The notes under the pieces were generated by a model. It was not told the DNA's origin, searched no databases, and was given only the letters and a program-made list of their open reading frames with translations. Shown one piece after another: positions 1-60,264 of a DNA stretch of 60,264 bases. Each line of letters begins with the position of its first letter. Position 1 is the first letter of the stretch. The position numbers and the translations under genes are program-made. This stretch comes from an uncultured Clostridia bacterium (GTDB lineage: Bacteria > Bacillota > Clostridia > Oscillospirales > Ruminococcaceae): positions 1-60,264 of the forward strand of contig CANQCL010000012.1 of the NCBI GenBank assembly GCA_947589215.1, written 5' to 3'.

Positions 1-192
1 CGTGATGATTGGCTGGCAGCGTTTATGATGAGTTCTATTTTGCTCAATCCTCAGCTTATTCTGTATAGCACTGCTTTGGGCAGTGTAGCTCTGACAGTTA
101 GGCTGGTATCCTGCTTTGTATGCGGAGTTGTTGCAGGACTTTTGATTAGATTATTTTATAGAAAAAAGATCTCCCCGTCGTTCAAAATGTGA
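1..192 (+). pseudogene. Permease fragment (YraQ/DUF318-like), truncated
   Basis: An open frame enters from the left edge and runs 63 codons to a TGA. Its first 50 or so residues read as two membrane segments around a serine-serine and Asn-Pro-Gln motif (MSSILLNPQL), followed by a second hydrophobic helix and RKK. This resembles the first half of YraQ/DUF318-type permeases, which are normally around 300 residues and have a second homologous half. Here the similarity stops near 165 and the frame runs into the convergent metallo-beta-lactamase gene, whose stop is at 156. No second half was recognised downstream. I infer a gene cut by an insertion or rearrangement; the family call is from memory of its motifs. 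Confidence 0.55.
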
Positions 193-1328
193 ATGTCGAT
201 TTCCGGCAGCAGTGCCGAGAGCTGTTCCGGCGTTTCACCGTGAATAGGAATCACGCCGCACTTTGGGCGAATCGTTCGGCACAGGGCGACTAAATCGCTT
301 GCACAGGCATGGCCGCTGGTGTGCAGAAAGACAAGTTGTTCTTTCGCCAAAAAGGCCGCCAGATCTTCGTTGCGTGTTTCGCCTTTAAGATAGCCGCTCC
401 ACATGGAATAGACAACGGCGTCCCGACCGCGATATTGATCAAGCAGCCGAGCAAACTGACTGCCTTGCCGAATCAACATACAAAATCCTTGTTCGTCCAA
501 CAGTGCATCGAGATTTGCACCGTAACTGTACACATGGGAGAAATTGTAAAATCGGCTTTTCAAGGCATGATTTTTCCGCACAATTCCTAAAATCTCTTTT
601 TGATATTCATCACAGACGAACAACCTCCCGTGAGGATTGGCATGATAAAATGCACCAATGCGGTCGATATTTGTGCTGGAGCAAAGCACAAAAACATATT
701 TGTTCTCTTGCATAATTTTGTGCGCTTCGTTTTGCAGGTTGCGCTCGGTCATTCCGATTTCATCACGGGAAAGATTGGTTGTCTCGCAGATGATGAGGTC
801 GACATCTCCGGCATATTTTTGCAGAATAGGCAGCGTTTTGTTCCCCCGAAAGCCGTGCAGACGAAAATCGCCGGTATGCAGAATTTTTTTGCCGTCCGCC
901 TCAATCAAAAACATGTAAGCGTCAAAGGCGGAATGATCCACCATCAGCGGCGTGACGGAAATACGGCCGTGCCGCATGGTGCGCAACGGAGCGATGGGCA
1001 ACATTGCTTCCGCATGGTCGATGATTTCTTTGCCGATCCGCTTGAGATAGCGCAGATAGATTTCCCGCGCGGTCGCTCCAAAATAGACGGGCACGCCCGG
1101 CGCGACCTCTTCGAGGCGGCCGACATGATCGCCGTGATAGTGAGTCAGAAACAGCGCGCAGTTCGAGCCGTCCGGCACGGTCAAGCCCGGTATAGGCTTT
1201 GCGGGGTGATTACCATCGCATCCCGGCAGGTCGGTACCGAAGTCGATAAAGACCCGGTCGTTGCCCGAAGCGATTTCTGTCACGCACCCGCCGATTTGAT
1301 GCGTTCCCCTGTGAACGGTGATTTTCAT
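156..1328 (-). CDS. RNase J-like metallo-beta-lactamase-fold hydrolase
   Basis: A 390-residue protein of the beta-lactamase-fold nuclease group (RNase J/CPSF-like). The metal-binding signature is HYHGDH at about residues 63-68 (His, His, Asp, His). It is followed by a VDHSAFDAYMF segment near 130, a HTGDFR metal-binding Asp near 152 and late HTSGHA and IPIHGET motifs near 335 and 355. RNase J proteins are usually about 550 residues with a C-terminal domain; this one ends after the catalytic and beta-CASP regions. The ATG has GGAGG about 8 bases upstream. It has its own consensus promoter (1378-1406) and lies downstream of a nuclease gene that ends in its own terminator. RNA cleavage is inferred; the partner and substrate are unknown. 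Confidence 0.8.
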   Translation of the reverse strand: MKITVHRGTHQIGGCVTEIASGNDRVFIDFGTDLPGCDGNHPAKPIPGLTVPDGSNCALFLTHYHGDHVGRLEEVAPGVPVYFGATAREIYLRYLKRIGKEIIDHAEAMLPIAPLRTMRHGRISVTPLMVDHSAFDAYMFLIEADGKKILHTGDFRLHGFRGNKTLPILQKYAGDVDLIICETTNLSRDEIGMTERNLQNEAHKIMQENKYVFVLCSSTNIDRIGAFYHANPHGRLFVCDEYQKEILGIVRKNHALKSRFYNFSHVYSYGANLDALLDEQGFCMLIRQGSQFARLLDQYRGRDAVVYSMWSGYLKGETRNEDLAAFLAKEQLVFLHTSGHACASDLVALCRTIRPKCGVIPIHGETPEQLSALLPEIDIHILNDGEIFFL

Positions 1329-1377
1329 ATCTTTCCCTCCGTTATAATAATGATTTTATAATACGTTGGTTATTAGC

Positions 1378-1406
1378 ATTATAACAGACGGATTTTATTT
1401 TGTCAA
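1378..1406 (-). promoter_or_regulatory. Consensus promoter of the RNase J-like gene
   Basis: On the minus strand, TTGACA (1401-1406), a 17-base spacer and TATAAT (1378-1383). Short inverted arms GTTAT and ATAAC (1369-1373, 1381-1385) overlap the -10 box and could be an operator. Confidence 0.7.
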
Positions 1407-1414
1407 CCGGTGCG

Positions 1415-1448
1415 CAAAAAAAGAGCCCGCAGGCGTGTACCTGCGGGC
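1415..1448 (-). terminator. Terminator after the PD-(D/E)XK gene
   Basis: GCCCGCAGG (1425-1433) pairs perfectly with CCTGCGGGC (1440-1448), loop of 6. Read on the minus strand the stem is followed by a run of seven T, so it ends leftward transcription of the nuclease operon. Confidence 0.8.
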
Positions 1449-1462
1449 GTGAACTCTGCAAT

Positions 1463-2227
1463 TTACGGGACGAATACCTCATATCCGTCGCCGACTTTTT
1501 TGATACCGAAAAACCCGACGCCGAGCTTTTTCATAAGCTTAATGGTATTGGGGCTTTCATTGTTGACATATTCGTTATAAATCGGCGAACCCTCAAACAA
1601 CAAAACAGCCTTTTTGATTTTCGTTTCGAATGGGTCGATGGAAAGCTCCGGCATTTTATCTTTGAAATCATATAATAATTTCTCGTGATCCACAACTTTC
1701 CAATAAGTAAATACCTCTAAGACTGCGCGAAGAAGAGATTCACCGGAAGAGGGACCCTTTGCTTCCAAAAAATACAGGATGTTGCTGTCTTTGCTATAAG
1801 AAAGCAAATCTATTCCTTTATACCCCTCGTCTTCGCTTGTGTTACGAATCGGCGTTTCATAATCAATTATTTTCCCGATAGTAGATTTGTATAGCTTTTC
1901 TTCTTGTTTCGATGCCTTAAAAATCCTTTTGCAAATGTGTTTTTCATTGTTGTCATTATCACCTTTTTGCGTATCCTTGTGGTCTACGGGATACAACCGT
2001 ATGTTTTTATCGTCTCGAGGTTTTCCTTTTGCCTTCCAACGGGTAATTTTTCCGATTGAAAAAAGCCAATAGATTCCGAAGGTTCCATCTTTCAGAATAT
2101 ATTCCGCAAATTTTTCTGCAATGGTTTTATTTACCTTTTTATACCATATATTTGCGTCCTGTTCAAACAGGGATATTACTTCCGGAGGGAATTGCTTTTT
2201 TTTCTGTGTGCTTTTCGTTGCGCTCAT
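1463..2227 (-). CDS. PD-(D/E)XK-like nuclease-fold protein
   Basis: A 254-residue soluble protein. In its middle, GIDLLSY is followed about 13 residues later by FLEAKG. This Asp-x(n)-Glu-x-Lys arrangement is the core of PD-(D/E)XK nucleases, and the helix after it (SLLRAVLEVFTYW) fits the fold. The rest is unlike any family I can name. I chose the ATG at 2227 because AAAGGA lies 9 bases upstream; the frame could extend to a TTG at 2245, but that codon overlaps the ribosome site. It follows the 125-residue unknown gene by about 20 bases, so the two are probably one operon from the promoter at 2661-2689. A nucleic-acid-cleaving, perhaps defensive, role is inference. Confidence 0.6.
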   Translation of the reverse strand: MSATKSTQKKKQFPPEVISLFEQDANIWYKKVNKTIAEKFAEYILKDGTFGIYWLFSIGKITRWKAKGKPRDDKNIRLYPVDHKDTQKGDNDNNEKHICKRIFKASKQEEKLYKSTIGKIIDYETPIRNTSEDEGYKGIDLLSYSKDSNILYFLEAKGPSSGESLLRAVLEVFTYWKVVDHEKLLYDFKDKMPELSIDPFETKIKKAVLLFEGSPIYNEYVNNESPNTIKLMKKLGVGFFGIKKVGDGYEVFVP

Positions 2228-2248
2228 AATGGTTCGTCCTTTCAAATT

Positions 2249-2626
2249 TTATTTTAATATTTCCACCGACTCCGGCGGGTCGGAAAAGTACGATGCGGTG
2301 CGAACGGTGTTGACGCGGGCAGTCACGCTTTTTTGGTGGACGTAGCCGAACACGAATTTGAAAACATAGCCCCAGAACGCCCCGATCGCCCGTTTGTCAA
2401 ACTCCGACAGCGGCGCGTCGATAGGGCGGGCGCGCAGAAAGGTGTGAGTCGGCGGGATTTGCATCACGTCGTTGCAGAAGATGATGTGCGACAAAAGAGA
2501 TTCGTCACGTACTGCCTCCAGACAGACGTTCCAGTAATCCGTGCCGATAAAGCCGCCAAATGCCTTGTATTTGTTGCCAAAGCCGGCGTAAAGTTGTTGT
2601 TCTATTTCTTTTACATATATTTGCAA
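2249..2626 (-). CDS. Uncharacterised 125-residue protein
   Basis: First gene of a short leftward operon. The start is a TTG at 2626, with AGAGGTG 7 bases upstream and a consensus promoter a further 35 bases away. The protein is soluble, rich in aromatic residues (FGNKYKAFGGFIGTDYW), with no signal peptide or clear motif. I do not recognise the family. It ends about 20 bases before the PD-(D/E)XK-like gene, which suggests joint expression and possibly joint function. Confidence 0.55.
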   Translation of the reverse strand: MQIYVKEIEQQLYAGFGNKYKAFGGFIGTDYWNVCLEAVRDESLLSHIIFCNDVMQIPPTHTFLRARPIDAPLSEFDKRAIGAFWGYVFKFVFGYVHQKSVTARVNTVRTASYFSDPPESVEILK

Positions 2627-2660
2627 GATGTTTCACCTCTTATATAGTGAATTTATGATT

Positions 2661-2689
2661 ATTATATCGTTAGTATCTTAATTTGTCAA
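2661..2689 (-). promoter_or_regulatory. Consensus promoter of the nuclease operon
   Basis: On the minus strand, TTGACA (2684-2689), exactly 17 bases, then TATAAT (2661-2666), about 35 bases before the TTG start at 2626. Confidence 0.75.
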
Positions 2690-2733
2690 GTATTCCGATG
2701 AGCAACTACGGCAAAAAAAGAAAAATTGCATGT

Positions 2734-2763
2734 ATCTTTGTTTTATGCGGTGCAAATTTTGAA
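2734..2763. repeat. Dispersed repeat copy C (TCTTTGT...GGTGCAAATTTTGA)
   Basis: This stretch shares TCTTTGT and GGTGCAAATTTTGA with the copy at 42808-42850 and more weakly with 41504-41546. The other two copies flank a HipA-like gene; this one lies in an intergenic region upstream of the nuclease operon. Confidence 0.4.
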
Positions 2764-2972
2764 CTTTATAAAACGATTGATTTTCGCTTTTGGAATGGAT
2801 TTATCTGAAATCATCTGCCCTGCCAGATTACAAATCACGATAAACGCTTATTTATCGTGATTTTCTTGTTTTAATGTTTAACAAAATGTAGTCCCCGTGT
2901 AGTCCCCAAACCATTTTTTAAGTAATAAAAAAGACGTCTGCAAAGCCTGCAAACGCCTATTTTGTACCGTAG
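2764..2972. other. Gene-free stretch with two hairpins
   Basis: No open frame is convincing here. Hairpin 1 is a perfect 12-bp stem (2833-2844 with 2851-2862) followed by T-rich sequence on the plus strand. Hairpin 2 (2933-2957) has two mismatches and a T run on the minus strand; it would terminate transcripts coming from the original tRNA-fMet locus. Between them is a short tandem repeat, GTAGTCCCC twice (2889-2906), of unknown meaning. Confidence 0.45.
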
Positions 2973-3062
2973 ATGTGAAACTTATTTATCATAAATAAAC
3001 GCGATGAAAAACAAAATCCACGCACTAACTAATGCGCGGACTGGATACAACGTCACCGTTGT
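2973..3062 (-). ncRNA. Structured tRNA 3' trailer (copy 1)
   Basis: Directly after the CCA of the tRNA-fMet 3' half, on the minus strand, comes a hairpin ACAACG-GTGA-CGTTGT (3047-3062) with a GNRA-like loop. It is followed by a second hairpin (3018-3039) with a T-rich tail and a conserved GTTTCACAT. A second copy at 47481-47563 has compensatory changes: the terminal pair is A-U here and G-C there, and the second stem also varies while still pairing. It looks like a processed or terminating 3' trailer of tRNA genes; no known family is recognised. Confidence 0.5.
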
Positions 3063-3108
3063 TGGTTGCGGAGGCTGGATTTGAACCAACGACCTTCGGG
3101 TTATGAGC
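3063..3108. repeat. attL of the tRNA-fMet element
   Basis: These 46 bases are identical to 9451-9496, the 3' half of the initiator tRNA gene from anticodon to CCA. Flanking bases differ on both sides, so this is the element boundary. It is not a complete tRNA. Confidence 0.9.
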
Positions 3109-3260
3109 GCAAACTCTCAATAATTGCCAATTTCAGCGTAAGTAAATCTATGATAATATAGTGCAATCTGAGTAAGTCCCCCTGCTCATGTATTGCAATA
3201 TATTAAAGTCTAATGAAATTTAGAGGAAGGGAAAATGGAGGGAATTTATTCTACGTTACT

Positions 3261-3614
3261 CTACTTTTTTGAAATGGAGTTTGATGATTTTGCACTGTCT
3301 TTTGCTTTTATTTTTATAAAGGCTTTTCCTTGCTCCAAATATAAATCCTGTTGCTCAGGTGATAGTGAACGGAATATTCTTATTAAATCATCTTCCTTGC
3401 TGCTTTTGACTTGGTTTGTATAAAAATCTAAAAGGTAATCTGTTGTAACATCAAAATAATTGGCAATGATTTTTAATGTCTGAAAATCCGGTTCGCTTGT
3501 TCCTTGAACATACCCGCCTAATGTAGAAACAGGTATTTTCAAATCATATGCTAATTGCTTCTGTGTTAAATCTTGTTCTTCTATAAGCAATCGTAATTTA
3601 TCAGAAAAAATCAT
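3261..3614 (-). CDS. XRE-family helix-turn-helix regulator
   Basis: A 117-residue protein. Residues 5-60 form a Cro/CI-type HTH (LTQKQLAYDLKIPVSTLGGYVQG), then a PDFQTLKIIANYFDVTTDYLL tail typical of XRE regulators and a charged Lys-rich end. AGGAG lies 8 bases before the ATG. It is divergent from the zinc-ribbon gene, and an inverted repeat (3670-3684) overlaps the -35 box of the opposing promoter, so it probably represses that cargo operon and perhaps itself. It is the likely master regulator of the element. Confidence 0.8.
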   Translation of the reverse strand: MIFSDKLRLLIEEQDLTQKQLAYDLKIPVSTLGGYVQGTSEPDFQTLKIIANYFDVTTDYLLDFYTNQVKSSKEDDLIRIFRSLSPEQQDLYLEQGKAFIKIKAKDSAKSSNSISKK

Positions 3615-3669
3615 TGTATCAACTCCTGTTTTTATTTTAAAGGAGATAATGAATTATTTTCAATAAAAA

Positions 3670-3711
3670 AACGAGATAATCGTTGACAAAACTAATAAAT
3701 AGTATTATAAT
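3670..3711 (+). promoter_or_regulatory. Cargo promoter with overlapping operator
   Basis: TTGACA (3683-3688), 17 bases, TATAAT (3706-3711) drive the zinc-ribbon and lipoprotein genes. The palindrome AACGA-GATAA-TCGTT (3670-3684) overlaps the -35 box. GAGATAAT recurs at 3643-3650, 30 bases away, inside the regulator leader, and may be a second half-site. Confidence 0.6.
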
Positions 3712-3812
3712 GCTATTGTAACACATTTTGTTTTTGATATTCAGATGAAATGTATGAAAAAAAAATAATATTCTGATAAACAAGTATCAGAAAAGAATTG
3801 GAGGAATTAAAA

Positions 3813-4439
3813 ATGGCATTTTGTATTAAATGCGGAACAGAAATAACAGATGAAATGTTATTTTGTCCTAAGTGTGGAAACAAGGTAGGTGAACAACCAA
3901 AAACAATTAATCAATCACAAGTAAATAATCAACAGTTTAATCCACAACAAAACTACCAGTACCAAGCAAATAATTTCACTCAGCCTACAGCATATTCATA
4001 TTTGCAAAGACTTTCTGGAAAAGTTAAGACTGAGGCAATAATTTGGGTCGTTATAGCATCTTTGCAGTTGTTATTAGGTATTATTCTTTTAATACAAGGT
4101 ATTTCATTATCAGGCTACTCTTGGACTCAAGATACAGCAATGGTATATTATGTTCAGGGACTCGTTTTAATAGTAATCTCAATTGTAAATTATAAAGTAT
4201 CATCAAATGACTTCAAATACAGTAGAGAGGTTTTGATTAACCCTGTTGGCATTGTAAATAGGTTTTCACCTATAGGTGGTCGTATTGGAAATCTGATCTA
4301 TAATATTTTGTTCGGCGGAGTAATAGGTGTTATAGGTTCAATATTTGGTTTTGTTACAAGAAGCTATGTTATGAATAATGCAACAACTTTCAATAACATT
4401 GAAGCAGTGTTCATATCAAAAAATTCTAATGTAAAATAA
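3813..4439 (+). CDS. Zinc-ribbon membrane protein
   Basis: A 208-residue protein. The N-terminus has a double CxxC zinc ribbon (CIKCG at residues 4-8, CPKCG at about 17-21), then a Gln/Asn-rich linker of about 40 residues. Hydrophobic segments follow near residues 75-100, 107-125 and 155-180. Such zinc_ribbon_2 membrane proteins are common in Firmicutes with no settled function. I chose the ATG at 3813 because GGAGG lies 9 bases upstream; an in-frame TTG at 3798 overlaps that site. The gene is followed by the lipoprotein after 14 bases and is cargo of the integrated element. Its role at the membrane, perhaps with the lipoprotein, is inferred only from adjacency. Confidence 0.65.
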   Translation: MAFCIKCGTEITDEMLFCPKCGNKVGEQPKTINQSQVNNQQFNPQQNYQYQANNFTQPTAYSYLQRLSGKVKTEAIIWVVIASLQLLLGIILLIQGISLSGYSWTQDTAMVYYVQGLVLIVISIVNYKVSSNDFKYSREVLINPVGIVNRFSPIGGRIGNLIYNILFGGVIGVIGSIFGFVTRSYVMNNATTFNNIEAVFISKNSNVK

Positions 4440-4453
4440 GGAGAATTCTATTA

Positions 4454-5911
4454 ATGAAAAGATTTATAAGTTTAATAATGTGCATACTTTTAACAGTTAT
4501 TTCAGCAGGCTGTGGAAAAGAGAATGGAAACTCTCAAAACAATAAGGTTGATGATAACTCCAACTTGCAGACAGAAAGTAATACAATAGAAAACTCACAG
4601 TATCAATCAAATGCAAATACAACCGAGGAAGAAAATACAGGTGCGGATAATTATCTAGGATTAAGAAACATAAAAATAGACAGTACAACTGAATTAACCG
4701 AAGAACAAAAACTGGTATCTCAGTATTTTGATGATGACTACATAGATATTACTGATTATGAGTTTCTTGCTCGTTATCCGTCAATTTTTGAGGGTGCACA
4801 AATCTATTTCACAGGAACAATTCAGAAGATAATTAAATCAACAGATGATGATTATGAAATGCTAGTCTGGGTTGGAAAAAATGAGGGATTATTTTACTAT
4901 AGAGATTCAAATATGGGAGTAATGTATGATGAATACAAAGAGAAAACAAAAAACAATCTTATTGTAATTAAAGGAAAACAGACAGACACAAGACTTGTTA
5001 CAGGGGACGATATTGTTGTTTATGGAAGATATAATAAAATTGAGACTACAATCATAGACAAAATCTCATATACCGTCCCAACTATTAATGCGTATCGAAC
5101 ATTTTTTAACAATGGGATAAGTAGTCCCGATGTGTTTGAACCTGACTTTATTAAAAAAGTTGCAACTGTATTATTTGGTAATAGTGTAGAAGTTAGAAAT
5201 GCTTCTGATGGCGAGGATTATGATTCCAGTGCGGGTGCAGGTGAATGTACTTTTGATGATAATCCGTTTATGATTTGTGAACCTGAGAATCAATCCAATT
5301 CAAAATTTACTAAGTATAGAATGTATTTAAAAAATGGAGTTATAGAAGATGCGAAGTCTAGTTCTAGTATTGGTGGAACAGGCACTTCAGTTGATGATTC
5401 AAATATAATCAGAAAATTCGAGTTTACTCCGGACTTTCAGCATTATCTTATTTATACTTTTGATACCGATCTTAAAACATTAACCGTAGGATATTATGAT
5501 GAAAATTTTAATAAAATATGGCAAAGAGATTTTGAAGAAACCATAAATGGAGTTTACGACTATACTCAAAAGAATTTCTATATTGTTGCAAACAATGATC
5601 TTTATATAATTGATATGGCAACAGGAGAGGATGTTACTACGCCAAGCTATGTAGGTACTAAATCCGATATAAGAAAAATATCCGACGGTTTAATTATGCT
5701 TTCAGCTTCAAATGCAGATTCGGTAATGAAAGTGGATCTTGAAGGTAATATAGTATGGAAGACTAATATTACAAATGAGTATTATATTTTTGATTGGATG
5801 AATTCTGTTCAGTTTGTAGATAAAAAAATCATAATTGCAAATCCATATGTCTCCTTTGAACTTGATGCTGAAACTGGTGAACTAAAAACTACGGGAGAGT
5901 TAGTTGGATAA
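4454..5911 (+). CDS. Predicted lipoprotein with beta-propeller-like C-terminus
   Basis: A 485-residue secreted protein. A positively charged start and hydrophobic stretch end in a lipobox (ISAGC, Cys at residue 20), so it should be lipidated and anchored on the outer face of the membrane. A low-complexity Asn/Thr/Glu linker follows. Residues 95-200 contain short beta-strand motifs. The last 170 residues have repeated strand patterns (YLIYTFDTDLKTLTVGYY, FYIVANNDLYIIDMATGE, VDLEGNIVWKTNI) that resemble PQQ/WD-type propeller blades. It is in an operon with the zinc-ribbon membrane protein and ends before tandem terminators. No specific family or ligand is recognised. Confidence 0.6.
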   Translation: MKRFISLIMCILLTVISAGCGKENGNSQNNKVDDNSNLQTESNTIENSQYQSNANTTEEENTGADNYLGLRNIKIDSTTELTEEQKLVSQYFDDDYIDITDYEFLARYPSIFEGAQIYFTGTIQKIIKSTDDDYEMLVWVGKNEGLFYYRDSNMGVMYDEYKEKTKNNLIVIKGKQTDTRLVTGDDIVVYGRYNKIETTIIDKISYTVPTINAYRTFFNNGISSPDVFEPDFIKKVATVLFGNSVEVRNASDGEDYDSSAGAGECTFDDNPFMICEPENQSNSKFTKYRMYLKNGVIEDAKSSSSIGGTGTSVDDSNIIRKFEFTPDFQHYLIYTFDTDLKTLTVGYYDENFNKIWQRDFEETINGVYDYTQKNFYIVANNDLYIIDMATGEDVTTPSYVGTKSDIRKISDGLIMLSASNADSVMKVDLEGNIVWKTNITNEYYIFDWMNSVQFVDKKIIIANPYVSFELDAETGELKTTGELVG

Positions 5912-5951
5912 TATAAATATTTTTTATTTTTAAACTAGACAATTTAACAAA

Positions 5952-6020
5952 GGCGCTTAGACTAAAAAACCTAAGCGTCTTTATTTTTGCCTATACGCCC
6001 CACAGAGGGCTTTTCTTTTT
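5952..6020 (+). terminator. Tandem terminators after the lipoprotein gene
   Basis: A 9-bp stem (5952-5960 with 5971-5979, one G-T pair) is followed by a T-rich tail. A second short GCCC/GGGC hairpin (5997-6010) has a strong T tail. Confidence 0.7.
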
Positions 6021-6118
6021 TATTGGGAAAGTTTTTCGCCAAACTTAATTAAACCTCTCTATGACGTCTGCAGACACTTCAAAAACCTATGTATGCGTTT
6101 AGTGTTGAGAAAAATATT

Positions 6119-6295
6119 TTAATATCCGAGTTTTTTCAATTCTTTGTGAATTATCGTTAGTGATTTATTAATTTGAAAAAATTGAGTTTTAATAGAATCA
6201 TTAATATCGTTCTTGATAAAGTACTGTAAATCAAGCATAGCCTGACATATTAGCTCTATTTGCTCTATCGGATTGATAATAGTAATCTCCATCAT
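6119..6295 (-). CDS. Small uncharacterised protein (58 residues)
   Basis: A short leftward frame with an ATG at 6295 and AGGGGGG about 9 bases upstream. The product is amphipathic and helical (IEQIELICQAMLDLQYFIK...), Asn/Ile-rich, without a recognised motif. It lies alone between the cargo terminators and the Rep gene of the integrated element. A good ribosome site supports it; nothing indicates function. Confidence 0.4.
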   Translation of the reverse strand: MMEITIINPIEQIELICQAMLDLQYFIKNDINDSIKTQFFQINKSLTIIHKELKKLGY

Positions 6296-6304
6296 TCTAT
6301 ACAC

Positions 6305-6685
6305 CCCCCTTTTTGCCTACTTATAACAATTCAGGCAGTGAAATAATTATGTTATTTATAGGATTCTATTTAAAATCTCATAAACAGTCAAATTATTTTT
6401 ATGGATAATGTTTCGTAGAAGAAAAATAACGCTTTTATATAAACTTATTTGAGATAGAAAAATATTGTATCAAATCATTGTTATTTACTATTATTTTATT
6501 TTTGCCGAAATAACTTTTGAAAAATTTTTAAAAAGTTTTGATGTTTTTTGCTTTCTATTTCGTTATTAATTATAGAACCGTAAAATCAAGATGTAAATAT
6601 TTTGTTAATTTCTATAAAAATCTTGATGTTTTTATGGGAGTGAAAACGTTATTAATATTGTAGGCTTTTTTTAAGGAGGAATATT
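6305..6685. other. Gene-free region upstream of rep; candidate origin
   Basis: AT-rich and without coding signs. It contains an inverted repeat ATCAAGAT (6595-6602) and ATCTTGAT (6630-6637), and a direct repeat of TTGATGTTTTT near 6536 and 6633. Position just before a HUH Rep gene makes it a candidate double-strand origin or iteron region, but no nick-site consensus could be assigned. Confidence 0.25.
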
Positions 6686-7576
6686 ATGTCAGAAAAAATT
6701 AAAATTAGAAAAGAACAAGCACACTACATTCCAAATGATAAACTTACTAAAGTTTATATAGGGAATCACATTGTTGAAGCAATTACGATTCAAAATGCAA
6801 GTAACACAATTCATAATTATAAGAAAATAAGCAAGGACGGTTGTATAAACCAATCCACAGGTGAATATATTACTTTTTCAAAAAATAAGGATAAAAAACA
6901 TTCGCAGAATCATTTTAAAAACTCTGTAAAAGTTTTACGACGAATAATAAATCTTAATTTTACTGGTAACAATTCAGAAAAATTTATTACACTTACATAT
7001 GATAGAGAAATGACGGACTATAAACAGGCAAATAAGGATTTCAACAAATTTTGGAGTTTGTTGAAATATCGTTATCCCAACTGTGAGTATATAAGAATAC
7101 TTGAGCCACAGGAAAATGGTAATTGGCACTTACATATTTTGATTAAAGATACCCAAACAAGAAATTTATATATAAGTCAAGAAAAGATAAAATCTATTTG
7201 GGGCAAGGGTGGCGTTTGGGTTGAAAATTTACCTTTTGCAGATAATTTTGGCGCATACTTTTCAGTACAGTTCAGCACTATTGAAAAAGACGATGAAACA
7301 AGTAAAGCATTTCAAAAAGGTTCAAGAATAAAATTCTATCCGCCAAACTTCAAATTTTATACTTGCTCCAAAGGGATTAAGAAACCCGAAGCAATTATTA
7401 TCTCACATGGAGACGTTAAGAAAATTGTACACAATCATTCTCCATGTTATGCGTATAGCAACGTAATTACAACGAATGATGACGTTACAGTAAATACTAT
7501 TACTTATGAACAATACAATTTAAAAAGAAATAGTTATATAAATGGAAAATGTAACAGTTATGAAAAGAAAGGATGA
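6686..7576 (+). CDS. HUH-type rolling-circle replication initiator
   Basis: A 296-residue protein. The central region has the Rep motif order: FITLTYDREM near residue 100, then about 40 residues on EPQENGNWHLHILI, in which H-L-H is the HUH-type metal-binding pair. A later FGAYFS segment near 190 could supply the catalytic tyrosine. These are traits of plasmid, phage and satellite Rep endonucleases that nick an origin and stay attached through tyrosine. AGGAGG lies 7-8 bases before the ATG. It precedes the xis- and int-like genes, so the element probably replicates by rolling circle after excision. Confidence 0.75.
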   Translation: MSEKIKIRKEQAHYIPNDKLTKVYIGNHIVEAITIQNASNTIHNYKKISKDGCINQSTGEYITFSKNKDKKHSQNHFKNSVKVLRRIINLNFTGNNSEKFITLTYDREMTDYKQANKDFNKFWSLLKYRYPNCEYIRILEPQENGNWHLHILIKDTQTRNLYISQEKIKSIWGKGGVWVENLPFADNFGAYFSVQFSTIEKDDETSKAFQKGSRIKFYPPNFKFYTCSKGIKKPEAIIISHGDVKKIVHNHSPCYAYSNVITTNDDVTVNTITYEQYNLKRNSYINGKCNSYEKKG

Positions 7577-7581
7577 TTATA

Positions 7582-7726
7582 ATGAAAAACAACAATACAT
7601 CTATTATATGAGAAAGCAGTATTAATAGGCAATGATATTGCTTGCCATGAATTACTTGAAAGTAGCAACAATAATATTAATTTAACAGAAATAATATTTA
7701 CATGCCTGAATGTTTGTGCAGAATAA
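7582..7726 (+). pseudogene. Possible broken small ORF between rep and xis
   Basis: An ATG at 7582 opens a 9-codon frame (MKNNNTSII) that stops at once. A +1 shift at that point would continue it for about 39 residues (YEKAVLIGNDIACHELLESS...) to a stop at 7726. A short out-of-frame ORF also starts at 7560. The continuation has reasonable composition but no homology I know. This may be a decayed small gene or chance. Confidence 0.2.
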
Positions 7727-7750
7727 AAATAAACGATTGGAGTGATAAAA

Positions 7751-7939
7751 ATGACAGTGCTTCCCAAAATGCGTTTGATAACTCAAGCGTATCAACAGAT
7801 TAAAAAGGAAGATCCCCAAACGGCTTTAACATTAAATGCTTTAAAATGTCTTGTCCGTAATGGCGAAATTCCATCCAAAAAATCTGGCAGAAAAACGCTG
7901 ATAATTTATGATACTTTAATTGAGTATCTTAATGCCTAA
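7751..7939 (+). CDS. Excisionase-like small DNA-binding protein
   Basis: A 62-residue basic protein with a winged-helix/MerR-like pattern (ALTLNALKCLVRNGEIPSKKSGRKTLI), as in excisionases and Tn916 Xis-like factors. The ATG at 7751 has GGAG 9 bases upstream; the in-frame GTG at 7742 overlaps it. Its place immediately before the integrase and after Rep supports a role in directing excision. The call rests on size, pattern and context. Confidence 0.6.
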   Translation: MTVLPKMRLITQAYQQIKKEDPQTALTLNALKCLVRNGEIPSKKSGRKTLIIYDTLIEYLNA

Positions 7940-8128
7940 ACTAAATTGCTATAGTAAAATCCCTGGTATTGATACTCAGTATCAGAGCTTATACTATCGA
8001 CTAATACATTGAGTTATAGTGAAAAACAAAGAAAATCAGAGAAAATGTTTTGCAATCTACAAAAATTTGAGCAATAATTAGTTTAGGGGGACAAATTTAA
8101 AAAATTATGAAAGGAGCGATGTAGATAT

Positions 8129-9328
8129 ATGGCAACAGCAAGAAAGAAAGGACGTGGTTATGAAATTCGTGTTTCCTGCGGAATTGATATTAATGGTAAA
8201 AAACTAGGAAAATCTAAAACGTGGGTACCTGATAAGAGTATGACACCTAGACAAATCGAAAAAGAATTGGAACGGCAAAAGGTTCTTTTTGAGGAAGAAG
8301 TCAAGAGCGGAATTTGTCCTGATAATAAAATTCGTTTTGTTGATTTTTCAAAAAGGTGGATGGACGAATATGCAAAAGATAAACTCGCAATTAAAACCTT
8401 TACCAGATACGAGATTTATTTAAGACGTATCAATAAAGGAATAGGACACTTAAAACTAAAAGATATTACTCCGTTGCAACTTAATGCTTTTTACAGAAGT
8501 TTGGAGGCAGACGGTGTTAATCAAAAGAAAAAATACGACAAGGACGGTAATTTAATCAACGGTGGAAGATTAGCACCGAAAACCATTCTTGACCACCATA
8601 GAGTAATATCTAAAATTTTATCAACTGCTGTAAAGTGGGGATTGCTTGAAAAAAATGTTGCGGAGCGTGCAGATCCTCCCAAAGTACCTCATAGGGAAAT
8701 ACGCTATTTGAATGAGGAAGAAGTTAGACAAATGATAACTATGCTTGATAATGAGCCAATTCAGTATAGAACTATGATAACTCTGCTTGTTTATACTGGT
8801 ATTCGCCGTGGGGAGCTATGTGGATTGGAATGGAAGGATATTGATTTTCAAAATCAAGTAATGCATGTATGCCGTTCTGCTCAGTACATAGGAAATAAAA
8901 CTATGATTACCAAAGAGCCGAAAACAAAATCAGGAATTCGTCATTTCTCATTGAGTACCACTGCTTGTATTATGTTAAGAAAATATAGACAATGGCAAAT
9001 TGAGCAACGTTTTAAAGCAGGAGATCAATGGTGCGAATGTGACAGGTTATTTACTTCATGGAATGGACAGCCTATTCACCCTGATACTATTACAAACTGG
9101 TTTGCAAAATTTATTAAAAGAAGTGAGTTACCTTATGTAACGCTTCATTCACTTCGTCATACTAACGCAACGTTGATGATTGCAGAGGGTACAGATGTAT
9201 GTACTGTATCAAGAAGACTTGGACATGCAAATACTGCAACTACTCTTAATATCTATGCACATGCGTTAAAATCCAAAGATAGAGAAGCCGCAAATACAAT
9301 TGAAAGGACATTGAGCAGATATGCATAA
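8129..9328 (+). CDS. int: Tyrosine integrase of the tRNA-fMet element
   Basis: A 399-residue phage-type tyrosine recombinase. Residues 1-60 are an arm-binding AP2-like domain (GYEIRVSCGIDINGKKLGKSKTW). A SAM-like core-binding domain follows at about 65-165. The catalytic domain has Arg in GIRRGELCG, His-x-x-Arg in HSLRHTN, and LGHANTATTLNIYAHA containing the final His/Tyr. It ends 122 bases from the attR in tRNA-fMet, the standard arrangement. AGGAG lies 12 bases before the ATG, slightly long. It should integrate the element between the 46-bp repeats and, with Xis, excise it. Confidence 0.9.
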   Translation: MATARKKGRGYEIRVSCGIDINGKKLGKSKTWVPDKSMTPRQIEKELERQKVLFEEEVKSGICPDNKIRFVDFSKRWMDEYAKDKLAIKTFTRYEIYLRRINKGIGHLKLKDITPLQLNAFYRSLEADGVNQKKKYDKDGNLINGGRLAPKTILDHHRVISKILSTAVKWGLLEKNVAERADPPKVPHREIRYLNEEEVRQMITMLDNEPIQYRTMITLLVYTGIRRGELCGLEWKDIDFQNQVMHVCRSAQYIGNKTMITKEPKTKSGIRHFSLSTTACIMLRKYRQWQIEQRFKAGDQWCECDRLFTSWNGQPIHPDTITNWFAKFIKRSELPYVTLHSLRHTNATLMIAEGTDVCTVSRRLGHANTATTLNIYAHALKSKDREAANTIERTLSRYA

Positions 9329-9450
9329 ATCGACTAATATTTTAGAGTTTTTGGATGCTCGGAGGGAAACGGGAGGGAAATTGAATAGATTTTTAATTTT
9401 TCCGAATAAAAGAAAAAACCCTGAAACCGTTTGATTTCAAGGCTTTCAAC

Positions 9451-9527
<77 letters not shown>

Positions 9528-9723
9528 ATAAATTTTAAAGCACTCTTTAAGTGCATATTAATTATACCACTATGAACTTTCTTTGTCAATACTTTTTTTA
9601 AAAAATTAGCAATTGTTTTGGCTAGCTTTAAATGGCTAAAAAGCGGTTGAGTAAAAACTCAACCACTTAAAAGACTTTATTAAACCAAATTTTATGACTT
9701 ATACTAAGTTTATATGACAATTC

Positions 9724-12468
9724 TTATTCCTTGCAGTAATCAATGACAGATTTTATAAACTGCCTTCCAGCCACACTTTTTGAAAGTTTGTTGAAATCAC
9801 AGTTGCATACAACGACTTTTCCGCCACTGCGTTCATACTCATAAAGCATTCCTAATTGGTGATTTCGTTCAAAATTGTCTATAGTGCGAATGATAAACTT
9901 CTTGTCTTCATAACAACTGTCTAAAATCTCGCTCTTTGAATTTTCAACGATCTCCCACCATTGCTCGGTCGAGAAGGTTTCACTAGGGAACTGCGAAAGC
10001 GCAGGATGAGTGTTGTCAATTAAAAGCCCCATAGTGCCGACAGGAAGTTCTTTGTTCATCATCTTTGATATTGTGCTGAACATAGGATAGCACCAGAAAT
10101 CCTGACAGTAAAACCCTTGTATAAAATCGTTTTCGTTTAGTTTTTCAAAATTAGGTACGATAAGTATCGTTTTGCCTTGTGATAAAAGCTTTTTAGCAGC
10201 AGGGGAGTCAGCACTCTCGAAAATATATGCTCCTGAAATATCAACGCTCTCAATCTTTGGGAACACCCAGATTTTATATGAGTTTTGTATATCAGTTCCC
10301 TCAATATTAAGAATAAGCTCAACGGCTCTGGCAGTATCAACTTCGGGAAGTGTGACCTCAATATCACAAATGTCAATGTAGTTTTGCCCGTCTGCCTGAT
10401 GTATAGTCTCATTTCCGCTTGCTATGACGTTTCCGCAAGAACATTTAAGCTCCCAAGTCAGATTTTTTGAATCAATGCTGTATTTTCTGTAGTAGGCAAG
10501 CTCTATATGTGCCTTGAATTTATCTCCTAATTCGTAAGTGTAGCTGTCGAATTTTCCTAGTAAAACAGCGTCAGAACAGAATTTTCTCCACTCCTTAGGC
10601 GAGCAAATGCCTTTTTGATCCATAAATGCGTCAAGAACTCCTACCAACGCCGTTCCCTGACCGCTGAAATCCTGAATGTCAAGAATGTGAAATCCTCCGA
10701 GTAGTCTTGAACGGAATACCGCTTCCATTTCTTCTTTATAGCAGGAAACTGACAGCTTCCCTGAGGCATTGAAAAAGTCTTTAGCCAAGTGTCCAAGTCC
10801 TGCTGCCTCCATATTTTCTTTGAATATCTCAAAATTATTAGGCTTTAAAGACCCGGTATACTTTTTGATTTCGTCAAAGTCAGGATATGTTTCATACTGA
10901 CCTATTTCGTGTGTAATAATAGGAACGTCTGGTATAAATCCTGCGTCAGCCTCGCTTGCTTTAACAGTTTTTACAGTTGTTCCGTATTGTATCTGTACGG
11001 TTTCCTCACTATCTGCTGTGTTATTTTCGTTACTAACAGTAGGATGGATAATACTATCGTAGCACATATCGGTTGCAGGCTTTCTTGTTTGAATGTGCCC
11101 GAGAGGAGCGTCGCATGCTGCAAAAGAACCTCTTATAAGTCTGTCTTTTGAGAGTCTTACCCCGCAGAAGAAATCATCGTTTTCCAAAACAGAGGGGAAG
11201 AACTGAAAGTTGTTTGAGCCCTGTGTGTAAAGATGCCTTGTGTCTTCAGCTTTGAAATAACCAATTATCTCATTCAAGCGAGCAGGGCTTCCCCAAAGCT
11301 CGTTGCCGAGCGACATCATACAATATGACGGGTGATTACCGAAAAACTTCATCATATTGAAGCCCTCTTCAATAAGAAAATCTTGCTCGACCTCGTTGTA
11401 TCCATCTTCATCTTTTGCACAGATCGTTCCCCAGAAAGGCAGCTCAGGCTCCATATAAATTCCCAGCATATCAGCCGCAGTAAAAGCCGACTCGGGCGGA
11501 CAGCAGGTGTGATAACGATAATGATTCATTCCGTAATCCAAAGATATACTCATAACTCTTAGCCATTCTGAAACGTCTGTCGGCATAAATCCTGTTTTTG
11601 GAAAAATCAATCCGTCATGTTTTCCTCTAAGGAATGTCTTTTTGCCGTTTATAGTAAACTTATCACCGTCAGTTTTAAACTCTCGAAGTCCGACGATAGT
11701 GCTGTAAGTGTCGTTTCCTATGGTAATTGAAAGGTTGTATAGATAAGGGCGGTATTCGTCCCAAAGATAAGCGTTTTCACCCATTTGATAGGTGACGTCG
11801 ATTTTTCCGTCTTTATACTCATAATCACAAGGGGGGATCATTTGGTCGTTTTTAGCTTTTGGACCGTCAAACCCAACTGCTGATACGGTTACAGTGCCGG
11901 AGCTTTCTCCGACTACATTGGCTTTTATATGGAGCGTTTTAGAATGTATATCGCTTTCCACAAAGACATTCTCAACATAGGTATTGTCGAAAATCTGAAG
12001 CTCCAATCTGCCTATGATACCGTTCCAGTTTGTCTGGGTATCAGCAGAGGTCAAATGTCCGCCGCCTGTTCTATAACCGAAGTTTGCAACCCTTACGGTA
12101 ACTGTATGGATACCTTCTGTTACATAATCTGTTATGTTGTAGATATGTGGAGAAACCAAAGAATCATAGGTTCCTACTTCCTTGCCGTCAATGTATAAAG
12201 TCGTTATTCTTGTGCGCTCTAAAAATATAAATGCATTTTTGCCTACGGCTCTTGTAAAGTCGACCTCTTTTGAAAACCAAGCCCAGCCCTCAAAATAATA
12301 TGTGTCTGTGAGATAATCCTTCTCACGTTTATAATTGAATTTGCCCTTTTTCGCATTTGAGGTGGAGTTTGGGAGCATAATGCTGTCGCTGAACGGAGGC
12401 GTTTTACCTTCCAGTTTTTCATCAAGCTCAAGCGACCATTCGCCGCTTAAATCAATAAAATCTATCAT
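9724..12468 (-). CDS. Glycoside hydrolase family 2 (beta-galactosidase-like)
   Basis: A 914-residue cytoplasmic enzyme without a signal peptide. Order: sugar-binding jelly-roll (residues 1-165), immunoglobulin-like domain (165-275), TIM-barrel catalytic domain (about 280-620), and a C-terminal region including a beta domain. The acid/base Glu is in SLGNELWG near 395 and the likely nucleophile Glu in THEIGQYE near 520; LRGKHDG and HYRYHTCCPPES are family landmarks. GH2 members cleave beta-galactosides, glucuronides or mannosides; the exact sugar cannot be read. It stands alone between tRNA-fMet and the dnaJ terminator, so it is probably monocistronic. Confidence 0.8.
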   Translation of the reverse strand: MIDFIDLSGEWSLELDEKLEGKTPPFSDSIMLPNSTSNAKKGKFNYKREKDYLTDTYYFEGWAWFSKEVDFTRAVGKNAFIFLERTRITTLYIDGKEVGTYDSLVSPHIYNITDYVTEGIHTVTVRVANFGYRTGGGHLTSADTQTNWNGIIGRLELQIFDNTYVENVFVESDIHSKTLHIKANVVGESSGTVTVSAVGFDGPKAKNDQMIPPCDYEYKDGKIDVTYQMGENAYLWDEYRPYLYNLSITIGNDTYSTIVGLREFKTDGDKFTINGKKTFLRGKHDGLIFPKTGFMPTDVSEWLRVMSISLDYGMNHYRYHTCCPPESAFTAADMLGIYMEPELPFWGTICAKDEDGYNEVEQDFLIEEGFNMMKFFGNHPSYCMMSLGNELWGSPARLNEIIGYFKAEDTRHLYTQGSNNFQFFPSVLENDDFFCGVRLSKDRLIRGSFAACDAPLGHIQTRKPATDMCYDSIIHPTVSNENNTADSEETVQIQYGTTVKTVKASEADAGFIPDVPIITHEIGQYETYPDFDEIKKYTGSLKPNNFEIFKENMEAAGLGHLAKDFFNASGKLSVSCYKEEMEAVFRSRLLGGFHILDIQDFSGQGTALVGVLDAFMDQKGICSPKEWRKFCSDAVLLGKFDSYTYELGDKFKAHIELAYYRKYSIDSKNLTWELKCSCGNVIASGNETIHQADGQNYIDICDIEVTLPEVDTARAVELILNIEGTDIQNSYKIWVFPKIESVDISGAYIFESADSPAAKKLLSQGKTILIVPNFEKLNENDFIQGFYCQDFWCYPMFSTISKMMNKELPVGTMGLLIDNTHPALSQFPSETFSTEQWWEIVENSKSEILDSCYEDKKFIIRTIDNFERNHQLGMLYEYERSGGKVVVCNCDFNKLSKSVAGRQFIKSVIDYCKE

Positions 12469-12587
12469 TTGTTTTCTCCTGTAAATTATTTCTAATTTTT
12501 AATTTATATATAATCACATACGCTTTACATATTAACATAAATCAAATACAAAAGCAATACTATTTTTTTATAATTTTAAAAAATAAA

Positions 12588-12622
12588 AAACCTATCGCAA
12601 ATTCTAAAAACGATAGGTTTAT
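12588..12622 (-). terminator. Terminator after dnaJ
   Basis: A 10-bp stem AAACCTATCG (12588-12597) with CGATAGGTTT (12611-12620). On the minus strand it is followed by a T-rich run; it lies 12 bases after the dnaJ stop. Confidence 0.8.
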
Positions 12623-12632
12623 TTTTACTTTA

Positions 12633-13778
12633 TTACATAATTCTTTCTTTCAGTTTTGAAAGAAAGCTTTGTCTTTTCGCATAATTTCTTTCGCTCAGCA
12701 GACTGTCGAATTCATTAAGCTTTCTTACCATTTCCTTGTTTAGTCCCTTAGGCGTTTCAACAACGACCCTTACATAGTGGTCGCCCTTGTCGTTTCTGTT
12801 GAGTTTTTTGATTCCTTTTCCTCTCAGACGGAAAACTGTTCCCGTCTGTGTTCCGGCAGGTACTGTATATCTCACCTTTCCGTCAACCGTTGGCACGGTA
12901 ATCTCATCACCCAGAGTGACCTGCGTAAAGGTGAGGGGGATCTCCGTCCAAACGTCAAAGCCGTCTCTTTCAAATACGCTGTCACGCCTTACCGAAACTG
13001 TTACGTTCAAATCACCGTTCGGACCGCCGTTTATACCGGCGTCGCCTGCGCCTGCAACACGAAGCGTCTGACCGTTGTCGATACCGGCAGGTATCTCAAT
13101 TTCCCTCCTGGCTGAGTTTCTTGTTCTGCCTTGACCTGAACAGCGAGGGCAAGGTGAATCAATAATTTTACCTTTTCCCGCACAGCGTGAACAAACCCTT
13201 GTTGATGTAATTGAGCCAAACGGAGTTCTCTGCTGAACATTTACCTGTCCTCGTCCGCCGCAGTCGGGGCAGGTTTTTGCAGATGTTCCGGGTTTAGCAC
13301 CAGTGCCGCCGCAGTCTGGACATCTCTCCATTCTGTTCATTCTGACTTCAATTTTTTTGCCCTTGCAAGCCTCCATAAAATCAATTGTAACGCTTGCACG
13401 TATATCCTGTCCTCGTCTGGGGGCGTTGGGGTTAGCAGACGAACGTCCGCCGCCGAATGAACCGAAAATAGAGTCGAAAATATCTCCCATATCTCCGAAA
13501 CCGCCAAATCCGCCGAAACCTCCTGCTCCTGCACCGCCGCCGTAGCTGGGATCTACTCCTGCGTGTCCGAACTGGTCATACTTTGCTCTTTTATCGCTGT
13601 CAGAGAGAATTTCATATGCTTCGTTTATTTCTTTAAATTTAGCTTCCGCTTCCTTATCATCCGGATGCAAATCGGGATGATATTGTTTAGCCAGTTTTCT
13701 GTATGCTTTTTTAAGTTCATCATCAGAGGCGCCTCTTGACACTCCAAGCACCTCATAATAATCTCTTTTGTCCGCCAT
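12633..13778 (-). CDS. dnaJ: Chaperone DnaJ
   Basis: A 381-residue class I Hsp40 co-chaperone that stimulates the DnaK ATPase and delivers unfolded proteins. The J domain (1-70) has the HPD motif (YHPDLHP). A Gly/Phe-rich region follows (75-115). Four CxxCxGxG zinc repeats ([32 protein letters not shown]) lie near 150-215, and the substrate-binding C-terminal domains complete it. It is the last gene of hrcA-grpE-dnaK-dnaJ. A hairpin lies between dnaK and dnaJ, so part of the transcription may stop before it. Confidence 0.97.
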
Positions 13779-13853
13779 TAATATGACCCATTCCTTTCGC
13801 CAAAACTCGAAAATTTAAGAGAAGGATATTAAAAATAATCCTTTTATTATTAT

Positions 13854-13886
13854 GTAAAATGGGAGAACACTGTTCTCCCTTTTACG
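13854..13886 (-). terminator. Hairpin between dnaK and dnaJ
   Basis: GGGAGAA (13861-13867) pairs with TTCTCCC (13873-13879), extended by A/T pairs. The T tail is short, so it may be an attenuator or mRNA-stability hairpin that lowers dnaJ relative to dnaK. Confidence 0.6.
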
Positions 13887-13898
13887 GTATTGCAAGTA

Positions 13899-15749
13899 TT
13901 ATTCAGCGTCGCTGAATTCTGCGTCTATAACATCGTCTCCGTTGTTTGATGAAGCTCCGTCTGTATCTGCATCAGGTCCTGTCTGAGCGCCTTGAGCCTG
14001 CTGTGCCTGAGCGGCAGCCTGCTGGTAAACCTTTGTAGCAACACCTTGAAACTCTGTTTCAAGCTCCTTTTGCTTTGACTTGATAGCCTCGATATCGGTG
14101 CCCTTTAAAGCTTCTTTCAAAGCGTCTATCTTAGCTTGGACTGACGACTTCTCATCAGCGGAAATCTTATCGCCAAACTCGCCTAATGACTTTTCACACT
14201 GGAATACCATTTGGTCTGCTTGGTTTCTTGCGTCTACCTCGTCCTTTTTCTTTTTGTCCTCAGCGGCGAATGCCTCTGCTTCTTTAACAGCCTTGTCTAT
14301 GTCCTCCTTAGACATATTTGTAGAAGAAGTGATTGTAATATTCTGTTCTTTGCCTGTTCCCAAGTCCTTAGCCGAAACGTGAACGATACCGTTAGCGTCT
14401 ATATCGAATGTTACCTCGATCTGAGGGATTCCTCTAGGAGCGGGTGCGATACCGTCGAGACGGAACATACCGAGCTGTTTGTTGTCTTTAGCGAATTCTC
14501 TTTCACCTTGAAGCACATTTATATCAACTGCCGATTGGTTATCAGCGGCTGTTGAGAAAATTTGAGATTTCTTTGTAGGGATAGTTGTGTTTCTCTCTAT
14601 GATTTTTGTGCAAACTCCTCCCATTGTTTCAAGACCGAGCGAAAGGGGAGTAACGTCAAGAAGCAAAAGACCGTCTTTAACGTCTCCGCCGAGAACGCCG
14701 CCCTGATATGCCGCACCCAACGCAACGCACTCGTCAGGATTTATTCCCTTAAACGGCTCTTTGCCGATAAACTTCTGAACAGCCTCCTGAACAGCAGGAA
14801 TTCTTGAAGAACCGCCAACCATCAGCACTTTATTAAGATCGCCTGCCGAAAGTCCCGAATCAGACAATGCCTGACGAACAGGTCCCATAGTTTTCTCAAC
14901 CAAATCAGCGGTGAGTTCGTTAAACTTAGCCTGAGAAAGTGTCAGCTCCATATGCTTCGGACCAGCAGCGTCTGCTGTGATAAATGGAAGACTGATAGAT
15001 GTTGTCGCTGTTGATGAAAGCTCGATTTTAGCCTTTTCAGCAGCCTCTTTAAGTCTCTGCATAGCCATTTTGTCATTTGAAAGGTCGATACCCTCTGATG
15101 TTTTAAATTCGCTGACCATCCAGTCAATTATTCTTTGGTCAAAGTCGTCTCCGCCGAGACGGTTGTTACCTGCTGTTGCCAAAACCTCAGTAACACCTTC
15201 GCCCATTTCAATGATTGAAACGTCAAACGTTCCTCCGCCTAAGTCATAAACCATAACCTTTTGGTCTTCCTCTTTGTCAAGTCCGTATGACAATGCTGCG
15301 GCAGTAGGCTCGTTTATAATTCTCTTAACATTTAAACCTGCAATCTGACCTGCGTCCTTTGTTGCCTGTCTTTGAGCGTCTGTAAAATAAGCAGGAACTG
15401 TGATAACTGCCTCAGTTACGCTTTCACCCAAATAAGCCTCAGCGTCCTTTTTCAGCTTTTGAAGTATCATTGCCGAAATCTCTTGAGGAGTGTATTCTTT
15501 TCCGCCCATTTTAGCCTTATAATCAGAACCCATATGTCTCTTGATCGAGATTACTGTGTTATCAAAATTTGTTACAGCCTGTCTTTTTGCGACCTGACCT
15601 ATAAGTCTGTCGCCTGTTTTTGAAACTCCCACTACAGATGGGGTAGTTCTTGCGCCCTCGCTGTTAGGGATAACAACGGCTTCGCCGCCCTCCATAACTG
15701 CAACGCATGAGTTTGTTGTACCTAAGTCAATACCTATAATCTTACCCAT
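13899..15749 (-). CDS. dnaK: Chaperone DnaK (Hsp70)
   Basis: A 616-residue Hsp70. It starts with [13 protein letters not shown] (phosphate loop 1). [13 protein letters not shown] near 170 and [11 protein letters not shown] near 310 are further ATPase landmarks. The substrate-binding beta domain starts near 360 ([18 protein letters not shown]) and the helical lid ends in a Gln/Ala-rich tail. It binds hydrophobic stretches in an ATP-driven cycle with DnaJ and GrpE. Third gene of the CIRCE-controlled heat-shock operon, about 90 bases after grpE. Confidence 0.98.
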
Positions 15750-15838
15750 AATTAATCATTTCCTTTCAATGTGTTTAAAAATTTATTTGTATGGTATTTC
15801 TGCCAAATGTTTTTGCAGAAAAAGTTTACTAATTTAAT

Positions 15839-16432
15839 TTAAGGATTTGCAACCACAACCATTGCATATCTTATTATCTTATCGCCGATTTTATAACCTT
15901 TCTGAAATACCTGTGCGACCTCATTTTCACCTAGCTTATCGTCCTCTATTTGGTTGACGGCATTAGCTATATTCGGGTCAAAGGTTTCTCCCAGAGGGTC
16001 AATAATTTCAACACCGAGCTTTTTAAGAGCTTCTCCGAACTGGTTGAAAATCATCTCAACGCCTGACTTGTATTTTTCGTCTGTAGTTTCAGCGTTCAAA
16101 GCCCTTTCAAAATTATCAAACACAGGGAGTATTTCACTTACAGTGTTGCCGATAGTTGTTGCAGAGATGTCGAGTCTTTCTTTAGCAGAACGCTTTCTGA
16201 AGTTGTCATATTCAGCGGCAAGACGCATATATTTGTCTTTTTGCTCGTCTAGCTCTTTCGTGAGCTTCTCTTCAGCAGTTAGTTCCGGTTTTTCCTCAGC
16301 GGTTGATTCCTGCTTTTCCTCACTTGAGGTTTCTTGCTCAGAATCCTGAGATTCGTCAGTGGTTTTATTTGTATCGGTGTCATTGTTTTCGTCTGCAGCT
16401 TCTTCTAAGTCTTTTTCTTTATCGTTTGTCAT
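15839..16432 (-). CDS. grpE: Nucleotide exchange factor GrpE
   Basis: A 197-residue GrpE that releases ADP from DnaK. The N-terminal 65 residues are highly acidic and disordered. A long coiled coil follows (about 65-110, ending YDNFRKRS), then the beta-wing domain with VLPVFDNFERAL and GYKIGDKIIRYAMVVV. Its ATG overlaps the hrcA stop (TAATG), so the two are translationally coupled. Confidence 0.95.
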   Translation of the reverse strand: MTNDKEKDLEEAADENNDTDTNKTTDESQDSEQETSSEEKQESTAEEKPELTAEEKLTKELDEQKDKYMRLAAEYDNFRKRSAKERLDISATTIGNTVSEILPVFDNFERALNAETTDEKYKSGVEMIFNQFGEALKKLGVEIIDPLGETFDPNIANAVNQIEDDKLGENEVAQVFQKGYKIGDKIIRYAMVVVANP

Positions 16433-17502
16433 TAGTCATCACACCCTTCGTTGTAAGCATTGTCAACATCATTGATGTCCATAACATTTTCCGTATCATA
16501 TTCGTTTTCTGAAATCATATCTGAGATTCTGCTTGTGAAATATTCAAGATACGGAATAAATTTCGCATAATCTATCCTCATAGGACCTATAAGACCTATA
16601 GTTCCCGCAGGCTTTCCGCCCTTTTGATACTGCGAGGTTATTATGCTTGAATTGTTGATAACAAAGCCGTCGTCCTCTGGAGAGAACATAACGTGAAGCC
16701 CTGAAAAGCTGCTGTCGAACAGCTTTGCTATTTCTTTTTTGTGGTCTAAAAACTCAATAATCTCATTCTTATCAAAATCGTCATACTTCAAGAGATTTTT
16801 CTCACCCTTAAAGGAGATTTCCTTTTGTGTTATCTCTTTCGACATTTTGTAAATCTCAGCGACAAGGGGAGAAAGAGTCATCATATAAGTTCCCATAGCT
16901 TCTTCAAGCTTTTTTAAGAGATCGTCGGATAACTTATCTACCTCAATGCCCTCTAAATTTTCTCTGAGAAAATTTGAAAAGAATTCAAGCTGTTCGTTTG
17001 TCAAGTCAAACTGAAGTCTGCAAACCTTGTTCTTTATATTGCCCGATGAAGTTATCAGCAAAAGAACATACATACGCTTTCCGGTAGGAATAACTTCAAC
17101 TTTTGAAATGATTGAAAACTTTGGCGTTTCGGTTGCGACTACCGTTGCGCACTTTGTAAGCTCTGCTAACGCAGTTGAAGCAGACTGCACGATAGCCTCT
17201 TCAGTTAGATCATCACCGCTTGGAAGCATAGCTTCTATCAAATCCTTTTCCTCTTTTGTTAGAGGGTCGGTTTCGATAAGCTGATCGACATAAAATCTGT
17301 AGCCCTTATATGTCGGCACTCTGCCTGCTGAGGTATGCGGCTGTTCAAGATAACCTTGCTTTTCAAGCTCTGCCATTTCGTTCCTTATAGTTGCAGAGGA
17401 AGCCTTTATATACTTCATCATAGCTTTAGAACCGACAGGCTCGCCGGTAACTATATACTCGTCAACTACGGCTGTCAGAATTTTAAGCTTTCGGTCGTCC
17501 AC
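16432..17502 (-). CDS. hrcA: Heat-inducible repressor HrcA
   Basis: A 356-residue repressor that binds CIRCE and shuts off the chaperone operon; GroEL is needed for its activity in known species. The N-terminal winged helix (1-80) includes SSATIRNEMAELEKQGYLEQPHTSAGRVPT, the hallmark of the family. A GAF-like and dimerisation region follows, and the acidic C-terminus ends at the TAATG overlap with grpE. It sits just downstream of a perfect CIRCE, so it represses its own operon. Confidence 0.96.
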   Translation of the reverse strand: MDDRKLKILTAVVDEYIVTGEPVGSKAMMKYIKASSATIRNEMAELEKQGYLEQPHTSAGRVPTYKGYRFYVDQLIETDPLTKEEKDLIEAMLPSGDDLTEEAIVQSASTALAELTKCATVVATETPKFSIISKVEVIPTGKRMYVLLLITSSGNIKNKVCRLQFDLTNEQLEFFSNFLRENLEGIEVDKLSDDLLKKLEEAMGTYMMTLSPLVAEIYKMSKEITQKEISFKGEKNLLKYDDFDKNEIIEFLDHKKEIAKLFDSSFSGLHVMFSPEDDGFVINNSSIITSQYQKGGKPAGTIGLIGPMRIDYAKFIPYLEYFTSRISDMISENEYDTENVMDINDVDNAYNEGCDD

Positions 17503-17543
17503 ACGGTCACCTCCTGAGACTTATCACTTGGATTAGTTGAGTG

Positions 17544-17570
17544 TTAGCACTCTTTAAATACGAGTGCTAA
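17544..17570 (-). promoter_or_regulatory. CIRCE operator
   Basis: TTAGCACTC, 9 bases, GAGTGCTAA: a perfect match to the CIRCE consensus, between the promoter and the hrcA start. It is the binding site of HrcA. Confidence 0.97.
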
Positions 17571-17575
17571 GTATT

Positions 17576-17603
17576 ATTATACCCAGATTTTAAGTATTGT
17601 CAA
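17576..17603 (-). promoter_or_regulatory. Promoter of the hrcA operon
   Basis: On the minus strand, TTGACA (17598-17603), 16 bases, TATAAT (17576-17581), just upstream of CIRCE. This is a housekeeping-type promoter, so control is by repression. Confidence 0.8.
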
Positions 17604-17714
17604 GGGTTTTAAGAAATTTATTTTATAAAATTATCCTTGCTTGTAATATATATTTTTGTGCATAAAGACAAAAAACTTTAGATTAACTATTGCTGTTTTG
17701 AATGTTATTATAAA

Positions 17715-17749
17715 AAACCCGGCTTAAACGTAATGTTTAAGCCGGGTTT
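17715..17749 (-). terminator. Terminator after valS
   Basis: A perfect 15-bp stem (17715-17729 with 17735-17749) with A/T edges, usable in both directions. A related shorter version occurs at 47574-47598. Confidence 0.8.
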
Positions 17750-17768
17750 ATACATCGTAAATTTGTCA

Positions 17769-20393
17769 CTATTTGTTTTCAAGAGCCTTTATTGACTCTA
17801 AAATCTTAGCCATTTTCTCCTCAGCTTTATTAAGCTTTTCTTTTTCCTTGTTTATGAGCTGTTCGGGGGCTTTAGACAAAAAGCCTTGATTGTTCAGCTT
17901 ACCGCTTAGAAAGTCTATATCCTTCTGAGTAGCTTTTTTGTCTTTCTCAAGCCTTGCAAGCTCTTTTTCTGTGTCTACTATATCAGAAAGCGGTATAAAA
18001 ATTCTTGCAGAATCAGTAACAACCGTTGCACAATCAGAAATATCAAATTTCTCCGCAATCTCAACTTCGCTTGCAGAAGCAAGGCGTTTAAAGAACATCT
18101 CTCCCGATGCAAAAACATCTTTGTAATCAGTTTCTATATAAAGCTTAGCTTGAACCTTAGGAGGAACATTCATCTCGCTTCTTTTGTTACGAATACCCTT
18201 GATGGCATTGATAATTTTCTCAAAGTCAGACTCTTCACGTTCATAACAAAGCTTTTTATCAAAGGTAGGGAAGACTTCTTTCATAATAATGCTTCCGTCA
18301 TCTACAAGCGCCTGCCATATTTCTTCTGTTATAAACGGCATAAACGGATGCAGAAGCTTGAGCATTCCTTTCATTACCCAAACAAGCACTGCCTGCGCTG
18401 TTTTGCAGGTTTCTCCTCCTGCGAGAATACGTGGTTTTGTAAGTTCAATATACCAGTCGCAGTAAATATCCCAAATGAAATCATAAAGCTTTGCAACAGC
18501 AACGCCAAGCTCAAAATGGTCCAAATTTTCGTTGACTTCTTTTGCAAGTGTGTTAAACTTTGAAACTATCCACTTATCCTCAGTATTAAGATTTTCAGGA
18601 AGCTTATCAACTTTGAAATCATCAGGGAGATTCATCATAATAAACCTTGCCGCATTCCATATCTTATTGGCAAAGTTTCGTGAGGAGCGTACCTTTTCTT
18701 CCGAATATCTCATATCGTTACCCGGTGAGTTGCCAATAGCAAGCATAAATCTCAGTGCGTCTGCGCCGTGCTCGCTGATAACTTCAAGAGGATCTATACC
18801 GTTGCCGAGAGATTTAGACATTTTTCTTCCCTGTGAGTCTCTTACCAGACCGTGAATAAGCACTGTGTTAAAGGGCGCTTTTCCCATATGCTCTATTCCA
18901 GAGAACATCATTCTTACAACCCAGAAGAAAATAATATCATACCCCGTAACAAGAGTATTTGTAGGATAGAAGTATTTTAAGTCCTCAGTTTTATCGGGCC
19001 AGCCAAGCGTTGAGAAAGGCCACAGTGCAGAACTGAACCAAGTATCAAGCGTATCCTCGTCTTGACGCATTGGCTTTCCGCAGTCAGGGCAGGTTTTAAC
19101 CTCTACCTTTGATACGACCATATTTCCGCAGGAGTCACAGTAATATGCAGGAATCTGATGTCCCCACCAAATCTGACGGGAAATGCACCAGTCTCTTATC
19201 TCCTCAAGCCAGTGGAAGTATATCTTGTCAAAACGCTCCGGAACAAACTTTGTTTCCCCGTTTTTTACAGCGTCAATTGCAGGCTGAGCCAATGGCTTCA
19301 TCTTTACAAACCACTGAGTAGATACCTTAGGTTCTACGGTTGTTCCGCAGCGATAGCAGGTTCCTACGTTGTGGTCGTGATCCTCAACCTTAACTAAAAA
19401 TCCGCCCTTTTCTAAATCCTCAACGATTTTCTTTCTTGCCTCGTATCTGTCCATACCTGCATAGTCAGCATAATCGTCAACGATCCGTGCGTCGTCTGTC
19501 AATACGTTTATAATAGGAAGGTCGTGCCTTAATCCTACCTCAAAATCGTTAGGGTCGTGAGCGGGGGTGATTTTAACAACTCCTGTACCAAAATCCATTG
19601 CAACATAATCGTCGGCAACTATCGGTATTTCACGTCCTACAAGCGGAAGAGTCAATGTATTTCCAACTAAATTCTTGTATCTTTCGTCCTCCGGGTTAAC
19701 CGCAACAGCAGTGTCTCCCAAAAGAGTTTCAGGCCGTGTTGTTGCAAGCTCAACATAGCCGCTTCCATCTGTCAAAGGGTAGCGAAGATGCCAGAAGTGT
19801 CCCGCTTGATCTTCATATTCAACCTCTGCGTCGGAAATAGATGTCTGACACTTTGGACACCAGTTGATAATACGCTCTCCACGGTAGATAAGTCCCTTTT
19901 CATAAAGGTTTACAAAAACCTCCTTGACTGCCTTTGAACAGCCCTCGTCCATAGTGAAACGCTGTCTTGACCAGTCGCAGGAAGAACCTAGCTTTTTCAA
20001 TTGCTCAACAATTCTTCCTCCGAATTTTTCGTTCCACTCCCATGCACGTTTCATAAAGGCTTCTCTGCCGATGCTTTCCTTTGTTAAACCCTCTTGTCGC
20101 ATTGCCTCAACTATCTTTGCCTCAGTAGCAATTGCGGCGTGGTCTGTTCCGGGAAGCCATAATGCAGAATATCCGCTCATTCTCTTATACCTTATTAATA
20201 TATCTTGAAGCGTTTCGTCAAGGGCGTGTCCCATATGGAGCTGTCCCGTTATGTTTGGCGGCGGTATCACGATAGTATATGGCTTTTTCTTAGGGTCTAC
20301 CTCCGCCTTAAAGCAATCGTTATCTAACCAAAATTTGTATACTTTATCCTCAACCTCGCTGGGTTCATATAATTTACCAAGTTCTTTTTTCAT
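17769..20393 (-). CDS. valS: Valine-tRNA ligase
   Basis: An 874-residue class I synthetase that charges tRNA-Val. The HIGH motif appears as PPPNITGQLHMGHA near residue 45, the KMSKS loop as GRKMSKSLGNG near 525. A CP1 editing domain lies between, two zinc-like CxxC groups (CYRCG, CDSCG...CPDCG) are present, and the C-terminus is the ValRS coiled coil (ELARLEKDKKATQKDIDF). I chose the ATG at 20393 because AAAGGA lies 9 bases upstream; an in-frame ATG at 20411 has no good site. A 20-codon reading frame and a promoter precede it, and no T-box was recognised. Confidence 0.96.
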   Translation of the reverse strand: MKKELGKLYEPSEVEDKVYKFWLDNDCFKAEVDPKKKPYTIVIPPPNITGQLHMGHALDETLQDILIRYKRMSGYSALWLPGTDHAAIATEAKIVEAMRQEGLTKESIGREAFMKRAWEWNEKFGGRIVEQLKKLGSSCDWSRQRFTMDEGCSKAVKEVFVNLYEKGLIYRGERIINWCPKCQTSISDAEVEYEDQAGHFWHLRYPLTDGSGYVELATTRPETLLGDTAVAVNPEDERYKNLVGNTLTLPLVGREIPIVADDYVAMDFGTGVVKITPAHDPNDFEVGLRHDLPIINVLTDDARIVDDYADYAGMDRYEARKKIVEDLEKGGFLVKVEDHDHNVGTCYRCGTTVEPKVSTQWFVKMKPLAQPAIDAVKNGETKFVPERFDKIYFHWLEEIRDWCISRQIWWGHQIPAYYCDSCGNMVVSKVEVKTCPDCGKPMRQDEDTLDTWFSSALWPFSTLGWPDKTEDLKYFYPTNTLVTGYDIIFFWVVRMMFSGIEHMGKAPFNTVLIHGLVRDSQGRKMSKSLGNGIDPLEVISEHGADALRFMLAIGNSPGNDMRYSEEKVRSSRNFANKIWNAARFIMMNLPDDFKVDKLPENLNTEDKWIVSKFNTLAKEVNENLDHFELGVAVAKLYDFIWDIYCDWYIELTKPRILAGGETCKTAQAVLVWVMKGMLKLLHPFMPFITEEIWQALVDDGSIIMKEVFPTFDKKLCYEREESDFEKIINAIKGIRNKRSEMNVPPKVQAKLYIETDYKDVFASGEMFFKRLASASEVEIAEKFDISDCATVVTDSARIFIPLSDIVDTEKELARLEKDKKATQKDIDFLSGKLNNQGFLSKAPEQLINKEKEKLNKAEEKMAKILESIKALENK

Positions 20394-20438
20394 TTTTCTT
20401 TGTCCTTTCATTTTTTGTTCGCTTAAAATTTTGAAAGG

Positions 20439-20501
20439 TCAGACTCGCTCGTCTAAAATATAACGTCTTGTCAGATATAATGGTTTTTCTGTTTTGTACA
20501 T
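20439..20501 (-). CDS. Possible 20-residue leader peptide before valS
   Basis: An ATG at 20501 with AGGA 9 bases upstream opens 20 codons ending in Arg-Val and TGA, 45 bases before the valS start. It is the first frame after the predicted promoter. Its single Val codon is the last sense codon. It could couple or attenuate valS expression. Small size makes chance possible. Confidence 0.35.
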   Translation of the reverse strand: MYKTEKPLYLTRRYILDERV

Positions 20502-20534
20502 ATGCCGACTTCCTTTATTAATAACTAAATAAAA

Positions 20535-20563
20535 GTATAACATAAAAAATCTGCTAATGTCAA
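20535..20563 (-). promoter_or_regulatory. Promoter of valS
   Basis: On the minus strand, TTGACA (20558-20563), 17 bases, TTATAC (20535-20540), giving a leader of about 130 bases. Confidence 0.6.
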
Positions 20564-20612
20564 CAAGCAGGGTGTCTAAACTGCTAGGTATAAGTAAATA
20601 CAATAAATAAAA

Positions 20613-20640
20613 GACCGAAGAATTATCTTCAGTCCTTTTT
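20613..20640 (-). terminator. Terminator after the EamA transporter
   Basis: A 9-bp stem (20613-20621 with 20626-20634, one mismatch) with T-rich tails on both strands, between the transporter stop and the valS promoter. Confidence 0.65.
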
Positions 20641-20666
20641 GAATATGTTTATATTAACTGTAATAA

Positions 20667-21545
20667 TTACTCTGTTTGAGTTTTTCTATTATTATAAAGA
20701 AAATTAACAACAGCCATTGCCACAATTAAAGCATATCCCAAAAAGCTCAGAGCGTCTGGGATCTGATTGAAAATAAAGAATGAGAAAAGGGTAGTAAAAA
20801 TGATCTGCGTGTAATCGTAGATTGAGATTTCTCTTGCAGGAGCGTGAACATATGCGGCGGTTATTGTGAATTGTCCGCCTGCGGCAGACAAACCACACAG
20901 GAGCAGAAAAAGAATCTGTTTTAGTGTCATAGGAGTGAAATTGAATATAAGGTAGGGCAGCGTTACAAGGCAGGAAAAAGTAGAAAAGAAAAATACTATA
21001 AACGGACCTTTAACACCTCTGTTGCCCAAAACTCTGACAAATGTATATGCTACTCCTGCGGAAAATCCGCTGAATAAACCAATCAGAGAGGGGAGCAGAT
21101 CGGCATTGATGAGCGACGGCTTTATTACGAAAAGGCTTCCTATGAACGCTATAAGCACCACAAGACCTTGAAAAGGCGTGAATTTTTCTTTTAATATAAA
21201 GTATGAGCAGAGTATTGCAAAGAACGGAGACATTTTGTTAAGTATTGATGCGTCTGACAATACAAGGTGGTCCACAGCATAGAAATTGCATAGTATACCT
21301 GCTGTACCGAACGCCGCACGAAGAATTAAATACTTCATATCTCCTTTATGAATCTTAAATGCGCTCTTATCCCGAAGCAGTATGATAAGTGCAAATATAA
21401 GCGCTACAAAGTTTCTGAAAAAGCTCTTTTGAACAGACGGTATGTCACCTGCCAGCTTTATAAAAACTCCCATCAGACCGAACATAAAAGCTGACAGGAT
21501 TATATATATAATGCCTTTGTATTTTGGATCAATGCTTAATTTCAA
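20667..21545 (-). CDS. EamA-family (DMT) transporter
   Basis: A 292-residue inner membrane protein of the drug/metabolite transporter superfamily. About ten hydrophobic helices fall in two EamA repeats (about 10-140 and 155-285), with the typical AFMFGLMGVFIKLAG start and the SFFRNFVALIFALIIL helix. Family members export small metabolites or amino acids; the substrate cannot be inferred. It is transcribed alone, followed by its own terminator. Confidence 0.85.
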   Translation of the reverse strand: MKLSIDPKYKGIIYIILSAFMFGLMGVFIKLAGDIPSVQKSFFRNFVALIFALIILLRDKSAFKIHKGDMKYLILRAAFGTAGILCNFYAVDHLVLSDASILNKMSPFFAILCSYFILKEKFTPFQGLVVLIAFIGSLFVIKPSLINADLLPSLIGLFSGFSAGVAYTFVRVLGNRGVKGPFIVFFFSTFSCLVTLPYLIFNFTPMTLKQILFLLLCGLSAAGGQFTITAAYVHAPAREISIYDYTQIIFTTLFSFFIFNQIPDALSFLGYALIVAMAVVNFLYNNRKTQTE

Positions 21546-21671
21546 AATATTTTCTCCTCGTTTAGTTTAATACAGTAATAATATATTAGCACCAAAGCTT
21601 TGGTGTGTCAAACAGATATAATTGATAATGGAGAATTGACAATGGACAATGTTCAATTAAGTATAAATAAA

Positions 21672-21717
21672 AGGCGAGCATAATTTGTAACTTACAAAAT
21701 ATGCTCGCCTAATTTTT
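21672..21717 (-). terminator. Bidirectional terminator after dut
   Basis: AGGCGAGCATA (21672-21682) pairs with TATGCTCGCCT (21700-21710), with T runs on both strands. Confidence 0.8.
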
Positions 21718-21797
21718 TTATTTTTTAAATCCGCCGTTTAACTAATTATTCTTTATCTCATAGCTTTAAGGCGGCAGAGTCAGCGACGGTTCGCTGT

Positions 21798-22244
21798 TCA
21801 CCGTTGCCCGGTTGAGCCAAATCCTCCTGCGCCCCTTGCAGTGTCCGAAAGCTCGTCTGTTTCAACAAATGAAGCCTTCAAGAATGGAGCTATAACAAGC
21901 TGTGCAATTCTCTCGCCGTCCGAAATGGTCTGTACCGCGTTTGAGTGATTGTGCAGTGCTACCATTATCTCTCCTCTGTAGTCGGCGTCAACAACACCCA
22001 CCTTGTTCGCAGGAGCAAGACCTTTTTTTGAGGCAAGTCCTGAACGTGCGTAGATAAGACCTGCATATCCAATCGGTATTTCCATAGAAAGATATGTGTG
22101 TATCATAACCGTCTCGCCCGAAGTAATTTCTATGTCCCCATCGGTAACGGCGTATAAATCACAGCCTGCCGAAAAGTCAGAACCATAGGTCGGGATTACC
22201 GCACGGTTGTTTAGCTTTTTGATTTTCACTTCCTGATTTATCAT
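21798..22244 (-). CDS. dut: dUTP diphosphatase
   Basis: A 148-residue trimeric dUTPase that hydrolyses dUTP to dUMP and pyrophosphate, keeping uracil out of DNA and feeding dTMP synthesis. The conserved motifs are all present: DFSAGCDLYA, YARSGLASKKGL, NKVGVVDADYRGEI, GERIAQLVI and RGAGGFGSTG. It follows nrdG by 22 bases, giving a nucleotide-supply operon nrdD-nrdG-dut. Confidence 0.95.
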   Translation of the reverse strand: MINQEVKIKKLNNRAVIPTYGSDFSAGCDLYAVTDGDIEITSGETVMIHTYLSMEIPIGYAGLIYARSGLASKKGLAPANKVGVVDADYRGEIMVALHNHSNAVQTISDGERIAQLVIAPFLKASFVETDELSDTARGAGGFGSTGQR

Positions 22245-22266
22245 AATTTCTCCTGTTTGTTTTATT

Positions 22267-22812
22267 TTATATCATATTAAGTCTGGGATCATCGTCATTG
22301 ATAATGCAAACCTTGCCCTCTTTAAGCGACTTCTGAACGTCGATTATCCTTTGATTTTCTGAGCCTCTGAATTTGATATTTAGATTCTTTTTTTCTTCGA
22401 TAAATTCACCGTCAACCAGTATGTCAATGCAGGATAAAAGCTCTTTTGTACATTCACAGTTGACTTTGCTTTCGCTTGTCAGATCACTGTCGAACAGATA
22501 CCCCGAATAGCACCAGATGCTCTTATGCGGAAACTCAGCCTTTACTCTTTTGACAAAAGATACAAGCGAGCGTTGGTTTTCAACCTCGAAAGGCTCGCCG
22601 CCGAGAAGCGAAAAGCCGTCAATGTAATCGGGCTTCATCGCTTCAAGAATCTCATTTTCAACGTCAAAGGTAAAGGGCTTTCCGTAGTTAAAATCCCATG
22701 TTTCTTGATTAAAGCAACCCTTGCAGTGATGAGAACAACCGCTTACAAACAGTGAAACTCTTACTCCCGGACCGTTTGCAATATCATATTTTTTTATTGT
22801 TGCATAATTCAT
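22267..22812 (-). CDS. nrdG: Anaerobic ribonucleotide reductase activating protein
   Basis: A 181-residue radical SAM enzyme that installs the glycyl radical on NrdD. The iron-sulfur motif CSHHCKGC (CX3CX2C) lies near residues 31-38, and GGEPF near 84 is the SAM-binding motif. It lies 24 bases downstream of nrdD, the usual arrangement, and acts only without oxygen. Confidence 0.96.
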   Translation of the reverse strand: MNYATIKKYDIANGPGVRVSLFVSGCSHHCKGCFNQETWDFNYGKPFTFDVENEILEAMKPDYIDGFSLLGGEPFEVENQRSLVSFVKRVKAEFPHKSIWCYSGYLFDSDLTSESKVNCECTKELLSCIDILVDGEFIEEKKNLNIKFRGSENQRIIDVQKSLKEGKVCIINDDDPRLNMI

Positions 22813-22836
22813 CTGTGTTTTCCTTTGCTTACAATA

Positions 22837-24963
22837 TTACAGATGTAGAACTCTTGACTTGATTTCCTTAGTCTTACCGACATTCCAGAAGTTTTCGCCT
22901 AAATAACCGCAGGTTCTTCTGGTAACGTTCATCTTAGCGTGATCCTTGTTGTGGCATTGAGGGCATTCCCAATCGTTGTCGTCGTTAATGATTATCTCTC
23001 CGTCGTATCCGCATGCTTGACAGTAGTCGCTCTTTGTATTGAATTCAGCGTACTGAATATTATCGTAGATGTATTTAACTGCACTAGAGAGAGCTTTAAG
23101 GTTGTTTCTCATATTAGGAATCTCAACATATGAGATAGCTCCGCCCGAAGAAATTTTCTGGAACTGACTTTCAAATTTGAACTTGTCGAAAGCGTCTATA
23201 TGCTCACGAACGTCAACGTGATATGAGTTGGTATAATAGCCCTTATCTGTAACGTCTTCGATCGTGCCGAATTTTTCTTTATCTATTCTTGCAAAACGAT
23301 AGCAAAGCGATTCAGCGGGAGTGCCGTAAAGAGCAAATCCTATACCTGTATCAGCTTTCCAATTGTCACAAGCCGATCTTAATTTGTTCATAAGCCTTAA
23401 AGCAAAATCAAGACCCTCCGGCTCAGTCTGAGAAACTCCCTTCATCAGCTTTGTAACCTCGTAAAGACCGATGTATCCGAGTGAAATTGAAGAGTATCCG
23501 TTCATAAGATACTTGTCTATCTTTTCGCCCTTTTTAAGACGTGCTATAGCTCCGTACTGCCAGTGGATAGGAGAAACGTCGCTCTTTGTTCCCATTAGTG
23601 CGTTGTGTCTGCACATCAAAGCCTCGTAGCAAAGCTCAAGACGCTCATCTAAAAGCTTCCAGAACTTTTCCTCGTCGCCTTTAGCGATGATTCCGATTTG
23701 AGGAAGATTGATAGATACAACACCCTGATTGAATCTGCCCTCAAATTTATAGTTGCCGTTTTCGTCCTTCCAAGGTGCTAGGAATGAACGGCATCCCATA
23801 GGTGAAAATACGTTGCCTTCGTAGTTTTCACGCATCTTTTTAGCCGAGATATAGTCGGGGTACATTCTCTTTGCAGAGCACTTAACAGCAAGCTGAGTCA
23901 GATAGTCGTACTTTCCGCCCTTTAAGCAGTTATTCTCGTCAAGAACATAAACAAGCTTAGGGAATGCAGGTGTAACATAAACGCCCTGTTCGTTTTTAAT
24001 ACCCTGAAGTCTCTGCTGTAAGATTTCCTCAATGATCATTGCGTTTTCTTCAATGTACTCGTCATTTTCATCAAGGTGAAGGAACAATGTAACAAACGGC
24101 GATTGACCGTTTGTGGTCATAAGTGTATTGATTTGATACTGAATGGTCTGAACTCCGGATTTGAGTTCACTTTTAAGACGCTCAGCAACAAGCTTGTCTA
24201 TAGTTTCCTGAGGAGTGTTCTTTCCGCAGGCTTTTTTAATGGCTTTTTCAAACTTAACCTTTGACTTTCTCAGATATTTGCCTAAATGCTTTAAATCAAC
24301 GGACTGTCCGCCGTATTGGCTTGAAGCCACTGCGGCAATTATCTGTGTAGTTATAGTGCAGGCAACCTGAAAGCTCTTGGGGCTTTCAATGAGCTTGCCG
24401 TTCATAACAGTGCCGTTGTCAAGCATATCGCCAATGTTTATAAGACAGCAGTTGAAAATAGGCTGTAGAAAATAATCGGCGTCGTGGAAATGGAATACGC
24501 CCTCTTGATGAGCCTTTGAAAGCTTTTCGGGCAGCAGGACTCTGTTAGTTAAGTCCCTTGAAACCTCGCCAGCTATATAGTCTCTCTGAGTGGAAGCAAG
24601 AATAGTATTCTTGTTTGAGTTCTCCTCAGCAAGCTCTTTATTTTCGTTTCTGATAAGACTTAGTATTGAATCATCTGTAGTGTTCGCTTTACGAACCAAT
24701 GCTCTCTGATAGCGGTAAATAATATAAGTCTTAGCAAGCACAAAAAGCTCGAACTCCATAAGTTTTTCTTCAATTATGTCCTGAATATCCTCGACAAGCA
24801 TTCTCTTTCTGTTCTTGCCTTCGATGTAGGTTAAAATTGATTCAATTTGAGTGTCTGTAGCTCTCTCTTTTTCCTCGACTTCTGCATTTGCTTTTTTTAT
24901 AGCAATAACAATCTTACTGCGGTCATAGTCTACCGCACGTCCGTCTCTCTTTACAACCTTCAT
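22837..24963 (-). CDS. nrdD: Anaerobic ribonucleoside-triphosphate reductase
   Basis: A 708-residue glycyl-radical enzyme that reduces ribonucleotides to deoxyribonucleotides. It has an N-terminal ATP-cone (KVVKRDGRAVDYDRSKI, 1-90), a C-terminal zinc site (CQACG...CPQC) and the glycyl radical loop RRTCGYLG about 25 residues from the end. I chose the ATG at 24963 because AAGGAG lies 9 bases upstream; the ATG at 24972 overlaps that site. A palindrome and promoter (25038-25069) lie upstream, shared in form with the divergent regulator gene. Confidence 0.97.
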   Translation of the reverse strand: MKVVKRDGRAVDYDRSKIVIAIKKANAEVEEKERATDTQIESILTYIEGKNRKRMLVEDIQDIIEEKLMEFELFVLAKTYIIYRYQRALVRKANTTDDSILSLIRNENKELAEENSNKNTILASTQRDYIAGEVSRDLTNRVLLPEKLSKAHQEGVFHFHDADYFLQPIFNCCLINIGDMLDNGTVMNGKLIESPKSFQVACTITTQIIAAVASSQYGGQSVDLKHLGKYLRKSKVKFEKAIKKACGKNTPQETIDKLVAERLKSELKSGVQTIQYQINTLMTTNGQSPFVTLFLHLDENDEYIEENAMIIEEILQQRLQGIKNEQGVYVTPAFPKLVYVLDENNCLKGGKYDYLTQLAVKCSAKRMYPDYISAKKMRENYEGNVFSPMGCRSFLAPWKDENGNYKFEGRFNQGVVSINLPQIGIIAKGDEEKFWKLLDERLELCYEALMCRHNALMGTKSDVSPIHWQYGAIARLKKGEKIDKYLMNGYSSISLGYIGLYEVTKLMKGVSQTEPEGLDFALRLMNKLRSACDNWKADTGIGFALYGTPAESLCYRFARIDKEKFGTIEDVTDKGYYTNSYHVDVREHIDAFDKFKFESQFQKISSGGAISYVEIPNMRNNLKALSSAVKYIYDNIQYAEFNTKSDYCQACGYDGEIIINDDNDWECPQCHNKDHAKMNVTRRTCGYLGENFWNVGKTKEIKSRVLHL

Positions 24964-25037
24964 AGCTGCCATCTCCTTATATACATCCTTATTTGTTATT
25001 AATATTATTCTAACGAGACTGGTTTTAGTATATTACT

Positions 25038-25069
25038 ATTATCAGGGTGTGTCAGTTGCAAATGCAACT
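25038..25069 (-). promoter_or_regulatory. nrdD promoter with TTGCA palindrome
   Basis: The 16-base inverted repeat AGTTGCA-AA-TGCAACT lies at 25054-25069. On the minus strand its right half supplies a TTGCAT -35 box (25062-25067), then 18 bases and GATAAT (25038-25043). The same palindrome recurs at 25236-25251 before the divergent regulator, so this is the likely operator of that regulator. Confidence 0.55.
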
Positions 25070-25230
25070 TTTTAAATATAAAATACAATATATAGTGATT
25101 TTTTATGGAAAGAATACATATAGCTAGTGGTTTATATTTTATCTTAATTAACTATTTGTTCTTAAATTGTAGATAATAAACAAAAAACATATGCAAAGTT
25201 TGGGCAAGTTACCATTGACAGAAGCAAATG

Positions 25231-25266
25231 ATAATAGTTGCATTTGCAACTATTATATGATATTAT
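25231..25266 (+). promoter_or_regulatory. Regulator promoter with TTGCA palindrome
   Basis: AGTTGCA-TT-TGCAACT (25236-25251) extends to a 26-base palindrome (25231-25256). It contains a TTGCAT -35 box (25238-25243), followed after 17 bases by TATTAT (25261-25266). Overlap of -35 and palindrome suggests repression of its own gene. Confidence 0.55.
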
Positions 25267-25307
25267 GAAAATACAATTCGGCAAGTATAACGGAAAGGAT
25301 GTTTGAA

Positions 25308-25955
25308 GTGTCTGATACAAGAATATTTGACAATATAACAGACGGAGAAATAGATAAGATGAAAGATTGTTTCAAGGCAGTAACCAGAAAGTATATTGAG
25401 GGCGAGACAATTAATAATATAGAAAGCGGAAGTTTGGGTATAGTTGTATCAGGGGTTGTTGAGATAATAAGATTTGATTTTGACGGCAACCGAACTATTT
25501 TGGAACGAATAAATGAGAACGGAATATTCGGGAGACTGTTTTTCTCACAAATTGATGAGGGAGATGTTGAAATAATCTGCTTGACAGATTGTGAGATTAT
25601 GTTTGTAGATTATGAGCATTTGACAAAGCAGTGTCATAATGCTTGCAGTCATCACAGCACGCTAATAAGGAATATGCTTTCTATAGTATCGGAGAAGTCG
25701 ATAAAGTTAAGCAACAGGGTAGAGATACTAAGTCAGAGAACACTCAGAAAAAAGCTCATTACATATTTTAATATGATTTCAAAAGAAAAGGGAAAGAAAA
25801 ACATAGTTATTCCGTTTTCGTTAAGCAATCTTTCAGACTATCTTTGTGTTGACAGAAGTGCAATGCTGAGAGAGATGAAGAAAATGCGTGAGGAGGGTCT
25901 TATTGATTCTCACGCAAAAAAGGTAACTATTTTATATGATCAAACTATGTTTTAA
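25308..25955 (+). CDS. CRP/FNR-family transcription regulator
   Basis: A 215-residue regulator. Residues 10-115 form a cyclic-nucleotide-binding-type beta barrel (VVSGVVEIIRFDFDGNRTILERINENGIFG). The dimer helix follows, then a crp-type winged helix (SLSNLSDYLCVDRSAMLREMKKMREEGLI). Two Cys in CHNACSHH near 108 could bind metal or sense redox, but the canonical FNR cluster is not evident. The GTG at 25308 has GGAAAGG 9 bases upstream; the in-frame ATG at 25299 touches that site. It is divergent from nrdD and both promoters carry the same palindrome, so it probably controls anaerobic nucleotide reduction and itself. Confidence 0.75.
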   Translation: MSDTRIFDNITDGEIDKMKDCFKAVTRKYIEGETINNIESGSLGIVVSGVVEIIRFDFDGNRTILERINENGIFGRLFFSQIDEGDVEIICLTDCEIMFVDYEHLTKQCHNACSHHSTLIRNMLSIVSEKSIKLSNRVEILSQRTLRKKLITYFNMISKEKGKKNIVIPFSLSNLSDYLCVDRSAMLREMKKMREEGLIDSHAKKVTILYDQTMF

Positions 25956-26045
25956 TTATTATATTGCTTTATATATAGTATAACATTTTATATTTGTAAG
26001 AACAAGTAATAGATATTGGTTTGTATACCAATAAAATAGAAGTAT

Positions 26046-26084
26046 AAAGCCGTACACTTTCGTATAGAAAATGTACGGCTTTTA
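26046..26084 (+). terminator. Terminator after the CRP/FNR-type gene
   Basis: AAAGCCGTACA (26046-26056) pairs with TGTACGGCTTT (26072-26082). A closely related hairpin follows the DUF4097 gene at 28001-28034. Confidence 0.75.
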
Positions 26085-26109
26085 AATATCAAAAAAATAA
26101 AAATACCTC

Positions 26110-26140
26110 TTGACAGGATATACTATGTATGGTATAGTAT
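26110..26140 (+). promoter_or_regulatory. PadR operon promoter and operator
   Basis: TTGACA (26110-26115), 17 bases, TATAGT (26133-26138). The inverted repeat ATACTAT-N7-ATAGTAT (26120-26140) fills the spacer and -10, the expected place for PadR autorepression. Confidence 0.65.
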
Positions 26141-26161
26141 TATACATAAGGAGGTGTTTAA

Positions 26162-26488
26162 ATGGATGCACAGCTAAAGCACGGTCTTTTAGAGGTATGT
26201 GTTCTGACGGCGCTTTTCAAAGAGGATTCATACGGTTATAGAATCATAAAGGATACAAGTCCTTATATTAAAATATCCGAATCCACTTTGTATCCTATTT
26301 TAAGGCGTTTGGAATCCGGAAATTATCTGAGCGTTTATTCGGTAGAGCATAACGGAAGATTGAGAAAATACTATAAAATAACAGATTCTGGCAAAGCAAA
26401 AATAGAGGAATTTCTTGATGGCTGGGACGAGGTTATGAACATCCATAATTACATTATCACAGAAACAAGGGGGAAGAAGAATGAATAA
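26162..26488 (+). CDS. PadR-family transcription regulator
   Basis: A 108-residue winged-helix repressor with the PadR pattern LLEVCVLTALFKEDSYGYRI and SESTLYPILRRLESGNYL, then the wing (GRLRKYYKITDSGK) and a short dimer helix. GGAGG lies 7 bases before the ATG. It overlaps the DUF1700 gene by 8 bases and is preceded by a palindrome in its own promoter. PadR-DUF1700-DUF4097 operons typically respond to envelope or drug stress; the inducer here is unknown. Confidence 0.9.
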   Translation: MDAQLKHGLLEVCVLTALFKEDSYGYRIIKDTSPYIKISESTLYPILRRLESGNYLSVYSVEHNGRLRKYYKITDSGKAKIEEFLDGWDEVMNIHNYIITETRGKKNE

Positions 26489-27077
26489 ATCTGAATTTTT
26501 AAATCTTCTTGAAAGCAAGCTTGAAGAGCTTCCGGACAACGAGATAAAAAAGTCGTTGACATATTATTCTGAAATGATCGACGATCGTATTGAGGACGGT
26601 GAATCAGAGGTTGATGCGGTTGCGTCTTTAGGCAGTGTTGATGAAATTTCAAAAAGCGTTATTTCACAAACTCCGCTGTCATCGCAAATAAGGGAACCTA
26701 TTAAGCGAAAAAACAGATTCAGTGTTTCTGTTATAATTCTGCTCATTTTGGGTTCTCCGATATGGCTGTCAATTATTTTAACATTGTTTTCTGTAATACT
26801 GTCTATATATGCAGCAATAGCGTCAATAATTATAGCGCTGTATTCAGTGGTAGCTGCATTTTTATTAGGAGGGGCGGCAGCTGTTTTAGGTTCACCGATT
26901 ATTATGTATTCAAATATATATACGGGTATAGCGTTAATAGGCGCAGGATTTATTATGTTCGGGCTTGGAATTTTTTTAGCTTACGGGACAGTGATTCTTA
27001 CAAAGCTCACAATCAGATTTACTTATTTTCTGGGGCGTAAGATTAAGTTAGCATTTGCGAAAAGGAAAACAGCGTAA
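26481..27077 (+). CDS. DUF1700-family (HAAS domain) membrane protein
   Basis: A 198-residue protein. The N-terminal 65 residues are a helical HAAS-like domain (MNKSEFLNLLESKLEELPDNEI... SYYSEMIDDRIEDG type). A basic linker precedes three or four hydrophobic helices between residues 75 and 180. It starts inside the last codons of padR (translational coupling). The domain is thought to interact with PadR-type regulators or membrane partners; this is family knowledge, not seen here. Confidence 0.85.
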   Translation: MNKSEFLNLLESKLEELPDNEIKKSLTYYSEMIDDRIEDGESEVDAVASLGSVDEISKSVISQTPLSSQIREPIKRKNRFSVSVIILLILGSPIWLSIILTLFSVILSIYAAIASIIIALYSVVAAFLLGGAAAVLGSPIIMYSNIYTGIALIGAGFIMFGLGIFLAYGTVILTKLTIRFTYFLGRKIKLAFAKRKTA

Positions 27078-27103
27078 AGTTTTAAGAAGGGAAGGTGGTT
27101 AAT

Positions 27104-27979
27104 ATGTTCAAGCATTATAAAGTTTGGTTTTCAATAGCAGGTATTTTTATTGCTGCCGGTATTTTGCTCTGTACTGCGATGCTTGCTGTAAACGGGTTTG
27201 ATTTTTCAGCTTTCAATACTGATGCTGAAAGGGTAAAAAAAGAGTACCTTATACCAAGAGAAAGTGCAGTAAATCTGACCATAGATACTCGTGATAATGA
27301 TATTATACTTAAAAAAACTACAGGTAGTGAAATAAAAGTTACCTGTTATGAAAGCGAAGAGTTGGCATATGATATACTCAATGTAAAATCAGATAAAAGT
27401 CTTAAAATATCAGAAAAGGACGGCAGAAAGTGGTATCAAATGATCGACGTAAATTTTGGTATACAGGAAACTCCGCTTACTGTTGAAATACCGGATAAGG
27501 ATTGGCAGAGTATTAAAATAACAACGTCCAGCGGAGATATCAACATATCAGACTTTTTTAACTTCTATGAATATTCAATAAATACTTCAAGCGGATATAT
27601 TATTATTTCTGATATGAATGCAGCAAATATGAATATTAAGTCGTCAAGCGGAGATGTTTGTATAAAGAACTCTTACATTATGTATCAGCTTGGAATAAAA
27701 ACTACAAGCGGAGAAACCAAACTTTCAAAAGTTGACACAAGCAATATTGAAATAAATTCAAACAGCGGAGATATTGAACTTTACAAAACTGATGCTGTAG
27801 AGTACAAGGTAGAAACTTCGAGCGGAGATATTTCAGGAAAGCTAAGAGATGACGCAGCCTACAATTTTGAAGTAGAAAGTCTAAGCGGAGACATTTCGGT
27901 TCCTTTGTCGGAAAAAGAAGGTGAAACTTTGTTTTCTGCTGTTACGACAAGCGGGGATATAAAAATAGAATATTTATAA
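27104..27979 (+). CDS. DUF4097-family beta-repeat protein, membrane anchored
   Basis: A 291-residue protein with one N-terminal membrane helix (IAGIFIAAGILLCTAMLAV). An exported beta-solenoid domain follows in which S-S-G-D-I recurs about every 20 residues (TSSGDINIS, TSSGYIIIS, SSSGDVCIK, TTSGETKLS, NSGDIELY, TSSGDISGK, LSGDISVP, TTSGDIKI). This is the DUF4097 adhesin-like pattern. I chose the ATG at 27104, with AAGG/GGTGG just upstream; a GTG at 27095 is in frame. Third gene of the PadR operon; role in envelope stress is inferred from the family. Confidence 0.8.
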   Translation: MFKHYKVWFSIAGIFIAAGILLCTAMLAVNGFDFSAFNTDAERVKKEYLIPRESAVNLTIDTRDNDIILKKTTGSEIKVTCYESEELAYDILNVKSDKSLKISEKDGRKWYQMIDVNFGIQETPLTVEIPDKDWQSIKITTSSGDINISDFFNFYEYSINTSSGYIIISDMNAANMNIKSSSGDVCIKNSYIMYQLGIKTTSGETKLSKVDTSNIEINSNSGDIELYKTDAVEYKVETSSGDISGKLRDDAAYNFEVESLSGDISVPLSEKEGETLFSAVTTSGDIKIEYL

Positions 27980-28000
27980 TATAAAATGGTATAATTTAAA

Positions 28001-28034
28001 AGCTGTACACTTTCGCATTTGAAAATGTACAGCT
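28001..28034. terminator. Terminator between DUF4097 gene and cotJC end
   Basis: AGCTGTACA (28001-28009) pairs with TGTACAGCT (28026-28034), with T-rich flanks. It can serve both converging transcripts. Confidence 0.65.
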
Positions 28035-28049
28035 ATATTTTATATTTGT

Positions 28050-28127
28050 CTATTTGTCAAAGCTGGGGTTAAAAGCGTAGAAGTTTTTAGCGTCAAGTCC
28101 GTCCTGAACCATTCGGAGACCTTCGCC
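28050..28127 (-). pseudogene. cotJC: cotJC C-terminal end, severed by insertion
   Basis: Reading leftward from the core GGC GAA (28122-28127), 25 codons spell Gly-Glu then GLRMVQDGLDAKNFYAFNPS and FDK, ending at TAG. This is the C-terminus of clostridial CotJC/manganese-catalase-like spore coat proteins. The preceding part, ending HFQRFGE, lies at 54764-55105. Joining the two at the shared Gly-Glu codons gives a normal sequence in frame. Upstream of the core the frame runs into unrelated element DNA. Confidence 0.85.
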
Positions 28128-28140
28128 TTGACATACAAAA
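28122..28140. repeat. Left att junction of the serine-recombinase element
   Basis: The core TTCGCC (28122-28127) also occurs at 54764-54769. The element arm CCTTGACATACAAAA (28126-28140) is the inverse of TTTTGTACGTCAAGG at the other end, with one difference. The recombinase gene starts 49 bases inward. Confidence 0.85.
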
Positions 28141-28175
28141 GGAAATAAATTCCCAAACTTGCTTAGGTTCAAATT

Positions 28176-29669
28176 CTATAATTTCCATTGGATAGTAACC
28201 TTATCCGATGTAGCGTAAATCACCTTAATCAGCGTATCAGTTAACTGACGCTTGTCCTCGAATGTCAGTTCGTCCCAAGCGGTCAGATGATTATTAATTT
28301 TCTTTGCGGGAATTTCTTTTATCTGTTGTTTTTCTTTAATATGTTCTTCAATTTCACACTTTTGACGGTCAAGCTCAGTAATTCGTTCATTAATGTATCG
28401 GAAAAGCGCATCATCGGAATTTTGCACACGCTCAAGCAGGGAATTGATTTCGTTATCAATTTCAGCCTTTTTTATGTTTAATTCCGTAAGCTCGGTGTTA
28501 GGAACAGACTTCTCTGATTTTGAAAGCGTTTCAAACTGAGCCAGTTTTTTCTTCATTTCATTGTAAATGAGCTTTTCCATTTCGTTTGTATAGATTGTAC
28601 CGGCACCTTTGCAAGCCTTTGCGTTGATTTTATGGGAACACATTAAATATCGGTCTTTGCGTTTATTAAACTGTTTTGCCACAAGAGCATAACCGCACTC
28701 ACCGCATTTAATTTTTCCCGCTAACCAAGTGTTTTTTGCTTTATGAATAGGTCTTATTTGCTTTTGACCCATACATTTTTCACGGCATTTTAACCATAAG
28801 TCTGAATCAATAACACCTTTGTGCGGAGCAAGTACAATGTGACTGCCCTCCAAAACCGTACTTTTTTTACGTTCAGCATCTTGTGCCTTGTAGTTGTAAC
28901 AGCCGTTTACCCCGATAAAATCTGTAGGTGGGTTTACAACATCAACCCCGTGATTTATAAAGAAGTTGTATACATCAAGGTCTGCTTTCACATAAATTGG
29001 GTTAATAAGAATATCCCTTATTCTCGGTCGTTCCCAGTGCTTTCCCCGTTTTTTCAGACCAAGTTTATTCATTTCGTCAAGGATATTGCCGAAAGAAACA
29101 AATGGCTTAGAATACATCTCATATATAAGCCTAATTTGTGATGTCTCTTCATCAATTTGCTCAAACATTGATGTATGAACACCGTTAATAATTGTGGGTA
29201 CTTTTTTAAAGCCATACGGAATCGGACCGCCCATAAAAAAACTTTTCTGACTTCGAGAATAGTATGCGTCTGATACTCTCTTTTGAATAGTTTCACGTTC
29301 AAGCTGAGCAAATACAATACAAATATTAAGCATTGCATTTCCCATAGGCGACGAAGTATCGAATTTCTCAGTAGCAGAAACGAACTGCACATGAAATTTT
29401 CCAAACACCTCCATCATATTAGAAAAATCAAGGATTGAACGGCTTATTCTATCGAGCTTATAGACGATTACCGAATGTATATAGCCTTCTTTAATGTCGT
29501 TCATCATCTGGGTAAACTGCGGACGATTAGTGTTTTTTCCGCTGTAGCCTTTGTCGATATAGGTTTTAAATGTTTCACCTCTCGTTTCGTATTTGCAGAG
29601 TTCGATCTGCTGTTCAATTGAAATACTGTCGATTCTGTCAACCGACTGTCTTGCATAAATTGCAATCAT
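28176..29669 (-). CDS. Large serine recombinase (element 1 integrase)
   Basis: A 497-residue serine integrase. The N-terminal resolvase domain has the catalytic Ser in YARQS (Ser9), with KLDRISRS and the LERETIQKR helix following. The recombinase domain lies near 150-290. A zinc ribbon (CGECG...CSHKINAKACKG) and a coiled coil near 370-450 complete the usual layout. AAGGAG is 8 bases before the ATG, inside a perfect 16-base palindrome. Its stop is 36 bases from the attachment arm, as expected of the enzyme that integrated this element into cotJC. Confidence 0.93.
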   Translation of the reverse strand: MIAIYARQSVDRIDSISIEQQIELCKYETRGETFKTYIDKGYSGKNTNRPQFTQMMNDIKEGYIHSVIVYKLDRISRSILDFSNMMEVFGKFHVQFVSATEKFDTSSPMGNAMLNICIVFAQLERETIQKRVSDAYYSRSQKSFFMGGPIPYGFKKVPTIINGVHTSMFEQIDEETSQIRLIYEMYSKPFVSFGNILDEMNKLGLKKRGKHWERPRIRDILINPIYVKADLDVYNFFINHGVDVVNPPTDFIGVNGCYNYKAQDAERKKSTVLEGSHIVLAPHKGVIDSDLWLKCREKCMGQKQIRPIHKAKNTWLAGKIKCGECGYALVAKQFNKRKDRYLMCSHKINAKACKGAGTIYTNEMEKLIYNEMKKKLAQFETLSKSEKSVPNTELTELNIKKAEIDNEINSLLERVQNSDDALFRYINERITELDRQKCEIEEHIKEKQQIKEIPAKKINNHLTAWDELTFEDKRQLTDTLIKVIYATSDKVTIQWKL

Positions 29670-29675
29670 TATATC

Positions 29676-29697
29676 AGCTCCTTAAGGAGCTGCCGAT
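29676..29697. repeat. Palindrome and end-matched 12-mer near recombinase
   Basis: AGCTCCTTAAGGAGCT (29676-29691) is a perfect 16-base palindrome holding the recombinase ribosome site. GGAGCTGCCGAT (29686-29697) recurs inverted at 54725-54736, 28 bases inside the other end of the element. It could be a control or accessory site. Confidence 0.4.
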
Positions 29698-29728
29698 AGG
29701 ACAAGTATATCATACCGGCTTATCCTTA

Positions 29729-29905
29729 TCAATTGTATTTTGAAAAAATGTCGTAAAGTTCTTCTTCTATTTTTTTTATTATATCTTCTAAAACATTCTC
29801 CTCAATGGGTGTGAGATTTTCAATCTTTATTATTTTTTTCCCTAATATATTTACATTCTCATCTACGCTATAGCCGTTTTTATCAATTTCAACAATAACT
29901 ATCAC
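29729..29905 (-). CDS. Small acidic protein upstream of the recombinase
   Basis: A 58-residue frame starting at a GTG (29905) and ending 60 bases before the recombinase ATG, on the same strand. The product (IVEIDKNGYSVDENVNILGK...) is acidic with a long helical Glu-rich second half. No family is recognised. Position beside a serine integrase makes it a candidate recombination directionality factor, but this is inference only. The GTG has a poor, very close ribosome site. Confidence 0.4.
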   Translation of the reverse strand: MIVIVEIDKNGYSVDENVNILGKKIIKIENLTPIEENVLEDIIKKIEEELYDIFSKYN

Positions 29906-30448
29906 CCCACACTACATTTTATTGAGCTAAAACATGTCCGATTACTGCAATAAAAAAATGGGAAGAGTTTTCTTCTCATTTGTAAAGGGTAAGTAAATTG
30001 ATTTTCGGGTAGTGTGTTATTCAAGTTTTGTTACGTTTTTAATCAATAATAATGTAGGGTTTATTTTTTAAACGAGGTTTTAGAGTTTACCGCTAACAAG
30101 CGAATTTGGATAGCCAAATTCAGTGCTTGGGGAGACATTTCACGAGTGAAAACAGTCTTGAAATTCCTAAATAGAACAATAAAAAAATCGTTGAAGTCCT
30201 TGCCGACAGGCGGTGGTTCATCAACGATTTCATAGTCTTTTTACAAAAGTTTTGTTAGGTTGGTTGCACTAATTGATTTGAAAGTATAGATACCTATAAC
30301 AATTAATTGTATTAATATAATTTTTTTGTAAACTTTTTATAAAACTTTTACAATAAACAAAAAAATTCGACAATCATATATTATAATCATATATGTAAAA
30401 AAATATAAGTTTTTAGAAATCAATAACTTAAAAAAGGAAGTTGATATT
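29906..30448. other. 540-base gene-free region with RNA-like folds
   Basis: No open frame of note. The left part is AT-rich without features; the right part holds the three-hairpin block described at 30098-30245. An AT-rich promoter-like stretch precedes the membrane protein gene at 30449. Confidence 0.5.
30098..30245 (+). ncRNA. Candidate structured RNA, three consecutive stem-loops
   Basis: Stem 1: GAATTTGG-ATAG-CCAAATTC (30102-30121) closed by AAGC/GCTT. Stem 2: TTTCA-CGAG-TGAAA (30138-30151) closed by AGAC/GTCT. Stem 3: AAATCGTTGA (30185-30194) with TCAACGATTT (30231-30240), also paired internally up to a GACA loop, then T-rich sequence. Three perfect nested stems in AT-rich noncoding DNA suggest a functional RNA ending in a terminator. 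The strand is uncertain because stem 3 also has a T run on the minus strand. Confidence 0.4.
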
Positions 30449-31392
30449 ATGGATAACTATGGTATTAAAAAACATTTAAAAGATATTTTAGATAAAATAA
30501 AAGAAAAAATTCGACCGTTTTTTCCTTTATTTTGGGGATTTATTGCAAGTATAATATTTGTTATTGTTATTGGGTTGATTCTTATATTACTTAATTTCGG
30601 TAATGGAAATGTTTATGATTGTCTAAAATCTCTGATAACAGGCGCTAATAGAGATACTTTCGGAGTAAAGATTTTGTTTGTATTTAGAGTTTTCAATGTA
30701 GGTATGATGATTATTATTGCAGTAACGGCCAGTTATGTATATATTTATATATTAAACTATCGTTGTGGAGTAGTTTTTCCAAAATACTTGGTATTAAGAT
30801 TGGTTAAGAAAAATAATAGTGATAAAGTTAAATTAAGTGTTATTATCGGTAATAGGAATAAGCATCTTTTATATAATGTTAAGTGTTATTTAGATTGTGT
30901 ATATATTAAAACGATTAATTATGCAACTGAAGACTGTAATCATTGTGAGATTAAAATAGATGAAGATGAATTATTAGAAAAAAATACTATACATTGTAAT
31001 ATAGCACGAAAAAAGATAACTTCAATAGATAATTTTTATAGATTCTCTGCTAATATAAAAAAAGTACCTAAGAAATTTTTAGAAGACTTTTTGTTAAAAT
31101 CACCAGAAGCATGTAAAATAGATGCGATCAAGATAACAGTGACTGGAAAAACAAATTTTTTGGGTGGAAATTTTCACAAACAAAAAAATATAGTTTAAAT
31201 GATATAATTATTTCATCAAATGATCCTGTACGTGAATTTATGAAGATTAAGAAAACTATAACTGGAAAATCAAAAAAAGTGTTTGACTGGTCCAAGTTTG
31301 GTGAAATGCCTGAGAGTGGAGAAAATGACAGGGAAAAAATCACAGGCGTAATTAATGAGATAATTAAAAAAGATACTAAAGATGCAGTTTGA
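30449..31392 (+). pseudogene. Two-TM membrane protein, frameshifted near its end
   Basis: The frame from 30449 encodes 249 residues: a basic start, two hydrophobic helices (about 28-52 and 78-105), then a soluble domain with several Cys. It stops at 31196. A -1 shift in the run of seven A at 31182-31188 would continue it for about 67 residues (KKYSLNDIIISSNDPVREF...) to 31390-31392. The continuation has matching composition, so the gene probably spans the whole interval. The local sequence A_AAA_AAT is also a possible slippery site. I do not recognise the family. Confidence 0.5.
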
Positions 31393-31714
31393 ATAAAAAT
31401 ATTTACATAAGATAGAGTTTTCGTTAATATACTTGTGTGAATTTCTAAATAAAATCTTTTCGAATGGTGAAAACTTTTAATATTAAAACTTACAATTTGT
31501 ATTAAATTTTATATTATTATTGTTATGGTATAGCTTATAAATATTTTCATTTGAATTACTTAGTATAGTGACATATAGGAAAATTCATTACACATTTTCC
31601 TTTCCGATTTTTATATAATTTTATTTATAAAAAATTGTTAAAGTGGGCAATCAGAACAATCCATGATATAATATATTTATAGCATAGCAAATAATTTCAA
31701 TGGGGTGATTTGAC
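31393..31714. other. Gene-free region with terminator
   Basis: AT-rich. A hairpin AGGAAAAT (31577-31584) with ATTTTCCT (31594-31601) is followed by T-rich sequence and would end the membrane-protein transcript. A TATAAT near 31675 probably belongs to the methyltransferase promoter. Confidence 0.5.
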
Positions 31715-32467
31715 ATGAACAATTTAATGAATTATTATGAAACTCATAATGAAAGTGAACGTCTTTTTAGCGATAAGGCACATCAGCTTGAATGGCTTAC
31801 TACAACACATTTTTTGAAAAAATATATTCCTCAAAATTCAGAGATTTTTGATTGCTGTGCAGGCACAGGACATTACGCGTTTTGGCTTGCCGAGCAAGGA
31901 CATGCTGTAACGGCAGCCGATTTGGTGCAGAAGCATATTGATATAATGGCATCTTCTGAAAAAGCAAAATTATTAAAGGATATTTTTGTGTGTAATTCTA
32001 TAAATATGCCAAATATAAAAGATAATTCTTACGATGTTGTTCTTTGTATGGGAGCATATTATCATACTCATTCATCAGCGGAACGGGAGCAAATCATATC
32101 CGAATGCATCCGCGTATTAAAGCCTGACGGGATATTGGTTGTTGCATATATAAACAGAAACGCAGTCTTTTTAAACCATTTCAAAAGAGACCCTGATACG
32201 GCATTATCAGACGGTGTAATAAATACGGGTGAAAACGGAGTTTTCTATGCTTCTGACTTCAATGAACTTGATTGTTTATGTGAAAAATTAAAATTAACTC
32301 CAATAGCCAATATTGGCACAAGTGGTCAGATTTATATACTTATGAACGAGATAAATGATCTGAACACACAACAGTTTAATGAATTTTTTAATTATCATTT
32401 AAGGGTGTGTCAAGAGCCTTCAATTATAGGTAACAGTATGCACGGATTATATTTTGCTAAAAAGTAA
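31715..32467 (+). CDS. Class I SAM-dependent methyltransferase
   Basis: A 250-residue protein. SAM-binding motif I is IFDCCAGTGHYAFWLAEQG near residue 45, with the acidic residue in VTAADL and the motif IV-like region DVVLCMGAYYH near 112. The arrangement is that of small-molecule methyltransferases (UbiE/bioC type). GGGGTGA precedes the ATG. Its stop lies within a 12-bp perfect hairpin that terminates it. It is a single gene facing the end of pstB. The substrate is not predictable. Confidence 0.8.
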   Translation: MNNLMNYYETHNESERLFSDKAHQLEWLTTTHFLKKYIPQNSEIFDCCAGTGHYAFWLAEQGHAVTAADLVQKHIDIMASSEKAKLLKDIFVCNSINMPNIKDNSYDVVLCMGAYYHTHSSAEREQIISECIRVLKPDGILVVAYINRNAVFLNHFKRDPDTALSDGVINTGENGVFYASDFNELDCLCEKLKLTPIANIGTSGQIYILMNEINDLNTQQFNEFFNYHLRVCQEPSIIGNSMHGLYFAKK

Positions 32468-32492
32468 GGTCTTACATACAAAGACCTTACTT
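32462..32492 (+). terminator. Terminator after the methyltransferase
   Basis: AAGTAAGGTCTT (32462-32473) and AAGACCTTACTT (32481-32492) form a perfect 12-bp stem overlapping the stop codon. Confidence 0.7.
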
Positions 32493-32520
32493 AAACCTTC
32501 ATACGTGCGGCTTGACGTGT

Positions 32521-33198
32521 TCAAGCCGTAATACTCATCATAGTCATCGTCGCGTATAGCAATCCGCATATTCTCGCCGCTTGCTGCATATTGTGCGTTA
32601 CCATAACGATTGTATATTTTTCTTTTAGTTCAACTGCTAAATCTTCGATTTTTGATGTGGAAATAGGGTCAAGTGCGCTCGTCGGCTCGTCCATAAGAAG
32701 AATTTCCGGCTCTACGGCTAAAGCTCTTGCAATGCAAAGTCTTTGCTGCTGACCGCCGCTTAGTCCGAGTGCACTCTTTTTAAGACGATCTTTACATTCG
32801 TCCCAAATCGCCGCTTGTCTTAGGGAACGCTCAACGATTTCATCAAGCTGCACTCCTCTTCTTATTCCGTGAATACGTGGACCGTATGCAACATTATCGT
32901 AAATGCTCATAGGAAAGGGATTTGGCTTTTGAAAAACCATACCGACCTTTTTTCTCAAAATGCTTACGTCAATATCTTTGTAAATGTCAGTTTTATCAAT
33001 GGTTATTTTTCCCTCTATTTTGCAACCCTCGATTAAATCATTCATACGGTTAAGTGTTTTTAAAAAAGTGGATTTGCCGCACCCCGAAGGTCCTATCAAC
33101 GCAGTAATTTGTCTTTCGGAAAGTTCTATGTTGATATTTTTTAGCGCGTGGTTGGCTGTGTACCACAAATTCAAATTTTCAGCACGAATAACTCCCAT
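32521..33198 (-). CDS. pstB: Phosphate ABC transporter ATPase PstB, altered C-terminus
   Basis: A 225-residue ATPase driving phosphate import. Walker [10 protein letters not shown] near 34, signature LSGGQQQRL, Walker B LLMDEPTS and the H-loop [11 protein letters not shown] are intact. The family usually continues for about 40 residues (a SD.TAFF...GRFG type end). Here the sequence after AARI is replaced by about 15 unrelated residues and a stop, so the end has been lost to a frameshift or junction near 32580. Activity may be reduced. AGGAG lies 7 bases before the ATG, which overlaps the pstA stop. Confidence 0.85.
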
Positions 33199-34064
33199 TA
33201 TTTTGCTCCTTTCGCTTTTAGCTTTTTCGCAGCCAGTTTAGAACTCAAATTGATGATAAAGGTTATTAAAAGAAGTATTGCCGCAACTCCAAACGCAATT
33301 TCAAATTCGCCCCGCTCTTTTGCGTACATATAAAGCGCTACGGTAAGTGTTGAACCGGCATTACCTGATTTCACAGCGTCTAAGAGTCCGTAAACTTCGT
33401 TTGCCATACCTGCCGTAAACAAAAGTGCTGCACTTTCTCCTACAATTCTGCCTATTGACAAAATACAGCCTGTAACGATCCCGTCAATGGCAGACGGCAA
33501 TACAACCGTGCGTATCATATACCATTTTCCAGCACCGAGTGCCAGAGAACCCTCACGGTATCCGTTTGGAACTGTTTTTAAGCTCTCTTGTGTTGTTCTG
33601 ATGATTGTAGGAAGTGTCATAATAACAAGTGTAAGACTTCCGGCAAGAAGTGATGTGCCAAGAGAGCAGAATTGCACAAATATGAGCATACCAACCAAAC
33701 CGTAAATAATTGACGGAATACCCGAAAGTGTTTCTGTTGCAAGCTCAATAATACGGACAATTCTTTTGTTTTTGGCATATTCATTTAAGTAAATGGCAGC
33801 ACCAACGCCAATGGGAAGTACAATTACAAGCGTTATCAAAATAATGTAAAGAGTGTTTAGTATATTCGGCAGTATTCCGACAGTTTCACGGACAAGGCTC
33901 GGCTTTTGCGTCAAAAAATCAAGGCTTATATGCGGCAGACCTCTGTATAAGATATAACCGATCATTCCAAGAAGAATCAAGGCTATCGTTCCTGCCGATA
34001 AATACATCAATATATTCAATACCACACTTTTGATTTTTCTGCCAAGTGATATTTTATCCTGCAC
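33198..34064 (-). CDS. pstA: Phosphate ABC transporter permease PstA
   Basis: A 288-residue membrane permease with six hydrophobic segments and the EAA-type loop ([26 protein letters not shown]) that contacts PstB. PstA pairs with PstC to form the phosphate channel. It lies 6 bases after pstC and overlaps pstB by one base (TAATG), a tightly coupled operon. Confidence 0.95.
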
Positions 34065-34070
34065 GAAAGA

Positions 34071-34946
34071 TCACTCCTTATCTCTCTTTACAATTAAATT
34101 CAATACGAGGTTAATAATCAATATAAATACAAACAGTACCAATGCAATAGAAAAAAGAGCTTTTCTCTGCAATCCTGAAGAATATGACATTTCGCTTGCA
34201 ACGGCAGTTGTAAGAAAGCGTACACTTTTGAAAAGTCCGGGCATATTTGCTACATTACCTGATACCATCATAACTGCCATTGCTTCACCCACGCTTCTGC
34301 CAATGCCAAGAACAACTGCTGTAAGTATTCCGCTTTTTGCTGCCGGAACAATCACCTTAAAAATTGTTTCTGTTTTAGTTGCTCCGAGTGCAAGAGACGC
34401 TTCTTCATATTCCTTTGGAACAGATCTGATTGCTGTTTCCGATACAGATATGACGGACGGCAGTATCATAATTGTAAGTACAATTATTGCCGAAAACAAA
34501 TTTGCTCCGTCGGACAAATTAAAGACCTCACGAACCATAGGAACAATGATTATCATACCTACAAGACCGTAAACAACAGACGGTATTCCTGAAAGCAGGT
34601 CAACACAGCTCCTGACGGTTTTCGCTATTTTTTCGTTTGCTGACTTTGCTATAAAGATTGCACACATAAGTCCCAGCGGCACACCAATAAGGATCGCTCC
34701 GAATGTTCCGTACACTGATGTTAGGATAAAAGGTAAAATACCGTAAGACGAAGATGCGGAGGTCGGTGACCAGTTCGTCCCGAATAAGAAGTCGCATATT
34801 CCAATCTCTCTGATGGCAGGTACACCTGACACGCAAAGAAATCCGGTAATGAGAATTACAAAAGCAACAGCTAGAAATCCGCAGAAGGTGAAAATGATGT
34901 TAGTCGATTTTTCAATTATCTTTGCTGTTTTCTTAATTTTACTCAT
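34071..34946 (-). CDS. pstC: Phosphate ABC transporter permease PstC
   Basis: A 291-residue membrane permease. It has the periplasmic loop typical of PstC (FLFGTNWSPTSASSSYGILPF), the conserved LLSGIPSVVYGLVGM and the EAA loop EEASLALGATKTETIFKVIVPAAKSGI. It partners with PstA, and follows pstS by 13 bases. Confidence 0.95.
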   Translation of the reverse strand: MSKIKKTAKIIEKSTNIIFTFCGFLAVAFVILITGFLCVSGVPAIREIGICDFLFGTNWSPTSASSSYGILPFILTSVYGTFGAILIGVPLGLMCAIFIAKSANEKIAKTVRSCVDLLSGIPSVVYGLVGMIIIVPMVREVFNLSDGANLFSAIIVLTIMILPSVISVSETAIRSVPKEYEEASLALGATKTETIFKVIVPAAKSGILTAVVLGIGRSVGEAMAVMMVSGNVANMPGLFKSVRFLTTAVASEMSYSSGLQRKALFSIALVLFVFILIINLVLNLIVKRDKE

Positions 34947-34959
34947 TTGCAGGTTCTCC

Positions 34960-35784
34960 TTATCTTGCTACGGGTACTGCACCTGCTTTTATAATCAAAT
35001 CATCTGCTGAGCCGGAAGTTACAAAGTCAAAGAACGCTTTTGCAGGTTCGGAAAGCTCTGAATTTTTCTTTGTTACGAATACAAAATTACGTTGAATTTT
35101 ATACTCACCGTTTTGGATAGTTTCTGTTGTAGGTGTAACGCCCTCTACATTAACTGCTTTCACTGTATCTTTTACGGACGCTAGCGATGCGTAACCGATT
35201 GCGTTGGGGTTCGAGGCAACCGTCTGAATAACATCTCCCGTTGAGGTAAGCTCCTGCGAATATTTGCATAGATCCTCTGTGCCGGTAATAGATTCAAAGC
35301 CGTCTCTTGTTCCGGAAGCTGCTTCACGTCCTATAAGTACAACAGGTGCGTCGCTGCCGCCGACCTCTTTCCAATTTGTGATTTCGCCTTTATAAAGTGC
35401 GGAGATTTGCTCGATTGTTAGGTCACTAATCTGGTTTTCGGGGTTTACGATTATCGCAATACCGTCAATGGCAATGACTGTTTCTGAAAGCTCTGATTTT
35501 TCCTCGTCTTTCAAATCACGGCTTGAAAGTCCAATGTCACATCTGCCTTTCCCAACTGCCTGAATACCGCTGCCTGAGCCTGTAGGATTGTATGTAATCT
35601 TCACGTCTGGATTTTCTTCCATATACGCCTCAGACAAATATCCGATTACCTTTTCCATTGAAGTTGAGCCGTCTGTTGAAACAGTTCCTACTGTTTCACT
35701 TTTCTTGCTGCTTGTGCTGCCGCAGCCTGTAATTATCACTGAGATCATACCTACTAATGCTAATAAACTTACGATTTTTTTCAT
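34960..35784 (-). CDS. pstS: Phosphate-binding lipoprotein PstS
   Basis: A 274-residue lipid-anchored receptor. The signal peptide ends in a lipobox (VIITGC). The phosphate-binding TDGSTSMEKV and GSGSGIQAV segments and GREAASGTRDGF are typical of PstS. I chose the ATG at 35784 with AAGGAG 10 bases upstream; the GTG at 35793 overlaps that site. It heads pstS-pstC-pstA-pstB under a Pho-box-like array (35852-35891). No phoU is present after pstB. Confidence 0.93.
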   Translation of the reverse strand: MKKIVSLLALVGMISVIITGCGSTSSKKSETVGTVSTDGSTSMEKVIGYLSEAYMEENPDVKITYNPTGSGSGIQAVGKGRCDIGLSSRDLKDEEKSELSETVIAIDGIAIIVNPENQISDLTIEQISALYKGEITNWKEVGGSDAPVVLIGREAASGTRDGFESITGTEDLCKYSQELTSTGDVIQTVASNPNAIGYASLASVKDTVKAVNVEGVTPTTETIQNGEYKIQRNFVFVTKKNSELSEPAKAFFDFVTSGSADDLIIKAGAVPVAR

Positions 35785-35835
35785 AAAAATCACGCTCCTT
35801 AAAATTTTTTATTTCTTAGCTCTTAGCACGACAAC

Positions 35836-35891
35836 AGTGTAACATAGGCTATGTTAATTCCAAAAGTAAAGTTAGGTTAATTGTAGGTTAA
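35836..35891 (-). promoter_or_regulatory. Pho-box-like repeats and promoter of pst
   Basis: On the minus strand TTAACC (35886-35891), TTAACC (35875-35880), TTACTT (35864-35869) and TTAACA (35852-35857) recur every 11-12 bases, the pattern of Gram-positive PhoP sites. A -10-like TACACT lies at 35836-35841. This predicts induction by phosphate starvation. Confidence 0.6.
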
Positions 35892-36132
35892 GATAAATTT
35901 TTTCTTTTATGCATTGCTGTCATAAGGAGCGGCGGTGGTGCGTCAGCTTTCATTTATTATTATTCAGATGTAGAAATGTGTTTTAATTAGTAGATTTGAT
36001 TTTAAACGTTGTAAATTGATGTTATTTATGTATATATTGTAAATATTAAATTAAAGTTTTGCAGAAAATAAAAATAATTGAGATTTTATGGTATAATATA
36101 AAAAATTAGAAAATAAAACTATATTTTATTTT
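35892..36132. other. Gene-free region between pst and xer-like gene
   Basis: AT-rich, no coding signs. A 13-bp A/T hairpin (36106-36118 with 36124-36136) overlaps the stop codon of the recombinase gene to its right and probably terminates it. Confidence 0.5.
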
Positions 36133-37044
36133 CTAATTAACTTTTATTTTGTTTCTAGGGTGCTTTGTGGCAAGAATATATTTCTGTTTAGATGAAGTGA
36201 CATGGGTGTAGATTTGAGTGGTTGTAATTGAACTATGACCAAGCATTTTTTGTATGTAGCGAATATCTACATCTTCTTCAAGCAGAAGTGTGGCAAAAGA
36301 GTGTCTGAACATATGTGGCGTAATATTTTTATCATAATCAATCATTTTGGTGTATTTTTTTATTATTTCACGTACAGATTGCTCTGACAGACGCTTGTGA
36401 AGCTTATTTATAAAAAAATAACCTGAAGTCTGAATATCATCTTTAAAAGCAGATTTATAGTTCTTTAAGGCATCTAGCACATCTTTGTTCTCAATTTGTA
36501 TAATTCTTTCCTTAGATCCTTTACCGAATATTTTGACTGTATGATTAATTAAATCGACATCATATGGTGACAGAGAACAAACTTCTGACACTCTTGCTCC
36601 GGTAGCAAAGAGAAATTCTAAAACGGCAATATCTCGAAGAGACATTTTATGGTGATACTCGCTTGAGTTATTGTTAAGCTGAGAGTAAGCTGTTTTTAAA
36701 ATCTTGTTGATAATATTAATCGGAATTGTTTTAGGCAAAATTTTAGGCTCTTTAAAACTAAGTTGAATTTTATCAAACGGATTTATTTCAATAATATCTT
36801 CAAACAGAAGAAATCTTGTAAAGGCTTTCAAAGTAGCAATTTTTCGTTTAACAGTTTTAGGTTTAAAAGTATTATTTAAATGTTCAATATACTGAGTAAG
36901 ATGCTGTTTATCAATAATTGCGTCAGAAAATACTTGATATTGATGTAAATCAATTTTATATGCTTTTAAAGTTTTACTATTCAAGTTTTTATTATTTTTA
37001 CAGTGCCGCAAAAACAAATTAAAGTACACATTTATATTTTCCAT
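36133..37044 (-). CDS. XerC/D-type tyrosine recombinase
   Basis: A 303-residue tyrosine recombinase of Xer size. The N-terminal SAM-like domain (1-95) precedes the catalytic domain with Arg in TGARVSEVC, His-x-x-Arg in HMFRHSFAT, and LGHSSITTTQIYTHV with the nucleophile Tyr. AAAGGA lies 9 bases before the ATG. It is not the conserved chromosomal xer context; it sits alone between the pst and biosynthetic operons inside element 1. It could be an element integrase, matching the orphan tRNA-Trp half at 42959, or an invertase acting on the inverted repeat next to it. Confidence 0.85.
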   Translation of the reverse strand: MENINVYFNLFLRHCKNNKNLNSKTLKAYKIDLHQYQVFSDAIIDKQHLTQYIEHLNNTFKPKTVKRKIATLKAFTRFLLFEDIIEINPFDKIQLSFKEPKILPKTIPINIINKILKTAYSQLNNNSSEYHHKMSLRDIAVLEFLFATGARVSEVCSLSPYDVDLINHTVKIFGKGSKERIIQIENKDVLDALKNYKSAFKDDIQTSGYFFINKLHKRLSEQSVREIIKKYTKMIDYDKNITPHMFRHSFATLLLEEDVDIRYIQKMLGHSSITTTQIYTHVTSSKQKYILATKHPRNKIKVN

Positions 37045-37049
37045 AGAAA

Positions 37050-37100
37050 AATCCTTTCAAATAAGCATAATACTACTATTATACTTGAAAGGAAAGGATT
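37050..37100. repeat. Nested inverted repeat upstream of the Xer-like gene
   Basis: AATCCTTTC (37050-37058) and GAAAGGATT (37092-37100) form perfect 9-base arms. A second register pairs CCTTTCAA (37053-37060) with TTGAAAGG (37085-37092). The left arm includes the recombinase ribosome site. It may be a recombination or operator site. Confidence 0.4.
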
Positions 37101-37268
37101 TGTCGAATGCTGTGGGAGATAAGTAAAAATCAACCATTTATAACTACTAATTATCTTCTAGAGATTGTTGTGTGTTATATAACTAATATGTATTTTATGA
37201 TAAATATTTCGTATGGTACAAATCAAATTCTTACTATTGTTTTGTTTCTGTTCGCATTTAATTTTGCA

Positions 37269-37985
37269 CTAAAAGTTGAATTCTTTTTCACAAATTAAAA
37301 TTTCATTGTGGGAGTATCTATTAATTATAGGAAAAGCTCTAAAAATAGGTTCAAAAATAGTCATTTTGTGGGCAATCTTTTCTGTAGCAAACATCTCCAT
37401 CCATGGGATAGTTGTATTGAATTTTTTAGCTTTTTTCACTAAATATCCATATTCAGATAAAACCTCTCGAATATACAAATCAGAATAGAGAAGATTTCTA
37501 TGTGATTTATTAAAATATGTATGATGAAACACAGTGTAATCGGAATTTCGATTATCTTTTTGAACCAAACCGCTACCACTTCGCTCATATTCCAAAATCA
37601 AAAGGGCATGATTTTTTGAAACACGATTTATTTCTCTAATTGCTTTCTCAATCTCGCAATAGTTTATAACCGTTCCAACACAAATAACGCAGTCAAAATA
37701 ATTTTCATCAAAGGGCATGTCAATTATATTGCCGATAAATGCATTTTTCACATTTTGCAATGTTTTTTCTGCTATGTCTATGTGAATTTGTTTTGCTTTC
37801 GTTCTATAAATTTTACCGCCAGATCCAGCATTTAATAGAACTGCTTTATCATCTAGAATTTTAACAGCTTTGTTTACATACCTATCTATATAAGATGTAG
37901 TCATTTGACTAAACAGATCTGAAGACCAGCAGGTTACGTGTTCATTATAGAAATCACGAATCATATTATAATTTATTAGATTCAT
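37269..37985 (-). CDS. SAM-dependent methyltransferase (biosynthetic operon)
   Basis: A 238-residue class I methyltransferase. Motif I is VLLNAGSGGKIY near residue 50, the acidic residue is in IHIDIAEKT, and a DCVICVGTVINYCE motif near 98 follows. The ATG at 37985 has GGAGG 6 bases upstream and overlaps the end of the adenylating-enzyme gene by 20 bases, so the two are coupled. It is the last gene of a four-gene operon and probably tailors its small-molecule product. The substrate is unknown. Confidence 0.75.
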   Translation of the reverse strand: MNLINYNMIRDFYNEHVTCWSSDLFSQMTTSYIDRYVNKAVKILDDKAVLLNAGSGGKIYRTKAKQIHIDIAEKTLQNVKNAFIGNIIDMPFDENYFDCVICVGTVINYCEIEKAIREINRVSKNHALLILEYERSGSGLVQKDNRNSDYTVFHHTYFNKSHRNLLYSDLYIREVLSEYGYLVKKAKKFNTTIPWMEMFATEKIAHKMTIFEPIFRAFPIINRYSHNEILICEKEFNF

Positions 37986-39438
37986 TGTCTTCCTCCAAAT
38001 ACTTGCTAAAAAGATATGTAATGACATTTTTATCAGCTTTACCACCATGATTTCTTGGAATCATATCTAAGACTATATATTTTTGTATTTGCTCATGTGG
38101 TGCCAACCGTTTATTTATCTCAAAAATAGCGTTTTGAGCCGATTGACCATTCTTCATAACAAGTGCTGCAGATACAATATCATTCCCACTATTATCTAAA
38201 AGACTTAATATAGCACAGTCAACTACATTTTCGTTACTTAGTACCTCCATTTCAATGTCTGTAGGAAAAACTTTAATCCCATTAACTACAATTATATCTT
38301 TTATTCTACCAGTAAGATAGAAGTAACCTTCTGCATCTTTATATCCTATATCTTCTGAAAAAATATACCCATCTTGTAAAACTTTTTTTGTCAATTCTGG
38401 TTTTCCGATATACTCAGAAAACTCATTATCACTAATTCCAAACAACACCCCATCATTACTTGTCAACCCTGCATATGTGTCATTCTGTGAAACGTCAAGA
38501 TAATCTGTAAAAAAAGGTCTACCAATTGAAAATGGATGACTTTGTAAATCAAAAGGATCAGTAATAGTACCTAATCCCTCAGAGTTTCCCCACACTTCAA
38601 TAAGATTACAGTTGAATTTATCGCTAAAAGATTTTTTTTCATAATGATATATTGGAGAACCCATTGTTAAAACATTTTTCGCCATTTTAGTGTGCCCAGT
38701 ACAAGTAATCATTTTACGAATAACTGATGGAACAATAAATGCCCAATCGCACGACCTATTGTCGAGATAATTTAAAATACTATCACTTGAGATATCATCT
38801 AATAAATCAACTCGACCACCAGAGAACAGTGATGCGTACATAAGTATGAATCCACCTGTATAATATAATGGTCGTGGAATTAAAAAAGTCGTACCATTCT
38901 GTAATTGTAATTCAACCATCCATTGAATTATCTCAGATAGAATAGAAAAGCTGTTTCTCATCAATGCTTTAGGCTCACCTGTTGTACCAGAGCTAAATAT
39001 AACACCAGCATTTTCAGTTAATCCTATATTGGGATATATCTTTATCGTACGGTTGATTATGGGAACTTTGTGCATCAAGGGCAAAGATATGTAATTTGCA
39101 TTTATTCTTTTTTTATGATTATTGGAAATGTAGTAATTGCAATTAATGGCTTTGAGAGATGTATTTATTTGCTCATCAGATAACTGGGGATTAATTAGAA
39201 CAAACACATTACCACTGCGAATAATTCCTAAGAGAAAGGAAATGAATTGAATATTATCGTCAGTCAGAATTGCAATCTTTTCTGTAGATTTAGGCAAGTA
39301 TGTTAGAATACAATCTGCGTAAGAACTTGCCAATTTATCAAGTTCCGCATATGTTAAATTGTGAGAACCTGATAATGCAAGTGCATCTCCTTGGCGAGTA
39401 GCCCATGTTCTAATTGCTTCACTAAGATTCAATCTCAT
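37966..39438 (-). CDS. AMP-forming adenylating enzyme (acyl-CoA ligase/A-domain type)
   Basis: A 490-residue ANL-superfamily enzyme that activates a carboxylic acid with ATP. Core motifs: GVIFSSGTTGEPKALMRN (P-loop, A3) near 150, EVWGNSEGLG (A5 region) near 285, EDIGYKDAEGYFYLTGRIKDIIVVNG (A7/A8) near 385 and a C-terminal Lys in GGKADKN. There is no attached carrier or condensation domain. I chose the ATG at 39438 with AAAGGAG about 10 bases upstream. It overlaps both neighbours, so it lies in a coupled operon with the toroid protein and methyltransferase. Substrate specificity cannot be read. Confidence 0.85.
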   Translation of the reverse strand: MRLNLSEAIRTWATRQGDALALSGSHNLTYAELDKLASSYADCILTYLPKSTEKIAILTDDNIQFISFLLGIIRSGNVFVLINPQLSDEQINTSLKAINCNYYISNNHKKRINANYISLPLMHKVPIINRTIKIYPNIGLTENAGVIFSSGTTGEPKALMRNSFSILSEIIQWMVELQLQNGTTFLIPRPLYYTGGFILMYASLFSGGRVDLLDDISSDSILNYLDNRSCDWAFIVPSVIRKMITCTGHTKMAKNVLTMGSPIYHYEKKSFSDKFNCNLIEVWGNSEGLGTITDPFDLQSHPFSIGRPFFTDYLDVSQNDTYAGLTSNDGVLFGISDNEFSEYIGKPELTKKVLQDGYIFSEDIGYKDAEGYFYLTGRIKDIIVVNGIKVFPTDIEMEVLSNENVVDCAILSLLDNSGNDIVSAALVMKNGQSAQNAIFEINKRLAPHEQIQKYIVLDMIPRNHGGKADKNVITYLFSKYLEEDNESNKL

Positions 39439-40683
39439 TAAATAAATTCTCCTTTCGAAAATCATTTAGAAAAGACTCTTGAACATAATTATATGTAGTT
39501 GATATCGGATTATGGCTTGAATCATCTATAAATTTGATAACAAGTAAGTTAATTAGAACGGGAACAATTATTCCTAGAATAAGTGTAATTAACCCGAACC
39601 ATATTCCTAATTTCCAAGCATCTTTTTTTGATAGAATTATATCTGCTTCTTTATACTTTGCATCATATTCGTCTATTTGAATAGTTAAAGTTTCAACGTC
39701 TTTTTTTAATTGTTTGTTCTCAAGTAACAGTTCCTTTGAACGTGATATTTGTATTGTTTGATAAACTGCAATAAGGTCATTAGCATTTAAATAAGCGTCA
39801 AAGACCTGAGCAGCCATAATCGTTCCACCAAAATCATCAACTTTACCTTTTTGAGATTTTCTTATTAAATAATCAATCGATCGATCAGTATAAGGTTGTG
39901 ACCACTGAGGTGATTCTAAAAAAGCCAAAGCGGCATATGCAGTGTAATATATGTAACAAATTGTCCAAAGTCATCATATTCCCCATCTGAACCTTGTACA
40001 GATTCAATCCAGTGATATATTTTCTGTACCATTTCAGCGTTATTATGATAACTGCTTTTTAAAATAACTTTTAACATTTGTGATGTATGCCATATAGGAT
40101 GAATAACATTGTCTCCTGTTCTTGTTTTTTTCCCAACAAAACTTCCATCACCCTGTTGCATAGCAATAGCTTCAGACAATATTGAGTTTGCCAATGTTCT
40201 TTGTCCAGCACATAATAAATAATACACACAAGCAGCATATGTACCAGGTCCGCTCCACTCAGCACTTTGACTATAATCATTTGCTTGAACTTGAAGTCCA
40301 CCATTATTTACGAATTGGATTATGTAAGAATGAATCTTATCATAATCAAAGTAGTCGTATAGATTATGTTCAATGATTATTGTTGCCAACTTACAAGTGT
40401 CCCAAAAGTCTGCACCAAAACTACCATTGTCATGTATTTTACTAGATAAATACTTTAAACACGTATTTATTGAACAGTGAAATGTATTGGCACCATTTAT
40501 GACTATCCATTCATCATCTATAGCTATTCCACAAAGCAAAAGATGCTCAACATTCAAAGCAGTGATAATTGGACCCCAATCAGTATAATCAATGGTACCC
40601 CAAGATCCTTCTATTGAAACAGAATCGAGAATATACTCAGTAATTTCTACAACGGTGTTATAAACCGTTTGATATGTTGCCAC
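39422..40683 (-). pseudogene. Alpha-toroid (terpene-cyclase-like) membrane protein, frameshifted
   Basis: From a GTG at 40683 the first frame gives 255 residues with repeats typical of (alpha/alpha)6 toroids of squalene-hopene cyclases and prenyltransferases (GSWG near 26, DNGSFG, WSGPGTYAACVYYLL, QGDGSFVGKKTRTGDNVIHPIWHTSQML). It stops at 39916. A -1 shift near 39928 continues naturally (AYAALAFLESPQWSQ...) for about 165 residues, adding a last toroid helix pair, a coiled coil (about 65 residues) and one membrane helix near the C-terminus. The intact product would be about 415 residues. Whether the break is real, programmed or an assembly error is open. No DxDD cyclase motif is visible. Confidence 0.6.
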
Positions 40684-40713
40684 ACTATCACCACCCTACT
40701 TTATTTTACAATT

Positions 40714-41283
40714 TTATATATCATTGGAGTTTACAACCATAGCGAAACCAGATTCAATAGTAGCAACAGTTGCCTGTGTTGTCTCTTCTGGAGATAGTCG
40801 ATCAGTTCCAGGAGTTCCCATCGCATCAATTACAAAATCTACATAATAATCAATATCGTGAGCATGTCGAGCTGTCGATTCACAACAAAAATTTGTCATA
40901 AATCCACATAAAACAACCTTTTCAATATTGTTTTGCTCTAACAGTTTTCTTAAATTGGTTCCTAGAAATGCATCATATCGAGTTTTTATAATTATTGGAG
41001 CGTTTTTAACAACATAGAGATTGTCAATAAACTCAGTATCTACACTACCGCGTGCGAATTCAACACTATCATTATCACCTGCGAAATCAAACATTCTGCC
41101 AGAATCACTACCGTCAGTAGAATGTTCATGTTTTATATAGATGACCATTTCACCTTTGTTCTCAAAGGATTTTATAAGATGATTAATTTTTTCCACAATG
41201 GATAATGAATTATTAACACAGTAATCCGAATCCTCCAAAGCATAGATTTTTTGTACATCAATAACTAATAATGCACGTTTCAT
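40714..41283 (-). CDS. Isochorismatase-family cysteine hydrolase
   Basis: A 189-residue alpha/beta hydrolase of the isochorismatase/nicotinamidase family. The catalytic triad is Asp in LLVIDVQ (Asp9), Lys in IIIKTRYDAF near 98 and Cys in CGFMTNFCCESTARHA near 135. Members hydrolyse isochorismate, nicotinamide, carbamates or ureido groups. I chose the ATG at 41283 with GGAGG 8 bases upstream. It is the first gene of the four-gene operon; next to an adenylating enzyme it recalls siderophore-starter pathways (EntB/EntE-like), but no aryl-carrier domain or other siderophore gene is present. Confidence 0.8.
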   Translation of the reverse strand: MKRALLVIDVQKIYALEDSDYCVNNSLSIVEKINHLIKSFENKGEMVIYIKHEHSTDGSDSGRMFDFAGDNDSVEFARGSVDTEFIDNLYVVKNAPIIIKTRYDAFLGTNLRKLLEQNNIEKVVLCGFMTNFCCESTARHAHDIDYYVDFVIDAMGTPGTDRLSPEETTQATVATIESGFAMVVNSNDI

Positions 41284-41667
41284 AGCTAATACCTCCATTA
41301 TTTACTTGCGCTGAAATTTTATTAAGGTTCAAACTAAAACTATTTTATATTACACATTAAAACGAACTAATATTAAGATAATTAGTAGTTATCTATAGTT
41401 GATATCTAGATTATTTTGACTAATTTTTTTTTGATAGTAGCATTTTCTGTTAAAAGTTGTACTAGAAATTTTATATATTATTGACATGAGAAGTTTTAAA
41501 AGAAATACTTATTCTTTGTTTACAGCATAGCAAATTCTGAGCGATATATTATTTGACAAATATCTTTTATATAACACAACAAGGCTGATGCTCTAATTTT
41601 GAGCATCAGCCTTGAGGATTTTAAATTATTAAAATACAATAATCTAATTTTTATATTTTAGAATTTT
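41284..41667. other. Gene-free region with terminator
   Basis: AT-rich. It contains the leader of the biosynthetic operon, repeat copy A (41504-41546) and a strong hairpin AAGGCTGATGCTC...GAGCATCAGCCTT (41581-41613) that can terminate the HipA-like gene to its right. Confidence 0.5.
41504..41546. repeat. Direct repeat copy A flanking the HipA-like gene
   Basis: About 43 bases sharing AATAC.TATTCTTTGT, TACAGC and GCAAATT with copy B (42808-42850). The two copies enclose the HipA-like gene and its terminator, a 1.3-kb unit. Confidence 0.55.
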
Positions 41668-42705
41668 TTAACGCTTAATTAATTCATATCTTCCGATTAC
41701 AAGATTGACTATTTCTTGTGTTCGCACACGCATATGAAGTTTGTCAATAATATTACGTACAAGGATTTCGTTTATTTTGGGTATATATTTCTTATATTTT
41801 GGATGATTATTCGTCAAATCATTGAATAGTGTTATAAGCAGATCTCCTTTATTCGGTCTGCTCGGATAGCCTCGCGAAATTAACGCCATGTTGTGATCGA
41901 ATATCGGCGAAAGACCGAGAAGTTTTCCTGTTTTGATATCACGCATCAGTCCAAAGTTACTTGTATGACGATCCGGATTGGCAACAACGGCGTCAAGGAA
42001 TATCATACGAATATAATCTGGTATTGCTGTCGGGCAAAGTTTCTCCAGTGTTTTAATTACGTCTTCGTATTCTTCATTGTCGCCCATAAAAGCGGATGCA
42101 GGCTCGAAATTTACAGACGCACCATTGGTGAAATCTAAGGATTTTATACAGCCATTGCATCGTTCGTAGATCGCCATATTCATTCCGATTGCTTTCCCAA
42201 GTTCATAAGTGAAAAGTTCAGAGAACTGCTCATTATGATTTGCGATTTTATACATCCACCACTTACCGTCAATCAACCGCCAGCATTTTTCAAAACTACC
42301 GATGTTGGTAAGCTCCGGTGTTTTTGTGTGCTTGCTGTTTGCAGCACGATTAAAGCTATCATAGGTTCCTTTTAAGGCTAGACGCGAGAAATAATCGTTA
42401 TCAAACTTTACATCGTTATAGTTCAAAGTGCTGTCAAAAGGTTTTATCCAATAGTTATCGGTAATCGTAGCACCGTTTACGTGAATTACAGTTGAGATGT
42501 CATCCTTTTCCTGAAGGCGAAGTGCTTTTTTCAAAAGACGTGAATTAGCTCGGTGTGAGTCAATAGCTCGTGTTTCAAGCCACATATCTGCATTATGAAC
42601 ACGGTGAAGAAATAACGGTAAAAGTGTTTCGTTTAACACTGTCAACTCGTTATTTTTCCACCTTGCCACAGCGATATTACCAGACATAATCATATATTCA
42701 CGCAC
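41668..42705 (-). CDS. HipA-like Ser/Thr kinase
   Basis: A 345-residue protein with HipA/CtkA-type kinase features. The catalytic Asp and Asn are in NPDRHTSNFG near 245, the metal-binding Asp in SPIFDHNMAL near 265, and an upstream Lys-containing segment (WWMYKIANHNEQFSELFTYELGKAIG) near 152 fits ATP binding. The N-terminal HipA_N barrel is replaced by a different region. No HipB-like antitoxin is adjacent, so it is not a classical toxin-antitoxin pair. The start is a GTG with GAGG 9 bases upstream. It is enclosed by two direct repeats, suggesting a separate mobile cassette. Confidence 0.8.
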   Translation of the reverse strand: MREYMIMSGNIAVARWKNNELTVLNETLLPLFLHRVHNADMWLETRAIDSHRANSRLLKKALRLQEKDDISTVIHVNGATITDNYWIKPFDSTLNYNDVKFDNDYFSRLALKGTYDSFNRAANSKHTKTPELTNIGSFEKCWRLIDGKWWMYKIANHNEQFSELFTYELGKAIGMNMAIYERCNGCIKSLDFTNGASVNFEPASAFMGDNEEYEDVIKTLEKLCPTAIPDYIRMIFLDAVVANPDRHTSNFGLMRDIKTGKLLGLSPIFDHNMALISRGYPSRPNKGDLLITLFNDLTNNHPKYKKYIPKINEILVRNIIDKLHMRVRTQEIVNLVIGRYELIKR

Positions 42706-42807
42706 ATCAGTTCGCCTCTTTAAATTTTATCGGTACATTTATTATACCATAATAAATAATATAATCAAGATTGAAATGGTATTAATTATAATTTCTTGAA
42801 TATTTAA

Positions 42808-42850
42808 AATACCTATTCTTTGTCTACAGCGGTGCAAATTTTGATTGATA
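42808..42850. repeat. Direct repeat copy B flanking the HipA-like gene
   Basis: Partner of 41504-41546; it also shares GGTGCAAATTTTGA with 2734-2763. It lies about 100 bases upstream of the HipA-like start. Confidence 0.55.
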
Positions 42851-42958
42851 AAATTATAAAAATTAAATAGCATCAAAAGTGAATATTTTTATTATTCAGT
42901 TCTCTCAAATTTCGCAACAAAGCCAATATACAAAATGCTTTATAATTTCCAACAGTCG

Positions 42959-43003
42959 CTCCAAAACCGCGTGCCGAGGGTTCAAATCCTTCTGCCCCTG
43001 CCA
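42959..43003 (+). repeat. Orphan 3' half of tRNA-Trp (att remnant)
   Basis: From CTCCAAAACCGCG (anticodon CCA loop) through a T arm (GAGGG-TTCAAAT-CCTTC) to TGCCCCT-G-CCA, this is the 3' half of a tRNA-Trp. The 5' half (acceptor AGGGGCA expected) is absent; upstream DNA is unrelated. This is what an att site looks like at the downstream end of a tRNA-targeting element. Confidence 0.75.
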
Positions 43004-43010
43004 TATGATA

Positions 43011-43199
43011 AGCCTAACGCCATCTGAACCCATAAGTCCAAATGGCGTTATTTTTATGCCTGGAAAACCTTTATTTTAGGGCATTTCCGGCATTTTTATT
43101 AATGTAAAATTCTATGTCAATAATACAAAAACCTTTAATTCCTGAAAAAAATATTTTAAAACTTGAAATATGAACCCCTTATTCCATTTTTAATTTGAG
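43011..43199. repeat. 189-bp direct repeat, copy 1
   Basis: Nearly identical to 47217-47403. It begins with a tRNA-Trp-type terminator (AACGCCAT at 43016-43023 with ATGGCGTT at 43042-43049, then T run) and ends in the left terminus of the IS3-like element. Confidence 0.9.
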
Positions 43200-44398
43200 T
43201 TCTTTTCGGTTATTTCAGCATATTCTTGCTCAAATTGATCTGGTGTTTTGTAATTTATTGTCGAGTGAGGTCTTTTTGAATTATAAAATTCAATGTATTT
43301 ATTTACAAGGCTTCTTAATTCTGATTCTGATTTAATCTTTCTGCGATATAGTTCTTCCCTTTTTAAAGAAGAAAAAAATGATTCGGCAGCTGAATTATCA
43401 TATGGATTTCTGACTTTTGAAAAGGAATGAATAATGTTATTGTCTTTAATATACTTTGAAAATGTTGCAGACACATAATTTGATCCATTATCTGAATGAA
43501 ATATTAATCCTTTCTGTGGATTTCTAGATTTGATTGCACATTTTAAAGTAGACTTTGTAAGTTGTGTGCTGTTTGACTTAGAGATTTTATGGGACACTAC
43601 TTTCCGAGAAAATAAGTCAATAACAACACAAATGAAGAACCACTTTTCATTATATTTGAAATAGGTAACATCACTAACCCAAGCTGAATTTGGTTTGTTC
43701 ACGTTAAAATTCTGTTTAAGAATGTTTCTCTTTCTCTTATCACTTAAATACTCTTTTTTGGAGTTTGTGCGAATACTATGTAAATTCATCTCAACCATAA
43801 GTTTTCGCACATATTCTACACTTATATGCTCGCCGTTATTTTTAAGAATAGCGGTGATTTTTCTTGCTCCGAATATTTGATTGTTTGCTTCAAAAATTCG
43901 TCTGATTTCATTGCAGAAATACTCATGCCGCTTTTTGTACCAAACATTATCCCGCTTGTTTCGTTTGATATGATTGTAAAATGTACCTCTTGGAACATTA
44001 AGTGCTTCACATAAAACATGAACATTATACTTTCCATAAAGTTTTTCAAGTTCACAAAGCTTGTCCTGCAAAGGAGAACCAGAATGGCAGTTTACTGTTT
44101 TCAGGATTTCAATAATCTCTGACTGACGATTTGTTTTGCGTTCAAGTTGATTAAAATCTTGTGCAGTAATTTTTCTTTCTTTTAAAATTGGCTTGAGTTT
44201 ACTAATCCAATTGTAAAGTGTACTTTTTGCGATGCCTAATTCATCAGCAATTAAAGTTACTGACTCACCAGAAAGGTATCTACTAACACTAGCTTGCTTT
44301 TCTTTGATTGTGAATTTTCTTTTCATAGTATAACAACTCCTTTAAATTTAGTAGAGTTATTATATCATAAAAATAATTTTAGTTGAATAAAGTGTAAA
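43171..44398 (-). mobile_element. IS3-family insertion sequence
   Basis: The element spans about 1.23 kb around a single-frame transposase. Imperfect terminal inverted repeats are suggested by TGAACCCCTTATTCCA (43171-43186) and the reverse of TTGAATAAAGTGTAAA (44383-44398), 11 of 16 matching. No target duplication could be confirmed. Confidence 0.6.
43190..44326 (-). CDS. IS3-family transposase
   Basis: A 378-residue protein. The N-terminal HTH (ESVTLIADELGIAKSTLYNWISKLK, 18-42) corresponds to the usual OrfA; a HTH_21-like region follows near 125-165. The DDE catalytic core has Asp in WVSDVTYFKY, Asp in FHSDNGSNY and Glu in AAESFFSSLK. Most IS3 members split this into orfA and orfB with a frameshift; here it is one frame. 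All catalytic residues are intact, so the element may be active. Confidence 0.92.
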   Translation of the reverse strand: MKRKFTIKEKQASVSRYLSGESVTLIADELGIAKSTLYNWISKLKPILKERKITAQDFNQLERKTNRQSEIIEILKTVNCHSGSPLQDKLCELEKLYGKYNVHVLCEALNVPRGTFYNHIKRNKRDNVWYKKRHEYFCNEIRRIFEANNQIFGARKITAILKNNGEHISVEYVRKLMVEMNLHSIRTNSKKEYLSDKRKRNILKQNFNVNKPNSAWVSDVTYFKYNEKWFFICVVIDLFSRKVVSHKISKSNSTQLTKSTLKCAIKSRNPQKGLIFHSDNGSNYVSATFSKYIKDNNIIHSFSKVRNPYDNSAAESFFSSLKREELYRRKIKSESELRSLVNKYIEFYNSKRPHSTINYKTPDQFEQEYAEITEKNSN

Positions 44399-44414
44399 AT
44401 TTACTGAAAAAATG

Positions 44415-44443
44415 TTGAAATTATAGGTATTATGTGGTAAAAT
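44415..44443 (+). promoter_or_regulatory. Promoter of the OLD-type nuclease gene
   Basis: TTGAAA (44415-44420), 17 bases, TAAAAT (44438-44443), about 40 bases before the ATG. Confidence 0.5.
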
Positions 44444-44485
44444 ATATAATGGATTTTTAAAATAATAATTTCATGGAGGCTATTT

Positions 44486-46348
44486 ATGAAGCTTAAGAAA
44501 ATTAAATTAATAAATTTTCGTGGTTATAAAAAATTTGAAGTAGACTTCGATAATAATTTTAATGTAATTATCGGTAGAAATGATATAGGAAAATCAACAA
44601 TATTAGAAGCACTTGAAATTTTTTTTAATTCCGATAAAATTAAAATGGATATAACTGATCTATGTGTTTACGCAGAAGATATTAATATTTCAATAACTTG
44701 TTGTTTTGATGTTGGTGATGGAAAAATTCTTATTGATTCTACAAATTATACTAATTGTAAAGATGAATTCTTACTCAATAAAGACGGATTACTTGAAATA
44801 AAGAAAACGTGGAACTGTAGTGGAAGTAGTATTACCAAGAGTTCTTTGAAAACTTATATTGTTGCTTTTTATCCAACACAATATGAAATTCCTCTAGTTT
44901 TAGAGAAGATTTCTAAGTTGCAGAAAATATATGATAAATATAAAAATGATCCTGTTTATATACCGGAAAAGCGTACAAAATCAGCGGAATTACGACGTGC
45001 AATATATACAAAAGAACTTGTTGAGCCAGTCGAATGTAGAACCATTGATATAGATATTTCTAAGGAAGATGCTAAAAATATAGGTGATAGTCTTTTTAAA
45101 CAATTTCCTAGATATTTTTTATTTGAATCGGATCGAAAAAATACTGATAAAGATGATGAAATTCAAGACCCATTAAAAGCAGTTACAAAAATGGTAATTG
45201 CTGATATGAATGTTGAAATAGAAGAATTGCAAAAAAGAGTAAAAGATAATGTTGAAGAAATCGGACGACGTACCATAAAAAAACTTGCTGAATTGGATAA
45301 AAAAATTGCACAAGATATAAAGCCTGTTGTAACACTAAAACCTATTGATTCATCTTTCAGTTTTGACTTAGTATCAGATAATGGTATTCCGATAAATAAG
45401 CGTGGTAGTGGTGTACGACGTTTAATATTACTGAGTTACTTTAGAGCAGAAGCTGAGAAAGCAATAGCTAAAGAACCAGAAAGGCAATTGATATATGCGA
45501 TTGAGGAACCTGAAACTAGCCAGCATCCTAATTTTCAACGAATGATTTTCGAAACACTTGATGAACTTTCATTAAAGCCGTCACATCAAATTATAGTTAC
45601 TAGCCATACTCCTGAAATTACAAAAATGCTTAATATAAATCAGCTAATATTTTTAAAGAAAACAGAAAGTGGAGAAGTGATTGCCGAAAACAATGAACAT
45701 GAAAAAGTTAAAGGAATTGCAGATGATTTAGGTATACTTCCATATGCTGCCACAAGGACCGTTATTTATGTTGAAGGACAAAACGATGTAAACTTTTTAT
45801 TTAATCTTAATCAAAGTATTTCAGAACTAAAGTCAATTATAGATTTAAAAGAAGAAGGAATACCTTTAATACCACTTCAAGGAAGTCGATTGATTGACTG
45901 GATAAATAAGGATTATTTTCAGAAAAGTAATTTGAAGGAAATATATATTACTGATAGCGATGTACAAAAATATGTAGATATGGTAAAGAATATTAATACT
46001 GCTAATGATGGTAGACGGTATGGATGGTCAACGCTTAGAAAAGAAATGGAAAATTATTTGCCTTTTGAATTAATTGAAAGTGAATTTGGTTTATCACTTA
46101 AAAACTATGAAAAAGATTGGTATGAACAGGATGTTCCTAAACGTCTAATTCAACTTTGTATGAAGGAAATAGAAGATGTAAATGACCGAGAAAAAGTTAT
46201 TAAAAAACGATTGAATGGAGCAATATCCAAAAAGATAACAAAAAGTATGTTGGAGAGTATTGGTGCTTGGGATGAGATTAAAAAGTGGTTTTGTAAAATT
46301 AAGGCGATTGATGATGGAACATATAAACAGAAGAATCATATAGGGTAG
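44486..46348 (+). CDS. OLD-family ATPase-TOPRIM nuclease
   Basis: A 620-residue protein. An ABC/SMC-like ATPase (KKIKLINFRGY start, Walker A GRNDIGKST at 30-38, Walker B IYAIEEPET near 340, QIIVTSHTPEI switch near 372) precedes a C-terminal TOPRIM domain (VIYVEGQND near 428, ITDSD near 490, RKEMENYLP near 515). This is the overcoming-lysogenization-defect architecture, also seen in Gabija GajA and PARIS-type systems, all anti-phage. A GGAGG lies upstream of the ATG. It is followed after 4 bases by a frameshifted gene that should be its partner. No UvrD-like helicase is adjacent, so it is not a standard Gabija locus. Confidence 0.85.
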   Translation: MKLKKIKLINFRGYKKFEVDFDNNFNVIIGRNDIGKSTILEALEIFFNSDKIKMDITDLCVYAEDINISITCCFDVGDGKILIDSTNYTNCKDEFLLNKDGLLEIKKTWNCSGSSITKSSLKTYIVAFYPTQYEIPLVLEKISKLQKIYDKYKNDPVYIPEKRTKSAELRRAIYTKELVEPVECRTIDIDISKEDAKNIGDSLFKQFPRYFLFESDRKNTDKDDEIQDPLKAVTKMVIADMNVEIEELQKRVKDNVEEIGRRTIKKLAELDKKIAQDIKPVVTLKPIDSSFSFDLVSDNGIPINKRGSGVRRLILLSYFRAEAEKAIAKEPERQLIYAIEEPETSQHPNFQRMIFETLDELSLKPSHQIIVTSHTPEITKMLNINQLIFLKKTESGEVIAENNEHEKVKGIADDLGILPYAATRTVIYVEGQNDVNFLFNLNQSISELKSIIDLKEEGIPLIPLQGSRLIDWINKDYFQKSNLKEIYITDSDVQKYVDMVKNINTANDGRRYGWSTLRKEMENYLPFELIESEFGLSLKNYEKDWYEQDVPKRLIQLCMKEIEDVNDREKVIKKRLNGAISKKITKSMLESIGAWDEIKKWFCKIKAIDDGTYKQKNHIG

Positions 46349-46352
46349 GATT

Positions 46353-47089
46353 ATGGATAATAGTCATACTTTGAAAAACGAAAGAAATTTACAAAATTCT
46401 ATTCTACTAAAAGAATATATTAAAAATGGAACAATTAAATATTTAAGAGTTCCGATTATTTCTTCTTGTGAAAAAAATGAATTTGATAAAGTGTATGAGG
46501 TTTTAGATGATTTTGACGAAACATTGAATAGAATTGATTATAAAAATGCTAATATTATATCTAGTAATCCAATTATGTACAACGATTCTGCATTATTAAC
46601 GTGTGATTCAGACATAATAATTGGTAGCTACTCTTTATTAGAGTTTAGAAGTGAAGTCAACCATGGTTCATATCTGCCGACATACACTTATTTGGAAGAA
46701 AAACAAGTAATAGAAAGTGAAGGAGAAAAATACTTCCATACGAAATCAACAAAGTATTTCATGGAAGATATTTTTTTGAACAGACAGATTATCTGTATAT
46801 AAAAAATGTTCTTATTTCTAATACTCGTGTAAAAATTCCATTCTTGGTGGAGGGAATTGAATTAAAGGGGTTGGTTATCAATGTAAGGAATAAAAAGATA
46901 ATTCCCAATGTTTCAAGGAATAATATTAGTGATGCTCAAAATCTAGCATTGTCTTATGCTATTGGTAAAGCACTACATATGTGGATTTACGAATATGGTG
47001 GGCTTGAAGGTGAGGAGAAAGAATTGATTTTGAAATTTATTAATAAATGTTATTCTGAAAAAAGTGATTATCTACAACACAATATTTAA
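46353..47089 (+). pseudogene. Partner of the OLD-type nuclease, frameshifted
   Basis: The first frame gives 149 residues to a stop at 46802. A -1 shift in the run of seven T (46771-46777) continues FEQTDYLYIKNVLISNTRVK... for about 100 residues to 47089. The joined product is about 245 residues. The second part (IPFLVEGIELKGLVINV...PNVSRNNIS) recalls the end of Hsp90-like ATPases, but no ATP-binding half is present; the resemblance is tentative. T_TTT_TTG at the shift point is a canonical -1 slippery sequence. It starts 4 bases after the nuclease stop, so the two form one operon. Confidence 0.5.
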
Positions 47090-47216
47090 TCTATTTTCAA
47101 ACACTATAAGACATAATTTCATATGTTGTTATTTTAATGTGGAATCTATTGTTATGAACTTTTGGTTTAAATCTGTATTGGTTCATGTCCATTTTTTTAA
47201 ATTTTTTGCATCTAAT

Positions 47217-47403
47217 AGCCTAACGCCATCTGAACCCATAAGTCCAAATGACGTTATTTTTATGCCTGGAAACCTTTATTTTAGGGCATTTCCGGCATTT
47301 TTATTAATGTAAAATTCTATGTCAATAATACAAAAACCTTTAATTCCTGAAAAAAATATTTTAAAACTTGAAATATGAACCCTTTATTCCATTTTAACTT
47401 GAG
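47217..47403. repeat. 187-bp direct repeat, copy 2
   Basis: Nearly identical to 43011-43199, with a few substitutions and single-base gaps. The two copies bracket the IS3-like element and the OLD-type operon, a 4.2-kb segment. The tRNA-Trp half that precedes copy 1 is missing here. Confidence 0.9.
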
Positions 47404-47480
47404 CATTTAAAATTAAATTTATATCGGTTCAAATCCTTTTTTAAAAATATTTTTGGTATCTTTTTTGTCCGCCCTTTCCA

Positions 47481-47563
47481 GCAACGGTGACGTTGCATCC
47501 AGTCCGTGGACTAAATTAGTTCGTGGATTTTTTTGTTTTATACGCGCGTTATTTGTTTCACAT
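47481..47563 (+). ncRNA. Structured tRNA 3' trailer (copy 2)
   Basis: Hairpin GCAACG-GTGA-CGTTGC (47481-47496) immediately follows CCA; a second hairpin (47504-47526) is followed by TTTTTTT and GTTTCACAT. It matches 2973-3062 with compensatory base changes. Just upstream, GGTTCAAATCC (47435-47445) and a terminal CCA look like a degraded tRNA 3' end, so this is the same tRNA-trailer arrangement in a decayed copy. Confidence 0.5.
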
Positions 47564-47573
47564 AGATAAAACC

Positions 47574-47604
47574 CGGCTTAAACACTGCATTTAAGCCGAT
47601 TTTT
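47574..47604 (+). terminator. Terminator hairpin
   Basis: CGGCTTAAA (47574-47582) pairs with TTTAAGCCG (47590-47598), then ATTTTT. The core is shared with the valS terminator at 17715-17749. Confidence 0.65.
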
Positions 47605-47704
47605 CCGTCTGTCACATCATCAAAATAGCTAAACTTTATATCTTAATTATTAAAAATAAACAAAAAAGCCTTATATTTTTAACTCAAATTTAGTTATATT
47701 TTTG

Positions 47705-47733
47705 TTGATTAAGATTTTATAAAGTGATATAAT
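47705..47733 (+). promoter_or_regulatory. Promoter upstream of the G-tract ORF and adhesin
   Basis: TTGATT (47705-47710), 17 bases, TATAAT (47728-47733). Transcription from here would include the G tract and reach the adhesin start about 350 bases on. Confidence 0.5.
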
Positions 47734-47762
47734 TTATATAACTAAACGATTATGGTGATATT

Positions 47763-47932
47763 ATGATTTGTGCAAAACACTCAATCCCAATAAATGTAAG
47801 GGGGGGGGGGGCTTAACAGTCCTACCTTTGTTTGCTGTATACAAAATATCTTATTACAATTGCATAAATTTATATGGCGCAGTGTATCTTGAAGGGGATA
47901 TGCTGCTTTTTCTATGTGTAATAATTGTATAG
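47763..47932 (+). pseudogene. Small ORF switched by a 12-G tract
   Basis: An ATG at 47763, about 30 bases after a predicted promoter, opens a frame that enters a run of 12 G (47800-47811). With 12 G it ends at once (TAA, 47814-47816, 17 codons). With 13 G it would stay open for 56 residues to 47932, including a hydrophobic second half. The tract lies about 280 bases upstream of the giant adhesin in the same direction. Such tracts slip during replication and commonly drive phase variation. Translation of this ORF is not proven; the ribosome site is weak. Confidence 0.4.
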
Positions 47933-47982
47933 ACTGTATGATTATGTATCAAAAACAAAAGAATTTATCCCTAATTTTTTTC

Positions 47983-48036
47983 CGCACAGTTTGGGGAGTT
48001 TTAAACGAAAATATATTTGCAAATTTAAACTGTGCG
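47983..48036 (+). promoter_or_regulatory. Leader hairpins before the adhesin
   Basis: CGCACAGTTT (47983-47992) and AAACTGTGCG (48027-48036) form a perfect 10-bp stem in the leader. Just before the start, TTTCC-AGGA-GGAAA (48071-48084) places the ribosome site in a small hairpin. Both could modulate adhesin translation. Confidence 0.4.
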
Positions 48037-48088
48037 TAAATGGAACAGTAAAAATGCTCCAAAAATTTCTTTCCAGGAGGAAACCACT

Positions 48089-51000
48089 ATGAAACATAAG
48101 AAGACAATAAAACTCAACAGAATAACAAACAAATTAATATCAGTATTTCTCAGCCTGTGTATGATTACGTCAATAGGCAGTTCAGCTGTTGCTGATGCCG
48201 CAAGTGCACGTAGCGGTGATTCGTCGTCCTTAGTCGTGGATGTCAATCCCGCAAAGGAATATCCGGACGTGGAGCGGCACACCGTAGCTGAGATGCTAGC
48301 GAACGGCTGCGATGAGATCTATGTACCTTCCGCTCCGGAAGATGCGCCGAACGCGCAATCTGCCAATACCATAGCGGACGCCTTGGCAGAGCTGACGGAC
48401 GGCGGCGTTATATGGCTGACGGCTGACTCGTCCATAGATACGGTCGACTTGATGAATAATGTAACCGTGGCAATCAGTTCCCACGGCTCGACCGCTTATA
48501 CCGTGACCAAATCCGGCGAAAGCGAGAATATGCTGACGCTGTCAGACAAGTCGGAGCTGACGCTGGAAAATGTCGTTATCGACGCTACCAAGAATAAAAA
48601 CGGAAGAACCATTTCTGTCAGCGGCGGCTCTGTCCTCACGCTCGGAAAAGGTGCTGTATTGGAAAACAATATATCCTACGGCGCGGTTTATTCGGACGGC
48701 TCCTCTGTCTGCGTTGACGGTGGAGCAATTCGTAACAACACCGCTGAGGGGGAAGCCGGAACAAAGGAATATCAGCCCAGCGGAACATGGACTGCGGTAA
48801 ACACAAAGTATGTATTCAACGCCGATATAGGGAGCAAGCAGGCACTCGGTGGTGCGATTCTTATGGTAAACGAATCCGCCTTTGAAATGACTTCCGGCGA
48901 GCTCGGCGGAAATAACGCTGCGACGGGAGGTGCGATTTATGCATGGGCTTCGGGTAATATTAAGCTGTACGGAGGCACAGTTTCCGAAAACAAAGCGGAA
49001 TCGTCGGCGGAAAATATCCCCGCGGCAGGAGGCGCAATCTGCGTGGACGGCGGAGCCGAATTCAATGTAATTTCCGAAGTGATTGTTAACGGTGCCGTAT
49101 TCTCTCAAAACAGAGCGAAACAAGGTGGTGCGATTTATCTCGGCATTGATGCAGGAACCGTCGATTTCATCATGACAGGCGGAAAATTTATCGGAAACAG
49201 TTCTACCGGCGACGGATCTGTGATTTACAGTGTAGCTGCGGACGGAGTAATGAATATCGGGGGCAAGAGCACTGTATTCGCTGGTAATAATTCGGCAAGT
49301 AACGGTGCAATCTATCAGGGTATGTATCCGGGAAACAAAAAATCCGATCGTGCCAAGATTTATATCCATGACGGTGCATCGTTTGCAGGTAATTACGCAA
49401 ATAAGGGTTCCTGCTTCTACGCTACCCGAGACGGCGGCATTAATGCTCTGATTCTGGACAGCACGTCATTTACGGATAATGAGACGAAAAATGACGCCGG
49501 CGTCATGCAGTACAATGTTCCGAATTCCGATGTTATTATAAGAAATTCTGTTTTCAAAAATAACCAAGCCGGAAATCGCGGTGGGTGTTTCTACTTCGCA
49601 GTGGACAGCAAAGGAATGACGGCTACAATCAGCGGCTCTACTTTTGAGAAAAACAGTGCAAAAGGAGATGGCGGTGTCCTTCGGGCGTTCCCTCCCGAGT
49701 CAAAACTTATTTTTAAGGACTCGGTCTTTAAGAAGAATACTTCCGGAGGATCCGGCGGCGTTTTCTATTTTCCGGCTGACGGACAAGACGCTGAAATCGA
49801 AATTGATGGTTCTGAGTTTATAGGCAACACAGCTGAAATAGTCGGCGGCACATTTAGAGCAGGTCTTAAAAACTCTGTTATTACAATTAAGGGTGCGTCG
49901 CTTTTCTCTGAAAATACAGCTAAGGTAAATGCGGGAGCCTTCGCTGTATACAGAAAAGAACAAGGTATCGGCGGAACGGTTAATTTGCTCGAAGCGGAGA
50001 TTAAAAATAACCACTGCTATGCCGATTTTTCAAACTATACAGCAAAGGATCTCGTACCAACTCAACACTATAACACCGGCGGCGTTTATATAGGTGAGGA
50101 CGTTGTTCTTAAAACCTACGATATCGAGATCACACAAAATCAGGTAAAATCAGGTTATGAAGGCAACATGATCGGAACGGGAATAGGCGTATGTCCTCAT
50201 GGCACAGTAATACTGAATCCCGAACACGGAGCAAAAATTCACAATAACGGCGATGGCAATGGTATGGATATTCTTGCCGTTCCGTGGGACGAGGTCATCG
50301 ACCACGAGGTTCCTTCCCAACTGTATATCCCCGAAAAAACGCCTGATGGCAAAGACTACAATTGGACAGATTTAAATGGAGATGAAGCCAGAACAGGTCT
50401 GTACTCATGGAACGAAGTTCTGAAAGAAAAAGAAGATGCCGAGCAGGGCATATCCACAGTATCGTTGATGGCTGAATCCGATGGATACACGGGTGAGAAA
50501 TCGCTTGATCCTGTAGGCTTCAAGGCAAACATTGAGGAGCCGAGGTTTAAAACCATGGCGGCCAACAGCACAACAGAGCCAAAAGTATATATTGCGGGCA
50601 ATTCATCGGATTCCGCGTTGTATGGCGGCGGCGGAATGATGGTAAATGGTACGGTCATCGCCGGTGATCTTGAAGTTTCCGTCGAGAAAAAAACCGAGGG
50701 GCTATCCGAAGAGGATAAGAAAACCAAGGAATTTGAATTTGAATTCAGCATTACATATAAGTCGGATTCATATACAGAAGAAAACGCCATGACATCGGGA
50801 TTTAATACTGAAGGCGATGTAGAGATCGATTTTAAGAAAACCGGAGGAGAAATAACAGGGGAAGAAACAGGGAAAATAACTCTGAAAAAATCAGCAACCG
50901 AGGAAAGTGGTGCTTTTTACCCAACATTAAGCTGTACATTCAAACTAAAATCAGATGAGAAAATAACATTCTCCAATTTCAAGGATACAAGTGGATACAG

Positions 51001-54000
51001 CATCTTTTATGATTATAGTTACAGCGAAAATCCTTATTATTTTGAACTAAAGGAGATTGACTCCGGCGGTGCGGAAAGCGTGGAAATCACGAAAAAGGTT
51101 GCTGACACCGAAGTAACCGGCGATATATTTGATCCCGATCACAACTATAGTACCGGTACCGTTCATAAAATCGAATTTACCTGTACGAACACCTTTAAGG
51201 GCAGCCTTACTGTTACTAAGGTACTCGAAGGCGATTATGCCGACGCGAAGAACAAGACGTTCACCTTTACGGTGACCGGACCGAGCTACCCGAATGGTGA
51301 AAAGGTCGAGATCACAGGTGCGAACAGCGTAACGTTGAATGATTTGCTGCCTGGCAAGTACACGGTAGTCGAGGAAAACGCGGAGATTAAAGGCTATAAG
51401 CTGAAAACGAAGATGAATCCAGAAAACGGCGTGGTCGACGTCACGGGCGGAAACGAGGTTACAGTTACCGTCACGAACACTTATGATGTAGAACCGACAG
51501 AGTATTCGCCTCAAGTTAATAAAACTGTAAGAGGAAATGCGCCAAGTGATGAAGAAACCTTTACATTCAACATTAAAGCAAGCGCAGACAATCCTGACGG
51601 AGCAACCCTGCCGACAGATACAACAGCAAATGTCAAGGGAGCAGGAACTGCAAGCTTTGGAAATATTACATTCAGCAAGGTAGGAACTTACAAATTTGAG
51701 ATAAGCGAAACAGCAGGAGAAAGCTTAGGCTGCACTTATGATGATAGTGTATGGACATTGACTGTGGTAGTTGAAAATGTAGATTCGGCTTTGACAGTAA
51801 CAAGTCATACCTATACAAAGGCAGGTGTACAGCCAAACGAAAACAATGCATCTTTTGAAAACATATATTTCCGTCCTGTAAATTTCACACCAAAAGCAAT
51901 AAAGACGCTGATAGGAGCAATACCTCCAAGCGAAGGAACGTTTAGCTTTAGTATAAAGGAAAAAGCAGATAACCCAAGCGGAGCAGTGCTTCCTGAGGAT
52001 ACAACGGCAACAGTAAGGGGAGCAGGAAGCACAAACTTTGGAGATATTACATTTACCAAAGCAGGAACATACAATTTTGAAATCAAAGAAACAAAGGGCA
52101 GTGAAGCAGGTTATACCTATGACGAAAGCGTATGGACGCTTACGGTAGAGGTTGAGGATAACGATTCTCAATTAGAAGTAACGAACTATTCATATGCAAA
52201 AATAGGTGTAATTGCTAACATGACCGGAGCTGAATTCACTAACATTTACAGAACCAATTCCACTACGTATACTCCTCAAGTATCAAAAACCATAACAGGC
52301 TCAACTCCATCAAGTGAAAGCACTTTCACCTTTAACATTACTGCAAGTGAGGAAAATCCTGAGAACGGAGCAATCCTACCGGAAGATAATACGGCAACGG
52401 TAAAGGGCTCGGGAACAGCAAGCTTTGGAAATATTACATTCAGCAAGGCAGGGACATATAACTTTGAAATAAAAGAAACAAAGGGAAATGACGCAGGCTA
52501 TGCCTATGATGAAAGTGTATGGACGCTGACAATAGTAGTTGTTGATAATGAATCACAGCTTGAGGTGCAAAGCTATAGCTATACAAAGGCAGACGGAACA
52601 ACAACCAATGACGGAGCAGCGTTTACTAACACATACAGCGTAGAACCAACAGAGTTTACACCAAAGGTAAACAAAACTGTAAAAGGAGATACTCCAAGCG
52701 ACAAAACCTTTACCTTTAACATTACTGCAAGCGAAGATAATCCTAACGGAGCAAGTCTGCCGACAGATACTTCTGCAACAGTAACAGGTTCAGGAAGCAC
52801 AAACTTCGGCAATATTAAATTTACTAAGGCAGGGACATACAACTTTGAAATCAAAGAGGAACAGGGAAATGAACCCGGTTACAGCTATGACGGAAGTATG
52901 TGGACATTAACAATCACAGTAACAGATGATAATGCACAGCTAAAGGTAAGCAAAGTTGAATATACAAAAGACGGAGCGCAAAGCAGTGATGAAGCGTTAT
53001 TTGAGAACAGCTACAGCACAACAGAGATATCATATGCACCGCAGGTGACAAAGGAGATCACAGGAGATAAAACTCCAAGTGATAAGACATTTACCTTTAA
53101 CATAGAGGCAAGTGAAGACAATCCAAGCGGAGCAGAGATGCCGGAAGACAAAACAGCGGCTGTAAAGGGAGCAGGAAGTGCAAACTTCGGAGATATTACT
53201 TTCACTAAGTCAGGAACATACACGTTTAAGATAAGTGAAACTAAAGGCAATGATGCAGGCTACACTTACGATGAGAGTGTGTATACATTGAAGGTAATAG
53301 TAGAAGATGTAGATTCAGCATTGACGATAAAGAGCCGCACATATGAAAAAGAGGACGGAGAATCAAGCGAGGAGAGAGCGTTATTCACGAATACCTACAG
53401 TGTAGAGCCGACAGAATATGTACCGCAGATTGAAAAAACAGTAACAGGAAATACTCCAAGTGATGAAACATTTACATTTAATATTAAGGCAAGTGAAGAC
53501 AATCCAAGCGGAGCAGAGATGCCGACAGATACTTCTGCGACTGTAACAGGCTCAGGAAATGCAAGCTTTGATAAAATTACCTTTACCAAAGCAGGAACAT
53601 ACACATTCGAGATAAGTGAAGAAAAGGGAAATGCATTTGGTTACACTTATGATGATAGTGTATGGACGCTGACGGTAGTAGTTGTTGATAATGAATCAAA
53701 ACTGGAAGTACAAAGTCACAAATACACAAAATCAGACGGAACGGCAAACGAAGATAAGGCAGAATTTGAGAACATTTACAGTTCGGGAAGTCTGACTATA
53801 AGCAAGGTCGTTACAGGTAATGCAGGGGATAAGAACAAGGAGTTCACCTTTACTGTAACGCTCACAGATACTAACGGTGATTCGCTTGATGGAGAGTACA
53901 GCTATACAGGCTCTAAGGAAGGAACTATAAAGAGCGGAGGAGAGATAAGTCTCAAGGATGGAGAAAGTGTAACGATAAGCGGACTTCCGATAGGAACGAA

Positions 54001-54439
54001 GTACATGGTAGTTGAGGCTGAGGCAAACAAGGACGGATACACGACAACATCAAAGGGTGAGAGCGGAGAGATATCGGAAAAGGAGCAAAAGGCTGAGTTT
54101 ACGAACAGCAAGAACACAGAGCCTACAGAGCCGACTAATCCGACAAGCCCTACAAATCCAACTAATCCAACCGTTCCAACTAATCCGACTAGTCCAACAG
54201 AGCCCAAGAAAACAACTACAACAAAGAGAACAGAAAGCAATCCTCCATACAGCAAGACAAACAGACCAAAAAGCAACAATAACAATGCAAATGGCGGAAA
54301 CAACGGAAACACACCGAACACGGGAAGTGAGGCACAAGGTAAATTGCCATTAGCATTCTTAGTGACATTCTTGCTAGGACTGAATACTGTTTACTTCTCT
54401 TTCAGGAGAAGAAAGTTTAAAGGCAGGAAGGCTAAGTAG
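48089..54439 (+). CDS. Giant sortase-anchored adhesin with isopeptide domains
   Basis: A 2116-residue surface protein; the ATG has AGGAGG 8 bases upstream. Order: long signal peptide (1-40, ending near AVADAASA), a right-handed beta-helix of GGAI/GGVF-type turns (about 120-740), a linker domain (760-1030), a Cna-B-like domain (SLTVTKVLEGDY..., about 1035-1134), six Spy0128/FctA-type isopeptide domains (about 1135-1898), a second Cna-B-like domain (1899-2010), a Pro/Thr wall-spanning stretch and a sortase signal TPNTG, hydrophobic helix and RRRKFKGRK. Domain Lys (VNKT), Glu (FEIKE) and Asn (FENIY) fit intramolecular isopeptide bonds. The first 3 kb are visibly richer in G+C than the repeats, so the gene looks mosaic. 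It is followed by a terminator. Confidence 0.88.
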   Translation: MKHKKTIKLNRITNKLISVFLSLCMITSIGSSAVADAASARSGDSSSLVVDVNPAKEYPDVERHTVAEMLANGCDEIYVPSAPEDAPNAQSANTIADALAELTDGGVIWLTADSSIDTVDLMNNVTVAISSHGSTAYTVTKSGESENMLTLSDKSELTLENVVIDATKNKNGRTISVSGGSVLTLGKGAVLENNISYGAVYSDGSSVCVDGGAIRNNTAEGEAGTKEYQPSGTWTAVNTKYVFNADIGSKQALGGAILMVNESAFEMTSGELGGNNAATGGAIYAWASGNIKLYGGTVSENKAESSAENIPAAGGAICVDGGAEFNVISEVIVNGAVFSQNRAKQGGAIYLGIDAGTVDFIMTGGKFIGNSSTGDGSVIYSVAADGVMNIGGKSTVFAGNNSASNGAIYQGMYPGNKKSDRAKIYIHDGASFAGNYANKGSCFYATRDGGINALILDSTSFTDNETKNDAGVMQYNVPNSDVIIRNSVFKNNQAGNRGGCFYFAVDSKGMTATISGSTFEKNSAKGDGGVLRAFPPESKLIFKDSVFKKNTSGGSGGVFYFPADGQDAEIEIDGSEFIGNTAEIVGGTFRAGLKNSVITIKGASLFSENTAKVNAGAFAVYRKEQGIGGTVNLLEAEIKNNHCYADFSNYTAKDLVPTQHYNTGGVYIGEDVVLKTYDIEITQNQVKSGYEGNMIGTGIGVCPHGTVILNPEHGAKIHNNGDGNGMDILAVPWDEVIDHEVPSQLYIPEKTPDGKDYNWTDLNGDEARTGLYSWNEVLKEKEDAEQGISTVSLMAESDGYTGEKSLDPVGFKANIEEPRFKTMAANSTTEPKVYIAGNSSDSALYGGGGMMVNGTVIAGDLEVSVEKKTEGLSEEDKKTKEFEFEFSITYKSDSYTEENAMTSGFNTEGDVEIDFKKTGGEITGEETGKITLKKSATEESGAFYPTLSCTFKLKSDEKITFSNFKDTSGYSIFYDYSYSENPYYFELKEIDSGGAESVEITKKVADTEVTGDIFDPDHNYSTGTVHKIEFTCTNTFKGSLTVTKVLEGDYADAKNKTFTFTVTGPSYPNGEKVEITGANSVTLNDLLPGKYTVVEENAEIKGYKLKTKMNPENGVVDVTGGNEVTVTVTNTYDVEPTEYSPQVNKTVRGNAPSDEETFTFNIKASADNPDGATLPTDTTANVKGAGTASFGNITFSKVGTYKFEISETAGESLGCTYDDSVWTLTVVVENVDSALTVTSHTYTKAGVQPNENNASFENIYFRPVNFTPKAIKTLIGAIPPSEGTFSFSIKEKADNPSGAVLPEDTTATVRGAGSTNFGDITFTKAGTYNFEIKETKGSEAGYTYDESVWTLTVEVEDNDSQLEVTNYSYAKIGVIANMTGAEFTNIYRTNSTTYTPQVSKTITGSTPSSESTFTFNITASEENPENGAILPEDNTATVKGSGTASFGNITFSKAGTYNFEIKETKGNDAGYAYDESVWTLTIVVVDNESQLEVQSYSYTKADGTTTNDGAAFTNTYSVEPTEFTPKVNKTVKGDTPSDKTFTFNITASEDNPNGASLPTDTSATVTGSGSTNFGNIKFTKAGTYNFEIKEEQGNEPGYSYDGSMWTLTITVTDDNAQLKVSKVEYTKDGAQSSDEALFENSYSTTEISYAPQVTKEITGDKTPSDKTFTFNIEASEDNPSGAEMPEDKTAAVKGAGSANFGDITFTKSGTYTFKISETKGNDAGYTYDESVYTLKVIVEDVDSALTIKSRTYEKEDGESSEERALFTNTYSVEPTEYVPQIEKTVTGNTPSDETFTFNIKASEDNPSGAEMPTDTSATVTGSGNASFDKITFTKAGTYTFEISEEKGNAFGYTYDDSVWTLTVVVVDNESKLEVQSHKYTKSDGTANEDKAEFENIYSSGSLTISKVVTGNAGDKNKEFTFTVTLTDTNGDSLDGEYSYTGSKEGTIKSGGEISLKDGESVTISGLPIGTKYMVVEAEANKDGYTTTSKGESGEISEKEQKAEFTNSKNTEPTEPTNPTSPTNPTNPTVPTNPTSPTEPKKTTTTKRTESNPPYSKTNRPKSNNNNANGGNNGNTPNTGSEAQGKLPLAFLVTFLLGLNTVYFSFRRRKFKGRKAK
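51491..53782 (+). repeat. Six tandem isopeptide-domain repeats (about 380 bp each)
   Basis: Repeats start near 51491, 51872, 52259, 52644, 53021 and 53406. Each encodes about 127 residues with the shared frame PQV.K...G..PS, DNP.GA, GTY.FEI.E, YD.SVWTL and a final F.N.Y. Nucleotide similarity is high enough for recombination to change copy number. Confidence 0.9.
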
Positions 54440-54450
54440 CAATAAATAAT

Positions 54451-54490
54451 AAAAGCCGTATGTGAACGATATCGTTTGTATGCGGCTTTT
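54451..54490 (+). terminator. Terminator after the adhesin
   Basis: AAAAGCCGTAT (54451-54461) pairs with ATGCGGCTTTT (54480-54490, one G-T pair), then T-rich sequence. Confidence 0.8.
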
Positions 54491-54763
54491 GCCTTTTTAT
54501 GTTAAAGAAAGGATGCCTGATTCTTACATTTCAAACCCATCTGTTATCCCACTCAACCTAGCTGTGTCCTTTTTAACATAATACAATAACACTAGTTAGA
54601 TGTGATGTTTAAAAATAAGTCGGTAGATGCTTTATGTTTCAACCGATTTTCTTTTATAACAAAAACAAATTTTCAACACGCACAATTTAGTGTGTATTGA
54701 AAATTTGTAATAAAAATCATATTAATCGGCAGCTCCGTTTTTGTACTATTTTGTACGTCAAGG
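54491..54763. other. Gene-free right end of element 1
   Basis: No coding frame. A perfect 12-bp stem ACAAATTTTCAA (54665-54676) with TTGAAAATTTGT (54697-54708) lies here, then the 12-mer ATCGGCAGCTCC (54725-54736), which matches in inverse orientation the sequence by the recombinase start, then the attachment arm TTTTGTACGTCAAGG (54749-54763). Confidence 0.5.
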
Positions 54764-54769
54764 TTCGCC
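54749..54769. repeat. Right att junction of the serine-recombinase element
   Basis: Arm TTTTGTACGTCAAGG (54749-54763) followed by core TTCGCC (54764-54769). Together with the left junction it rebuilds an attP with inverted 15-bp arms, and the outer flanks rebuild cotJC in frame. Confidence 0.85.
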
Positions 54770-55105
54770 AAACCTCTGGAAGTGAACTATCTCACGTTCT
54801 CTTAGGAATTTTATAGGATCACGAACATCAGGGTCATCTGCAAGCCTTAGAATGTTATCATAAGTTAGACGAGCTTTTTGCTCTGCAGCAAGATCTTCTG
54901 TTAAATCTGTAATAGGATCTCCGGTTGATTGGAAAGTTGCAGCGGAGAACGGCATACCAGATGCAGCTTGGGGATATAATCCCGTTGTGTGGTCTACAAA
55001 ATATGTGTCAAATCCGCTTTCTTTAATTTCTTTAATTGAAAGATTTCTTGTGAGCTGATATACTATTGCGCTTACTATCTCCATATGTCCAAGTTCGTTC
55101 GTTCC
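54758..55105 (-). pseudogene. cotJC: cotJC middle fragment, cut at both ends
   Basis: From GGA (55103-55105) the frame reads GTNELGHMEIVSAIVYQLTR, then a region with DTYFVDHTTGLYPQAASGMPF, TGDPITDLTEDLAAEQKAR and FLREREIVHFQRFGE. These are hallmarks of CotJC/manganese-catalase-like ferritin-fold coat proteins, including Glu and His metal ligands. It then meets the element 1 arm and stops after one Pro codon. The C-terminal end is at 28050-28127. The N-terminal part, which normally ends in an IGTEE-type helix here, is missing and should lie beyond the second element, outside the window. Confidence 0.88.
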
Positions 55106-55165
55106 ATGAGGTTATCAATTAAAACAAAGATTATATTATCATGTAATGGAGGTTAGGCTAAAAAA

Positions 55166-56779
55166 CTAATCTTCTGGACCATCTAGGCTGTCGTATTGCG
55201 GTAATTTAGGATATAGAGTAAGTTCAAAATTATCCGCTTCATTATTCCAACGACCGCCTTTTTCTTTTTTTACGTATACAACTTTTTCGAGAACTTCCTT
55301 AAGCACATCGTTTTTTGCCTTTGGCGTAGAAAGAGAGCTATATACCTCGATAAGTCGTTCTACTTTTGGCACAATATCCTTACGACTTATTTCCGCTGCA
55401 ATTTCGACAGATAATTCTTTTTCCAATTCTGCGCGCTCTTTTTTTACCTGATCTATTTTTTCTGAAATCAGGCGGGAACGTTGAAGAAATTCATCGGTGG
55501 TGTATATACCACGTTCAAGGAACTCGTAAACATCGTTTTTACGTTTCTCAAGGTTAGAAAGTGTGTTATTTAGGTTTTCTAACGCCTTTTGTTTCATATT
55601 GACGGCATTTTTGCTGTTTGTTTGACTAGCTGAGCTATCCCATTTCAAACGATAATTTCCCAACCATTCTGACAACGCTTCAATTATACGCTTTTCGACA
55701 AGGTTCAAGGAAGACGAAACATTTTTACAGCTTGTAGCGGCACACATAAGAGAGTCGGGATAACCGTTCTTATAGGGACGGCGCACCATTTTGCGACCAC
55801 ACATACCGCATACAACCAGACCCGCAAGAGAATTTTTTACAGTGTTTCTCTCCCCGATAGGATGTGGAGGATTTTTTGTCATATTTTCTTGCACTGTTTC
55901 CCATACAGTTACATCAACAATAGCGGGGTGCAAGCCATCAGCAATAATACATTTATCGGCCGAAGAGCGAGGACGTGAAACAACAGTTTCTCCGTTAATT
56001 ATTTGCCTGATTTCTGGACGCCAATTCCACCTTATTTTACCAATATAGACCGGATTTTTGAGCATATCCCTAACTGTAGGGGGCGTCCAGTATCCACCTG
56101 TTCTTGTGCGATATTTAAGGTCGTTTAGGCGACGAACTATGAGGTCAACTCCTAATCGTTTATTAGTCCCGTCTTTTTGCAATTCTCCGCTTGCACACAG
56201 ATCGAACATCAAACGTACTACTTCGGCTTCTTCTTGGACTGGCTCAAGCGTCCAGCCTTTTTCGCCTTTAAGCCTTACACGTTTATAACCATACGGCGGT
56301 TTATTGCTTACATATTTACCCTCTTTTACAGAGGCTTCGCGACCGCGCTGCAGTCTTCGCTTGATAACCTTGTATTCACGCCGCGACATAAACAACCCAA
56401 ATTCAAAATATTCCTCGTCGTATTCATTATTTGGGTCATAATCCTTAATCGGGGTGATGATTAGAGTGTTCGAGAATTTAAACGACTGAGCAACTATTCC
56501 TTGGTCTATTGTATCACCACGGGCAAGACGGTCAATATCAACAACAAGCACCCCAGCCCAGAGGCCAGCCTGCACATCTTGCAATAGCTGCTGCATTACA
56601 GGACGAGCGGCTATAGTGTCACCTGAAACTATTTCTCGATATATCTCTGTTACAGTGATTTTCTTCTTCTTTGCAACCTCCAAAAGCAACTTTTCATGGC
56701 GAGCAAGTGTTTCACCCTCTCCGTGAGCCTCAGCTTCAATGTCAGCTCGTGATTTTCTCAGATATATACAGTATTGCAT
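55166..56779 (-). CDS. Large serine recombinase (element 2 integrase)
   Basis: A 537-residue serine integrase, clearly different from the one at 28176. Catalytic Ser is in YLRKS (Ser10); VVDIDRLARGD and the RREYKVIKRRLQRGRE helix mark the resolvase domain. The recombinase domain (about 165-300), a zinc ribbon (CGMCGRKM...CAATSCKN) and a coiled coil (about 400-460) follow. GGAGG lies 7 bases before the ATG. The stop lies about 60 bases from the second break in cotJC, so this enzyme most likely made that insertion. Confidence 0.93.
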   Translation of the reverse strand: MQYCIYLRKSRADIEAEAHGEGETLARHEKLLLEVAKKKKITVTEIYREIVSGDTIAARPVMQQLLQDVQAGLWAGVLVVDIDRLARGDTIDQGIVAQSFKFSNTLIITPIKDYDPNNEYDEEYFEFGLFMSRREYKVIKRRLQRGREASVKEGKYVSNKPPYGYKRVRLKGEKGWTLEPVQEEAEVVRLMFDLCASGELQKDGTNKRLGVDLIVRRLNDLKYRTRTGGYWTPPTVRDMLKNPVYIGKIRWNWRPEIRQIINGETVVSRPRSSADKCIIADGLHPAIVDVTVWETVQENMTKNPPHPIGERNTVKNSLAGLVVCGMCGRKMVRRPYKNGYPDSLMCAATSCKNVSSSLNLVEKRIIEALSEWLGNYRLKWDSSASQTNSKNAVNMKQKALENLNNTLSNLEKRKNDVYEFLERGIYTTDEFLQRSRLISEKIDQVKKERAELEKELSVEIAAEISRKDIVPKVERLIEVYSSLSTPKAKNDVLKEVLEKVVYVKKEKGGRWNNEADNFELTLYPKLPQYDSLDGPED

Positions 56780-56798
56780 TTAGACACCTCCAAATAAA

Positions 56799-56820
56799 AC
56801 GCCCCTCAGTCAGAAGGGCG
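56799..56820 (-). terminator. Terminator after the CI-like gene
   Basis: CGCCC/GGGCG hairpin; on the minus strand it is followed by TTTTATTT. It separates repressor and recombinase transcripts. Confidence 0.5.
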
Positions 56821-56834
56821 GAAATCCATATAAA

Positions 56835-57440
56835 TCACATTGCCGATTTTTTTGATAACTCGTCCTCTATATCTTCCTTTAAATTAAATGCTATTTCCAT
56901 ATCAGTCTGCATGAGCTTGTCAAGAAGAGCCGAAACCTCATTTTTGAGTTGATTTTGCATAGCCATTAGGTCAGATAGAGCGACGGGGTTGGTAATATTA
57001 CCGCCGAAGGCCTCAATGCCTTTACGAATTTCAGCTCGCAAGGATTGCAGTGTACTCAGTAACTCTTGGTAAATTTCAAGCCGTTTAGGGTGAGCAAGCT
57101 GCATATCACGACCCAGCAGCAGATAAAAACTATCAAAGCATTTAGAGACAATAAAACGCAGATTAGCAGGCATTGAATTGAAATGTCGCTCGAAATTTAC
57201 AGTATCGTTATAGAAAACGCTATCGGTATGCGTGCGCACGTCAGAGTAACCTAGTAGATAGTCAGTCGTTACACCGAAGTGACCTGCCAAAATACAAACC
57301 GTCTCAAGGTCAGGTTCCTTACCTTCTGTTTCATACCCAGACACAGTAGAACGCTTTTTGTTTATAATTTTTGCCACATGTTCCTGCGTTAAATTTTGCT
57401 CTTTACGTAGTGATATAAGACGTTTAGAAAACTTTTGCAT
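56835..57440 (-). CDS. CI-like phage repressor (XRE family)
   Basis: A 201-residue regulator. Residues 5-65 form an XRE HTH (LTQEHVAKIINKKRSTVSGYETEGKEPDLETVCILAGHFGVTTDYLLGY). The rest is helical and contains no LexA/CI-type peptidase dyad that I can see, so induction may use another signal. GGAGG lies 9 bases before the ATG. It faces a Cro-like gene across a region with repeated GCCCC motifs, the classical lysogeny-switch layout. Confidence 0.85.
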   Translation of the reverse strand: MQKFSKRLISLRKEQNLTQEHVAKIINKKRSTVSGYETEGKEPDLETVCILAGHFGVTTDYLLGYSDVRTHTDSVFYNDTVNFERHFNSMPANLRFIVSKCFDSFYLLLGRDMQLAHPKRLEIYQELLSTLQSLRAEIRKGIEAFGGNITNPVALSDLMAMQNQLKNEVSALLDKLMQTDMEIAFNLKEDIEDELSKKSAM

Positions 57441-57477
57441 ATATAAGCACCTCCGCTATATTTTAATTATATCAGAA

Positions 57478-57606
57478 TTGCCCCGTTTTGTGTAGATATT
57501 GCCCCTAAAATCGGCAAAACAGCAAAAAGGATAAAAAATTTTAATAAAAGTGTTGACAATGCCCCAGAAAGGGGCTATAATGTAATTAGGATATCCCTAT
57601 TAGGGT
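57478..57606. promoter_or_regulatory. Lysogeny-switch promoter and GCCCC operators
   Basis: Rightward promoter: TTGACA (57553-57558), 17 bases, TATAAT (57576-57581). The spacer holds GCCCC-AGAAA-GGGGC (57561-57575), a perfect inverted repeat. TTGCCCC recurs near 57478 and 57507, and CCCTATTAGGG lies near 57596. These are likely binding sites of the CI-like and Cro-like proteins. Confidence 0.65.
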
Positions 57607-57630
57607 CAATTAAAAGAAGGGAGTATAAGC

Positions 57631-57837
57631 ATGAGAGCTAAGTTACAGCAGTTGCGAGAAGCAAATGGTTACACCCAGCAGACATTCAGCAAAACGGTCG
57701 GGATAAGCCGCAGCCACTACTCGCAGATTGAGACAGGAGAGAAACAGCCATCATTACGACTGGCATTGCGAATTAAGCGAGTGCTGAACTACTACGGCGA
57801 CGACATTTTTGACAACACTATACCAGTAAGAAGATAA
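57631..57837 (+). CDS. Cro-like helix-turn-helix regulator
   Basis: A 68-residue protein consisting of one XRE HTH (YTQQTFSKTVGISRSHYSQIETGEKQPSLRLALRIKRVL). GGGAG lies 7 bases before the ATG. It is divergent from the CI-like repressor and first in the rightward early operon, so a Cro role is inferred. Confidence 0.8.
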   Translation: MRAKLQQLREANGYTQQTFSKTVGISRSHYSQIETGEKQPSLRLALRIKRVLNYYGDDIFDNTIPVRR

Positions 57838-57962
57838 TTTTTTTATCCTTTAACGACCCAAAACGGGACAATAGTGTGTACAATGAAAACAAACGCCGTT
57901 GTTAGCGTCAGAACTCTTGTCTCGTTCTGTAATAATTTTACCACGGGAGGAGGCGAAAATAA

Positions 57963-58457
57963 ATGTCGAGACAGGCTACAAAAGCGGTGGGTAATAGGTA
58001 TTACGAAGCCAGAATGAGGGCAGCAAAGTATAACGAAAAGCTCTTGACAAGAGCGGGAGCGATAGACTTACTACCGGGAGTGACGGAGGATAGCCTCAAG
58101 AAGTACGAGCTGGACATCACAAGGCCGCCAAACATAGTTGTGGCACTTATGTCGGACACATACAACGAACCGGAATTGCGATCATGGTACTGCGTGCACG
58201 AGTGTCCACTTGGTAAAGATTGTAGAGAAATACCCGAAATGCCTGCAGAGAGGGCGCTGATAAGACTTCAAAACTCGGTCTATGAAATGGAGAAACTTAC
58301 GAGACAGTTATCTCTCCTCATGGAGGACGGGACAGTGACAGAGAGTGAACAACCACTAATACCCCAATTGCGGGATAGATTGTTGGAGTTCCGTCGGAGA
58401 GCAGATGAAAATCTCGCCGTACTAGAACGCGCAGCGAGGCTTGGAAAATTTGATTAA
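57963..58457 (+). CDS. Phage early protein with HTH-like N-terminus
   Basis: A 164-residue soluble protein. Residues 10-60 resemble a degenerate helix-turn-helix (YEARMRAAKYNEKLLTRAGAIDLLPGVTEDSLKKYELDITRPP). A short Cys pair region (CVHECPLGKDC) near 80 may bind metal, and the C-terminal half is helical. Similar proteins occur near the start of Firmicute prophage early regions; function is unknown. GGAGGAGG lies about 10 bases before the ATG. Confidence 0.65.
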   Translation: MSRQATKAVGNRYYEARMRAAKYNEKLLTRAGAIDLLPGVTEDSLKKYELDITRPPNIVVALMSDTYNEPELRSWYCVHECPLGKDCREIPEMPAERALIRLQNSVYEMEKLTRQLSLLMEDGTVTESEQPLIPQLRDRLLEFRRRADENLAVLERAARLGKFD

Positions 58458-58470
58458 GGGGTGGTGCAAT

Positions 58471-58668
58471 ATGGTTGTGGCGAATGTTGTTAGAGATTTT
58501 AATATTGAAAATACGCACATAAAAATAGCTGACAACTACTGCCGAAAAACTGCTATAGAAGTAGAACAGCTGTTAAAACGCATAGCGGAGCAGGTACAGC
58601 GTCATTATGTCGCAGCCGCCGCAGCCGGAAATTACGAGGAAATAAAGACTAAAAAGAAATTCGTTTAA
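58471..58668 (+). CDS. Small phage early protein
   Basis: A 65-residue helical protein (IEVEQLLKRIAEQVQRHYVAAAAAGNYEEIKTKKKF). The ATG at 58471 has GGGGTGG upstream; a TTG at 58441 is in frame but overlaps the previous gene. No family is recognised. Confidence 0.55.
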   Translation: MVVANVVRDFNIENTHIKIADNYCRKTAIEVEQLLKRIAEQVQRHYVAAAAAGNYEEIKTKKKFV

Positions 58669-58702
58669 AATACTAGGAATGGAAACATAAGGAGTTGACA
58701 AA

Positions 58703-58915
58703 ATGGAAACAAAGATAGCAATAGCGATGGTAGGTTTAGTCGTATTAATCTTCTACAGCATAATAATGACCTTGTGGGTATTCTTCCCGAAGACACTAAT
58801 ACGTTGGGCAGATTATTTCGCAATACCTATCAAGGAGCAGGAGCTGAGACCACTGCTTGAGGGCGAGGAGAAAGAAAAGAGCATAGAAGTAAAAGGAATG
58901 GAGGTTAAGAATTGA
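58703..58915 (+). CDS. Small single-pass membrane protein
   Basis: A 70-residue protein with one N-terminal hydrophobic helix (IAIAMVGLVVLIFYSIIMTL) and a charged C-terminal half. AAGGAG precedes the ATG. Its stop overlaps the TTG start of the next gene by 4 bases, so they are coupled. Function unknown. Confidence 0.6.
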   Translation: METKIAIAMVGLVVLIFYSIIMTLWVFFPKTLIRWADYFAIPIKEQELRPLLEGEEKEKSIEVKGMEVKN

Positions 58916-59838
58916 AAGGCTACAAAGGATTTGACAAAGATTTTAGATGCATAGGCAAGCAGTATTCAGAAAACACAACATTCGAAGAAAAAGACGCAGA
59001 AATATGCGAAAGAGGTATGCACTTTTGTGAAGCTCCGTTTAGTGTGTTTGAATATTATCCGCCTTGTGATGCGAATGGTAATCTGAATAGATTTGCAGAG
59101 GTAGAGGCTCTTGATGAAACTAAAACGGACGATAACGAAAAGTATTGTACGAGAAAGTTACATATAGGAGCAGAGCTTAGCTTGGGTGATTTCATAAAAG
59201 CAGGCGTTAAATTTATTTTAGATCGAGTAAAAAGTAGTGAAGATAACACAGGCAACCGCTCAGCAAGCACCAACACAGGCTACCGCTCAGCAAGCACTAA
59301 TACAGGCGACTGGTCAGCAAGCACCAATACAGGCGAATGCTCAGCAAGCACCAACACAGGCTACCGCTCAGCAAGCACCAATACAGGCGAATGCTCAGCA
59401 AGCACCAACACAGGCTACCGCTCAGCAAGCACCAACACAGGCGAATGCTCAGCAAGCACCAACACAGGCGAATGCTCAGCAAGCACCAACACAGGCGACT
59501 GGTCAGCAAGCACCAATACAGGCAACCGCTCAGCAAGCACCAATACAGGCAACCGCTCAGCAAGCACCAACACAGGCTACCGCTCAGCAAGCACCAATAC
59601 AGGCGACTGGTCAGCAAGCAAAGTTGAAGGCAAAGAAAGTATTGCAATGGCTATCGGTTATCAAAGTAAGGCTGCCGGAGCATTAGGCTGTTGGATAGTA
59701 TTAGCTGAATGGGATTCTGAAAGAAAGCATATCATACGGGTTAAATCCCATAAGGTAGACGGCAAGGTCATTAAGCCAAATACGTTTTACAAGTTAGAGA
59801 ACAACAAATTTGTTGAAGCAGATAAGGAGGAAAGTTAA
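58912..59838 (+). CDS. Repeat protein with DUF7666-like N-terminus
   Basis: A 308-residue protein starting at a TTG (58912) with GGAGG 7 bases upstream. Residues 1-60 (KGYKGFDKDFRCIGKQYSENTTFEEKD...ERGMHFCEAPFSVFEYY) match a domain common in phage and host repeat proteins. Residues about 112-237 are 14 copies of a 9-residue unit NTGxxSAST whose only variable positions are two residues (YR, DW, EC or NR). The C-terminus (GYQSKAAGALGCWIVLAEWD) closes the fold. A beta-solenoid is likely. The function is unknown; repeat number could vary by slippage. Confidence 0.7.
   Translation: MKGYKGFDKDFRCIGKQYSENTTFEEKDAEICERGMHFCEAPFSVFEYYPPCDANGNLNRFAEVEALDETKTDDNEKYCTRKLHIGAELSLGDFIKAGVKFILDRVKSSEDNTGNRSASTNTGYRSASTNTGDWSASTNTGECSASTNTGYRSASTNTGECSASTNTGYRSASTNTGECSASTNTGECSASTNTGDWSASTNTGNRSASTNTGNRSASTNTGYRSASTNTGDWSASKVEGKESIAMAIGYQSKAAGALGCWIVLAEWDSERKHIIRVKSHKVDGKVIKPNTFYKLENNKFVEADKEES
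59245..59622 (+). repeat. 27-bp minisatellite, 14 copies
   Basis: Fourteen tandem 27-base units. All lack stop codons in all frames read, giving several spurious long ORFs. Variation is almost confined to the six bases coding the variable residue pair, plus a silent C/T change. Confidence 0.93.
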
Positions 59839-60081
59839 ATGAAATCAACAGGAATAGTAAGACAAATAGACAACTTAGGTAGAGTAGTAATCCCAAAGGA
59901 GCTAAGAAAGGTTTTGAATATGCCTACAGGAACTCCAATAGAGATTTACACTAAGAGCGATTTCATTATTCTGCATAAGTATCGGAACAAGTGCGAGTTC
60001 TGTGGCAGTACAGAAAATGTTACCGAGTTCAAAAATAAGGTAGTATGTAATAATTGTTTAAATGATTTGAAAGGTTTGTAA
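59839..60081 (+). CDS. AbrB-family regulator with zinc-binding tail
   Basis: An 80-residue protein. Residues 1-45 form an AbrB/SpoVT swapped-hairpin DNA-binding domain (GIVRQIDNLGRVVIPKELRKVLNM...IEIY). The tail holds CEFCG and CNNC, a probable zinc site. AGGAGG precedes the ATG, directly after the repeat-protein gene. Similar regulators are common in Firmicute prophages. Confidence 0.85.
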   Translation: MKSTGIVRQIDNLGRVVIPKELRKVLNMPTGTPIEIYTKSDFIILHKYRNKCEFCGSTENVTEFKNKVVCNNCLNDLKGL

Positions 60082-60085
60082 ACCA

Positions 60086-60247
60086 ATGATCTACCAAGAG
60101 CAATATCAGAGCAGTCTAAACGAGATAAACGCAGCAATGCAGAAATACTTAAATAAAAAAACGCCCTGCACGGAGAGCGTACAAGGCAAGGAAACGGAGG
60201 AAAAATCAAATGACAAATTACGAAAAAATAAAGTCTATGAACGTTGA
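60086..60247 (+). CDS. Small phage protein
   Basis: A 53-residue charged frame (IYQEQYQSSLNEINAAMQKYL...) starting 5 bases after the AbrB-like gene. It overlaps the next gene. No strong ribosome site and no family recognised. Confidence 0.35.
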   Translation: MIYQEQYQSSLNEINAAMQKYLNKKTPCTESVQGKETEEKSNDKLRKNKVYER

Positions 60248-60264
60248 CCAATTAGCAAAGTTCT
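60210..60264 (+). CDS. Phage early protein, cut by window end
   Basis: An ATG at 60210 with GGAGG about 9 bases upstream opens MTNYEKIKSMNVDQLAKF, typical of small Firmicute phage proteins. It runs off the window. Confidence 0.5.
   Translation, partial: MTNYEKIKSMNVDQLAKF

What the first reader, a model, noticed from the sequence alone, without database searches (positions are those of the whole stretch)
28050..55105. cotJC is split by a 26.6-kb serine-integrase element with a reconstructable attP and attB
The C-terminal end (28050-28127) and middle (54764-55105) of a CotJC-like coat protein meet at the same Gly-Glu codons. Both junctions share TTCGCC. Inside the element the arms TTTTGTACGTCAAGG and CCTTGACATACAAAA are inverse copies with one difference, the form of a serine-integrase attP. 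The recombinase gene begins beside the left junction. Precise excision would restore HFQRFGE-GLRMVQD in frame.
Basis: partly seen in the sequence, partly recalled or inferred. Interest (0 to 1): 0.85.

Follow-up and report, generated by a model that had tools for sequence, protein, structure and literature searches.

The report
Spore-coat gene split by mobile elements
A spore-coat gene in a gut bacterium is cut into pieces by mobile DNA elements, and its relatives are cut at the same four places again and again, which suggests that the gene must be re-spliced at the DNA level before it can work.

Summary
A 26.6-kb element with a large serine integrase splits cotJC in the window at GGCGAA; joining the flanks restores HFQRFGEGLRMVQD in frame. 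The middle exon is cut again at ~55105 by a second serine-integrase element, and the N-terminal exon lies behind cotJA-cotJB on another contig. In the genus 10 of 15 genomes are split, at three sites; one relative has all three occupied, and its four exons join to a complete 198-aa CotJC. In the family 62 of 139 classed genomes, and in an order-wide sample 50 of 119, are split, mostly at the same four sites (69 of 75 and 57 of 62 edges). Integrases sort by site (7 changes on the tree, shuffled mean 28). SpoIVA (150 of 150 printed rows) and the Mn-catalase paralog (9 of 9) are unbroken. Only 2 of 70 split genomes show stops inside an exon body. Most likely these are mobile elements of the sigK-skin kind, excised when CotJC is needed. 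Mother-cell excision is inferred, not shown. In this genome exon 2 and its integrase are missing from the assembly, so this copy may be beyond repair. I found no report of cotJC as such a target.

The parts
28050..28127 (-). cotJC exon 4 (C-terminal 25 codons and stop)
   Evidence: matches the C-terminus of CotJC in G003, G005 and G007
28122..28127 (-). site C core GGCGAA (TTCGCC on +), exon 4 side
28126..28140 (.). attP half-arm CCTTGACATACAAAA
   Evidence: conserved in G010, G011, G012
28128..54763 (.). Element C, 26,636 bp, cargo island without recognised phage structural genes: ABC transporter, methyltransferases, AMP-binding enzyme, tyrosine integrase, IS3-type transposase, AAA_15 ATPase, 2135-aa FctA-repeat surface protein
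28176..29669 (-). IntC, 497-aa large serine integrase (Resolvase + Recombinase + Zn ribbon), 49 bp from exon 4
   Evidence: relatives in 6 of 15 genus genomes, own genome included
48032..54439 (+). 2135-aa surface protein with FctA isopeptide domains (cargo)
54749..54763 (.). attP half-arm TTTTGTACGTCAAGG
54764..54769 (-). site C core GGCGAA, exon 3 side
54764..55105 (-). cotJC exon 3 (CotJC residues about 62-175)
55094..55105 (-). site B core region (GGAACGAACGAA), where exon 3 is cut again
   Evidence: same place as in G003 and G012
55106..60264 (.). start of element B, a prophage-like element that runs off the contig end
55166..56779 (-). IntB, 537-aa large serine integrase
   Evidence: relatives in G003 and G012 at the same site
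56835..57440 (-). phage-type transcriptional regulator of element B
   Evidence: phrog_8 best, E 1.2e-21

Best explanation
cotJC is a multi-site integration target. Large serine integrases of several separate clades each use one of four short, conserved stretches inside this ~600-bp gene: A at codons ~31-33, B ~62-66, D ~133-140, C ~173-176. They insert prophages or cargo islands there. Each insertion separates two exons; recombination of attL with attR at the shared core would rejoin them in frame. The most likely function is that of the sigK skin kind: the split is harmless in growing cells, the elements excise when CotJC (a mother-cell spore-coat manganese catalase) is needed, and the spore keeps the unexcised chromosome. 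SHOWN from sequence: the split, the site-specific integrase clades, in-frame junctions, several elements in one gene, exons nearly free of stops, recurrence across the order, attP-like sites without cotJC in virus contigs. INFERRED: that excision happens, that it is timed to sporulation and confined to the mother cell, and that directionality factors (not identified) control it. Rough odds: serine-integrase insertion at attB sites ~0.98; exons re-joined often enough to keep the gene functional ~0.8; regulated mother-cell excision ~0.6.
For: Junctions and relatives with empty sites. Four exons of G012 join at three cores to a full CotJC. Genus: 10 of 15 split. Family: 62 of 139 classed genomes split, 69 of 75 edges in four windows. 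Order sample: 50 of 119 classed, in 14 families. Integrase tree: sites A, C and D one group each, B two; 7 changes against a shuffled mean of 28, as low in 0 of 200. SpoIVA domain full length in 15 of 15 genus genomes and in 150 of 150 printed family rows; Mn-catalase paralog full length in the 9 of 9 genus genomes where it was found. Exon 3 (96 internal codons): median dN/dS 0.010 over 28 pairs of 8 split genomes. Stops inside an exon body in 2 of 70 split genomes (G041, G153), whereas a redundant relic copy in G014 has decayed. Virus contigs L275, L292, L293, L294 (IntA type) and L302 (IntB type) carry an attP-like site and no cotJC in the stretch held. 12 of 111 split fragments lie within 300 bp of a contig start against 0 of 71 intact genes, as expected if excised and integrated forms coexist.
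Against: No read, PCR or expression data were available, so excision itself was not seen. IntC is nearly equally diverged (pS 0.157-0.174) in hosts whose own genes differ by 0.15-0.60: that element spread recently, so the low dN/dS may mostly predate insertion. In the window's own genome exon 2 and IntA were not found. Exon 2 of G153 and exons of G041 contain stops. Promoter-like sites before IntC are no more than chance. Some genomes have exons in odd order or orientation (G158, G113, G019), and in G009 the site-A integrase sits close to host spoIVA. According to PMC11222575 (passage read), C. difficile mutants of the CotJC-like genes cotCB and cotD had reduced catalase activity but no significant coat defect, so loss may be cheap.
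Confidence: 0.65

Rival explanations
1. Plain parasitism: cotJC is a cheap landing site because it is dispensable; each insertion simply knocks it out and excision is incidental (prophage induction).
For: Elements are mobile and recently spread. A second Mn-catalase exists in the genome. C. difficile mutants of cotJC-like genes are said to lack a significant coat defect (PMC11222575, passage). Two split genomes, G041 and G153, do show stops.
Against: 42-45% occupancy with stops inside an exon body in only 2 of 70 split genomes, against a decayed redundant relic in G014. Knocked-out genes at that frequency should show more decay.
Confidence: 0.2
2. Fast turnover: elements enter and leave cotJC in vegetative cells (reversible switching or prophage induction), and selection acts on the unoccupied state; no sporulation control.
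For: Fragments cluster at contig starts, as expected for mixed forms; uniform low IntC divergence.
Against: Does not explain why a sporulation gene is the target while SpoIVA and the paralog are untouched; mixed strains in metagenomes could also cause the contig breaks.
Confidence: 0.13
3. In this genome (G000) cotJC is permanently broken: the site-A and site-B prophages fused or deleted, taking exon 2 and IntA with them. (Compatible with any of the general models.)
For: Exon 2 and IntA were not found in an assembly rated 99.99% complete; late phage genes on C9 and early phage genes at the C12 end would read as one collinear prophage.
Against: The contig ends share no overlap, so an unassembled gap explains it as well; exon 3 is clean.
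Confidence: 0.4
4. Assembly artefact: the breaks are contig or binning errors.
For: Many exons lie on different contigs of draft or metagenome assemblies.
Against: Site C is inside one contig here; G130, listed as one contig, has both exons 17.7 kb apart; G202 has three exons on one contig; each site has its own integrase clade beside the exon.
Confidence: 0.01

Closest known systems
skin element in sigK (Bacillus subtilis, Clostridioides difficile; described in passages of PMC4191935 and PMC10747680)
   Same: An element with a serine recombinase splits a mother-cell sporulation gene; precise excision restores the frame
   Different: Target is a coat catalase, not a sigma factor; four sites, up to three elements at once; excision not yet shown here
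SP-beta prophage in spsM (PMC4191935, passages read)
   Same: Prophage in a spore-envelope gene, with core and inverted repeats; mother-cell excision shown in that case
   Different: One element in one gene; here prophages and non-phage islands use one gene at several sites
gin in gerE of Bacillus cereus (PMC5595907, passages read)
   Same: Non-phage island (28.6 kb) in a very small sporulation gene; comparable to element C (26.6 kb, no recognised phage structural gene)
   Different: gin carries three serine recombinases for one split; here separate elements each bring their own
vfbin in spoVFB and yin in yabG (PMC10747680, passages read)
   Same: Same principle in other sporulation genes
   Different: Single elements; yin described by its authors as unique, not recurrent across an order
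phi027 beside a CotJC-like gene of C. difficile (PMC11222575, passages read)
   Same: A phage integrated next to a CotJC homologue
   Different: The gene is adjacent and not described there as interrupted

Membership tests
Large serine integrase element | Integrase with Resolvase, Recombinase and zinc-ribbon domains | tested here: met
   IntC; IntA and a site-D integrase; IntB
Large serine integrase element | attL/attR share a short core; attP has inverted arms; attB restored by joining flanks | tested here: met
   (automatic core finding failed for part of the list); attP-like sites in virus contigs
Sporulation gene-intervening element (skin-like) | Inserted within a sporulation gene so that precise excision restores the frame | tested here: met
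   (window site C; full gene in G012)
Sporulation gene-intervening element (skin-like) | Excision occurs during sporulation in the mother cell | not testable with these tools
   no reads, culture or expression data
Sporulation gene-intervening element (skin-like) | Recombination directionality factor encoded on the element | not tested
   no systematic search was made
Sporulation gene-intervening element (skin-like) | Host has sporulation genes | tested here: met
   SpoIVA domain in 15 of 15 genus genomes; cotJB found and cotJA seen in the sequence. Actual sporulation not tested
Manganese catalase / CotJC | Homology to Mn-catalase with aligned metal-ligand positions | tested here: met
   PF05067 and alignment to 1jku; the ligand residue numbers of 1jku are recalled
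Prophage (element C) | Phage structural genes | tested here: not met
   20 chosen ORFs of element C searched with Pfam and PHROGs: no capsid, portal or tail hit; one weak terminase-small-subunit hit (E 0.00018) is to the helix-turn-helix of the transposase. The element on the N-terminal side (C9) does have structural genes

The most novel reading that the evidence does not exclude
In an order of gut bacteria one coat gene is a standing DNA-splicing locus. Up to three unrelated elements, each with its own integrase, lie in cotJC at once, and each sporulating mother cell must excise all of them in the same generation to build a working manganese catalase. The sites sit on codons next to the enzyme's metal ligands because those are DNA positions that selection holds constant, so the elements have chosen addresses that hardly drift.
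Probability: 0.5. Interest if true: 0.95.

Novelty: new variant of a known kind. Interest (0 to 1): 0.85.

Why it matters
In the papers I could see, sporulation genes split by excisable elements are single, scattered cases. Here one 600-bp gene is split in over 40% of the sampled genomes that have it, at four fixed addresses, by several integrase clades and by both phages and cargo islands. That makes the evolution of programmed excision testable by comparison: which elements can be mended, which decay, and how several elements share one gene. It also supplies natural integrase/attB pairs, and warns that automatic annotation may call cotJC a pseudogene or missing in many gut genomes.

Tried and rejected
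attP of element C as an exact pattern in viral contigs: 0 hits. Two site-C integrases as queries (window IntC; G037 IntC) against viral contigs: no relatives, so free forms of site-C elements were not found. A circular rodent-gut phage with an IntA-like integrase (PQ006094) shows no site-A core after the integrase. Vertical inheritance of the elements: rejected in the genus, since IntC divergence is nearly flat and IntA divergence does not follow host genes. A rule that the integrase always lies beside the downstream exon, co-oriented: true for the genus integrases found, false in the family (for example G096, G110, G215). Joining C9 and C12 ends by overlap: none found. Promoter scan before IntC: 4 found, 2.4 +/- 1.5 expected. 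Automatic core finding by longest common string gave a plausible core for most site-A and several site-B and site-C cases and spurious matches for the rest, the window's site C included; that site was then joined at an anchored core. Of 31 IntA-type virus loci 6 abut a cotJC exon and 4 show an attP-like site; the other 21 show neither, some because the contig ends at the integrase (one search scored 27 of the 31). Arm scores of 9-12 of 12, as in those four, are reached by 34 of 1620 random positions, so the attP reading rests on core, place and arms together. For IntB-type loci 1 of 18 tested shows the attP-like site. Breakpoint windows were drawn after seeing the data, so its P value is descriptive only. 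Six integrase rows were left out of the tree: four duplicates, one truncated, one 3.3 kb from the exon.
Full report
WHAT IS IN THE WINDOW. cotJC runs on the minus strand. Its last exon is 28050-28127, the next exon upstream is 54764 to about 55105, and between them lies a 26,636-bp element whose serine integrase (28176-29669, -) ends 49 bp from the last exon. Both junctions share GGCGAA (TTCGCC on +); the arms TTTTGTACGTCAAGG and CCTTGACATACAAAA are inverse copies with one difference. Joining the flanks gives HFQRFGEGLRMVQDGLDAKNFYAFNPSFDK and stop. Relatives with this site empty (G003, G005) have the same uninterrupted protein there.

The exon at 54764-55105 does not start the gene. It is cut at its 5' side by a second element that begins with another serine integrase (55166-56779, -) and phage-type regulators and runs off the contig at 60264. 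The N-terminal exon is on contig C9 of the same genome, directly behind cotJA and cotJB, and is followed by siphophage tail, head and terminase genes. About 30 codons between these two pieces (exon 2) and the integrase that accompanies exon 2 in relatives were not found in the assembly. Whether that is a gap or a deletion I cannot tell; the contig ends share no overlap.

THE GENUS. Of 15 genomes, 5 have an uninterrupted cotJC (G001, G002, G007, G008, G014) and 10 are split. Site A is occupied in 8, site B in 6, site C in 7 of 15. The accompanying integrases at E <= 1e-60: IntA in 7 of 15 genomes, IntB in 3, IntC in 6, two of them fragments at contig ends. Site B in G004, G005 and G013 is occupied by something whose integrase I did not identify. 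G012 has all three sites occupied, and its four exons join at three cores to a complete CotJC. G014 has an intact cotJC plus a decayed partial copy that ends in the site-C arm.

THE FAMILY AND THE ORDER. With intact CotJC as query, 145 of 217 family genomes had a match. I classed the 139 whose best CotJC-type hit was printed: 71 full length, 6 of a shorter subtype, 62 broken; 6 were not classed. Of 75 broken edges 69 fall in four windows: A 13, B 32, D 10, C 14. Site D was not seen in the window's genus. In an order-wide sample of genomes of at least 90% completeness 128 of 157 had a match; of 119 classed, 66 were full, 3 of the short subtype and 50 broken, in 14 families, and the same four windows hold 57 of 62 edges; 9 were not classed, and 12 of the 119 belong to the family already sampled. 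Contiguous assemblies argue against an artefact: G130, listed as one contig, has both exons 17.7 kb apart, G202 has three exons and two elements on one contig, G027 has exons 91 kb apart on one contig.

CONTROLS. The SpoIVA domain is full length in 15 of 15 genus genomes and in 150 of 150 printed rows (149 genomes) of the family; 183 of 217 genomes have a match, so 34 are not printed, and two of those, G023 and G165, have weak scores and may be partial. The Mn-catalase paralog is full length in 9 of 9 genus rows. So cotJC is singled out among these three.

ONE INTEGRASE CLADE PER SITE. I collected 43 integrases that lie beside cotJC exons (within about 300 bp of an exon edge except G215 at 2.7 kb, six of its 49 rows left out as duplicates, truncated or distant) and 6 phage integrases. 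On the tree the 14 site-A, 12 site-C and 4 site-D integrases each form one group (support 100/100, 99/94, 100/100). The 13 site-B integrases form two groups, one of which also contains integrases of a Paenibacillus larvae phage and a Dorea phage. All groups need 7 changes against a shuffled mean of 28, as low in 0 of 200 shuffles. Near-copies inside the genus contribute to this, but integrases at the same site from other genera, 35-61% identical to the genus type (the small second site-B group is more distant), show the same.

PHAGES AND ISLANDS ALIKE. Among 20 ORFs of element C searched with Pfam and PHROGs there is no capsid, portal or tail gene; it carries an ABC transporter, a tyrosine integrase, an IS3-type transposase, an AAA_15 ATPase and a 2135-aa surface protein with FctA repeats. 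In G130 the site-C element carries surface-polymer genes (CDP-glycerol glycerophosphotransferases, a Polysacc_synt protein, an acyltransferase). In G110, G142 and G025 the site-A elements are only 2.6, 3.7 and 6.2 kb and hold the integrase, an Amidase_3 enzyme and few other genes. In virus contigs 6 of 31 IntA-type, 4 of 28 IntB-type and 5 of 9 IntD-type loci hold a cotJC exon near the integrase, while four IntA-type loci and one IntB-type locus carry an attP-like site with the site core and no cotJC in the stretch held. These look like free forms. One virus contig (IMGVR_UViG_2593339269_000002) holds IntA with exon 2 and, further on, IntB with an exon that stops at site D.

IS THE GENE STILL USED? 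In 96 internal codons of exon 3, away from the attachment sites, the median dN/dS over 28 pairs of 8 split genomes is 0.010; for IntA it is 0.087 and for IntC 0.103. I looked at exons of all 70 split genomes of the genus and family samples, though not at each exon of each genome: only G041 and G153 (exon 2) have stops inside an exon body; stops in G006, G012, G137 and G204 lie beyond the junction. Local alignments can end before a damaged stretch, so mild decay may be missed. The redundant relic in G014 shows what happens without selection: within its exon at least six amino-acid changes and a frame shift. A caution: IntC has nearly the same silent divergence (0.157-0.174) in all host pairs although the hosts differ by 0.15-0.60, so that element spread recently and much of the conservation may predate it. 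Split fragments lie within 300 bp of a contig start in 12 of 111 cases, intact genes in 0 of 71 (contig ends were not counted). This fits coexisting excised and integrated forms, but mixed strains would do the same.

WHY THESE SITES. Aligned to a Mn-catalase of known structure (1jku), CotJC carries the metal ligands at E35, E65, H68, E136 and H169 (the ligand numbers of 1jku are recalled, not from a call). The four sites lie within about six codons of these. The simplest reading is that integrases settle on DNA that selection keeps constant.

MECHANISM AND STATUS. The insertions are serine-integrase insertions at attB sites: practically certain. That the exons are rejoined often enough to keep the gene functional: likely. 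That this happens in the mother cell under sporulation control, as for skin in sigK: the best-supported model, not shown. The directionality factors are unknown.

PRIOR ART. Passages found by term search in PMC4191935, PMC5595907 and PMC10747680 name sigK, spsM, spoVFB, spoVR, gerE and yabG as interrupted sporulation genes; cotJC was a search term in the first and cotJ in the other two, with 0 occurrences. Of the searches for cotJC with integrase, prophage or recombinase and of broader ones I saw listings only, and none listed a paper on an interrupted cotJC; one search showed 12 of 7,878 papers and says little. PMC11222575 (passages) reports phage phi027 adjacent to a CotJC-like gene in C. 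difficile. The library lacks most subscription journals, so absence there is not proof.

Noticed in passing
L188 (G110), L190 (G142), L191 (G025): Three small site-A elements (2.6-6.2 kb) keep an integrase plus an Amidase_3 enzyme; a role in mother-cell lysis is conceivable.
   Followed up: partly
L193 (G130) 1313-13069: A genome listed as one contig carries surface-polymer genes (glycerophosphotransferases, Polysacc_synt protein, acyltransferase) inside cotJC at site C.
   Followed up: partly
L077 (G009) 6099-12510: The site-A integrase sits about 2 kb from a host gene that looks like prmA (by eye) and 3.5 kb from spoIVA, while exon 1 is on another contig: rearrangement or misassembly.
   Followed up: partly
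L197 (G158); G113:C83; G019:C23: Exon 1 and later parts of cotJC lie on one contig but in swapped order (G158) or opposite orientation (G113, G019).
   Followed up: no
L075 (G014) 1834-2189 and 4602-5198: Intact cotJC beside a decayed partial copy ending in a site-C attachment arm.
   Followed up: yes
L349 (G153): A stretch that looks like exon 2 with stops directly before a clean exon 3: one of two apparently decaying split genes.
   Followed up: partly
window 43011-43199 and 47217-47403: A 189-bp direct repeat (97% identical) flanks a ~4-kb stretch with an IS3-type transposase and an AAA_15 ATPase.
   Followed up: no
window 59245-59620: Tandem repeats of about 54 bp inside a 308-aa ORF of element B.
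   Followed up: no
window 36133-37044: A tyrosine integrase inside element C in addition to the serine integrase.
   Followed up: no
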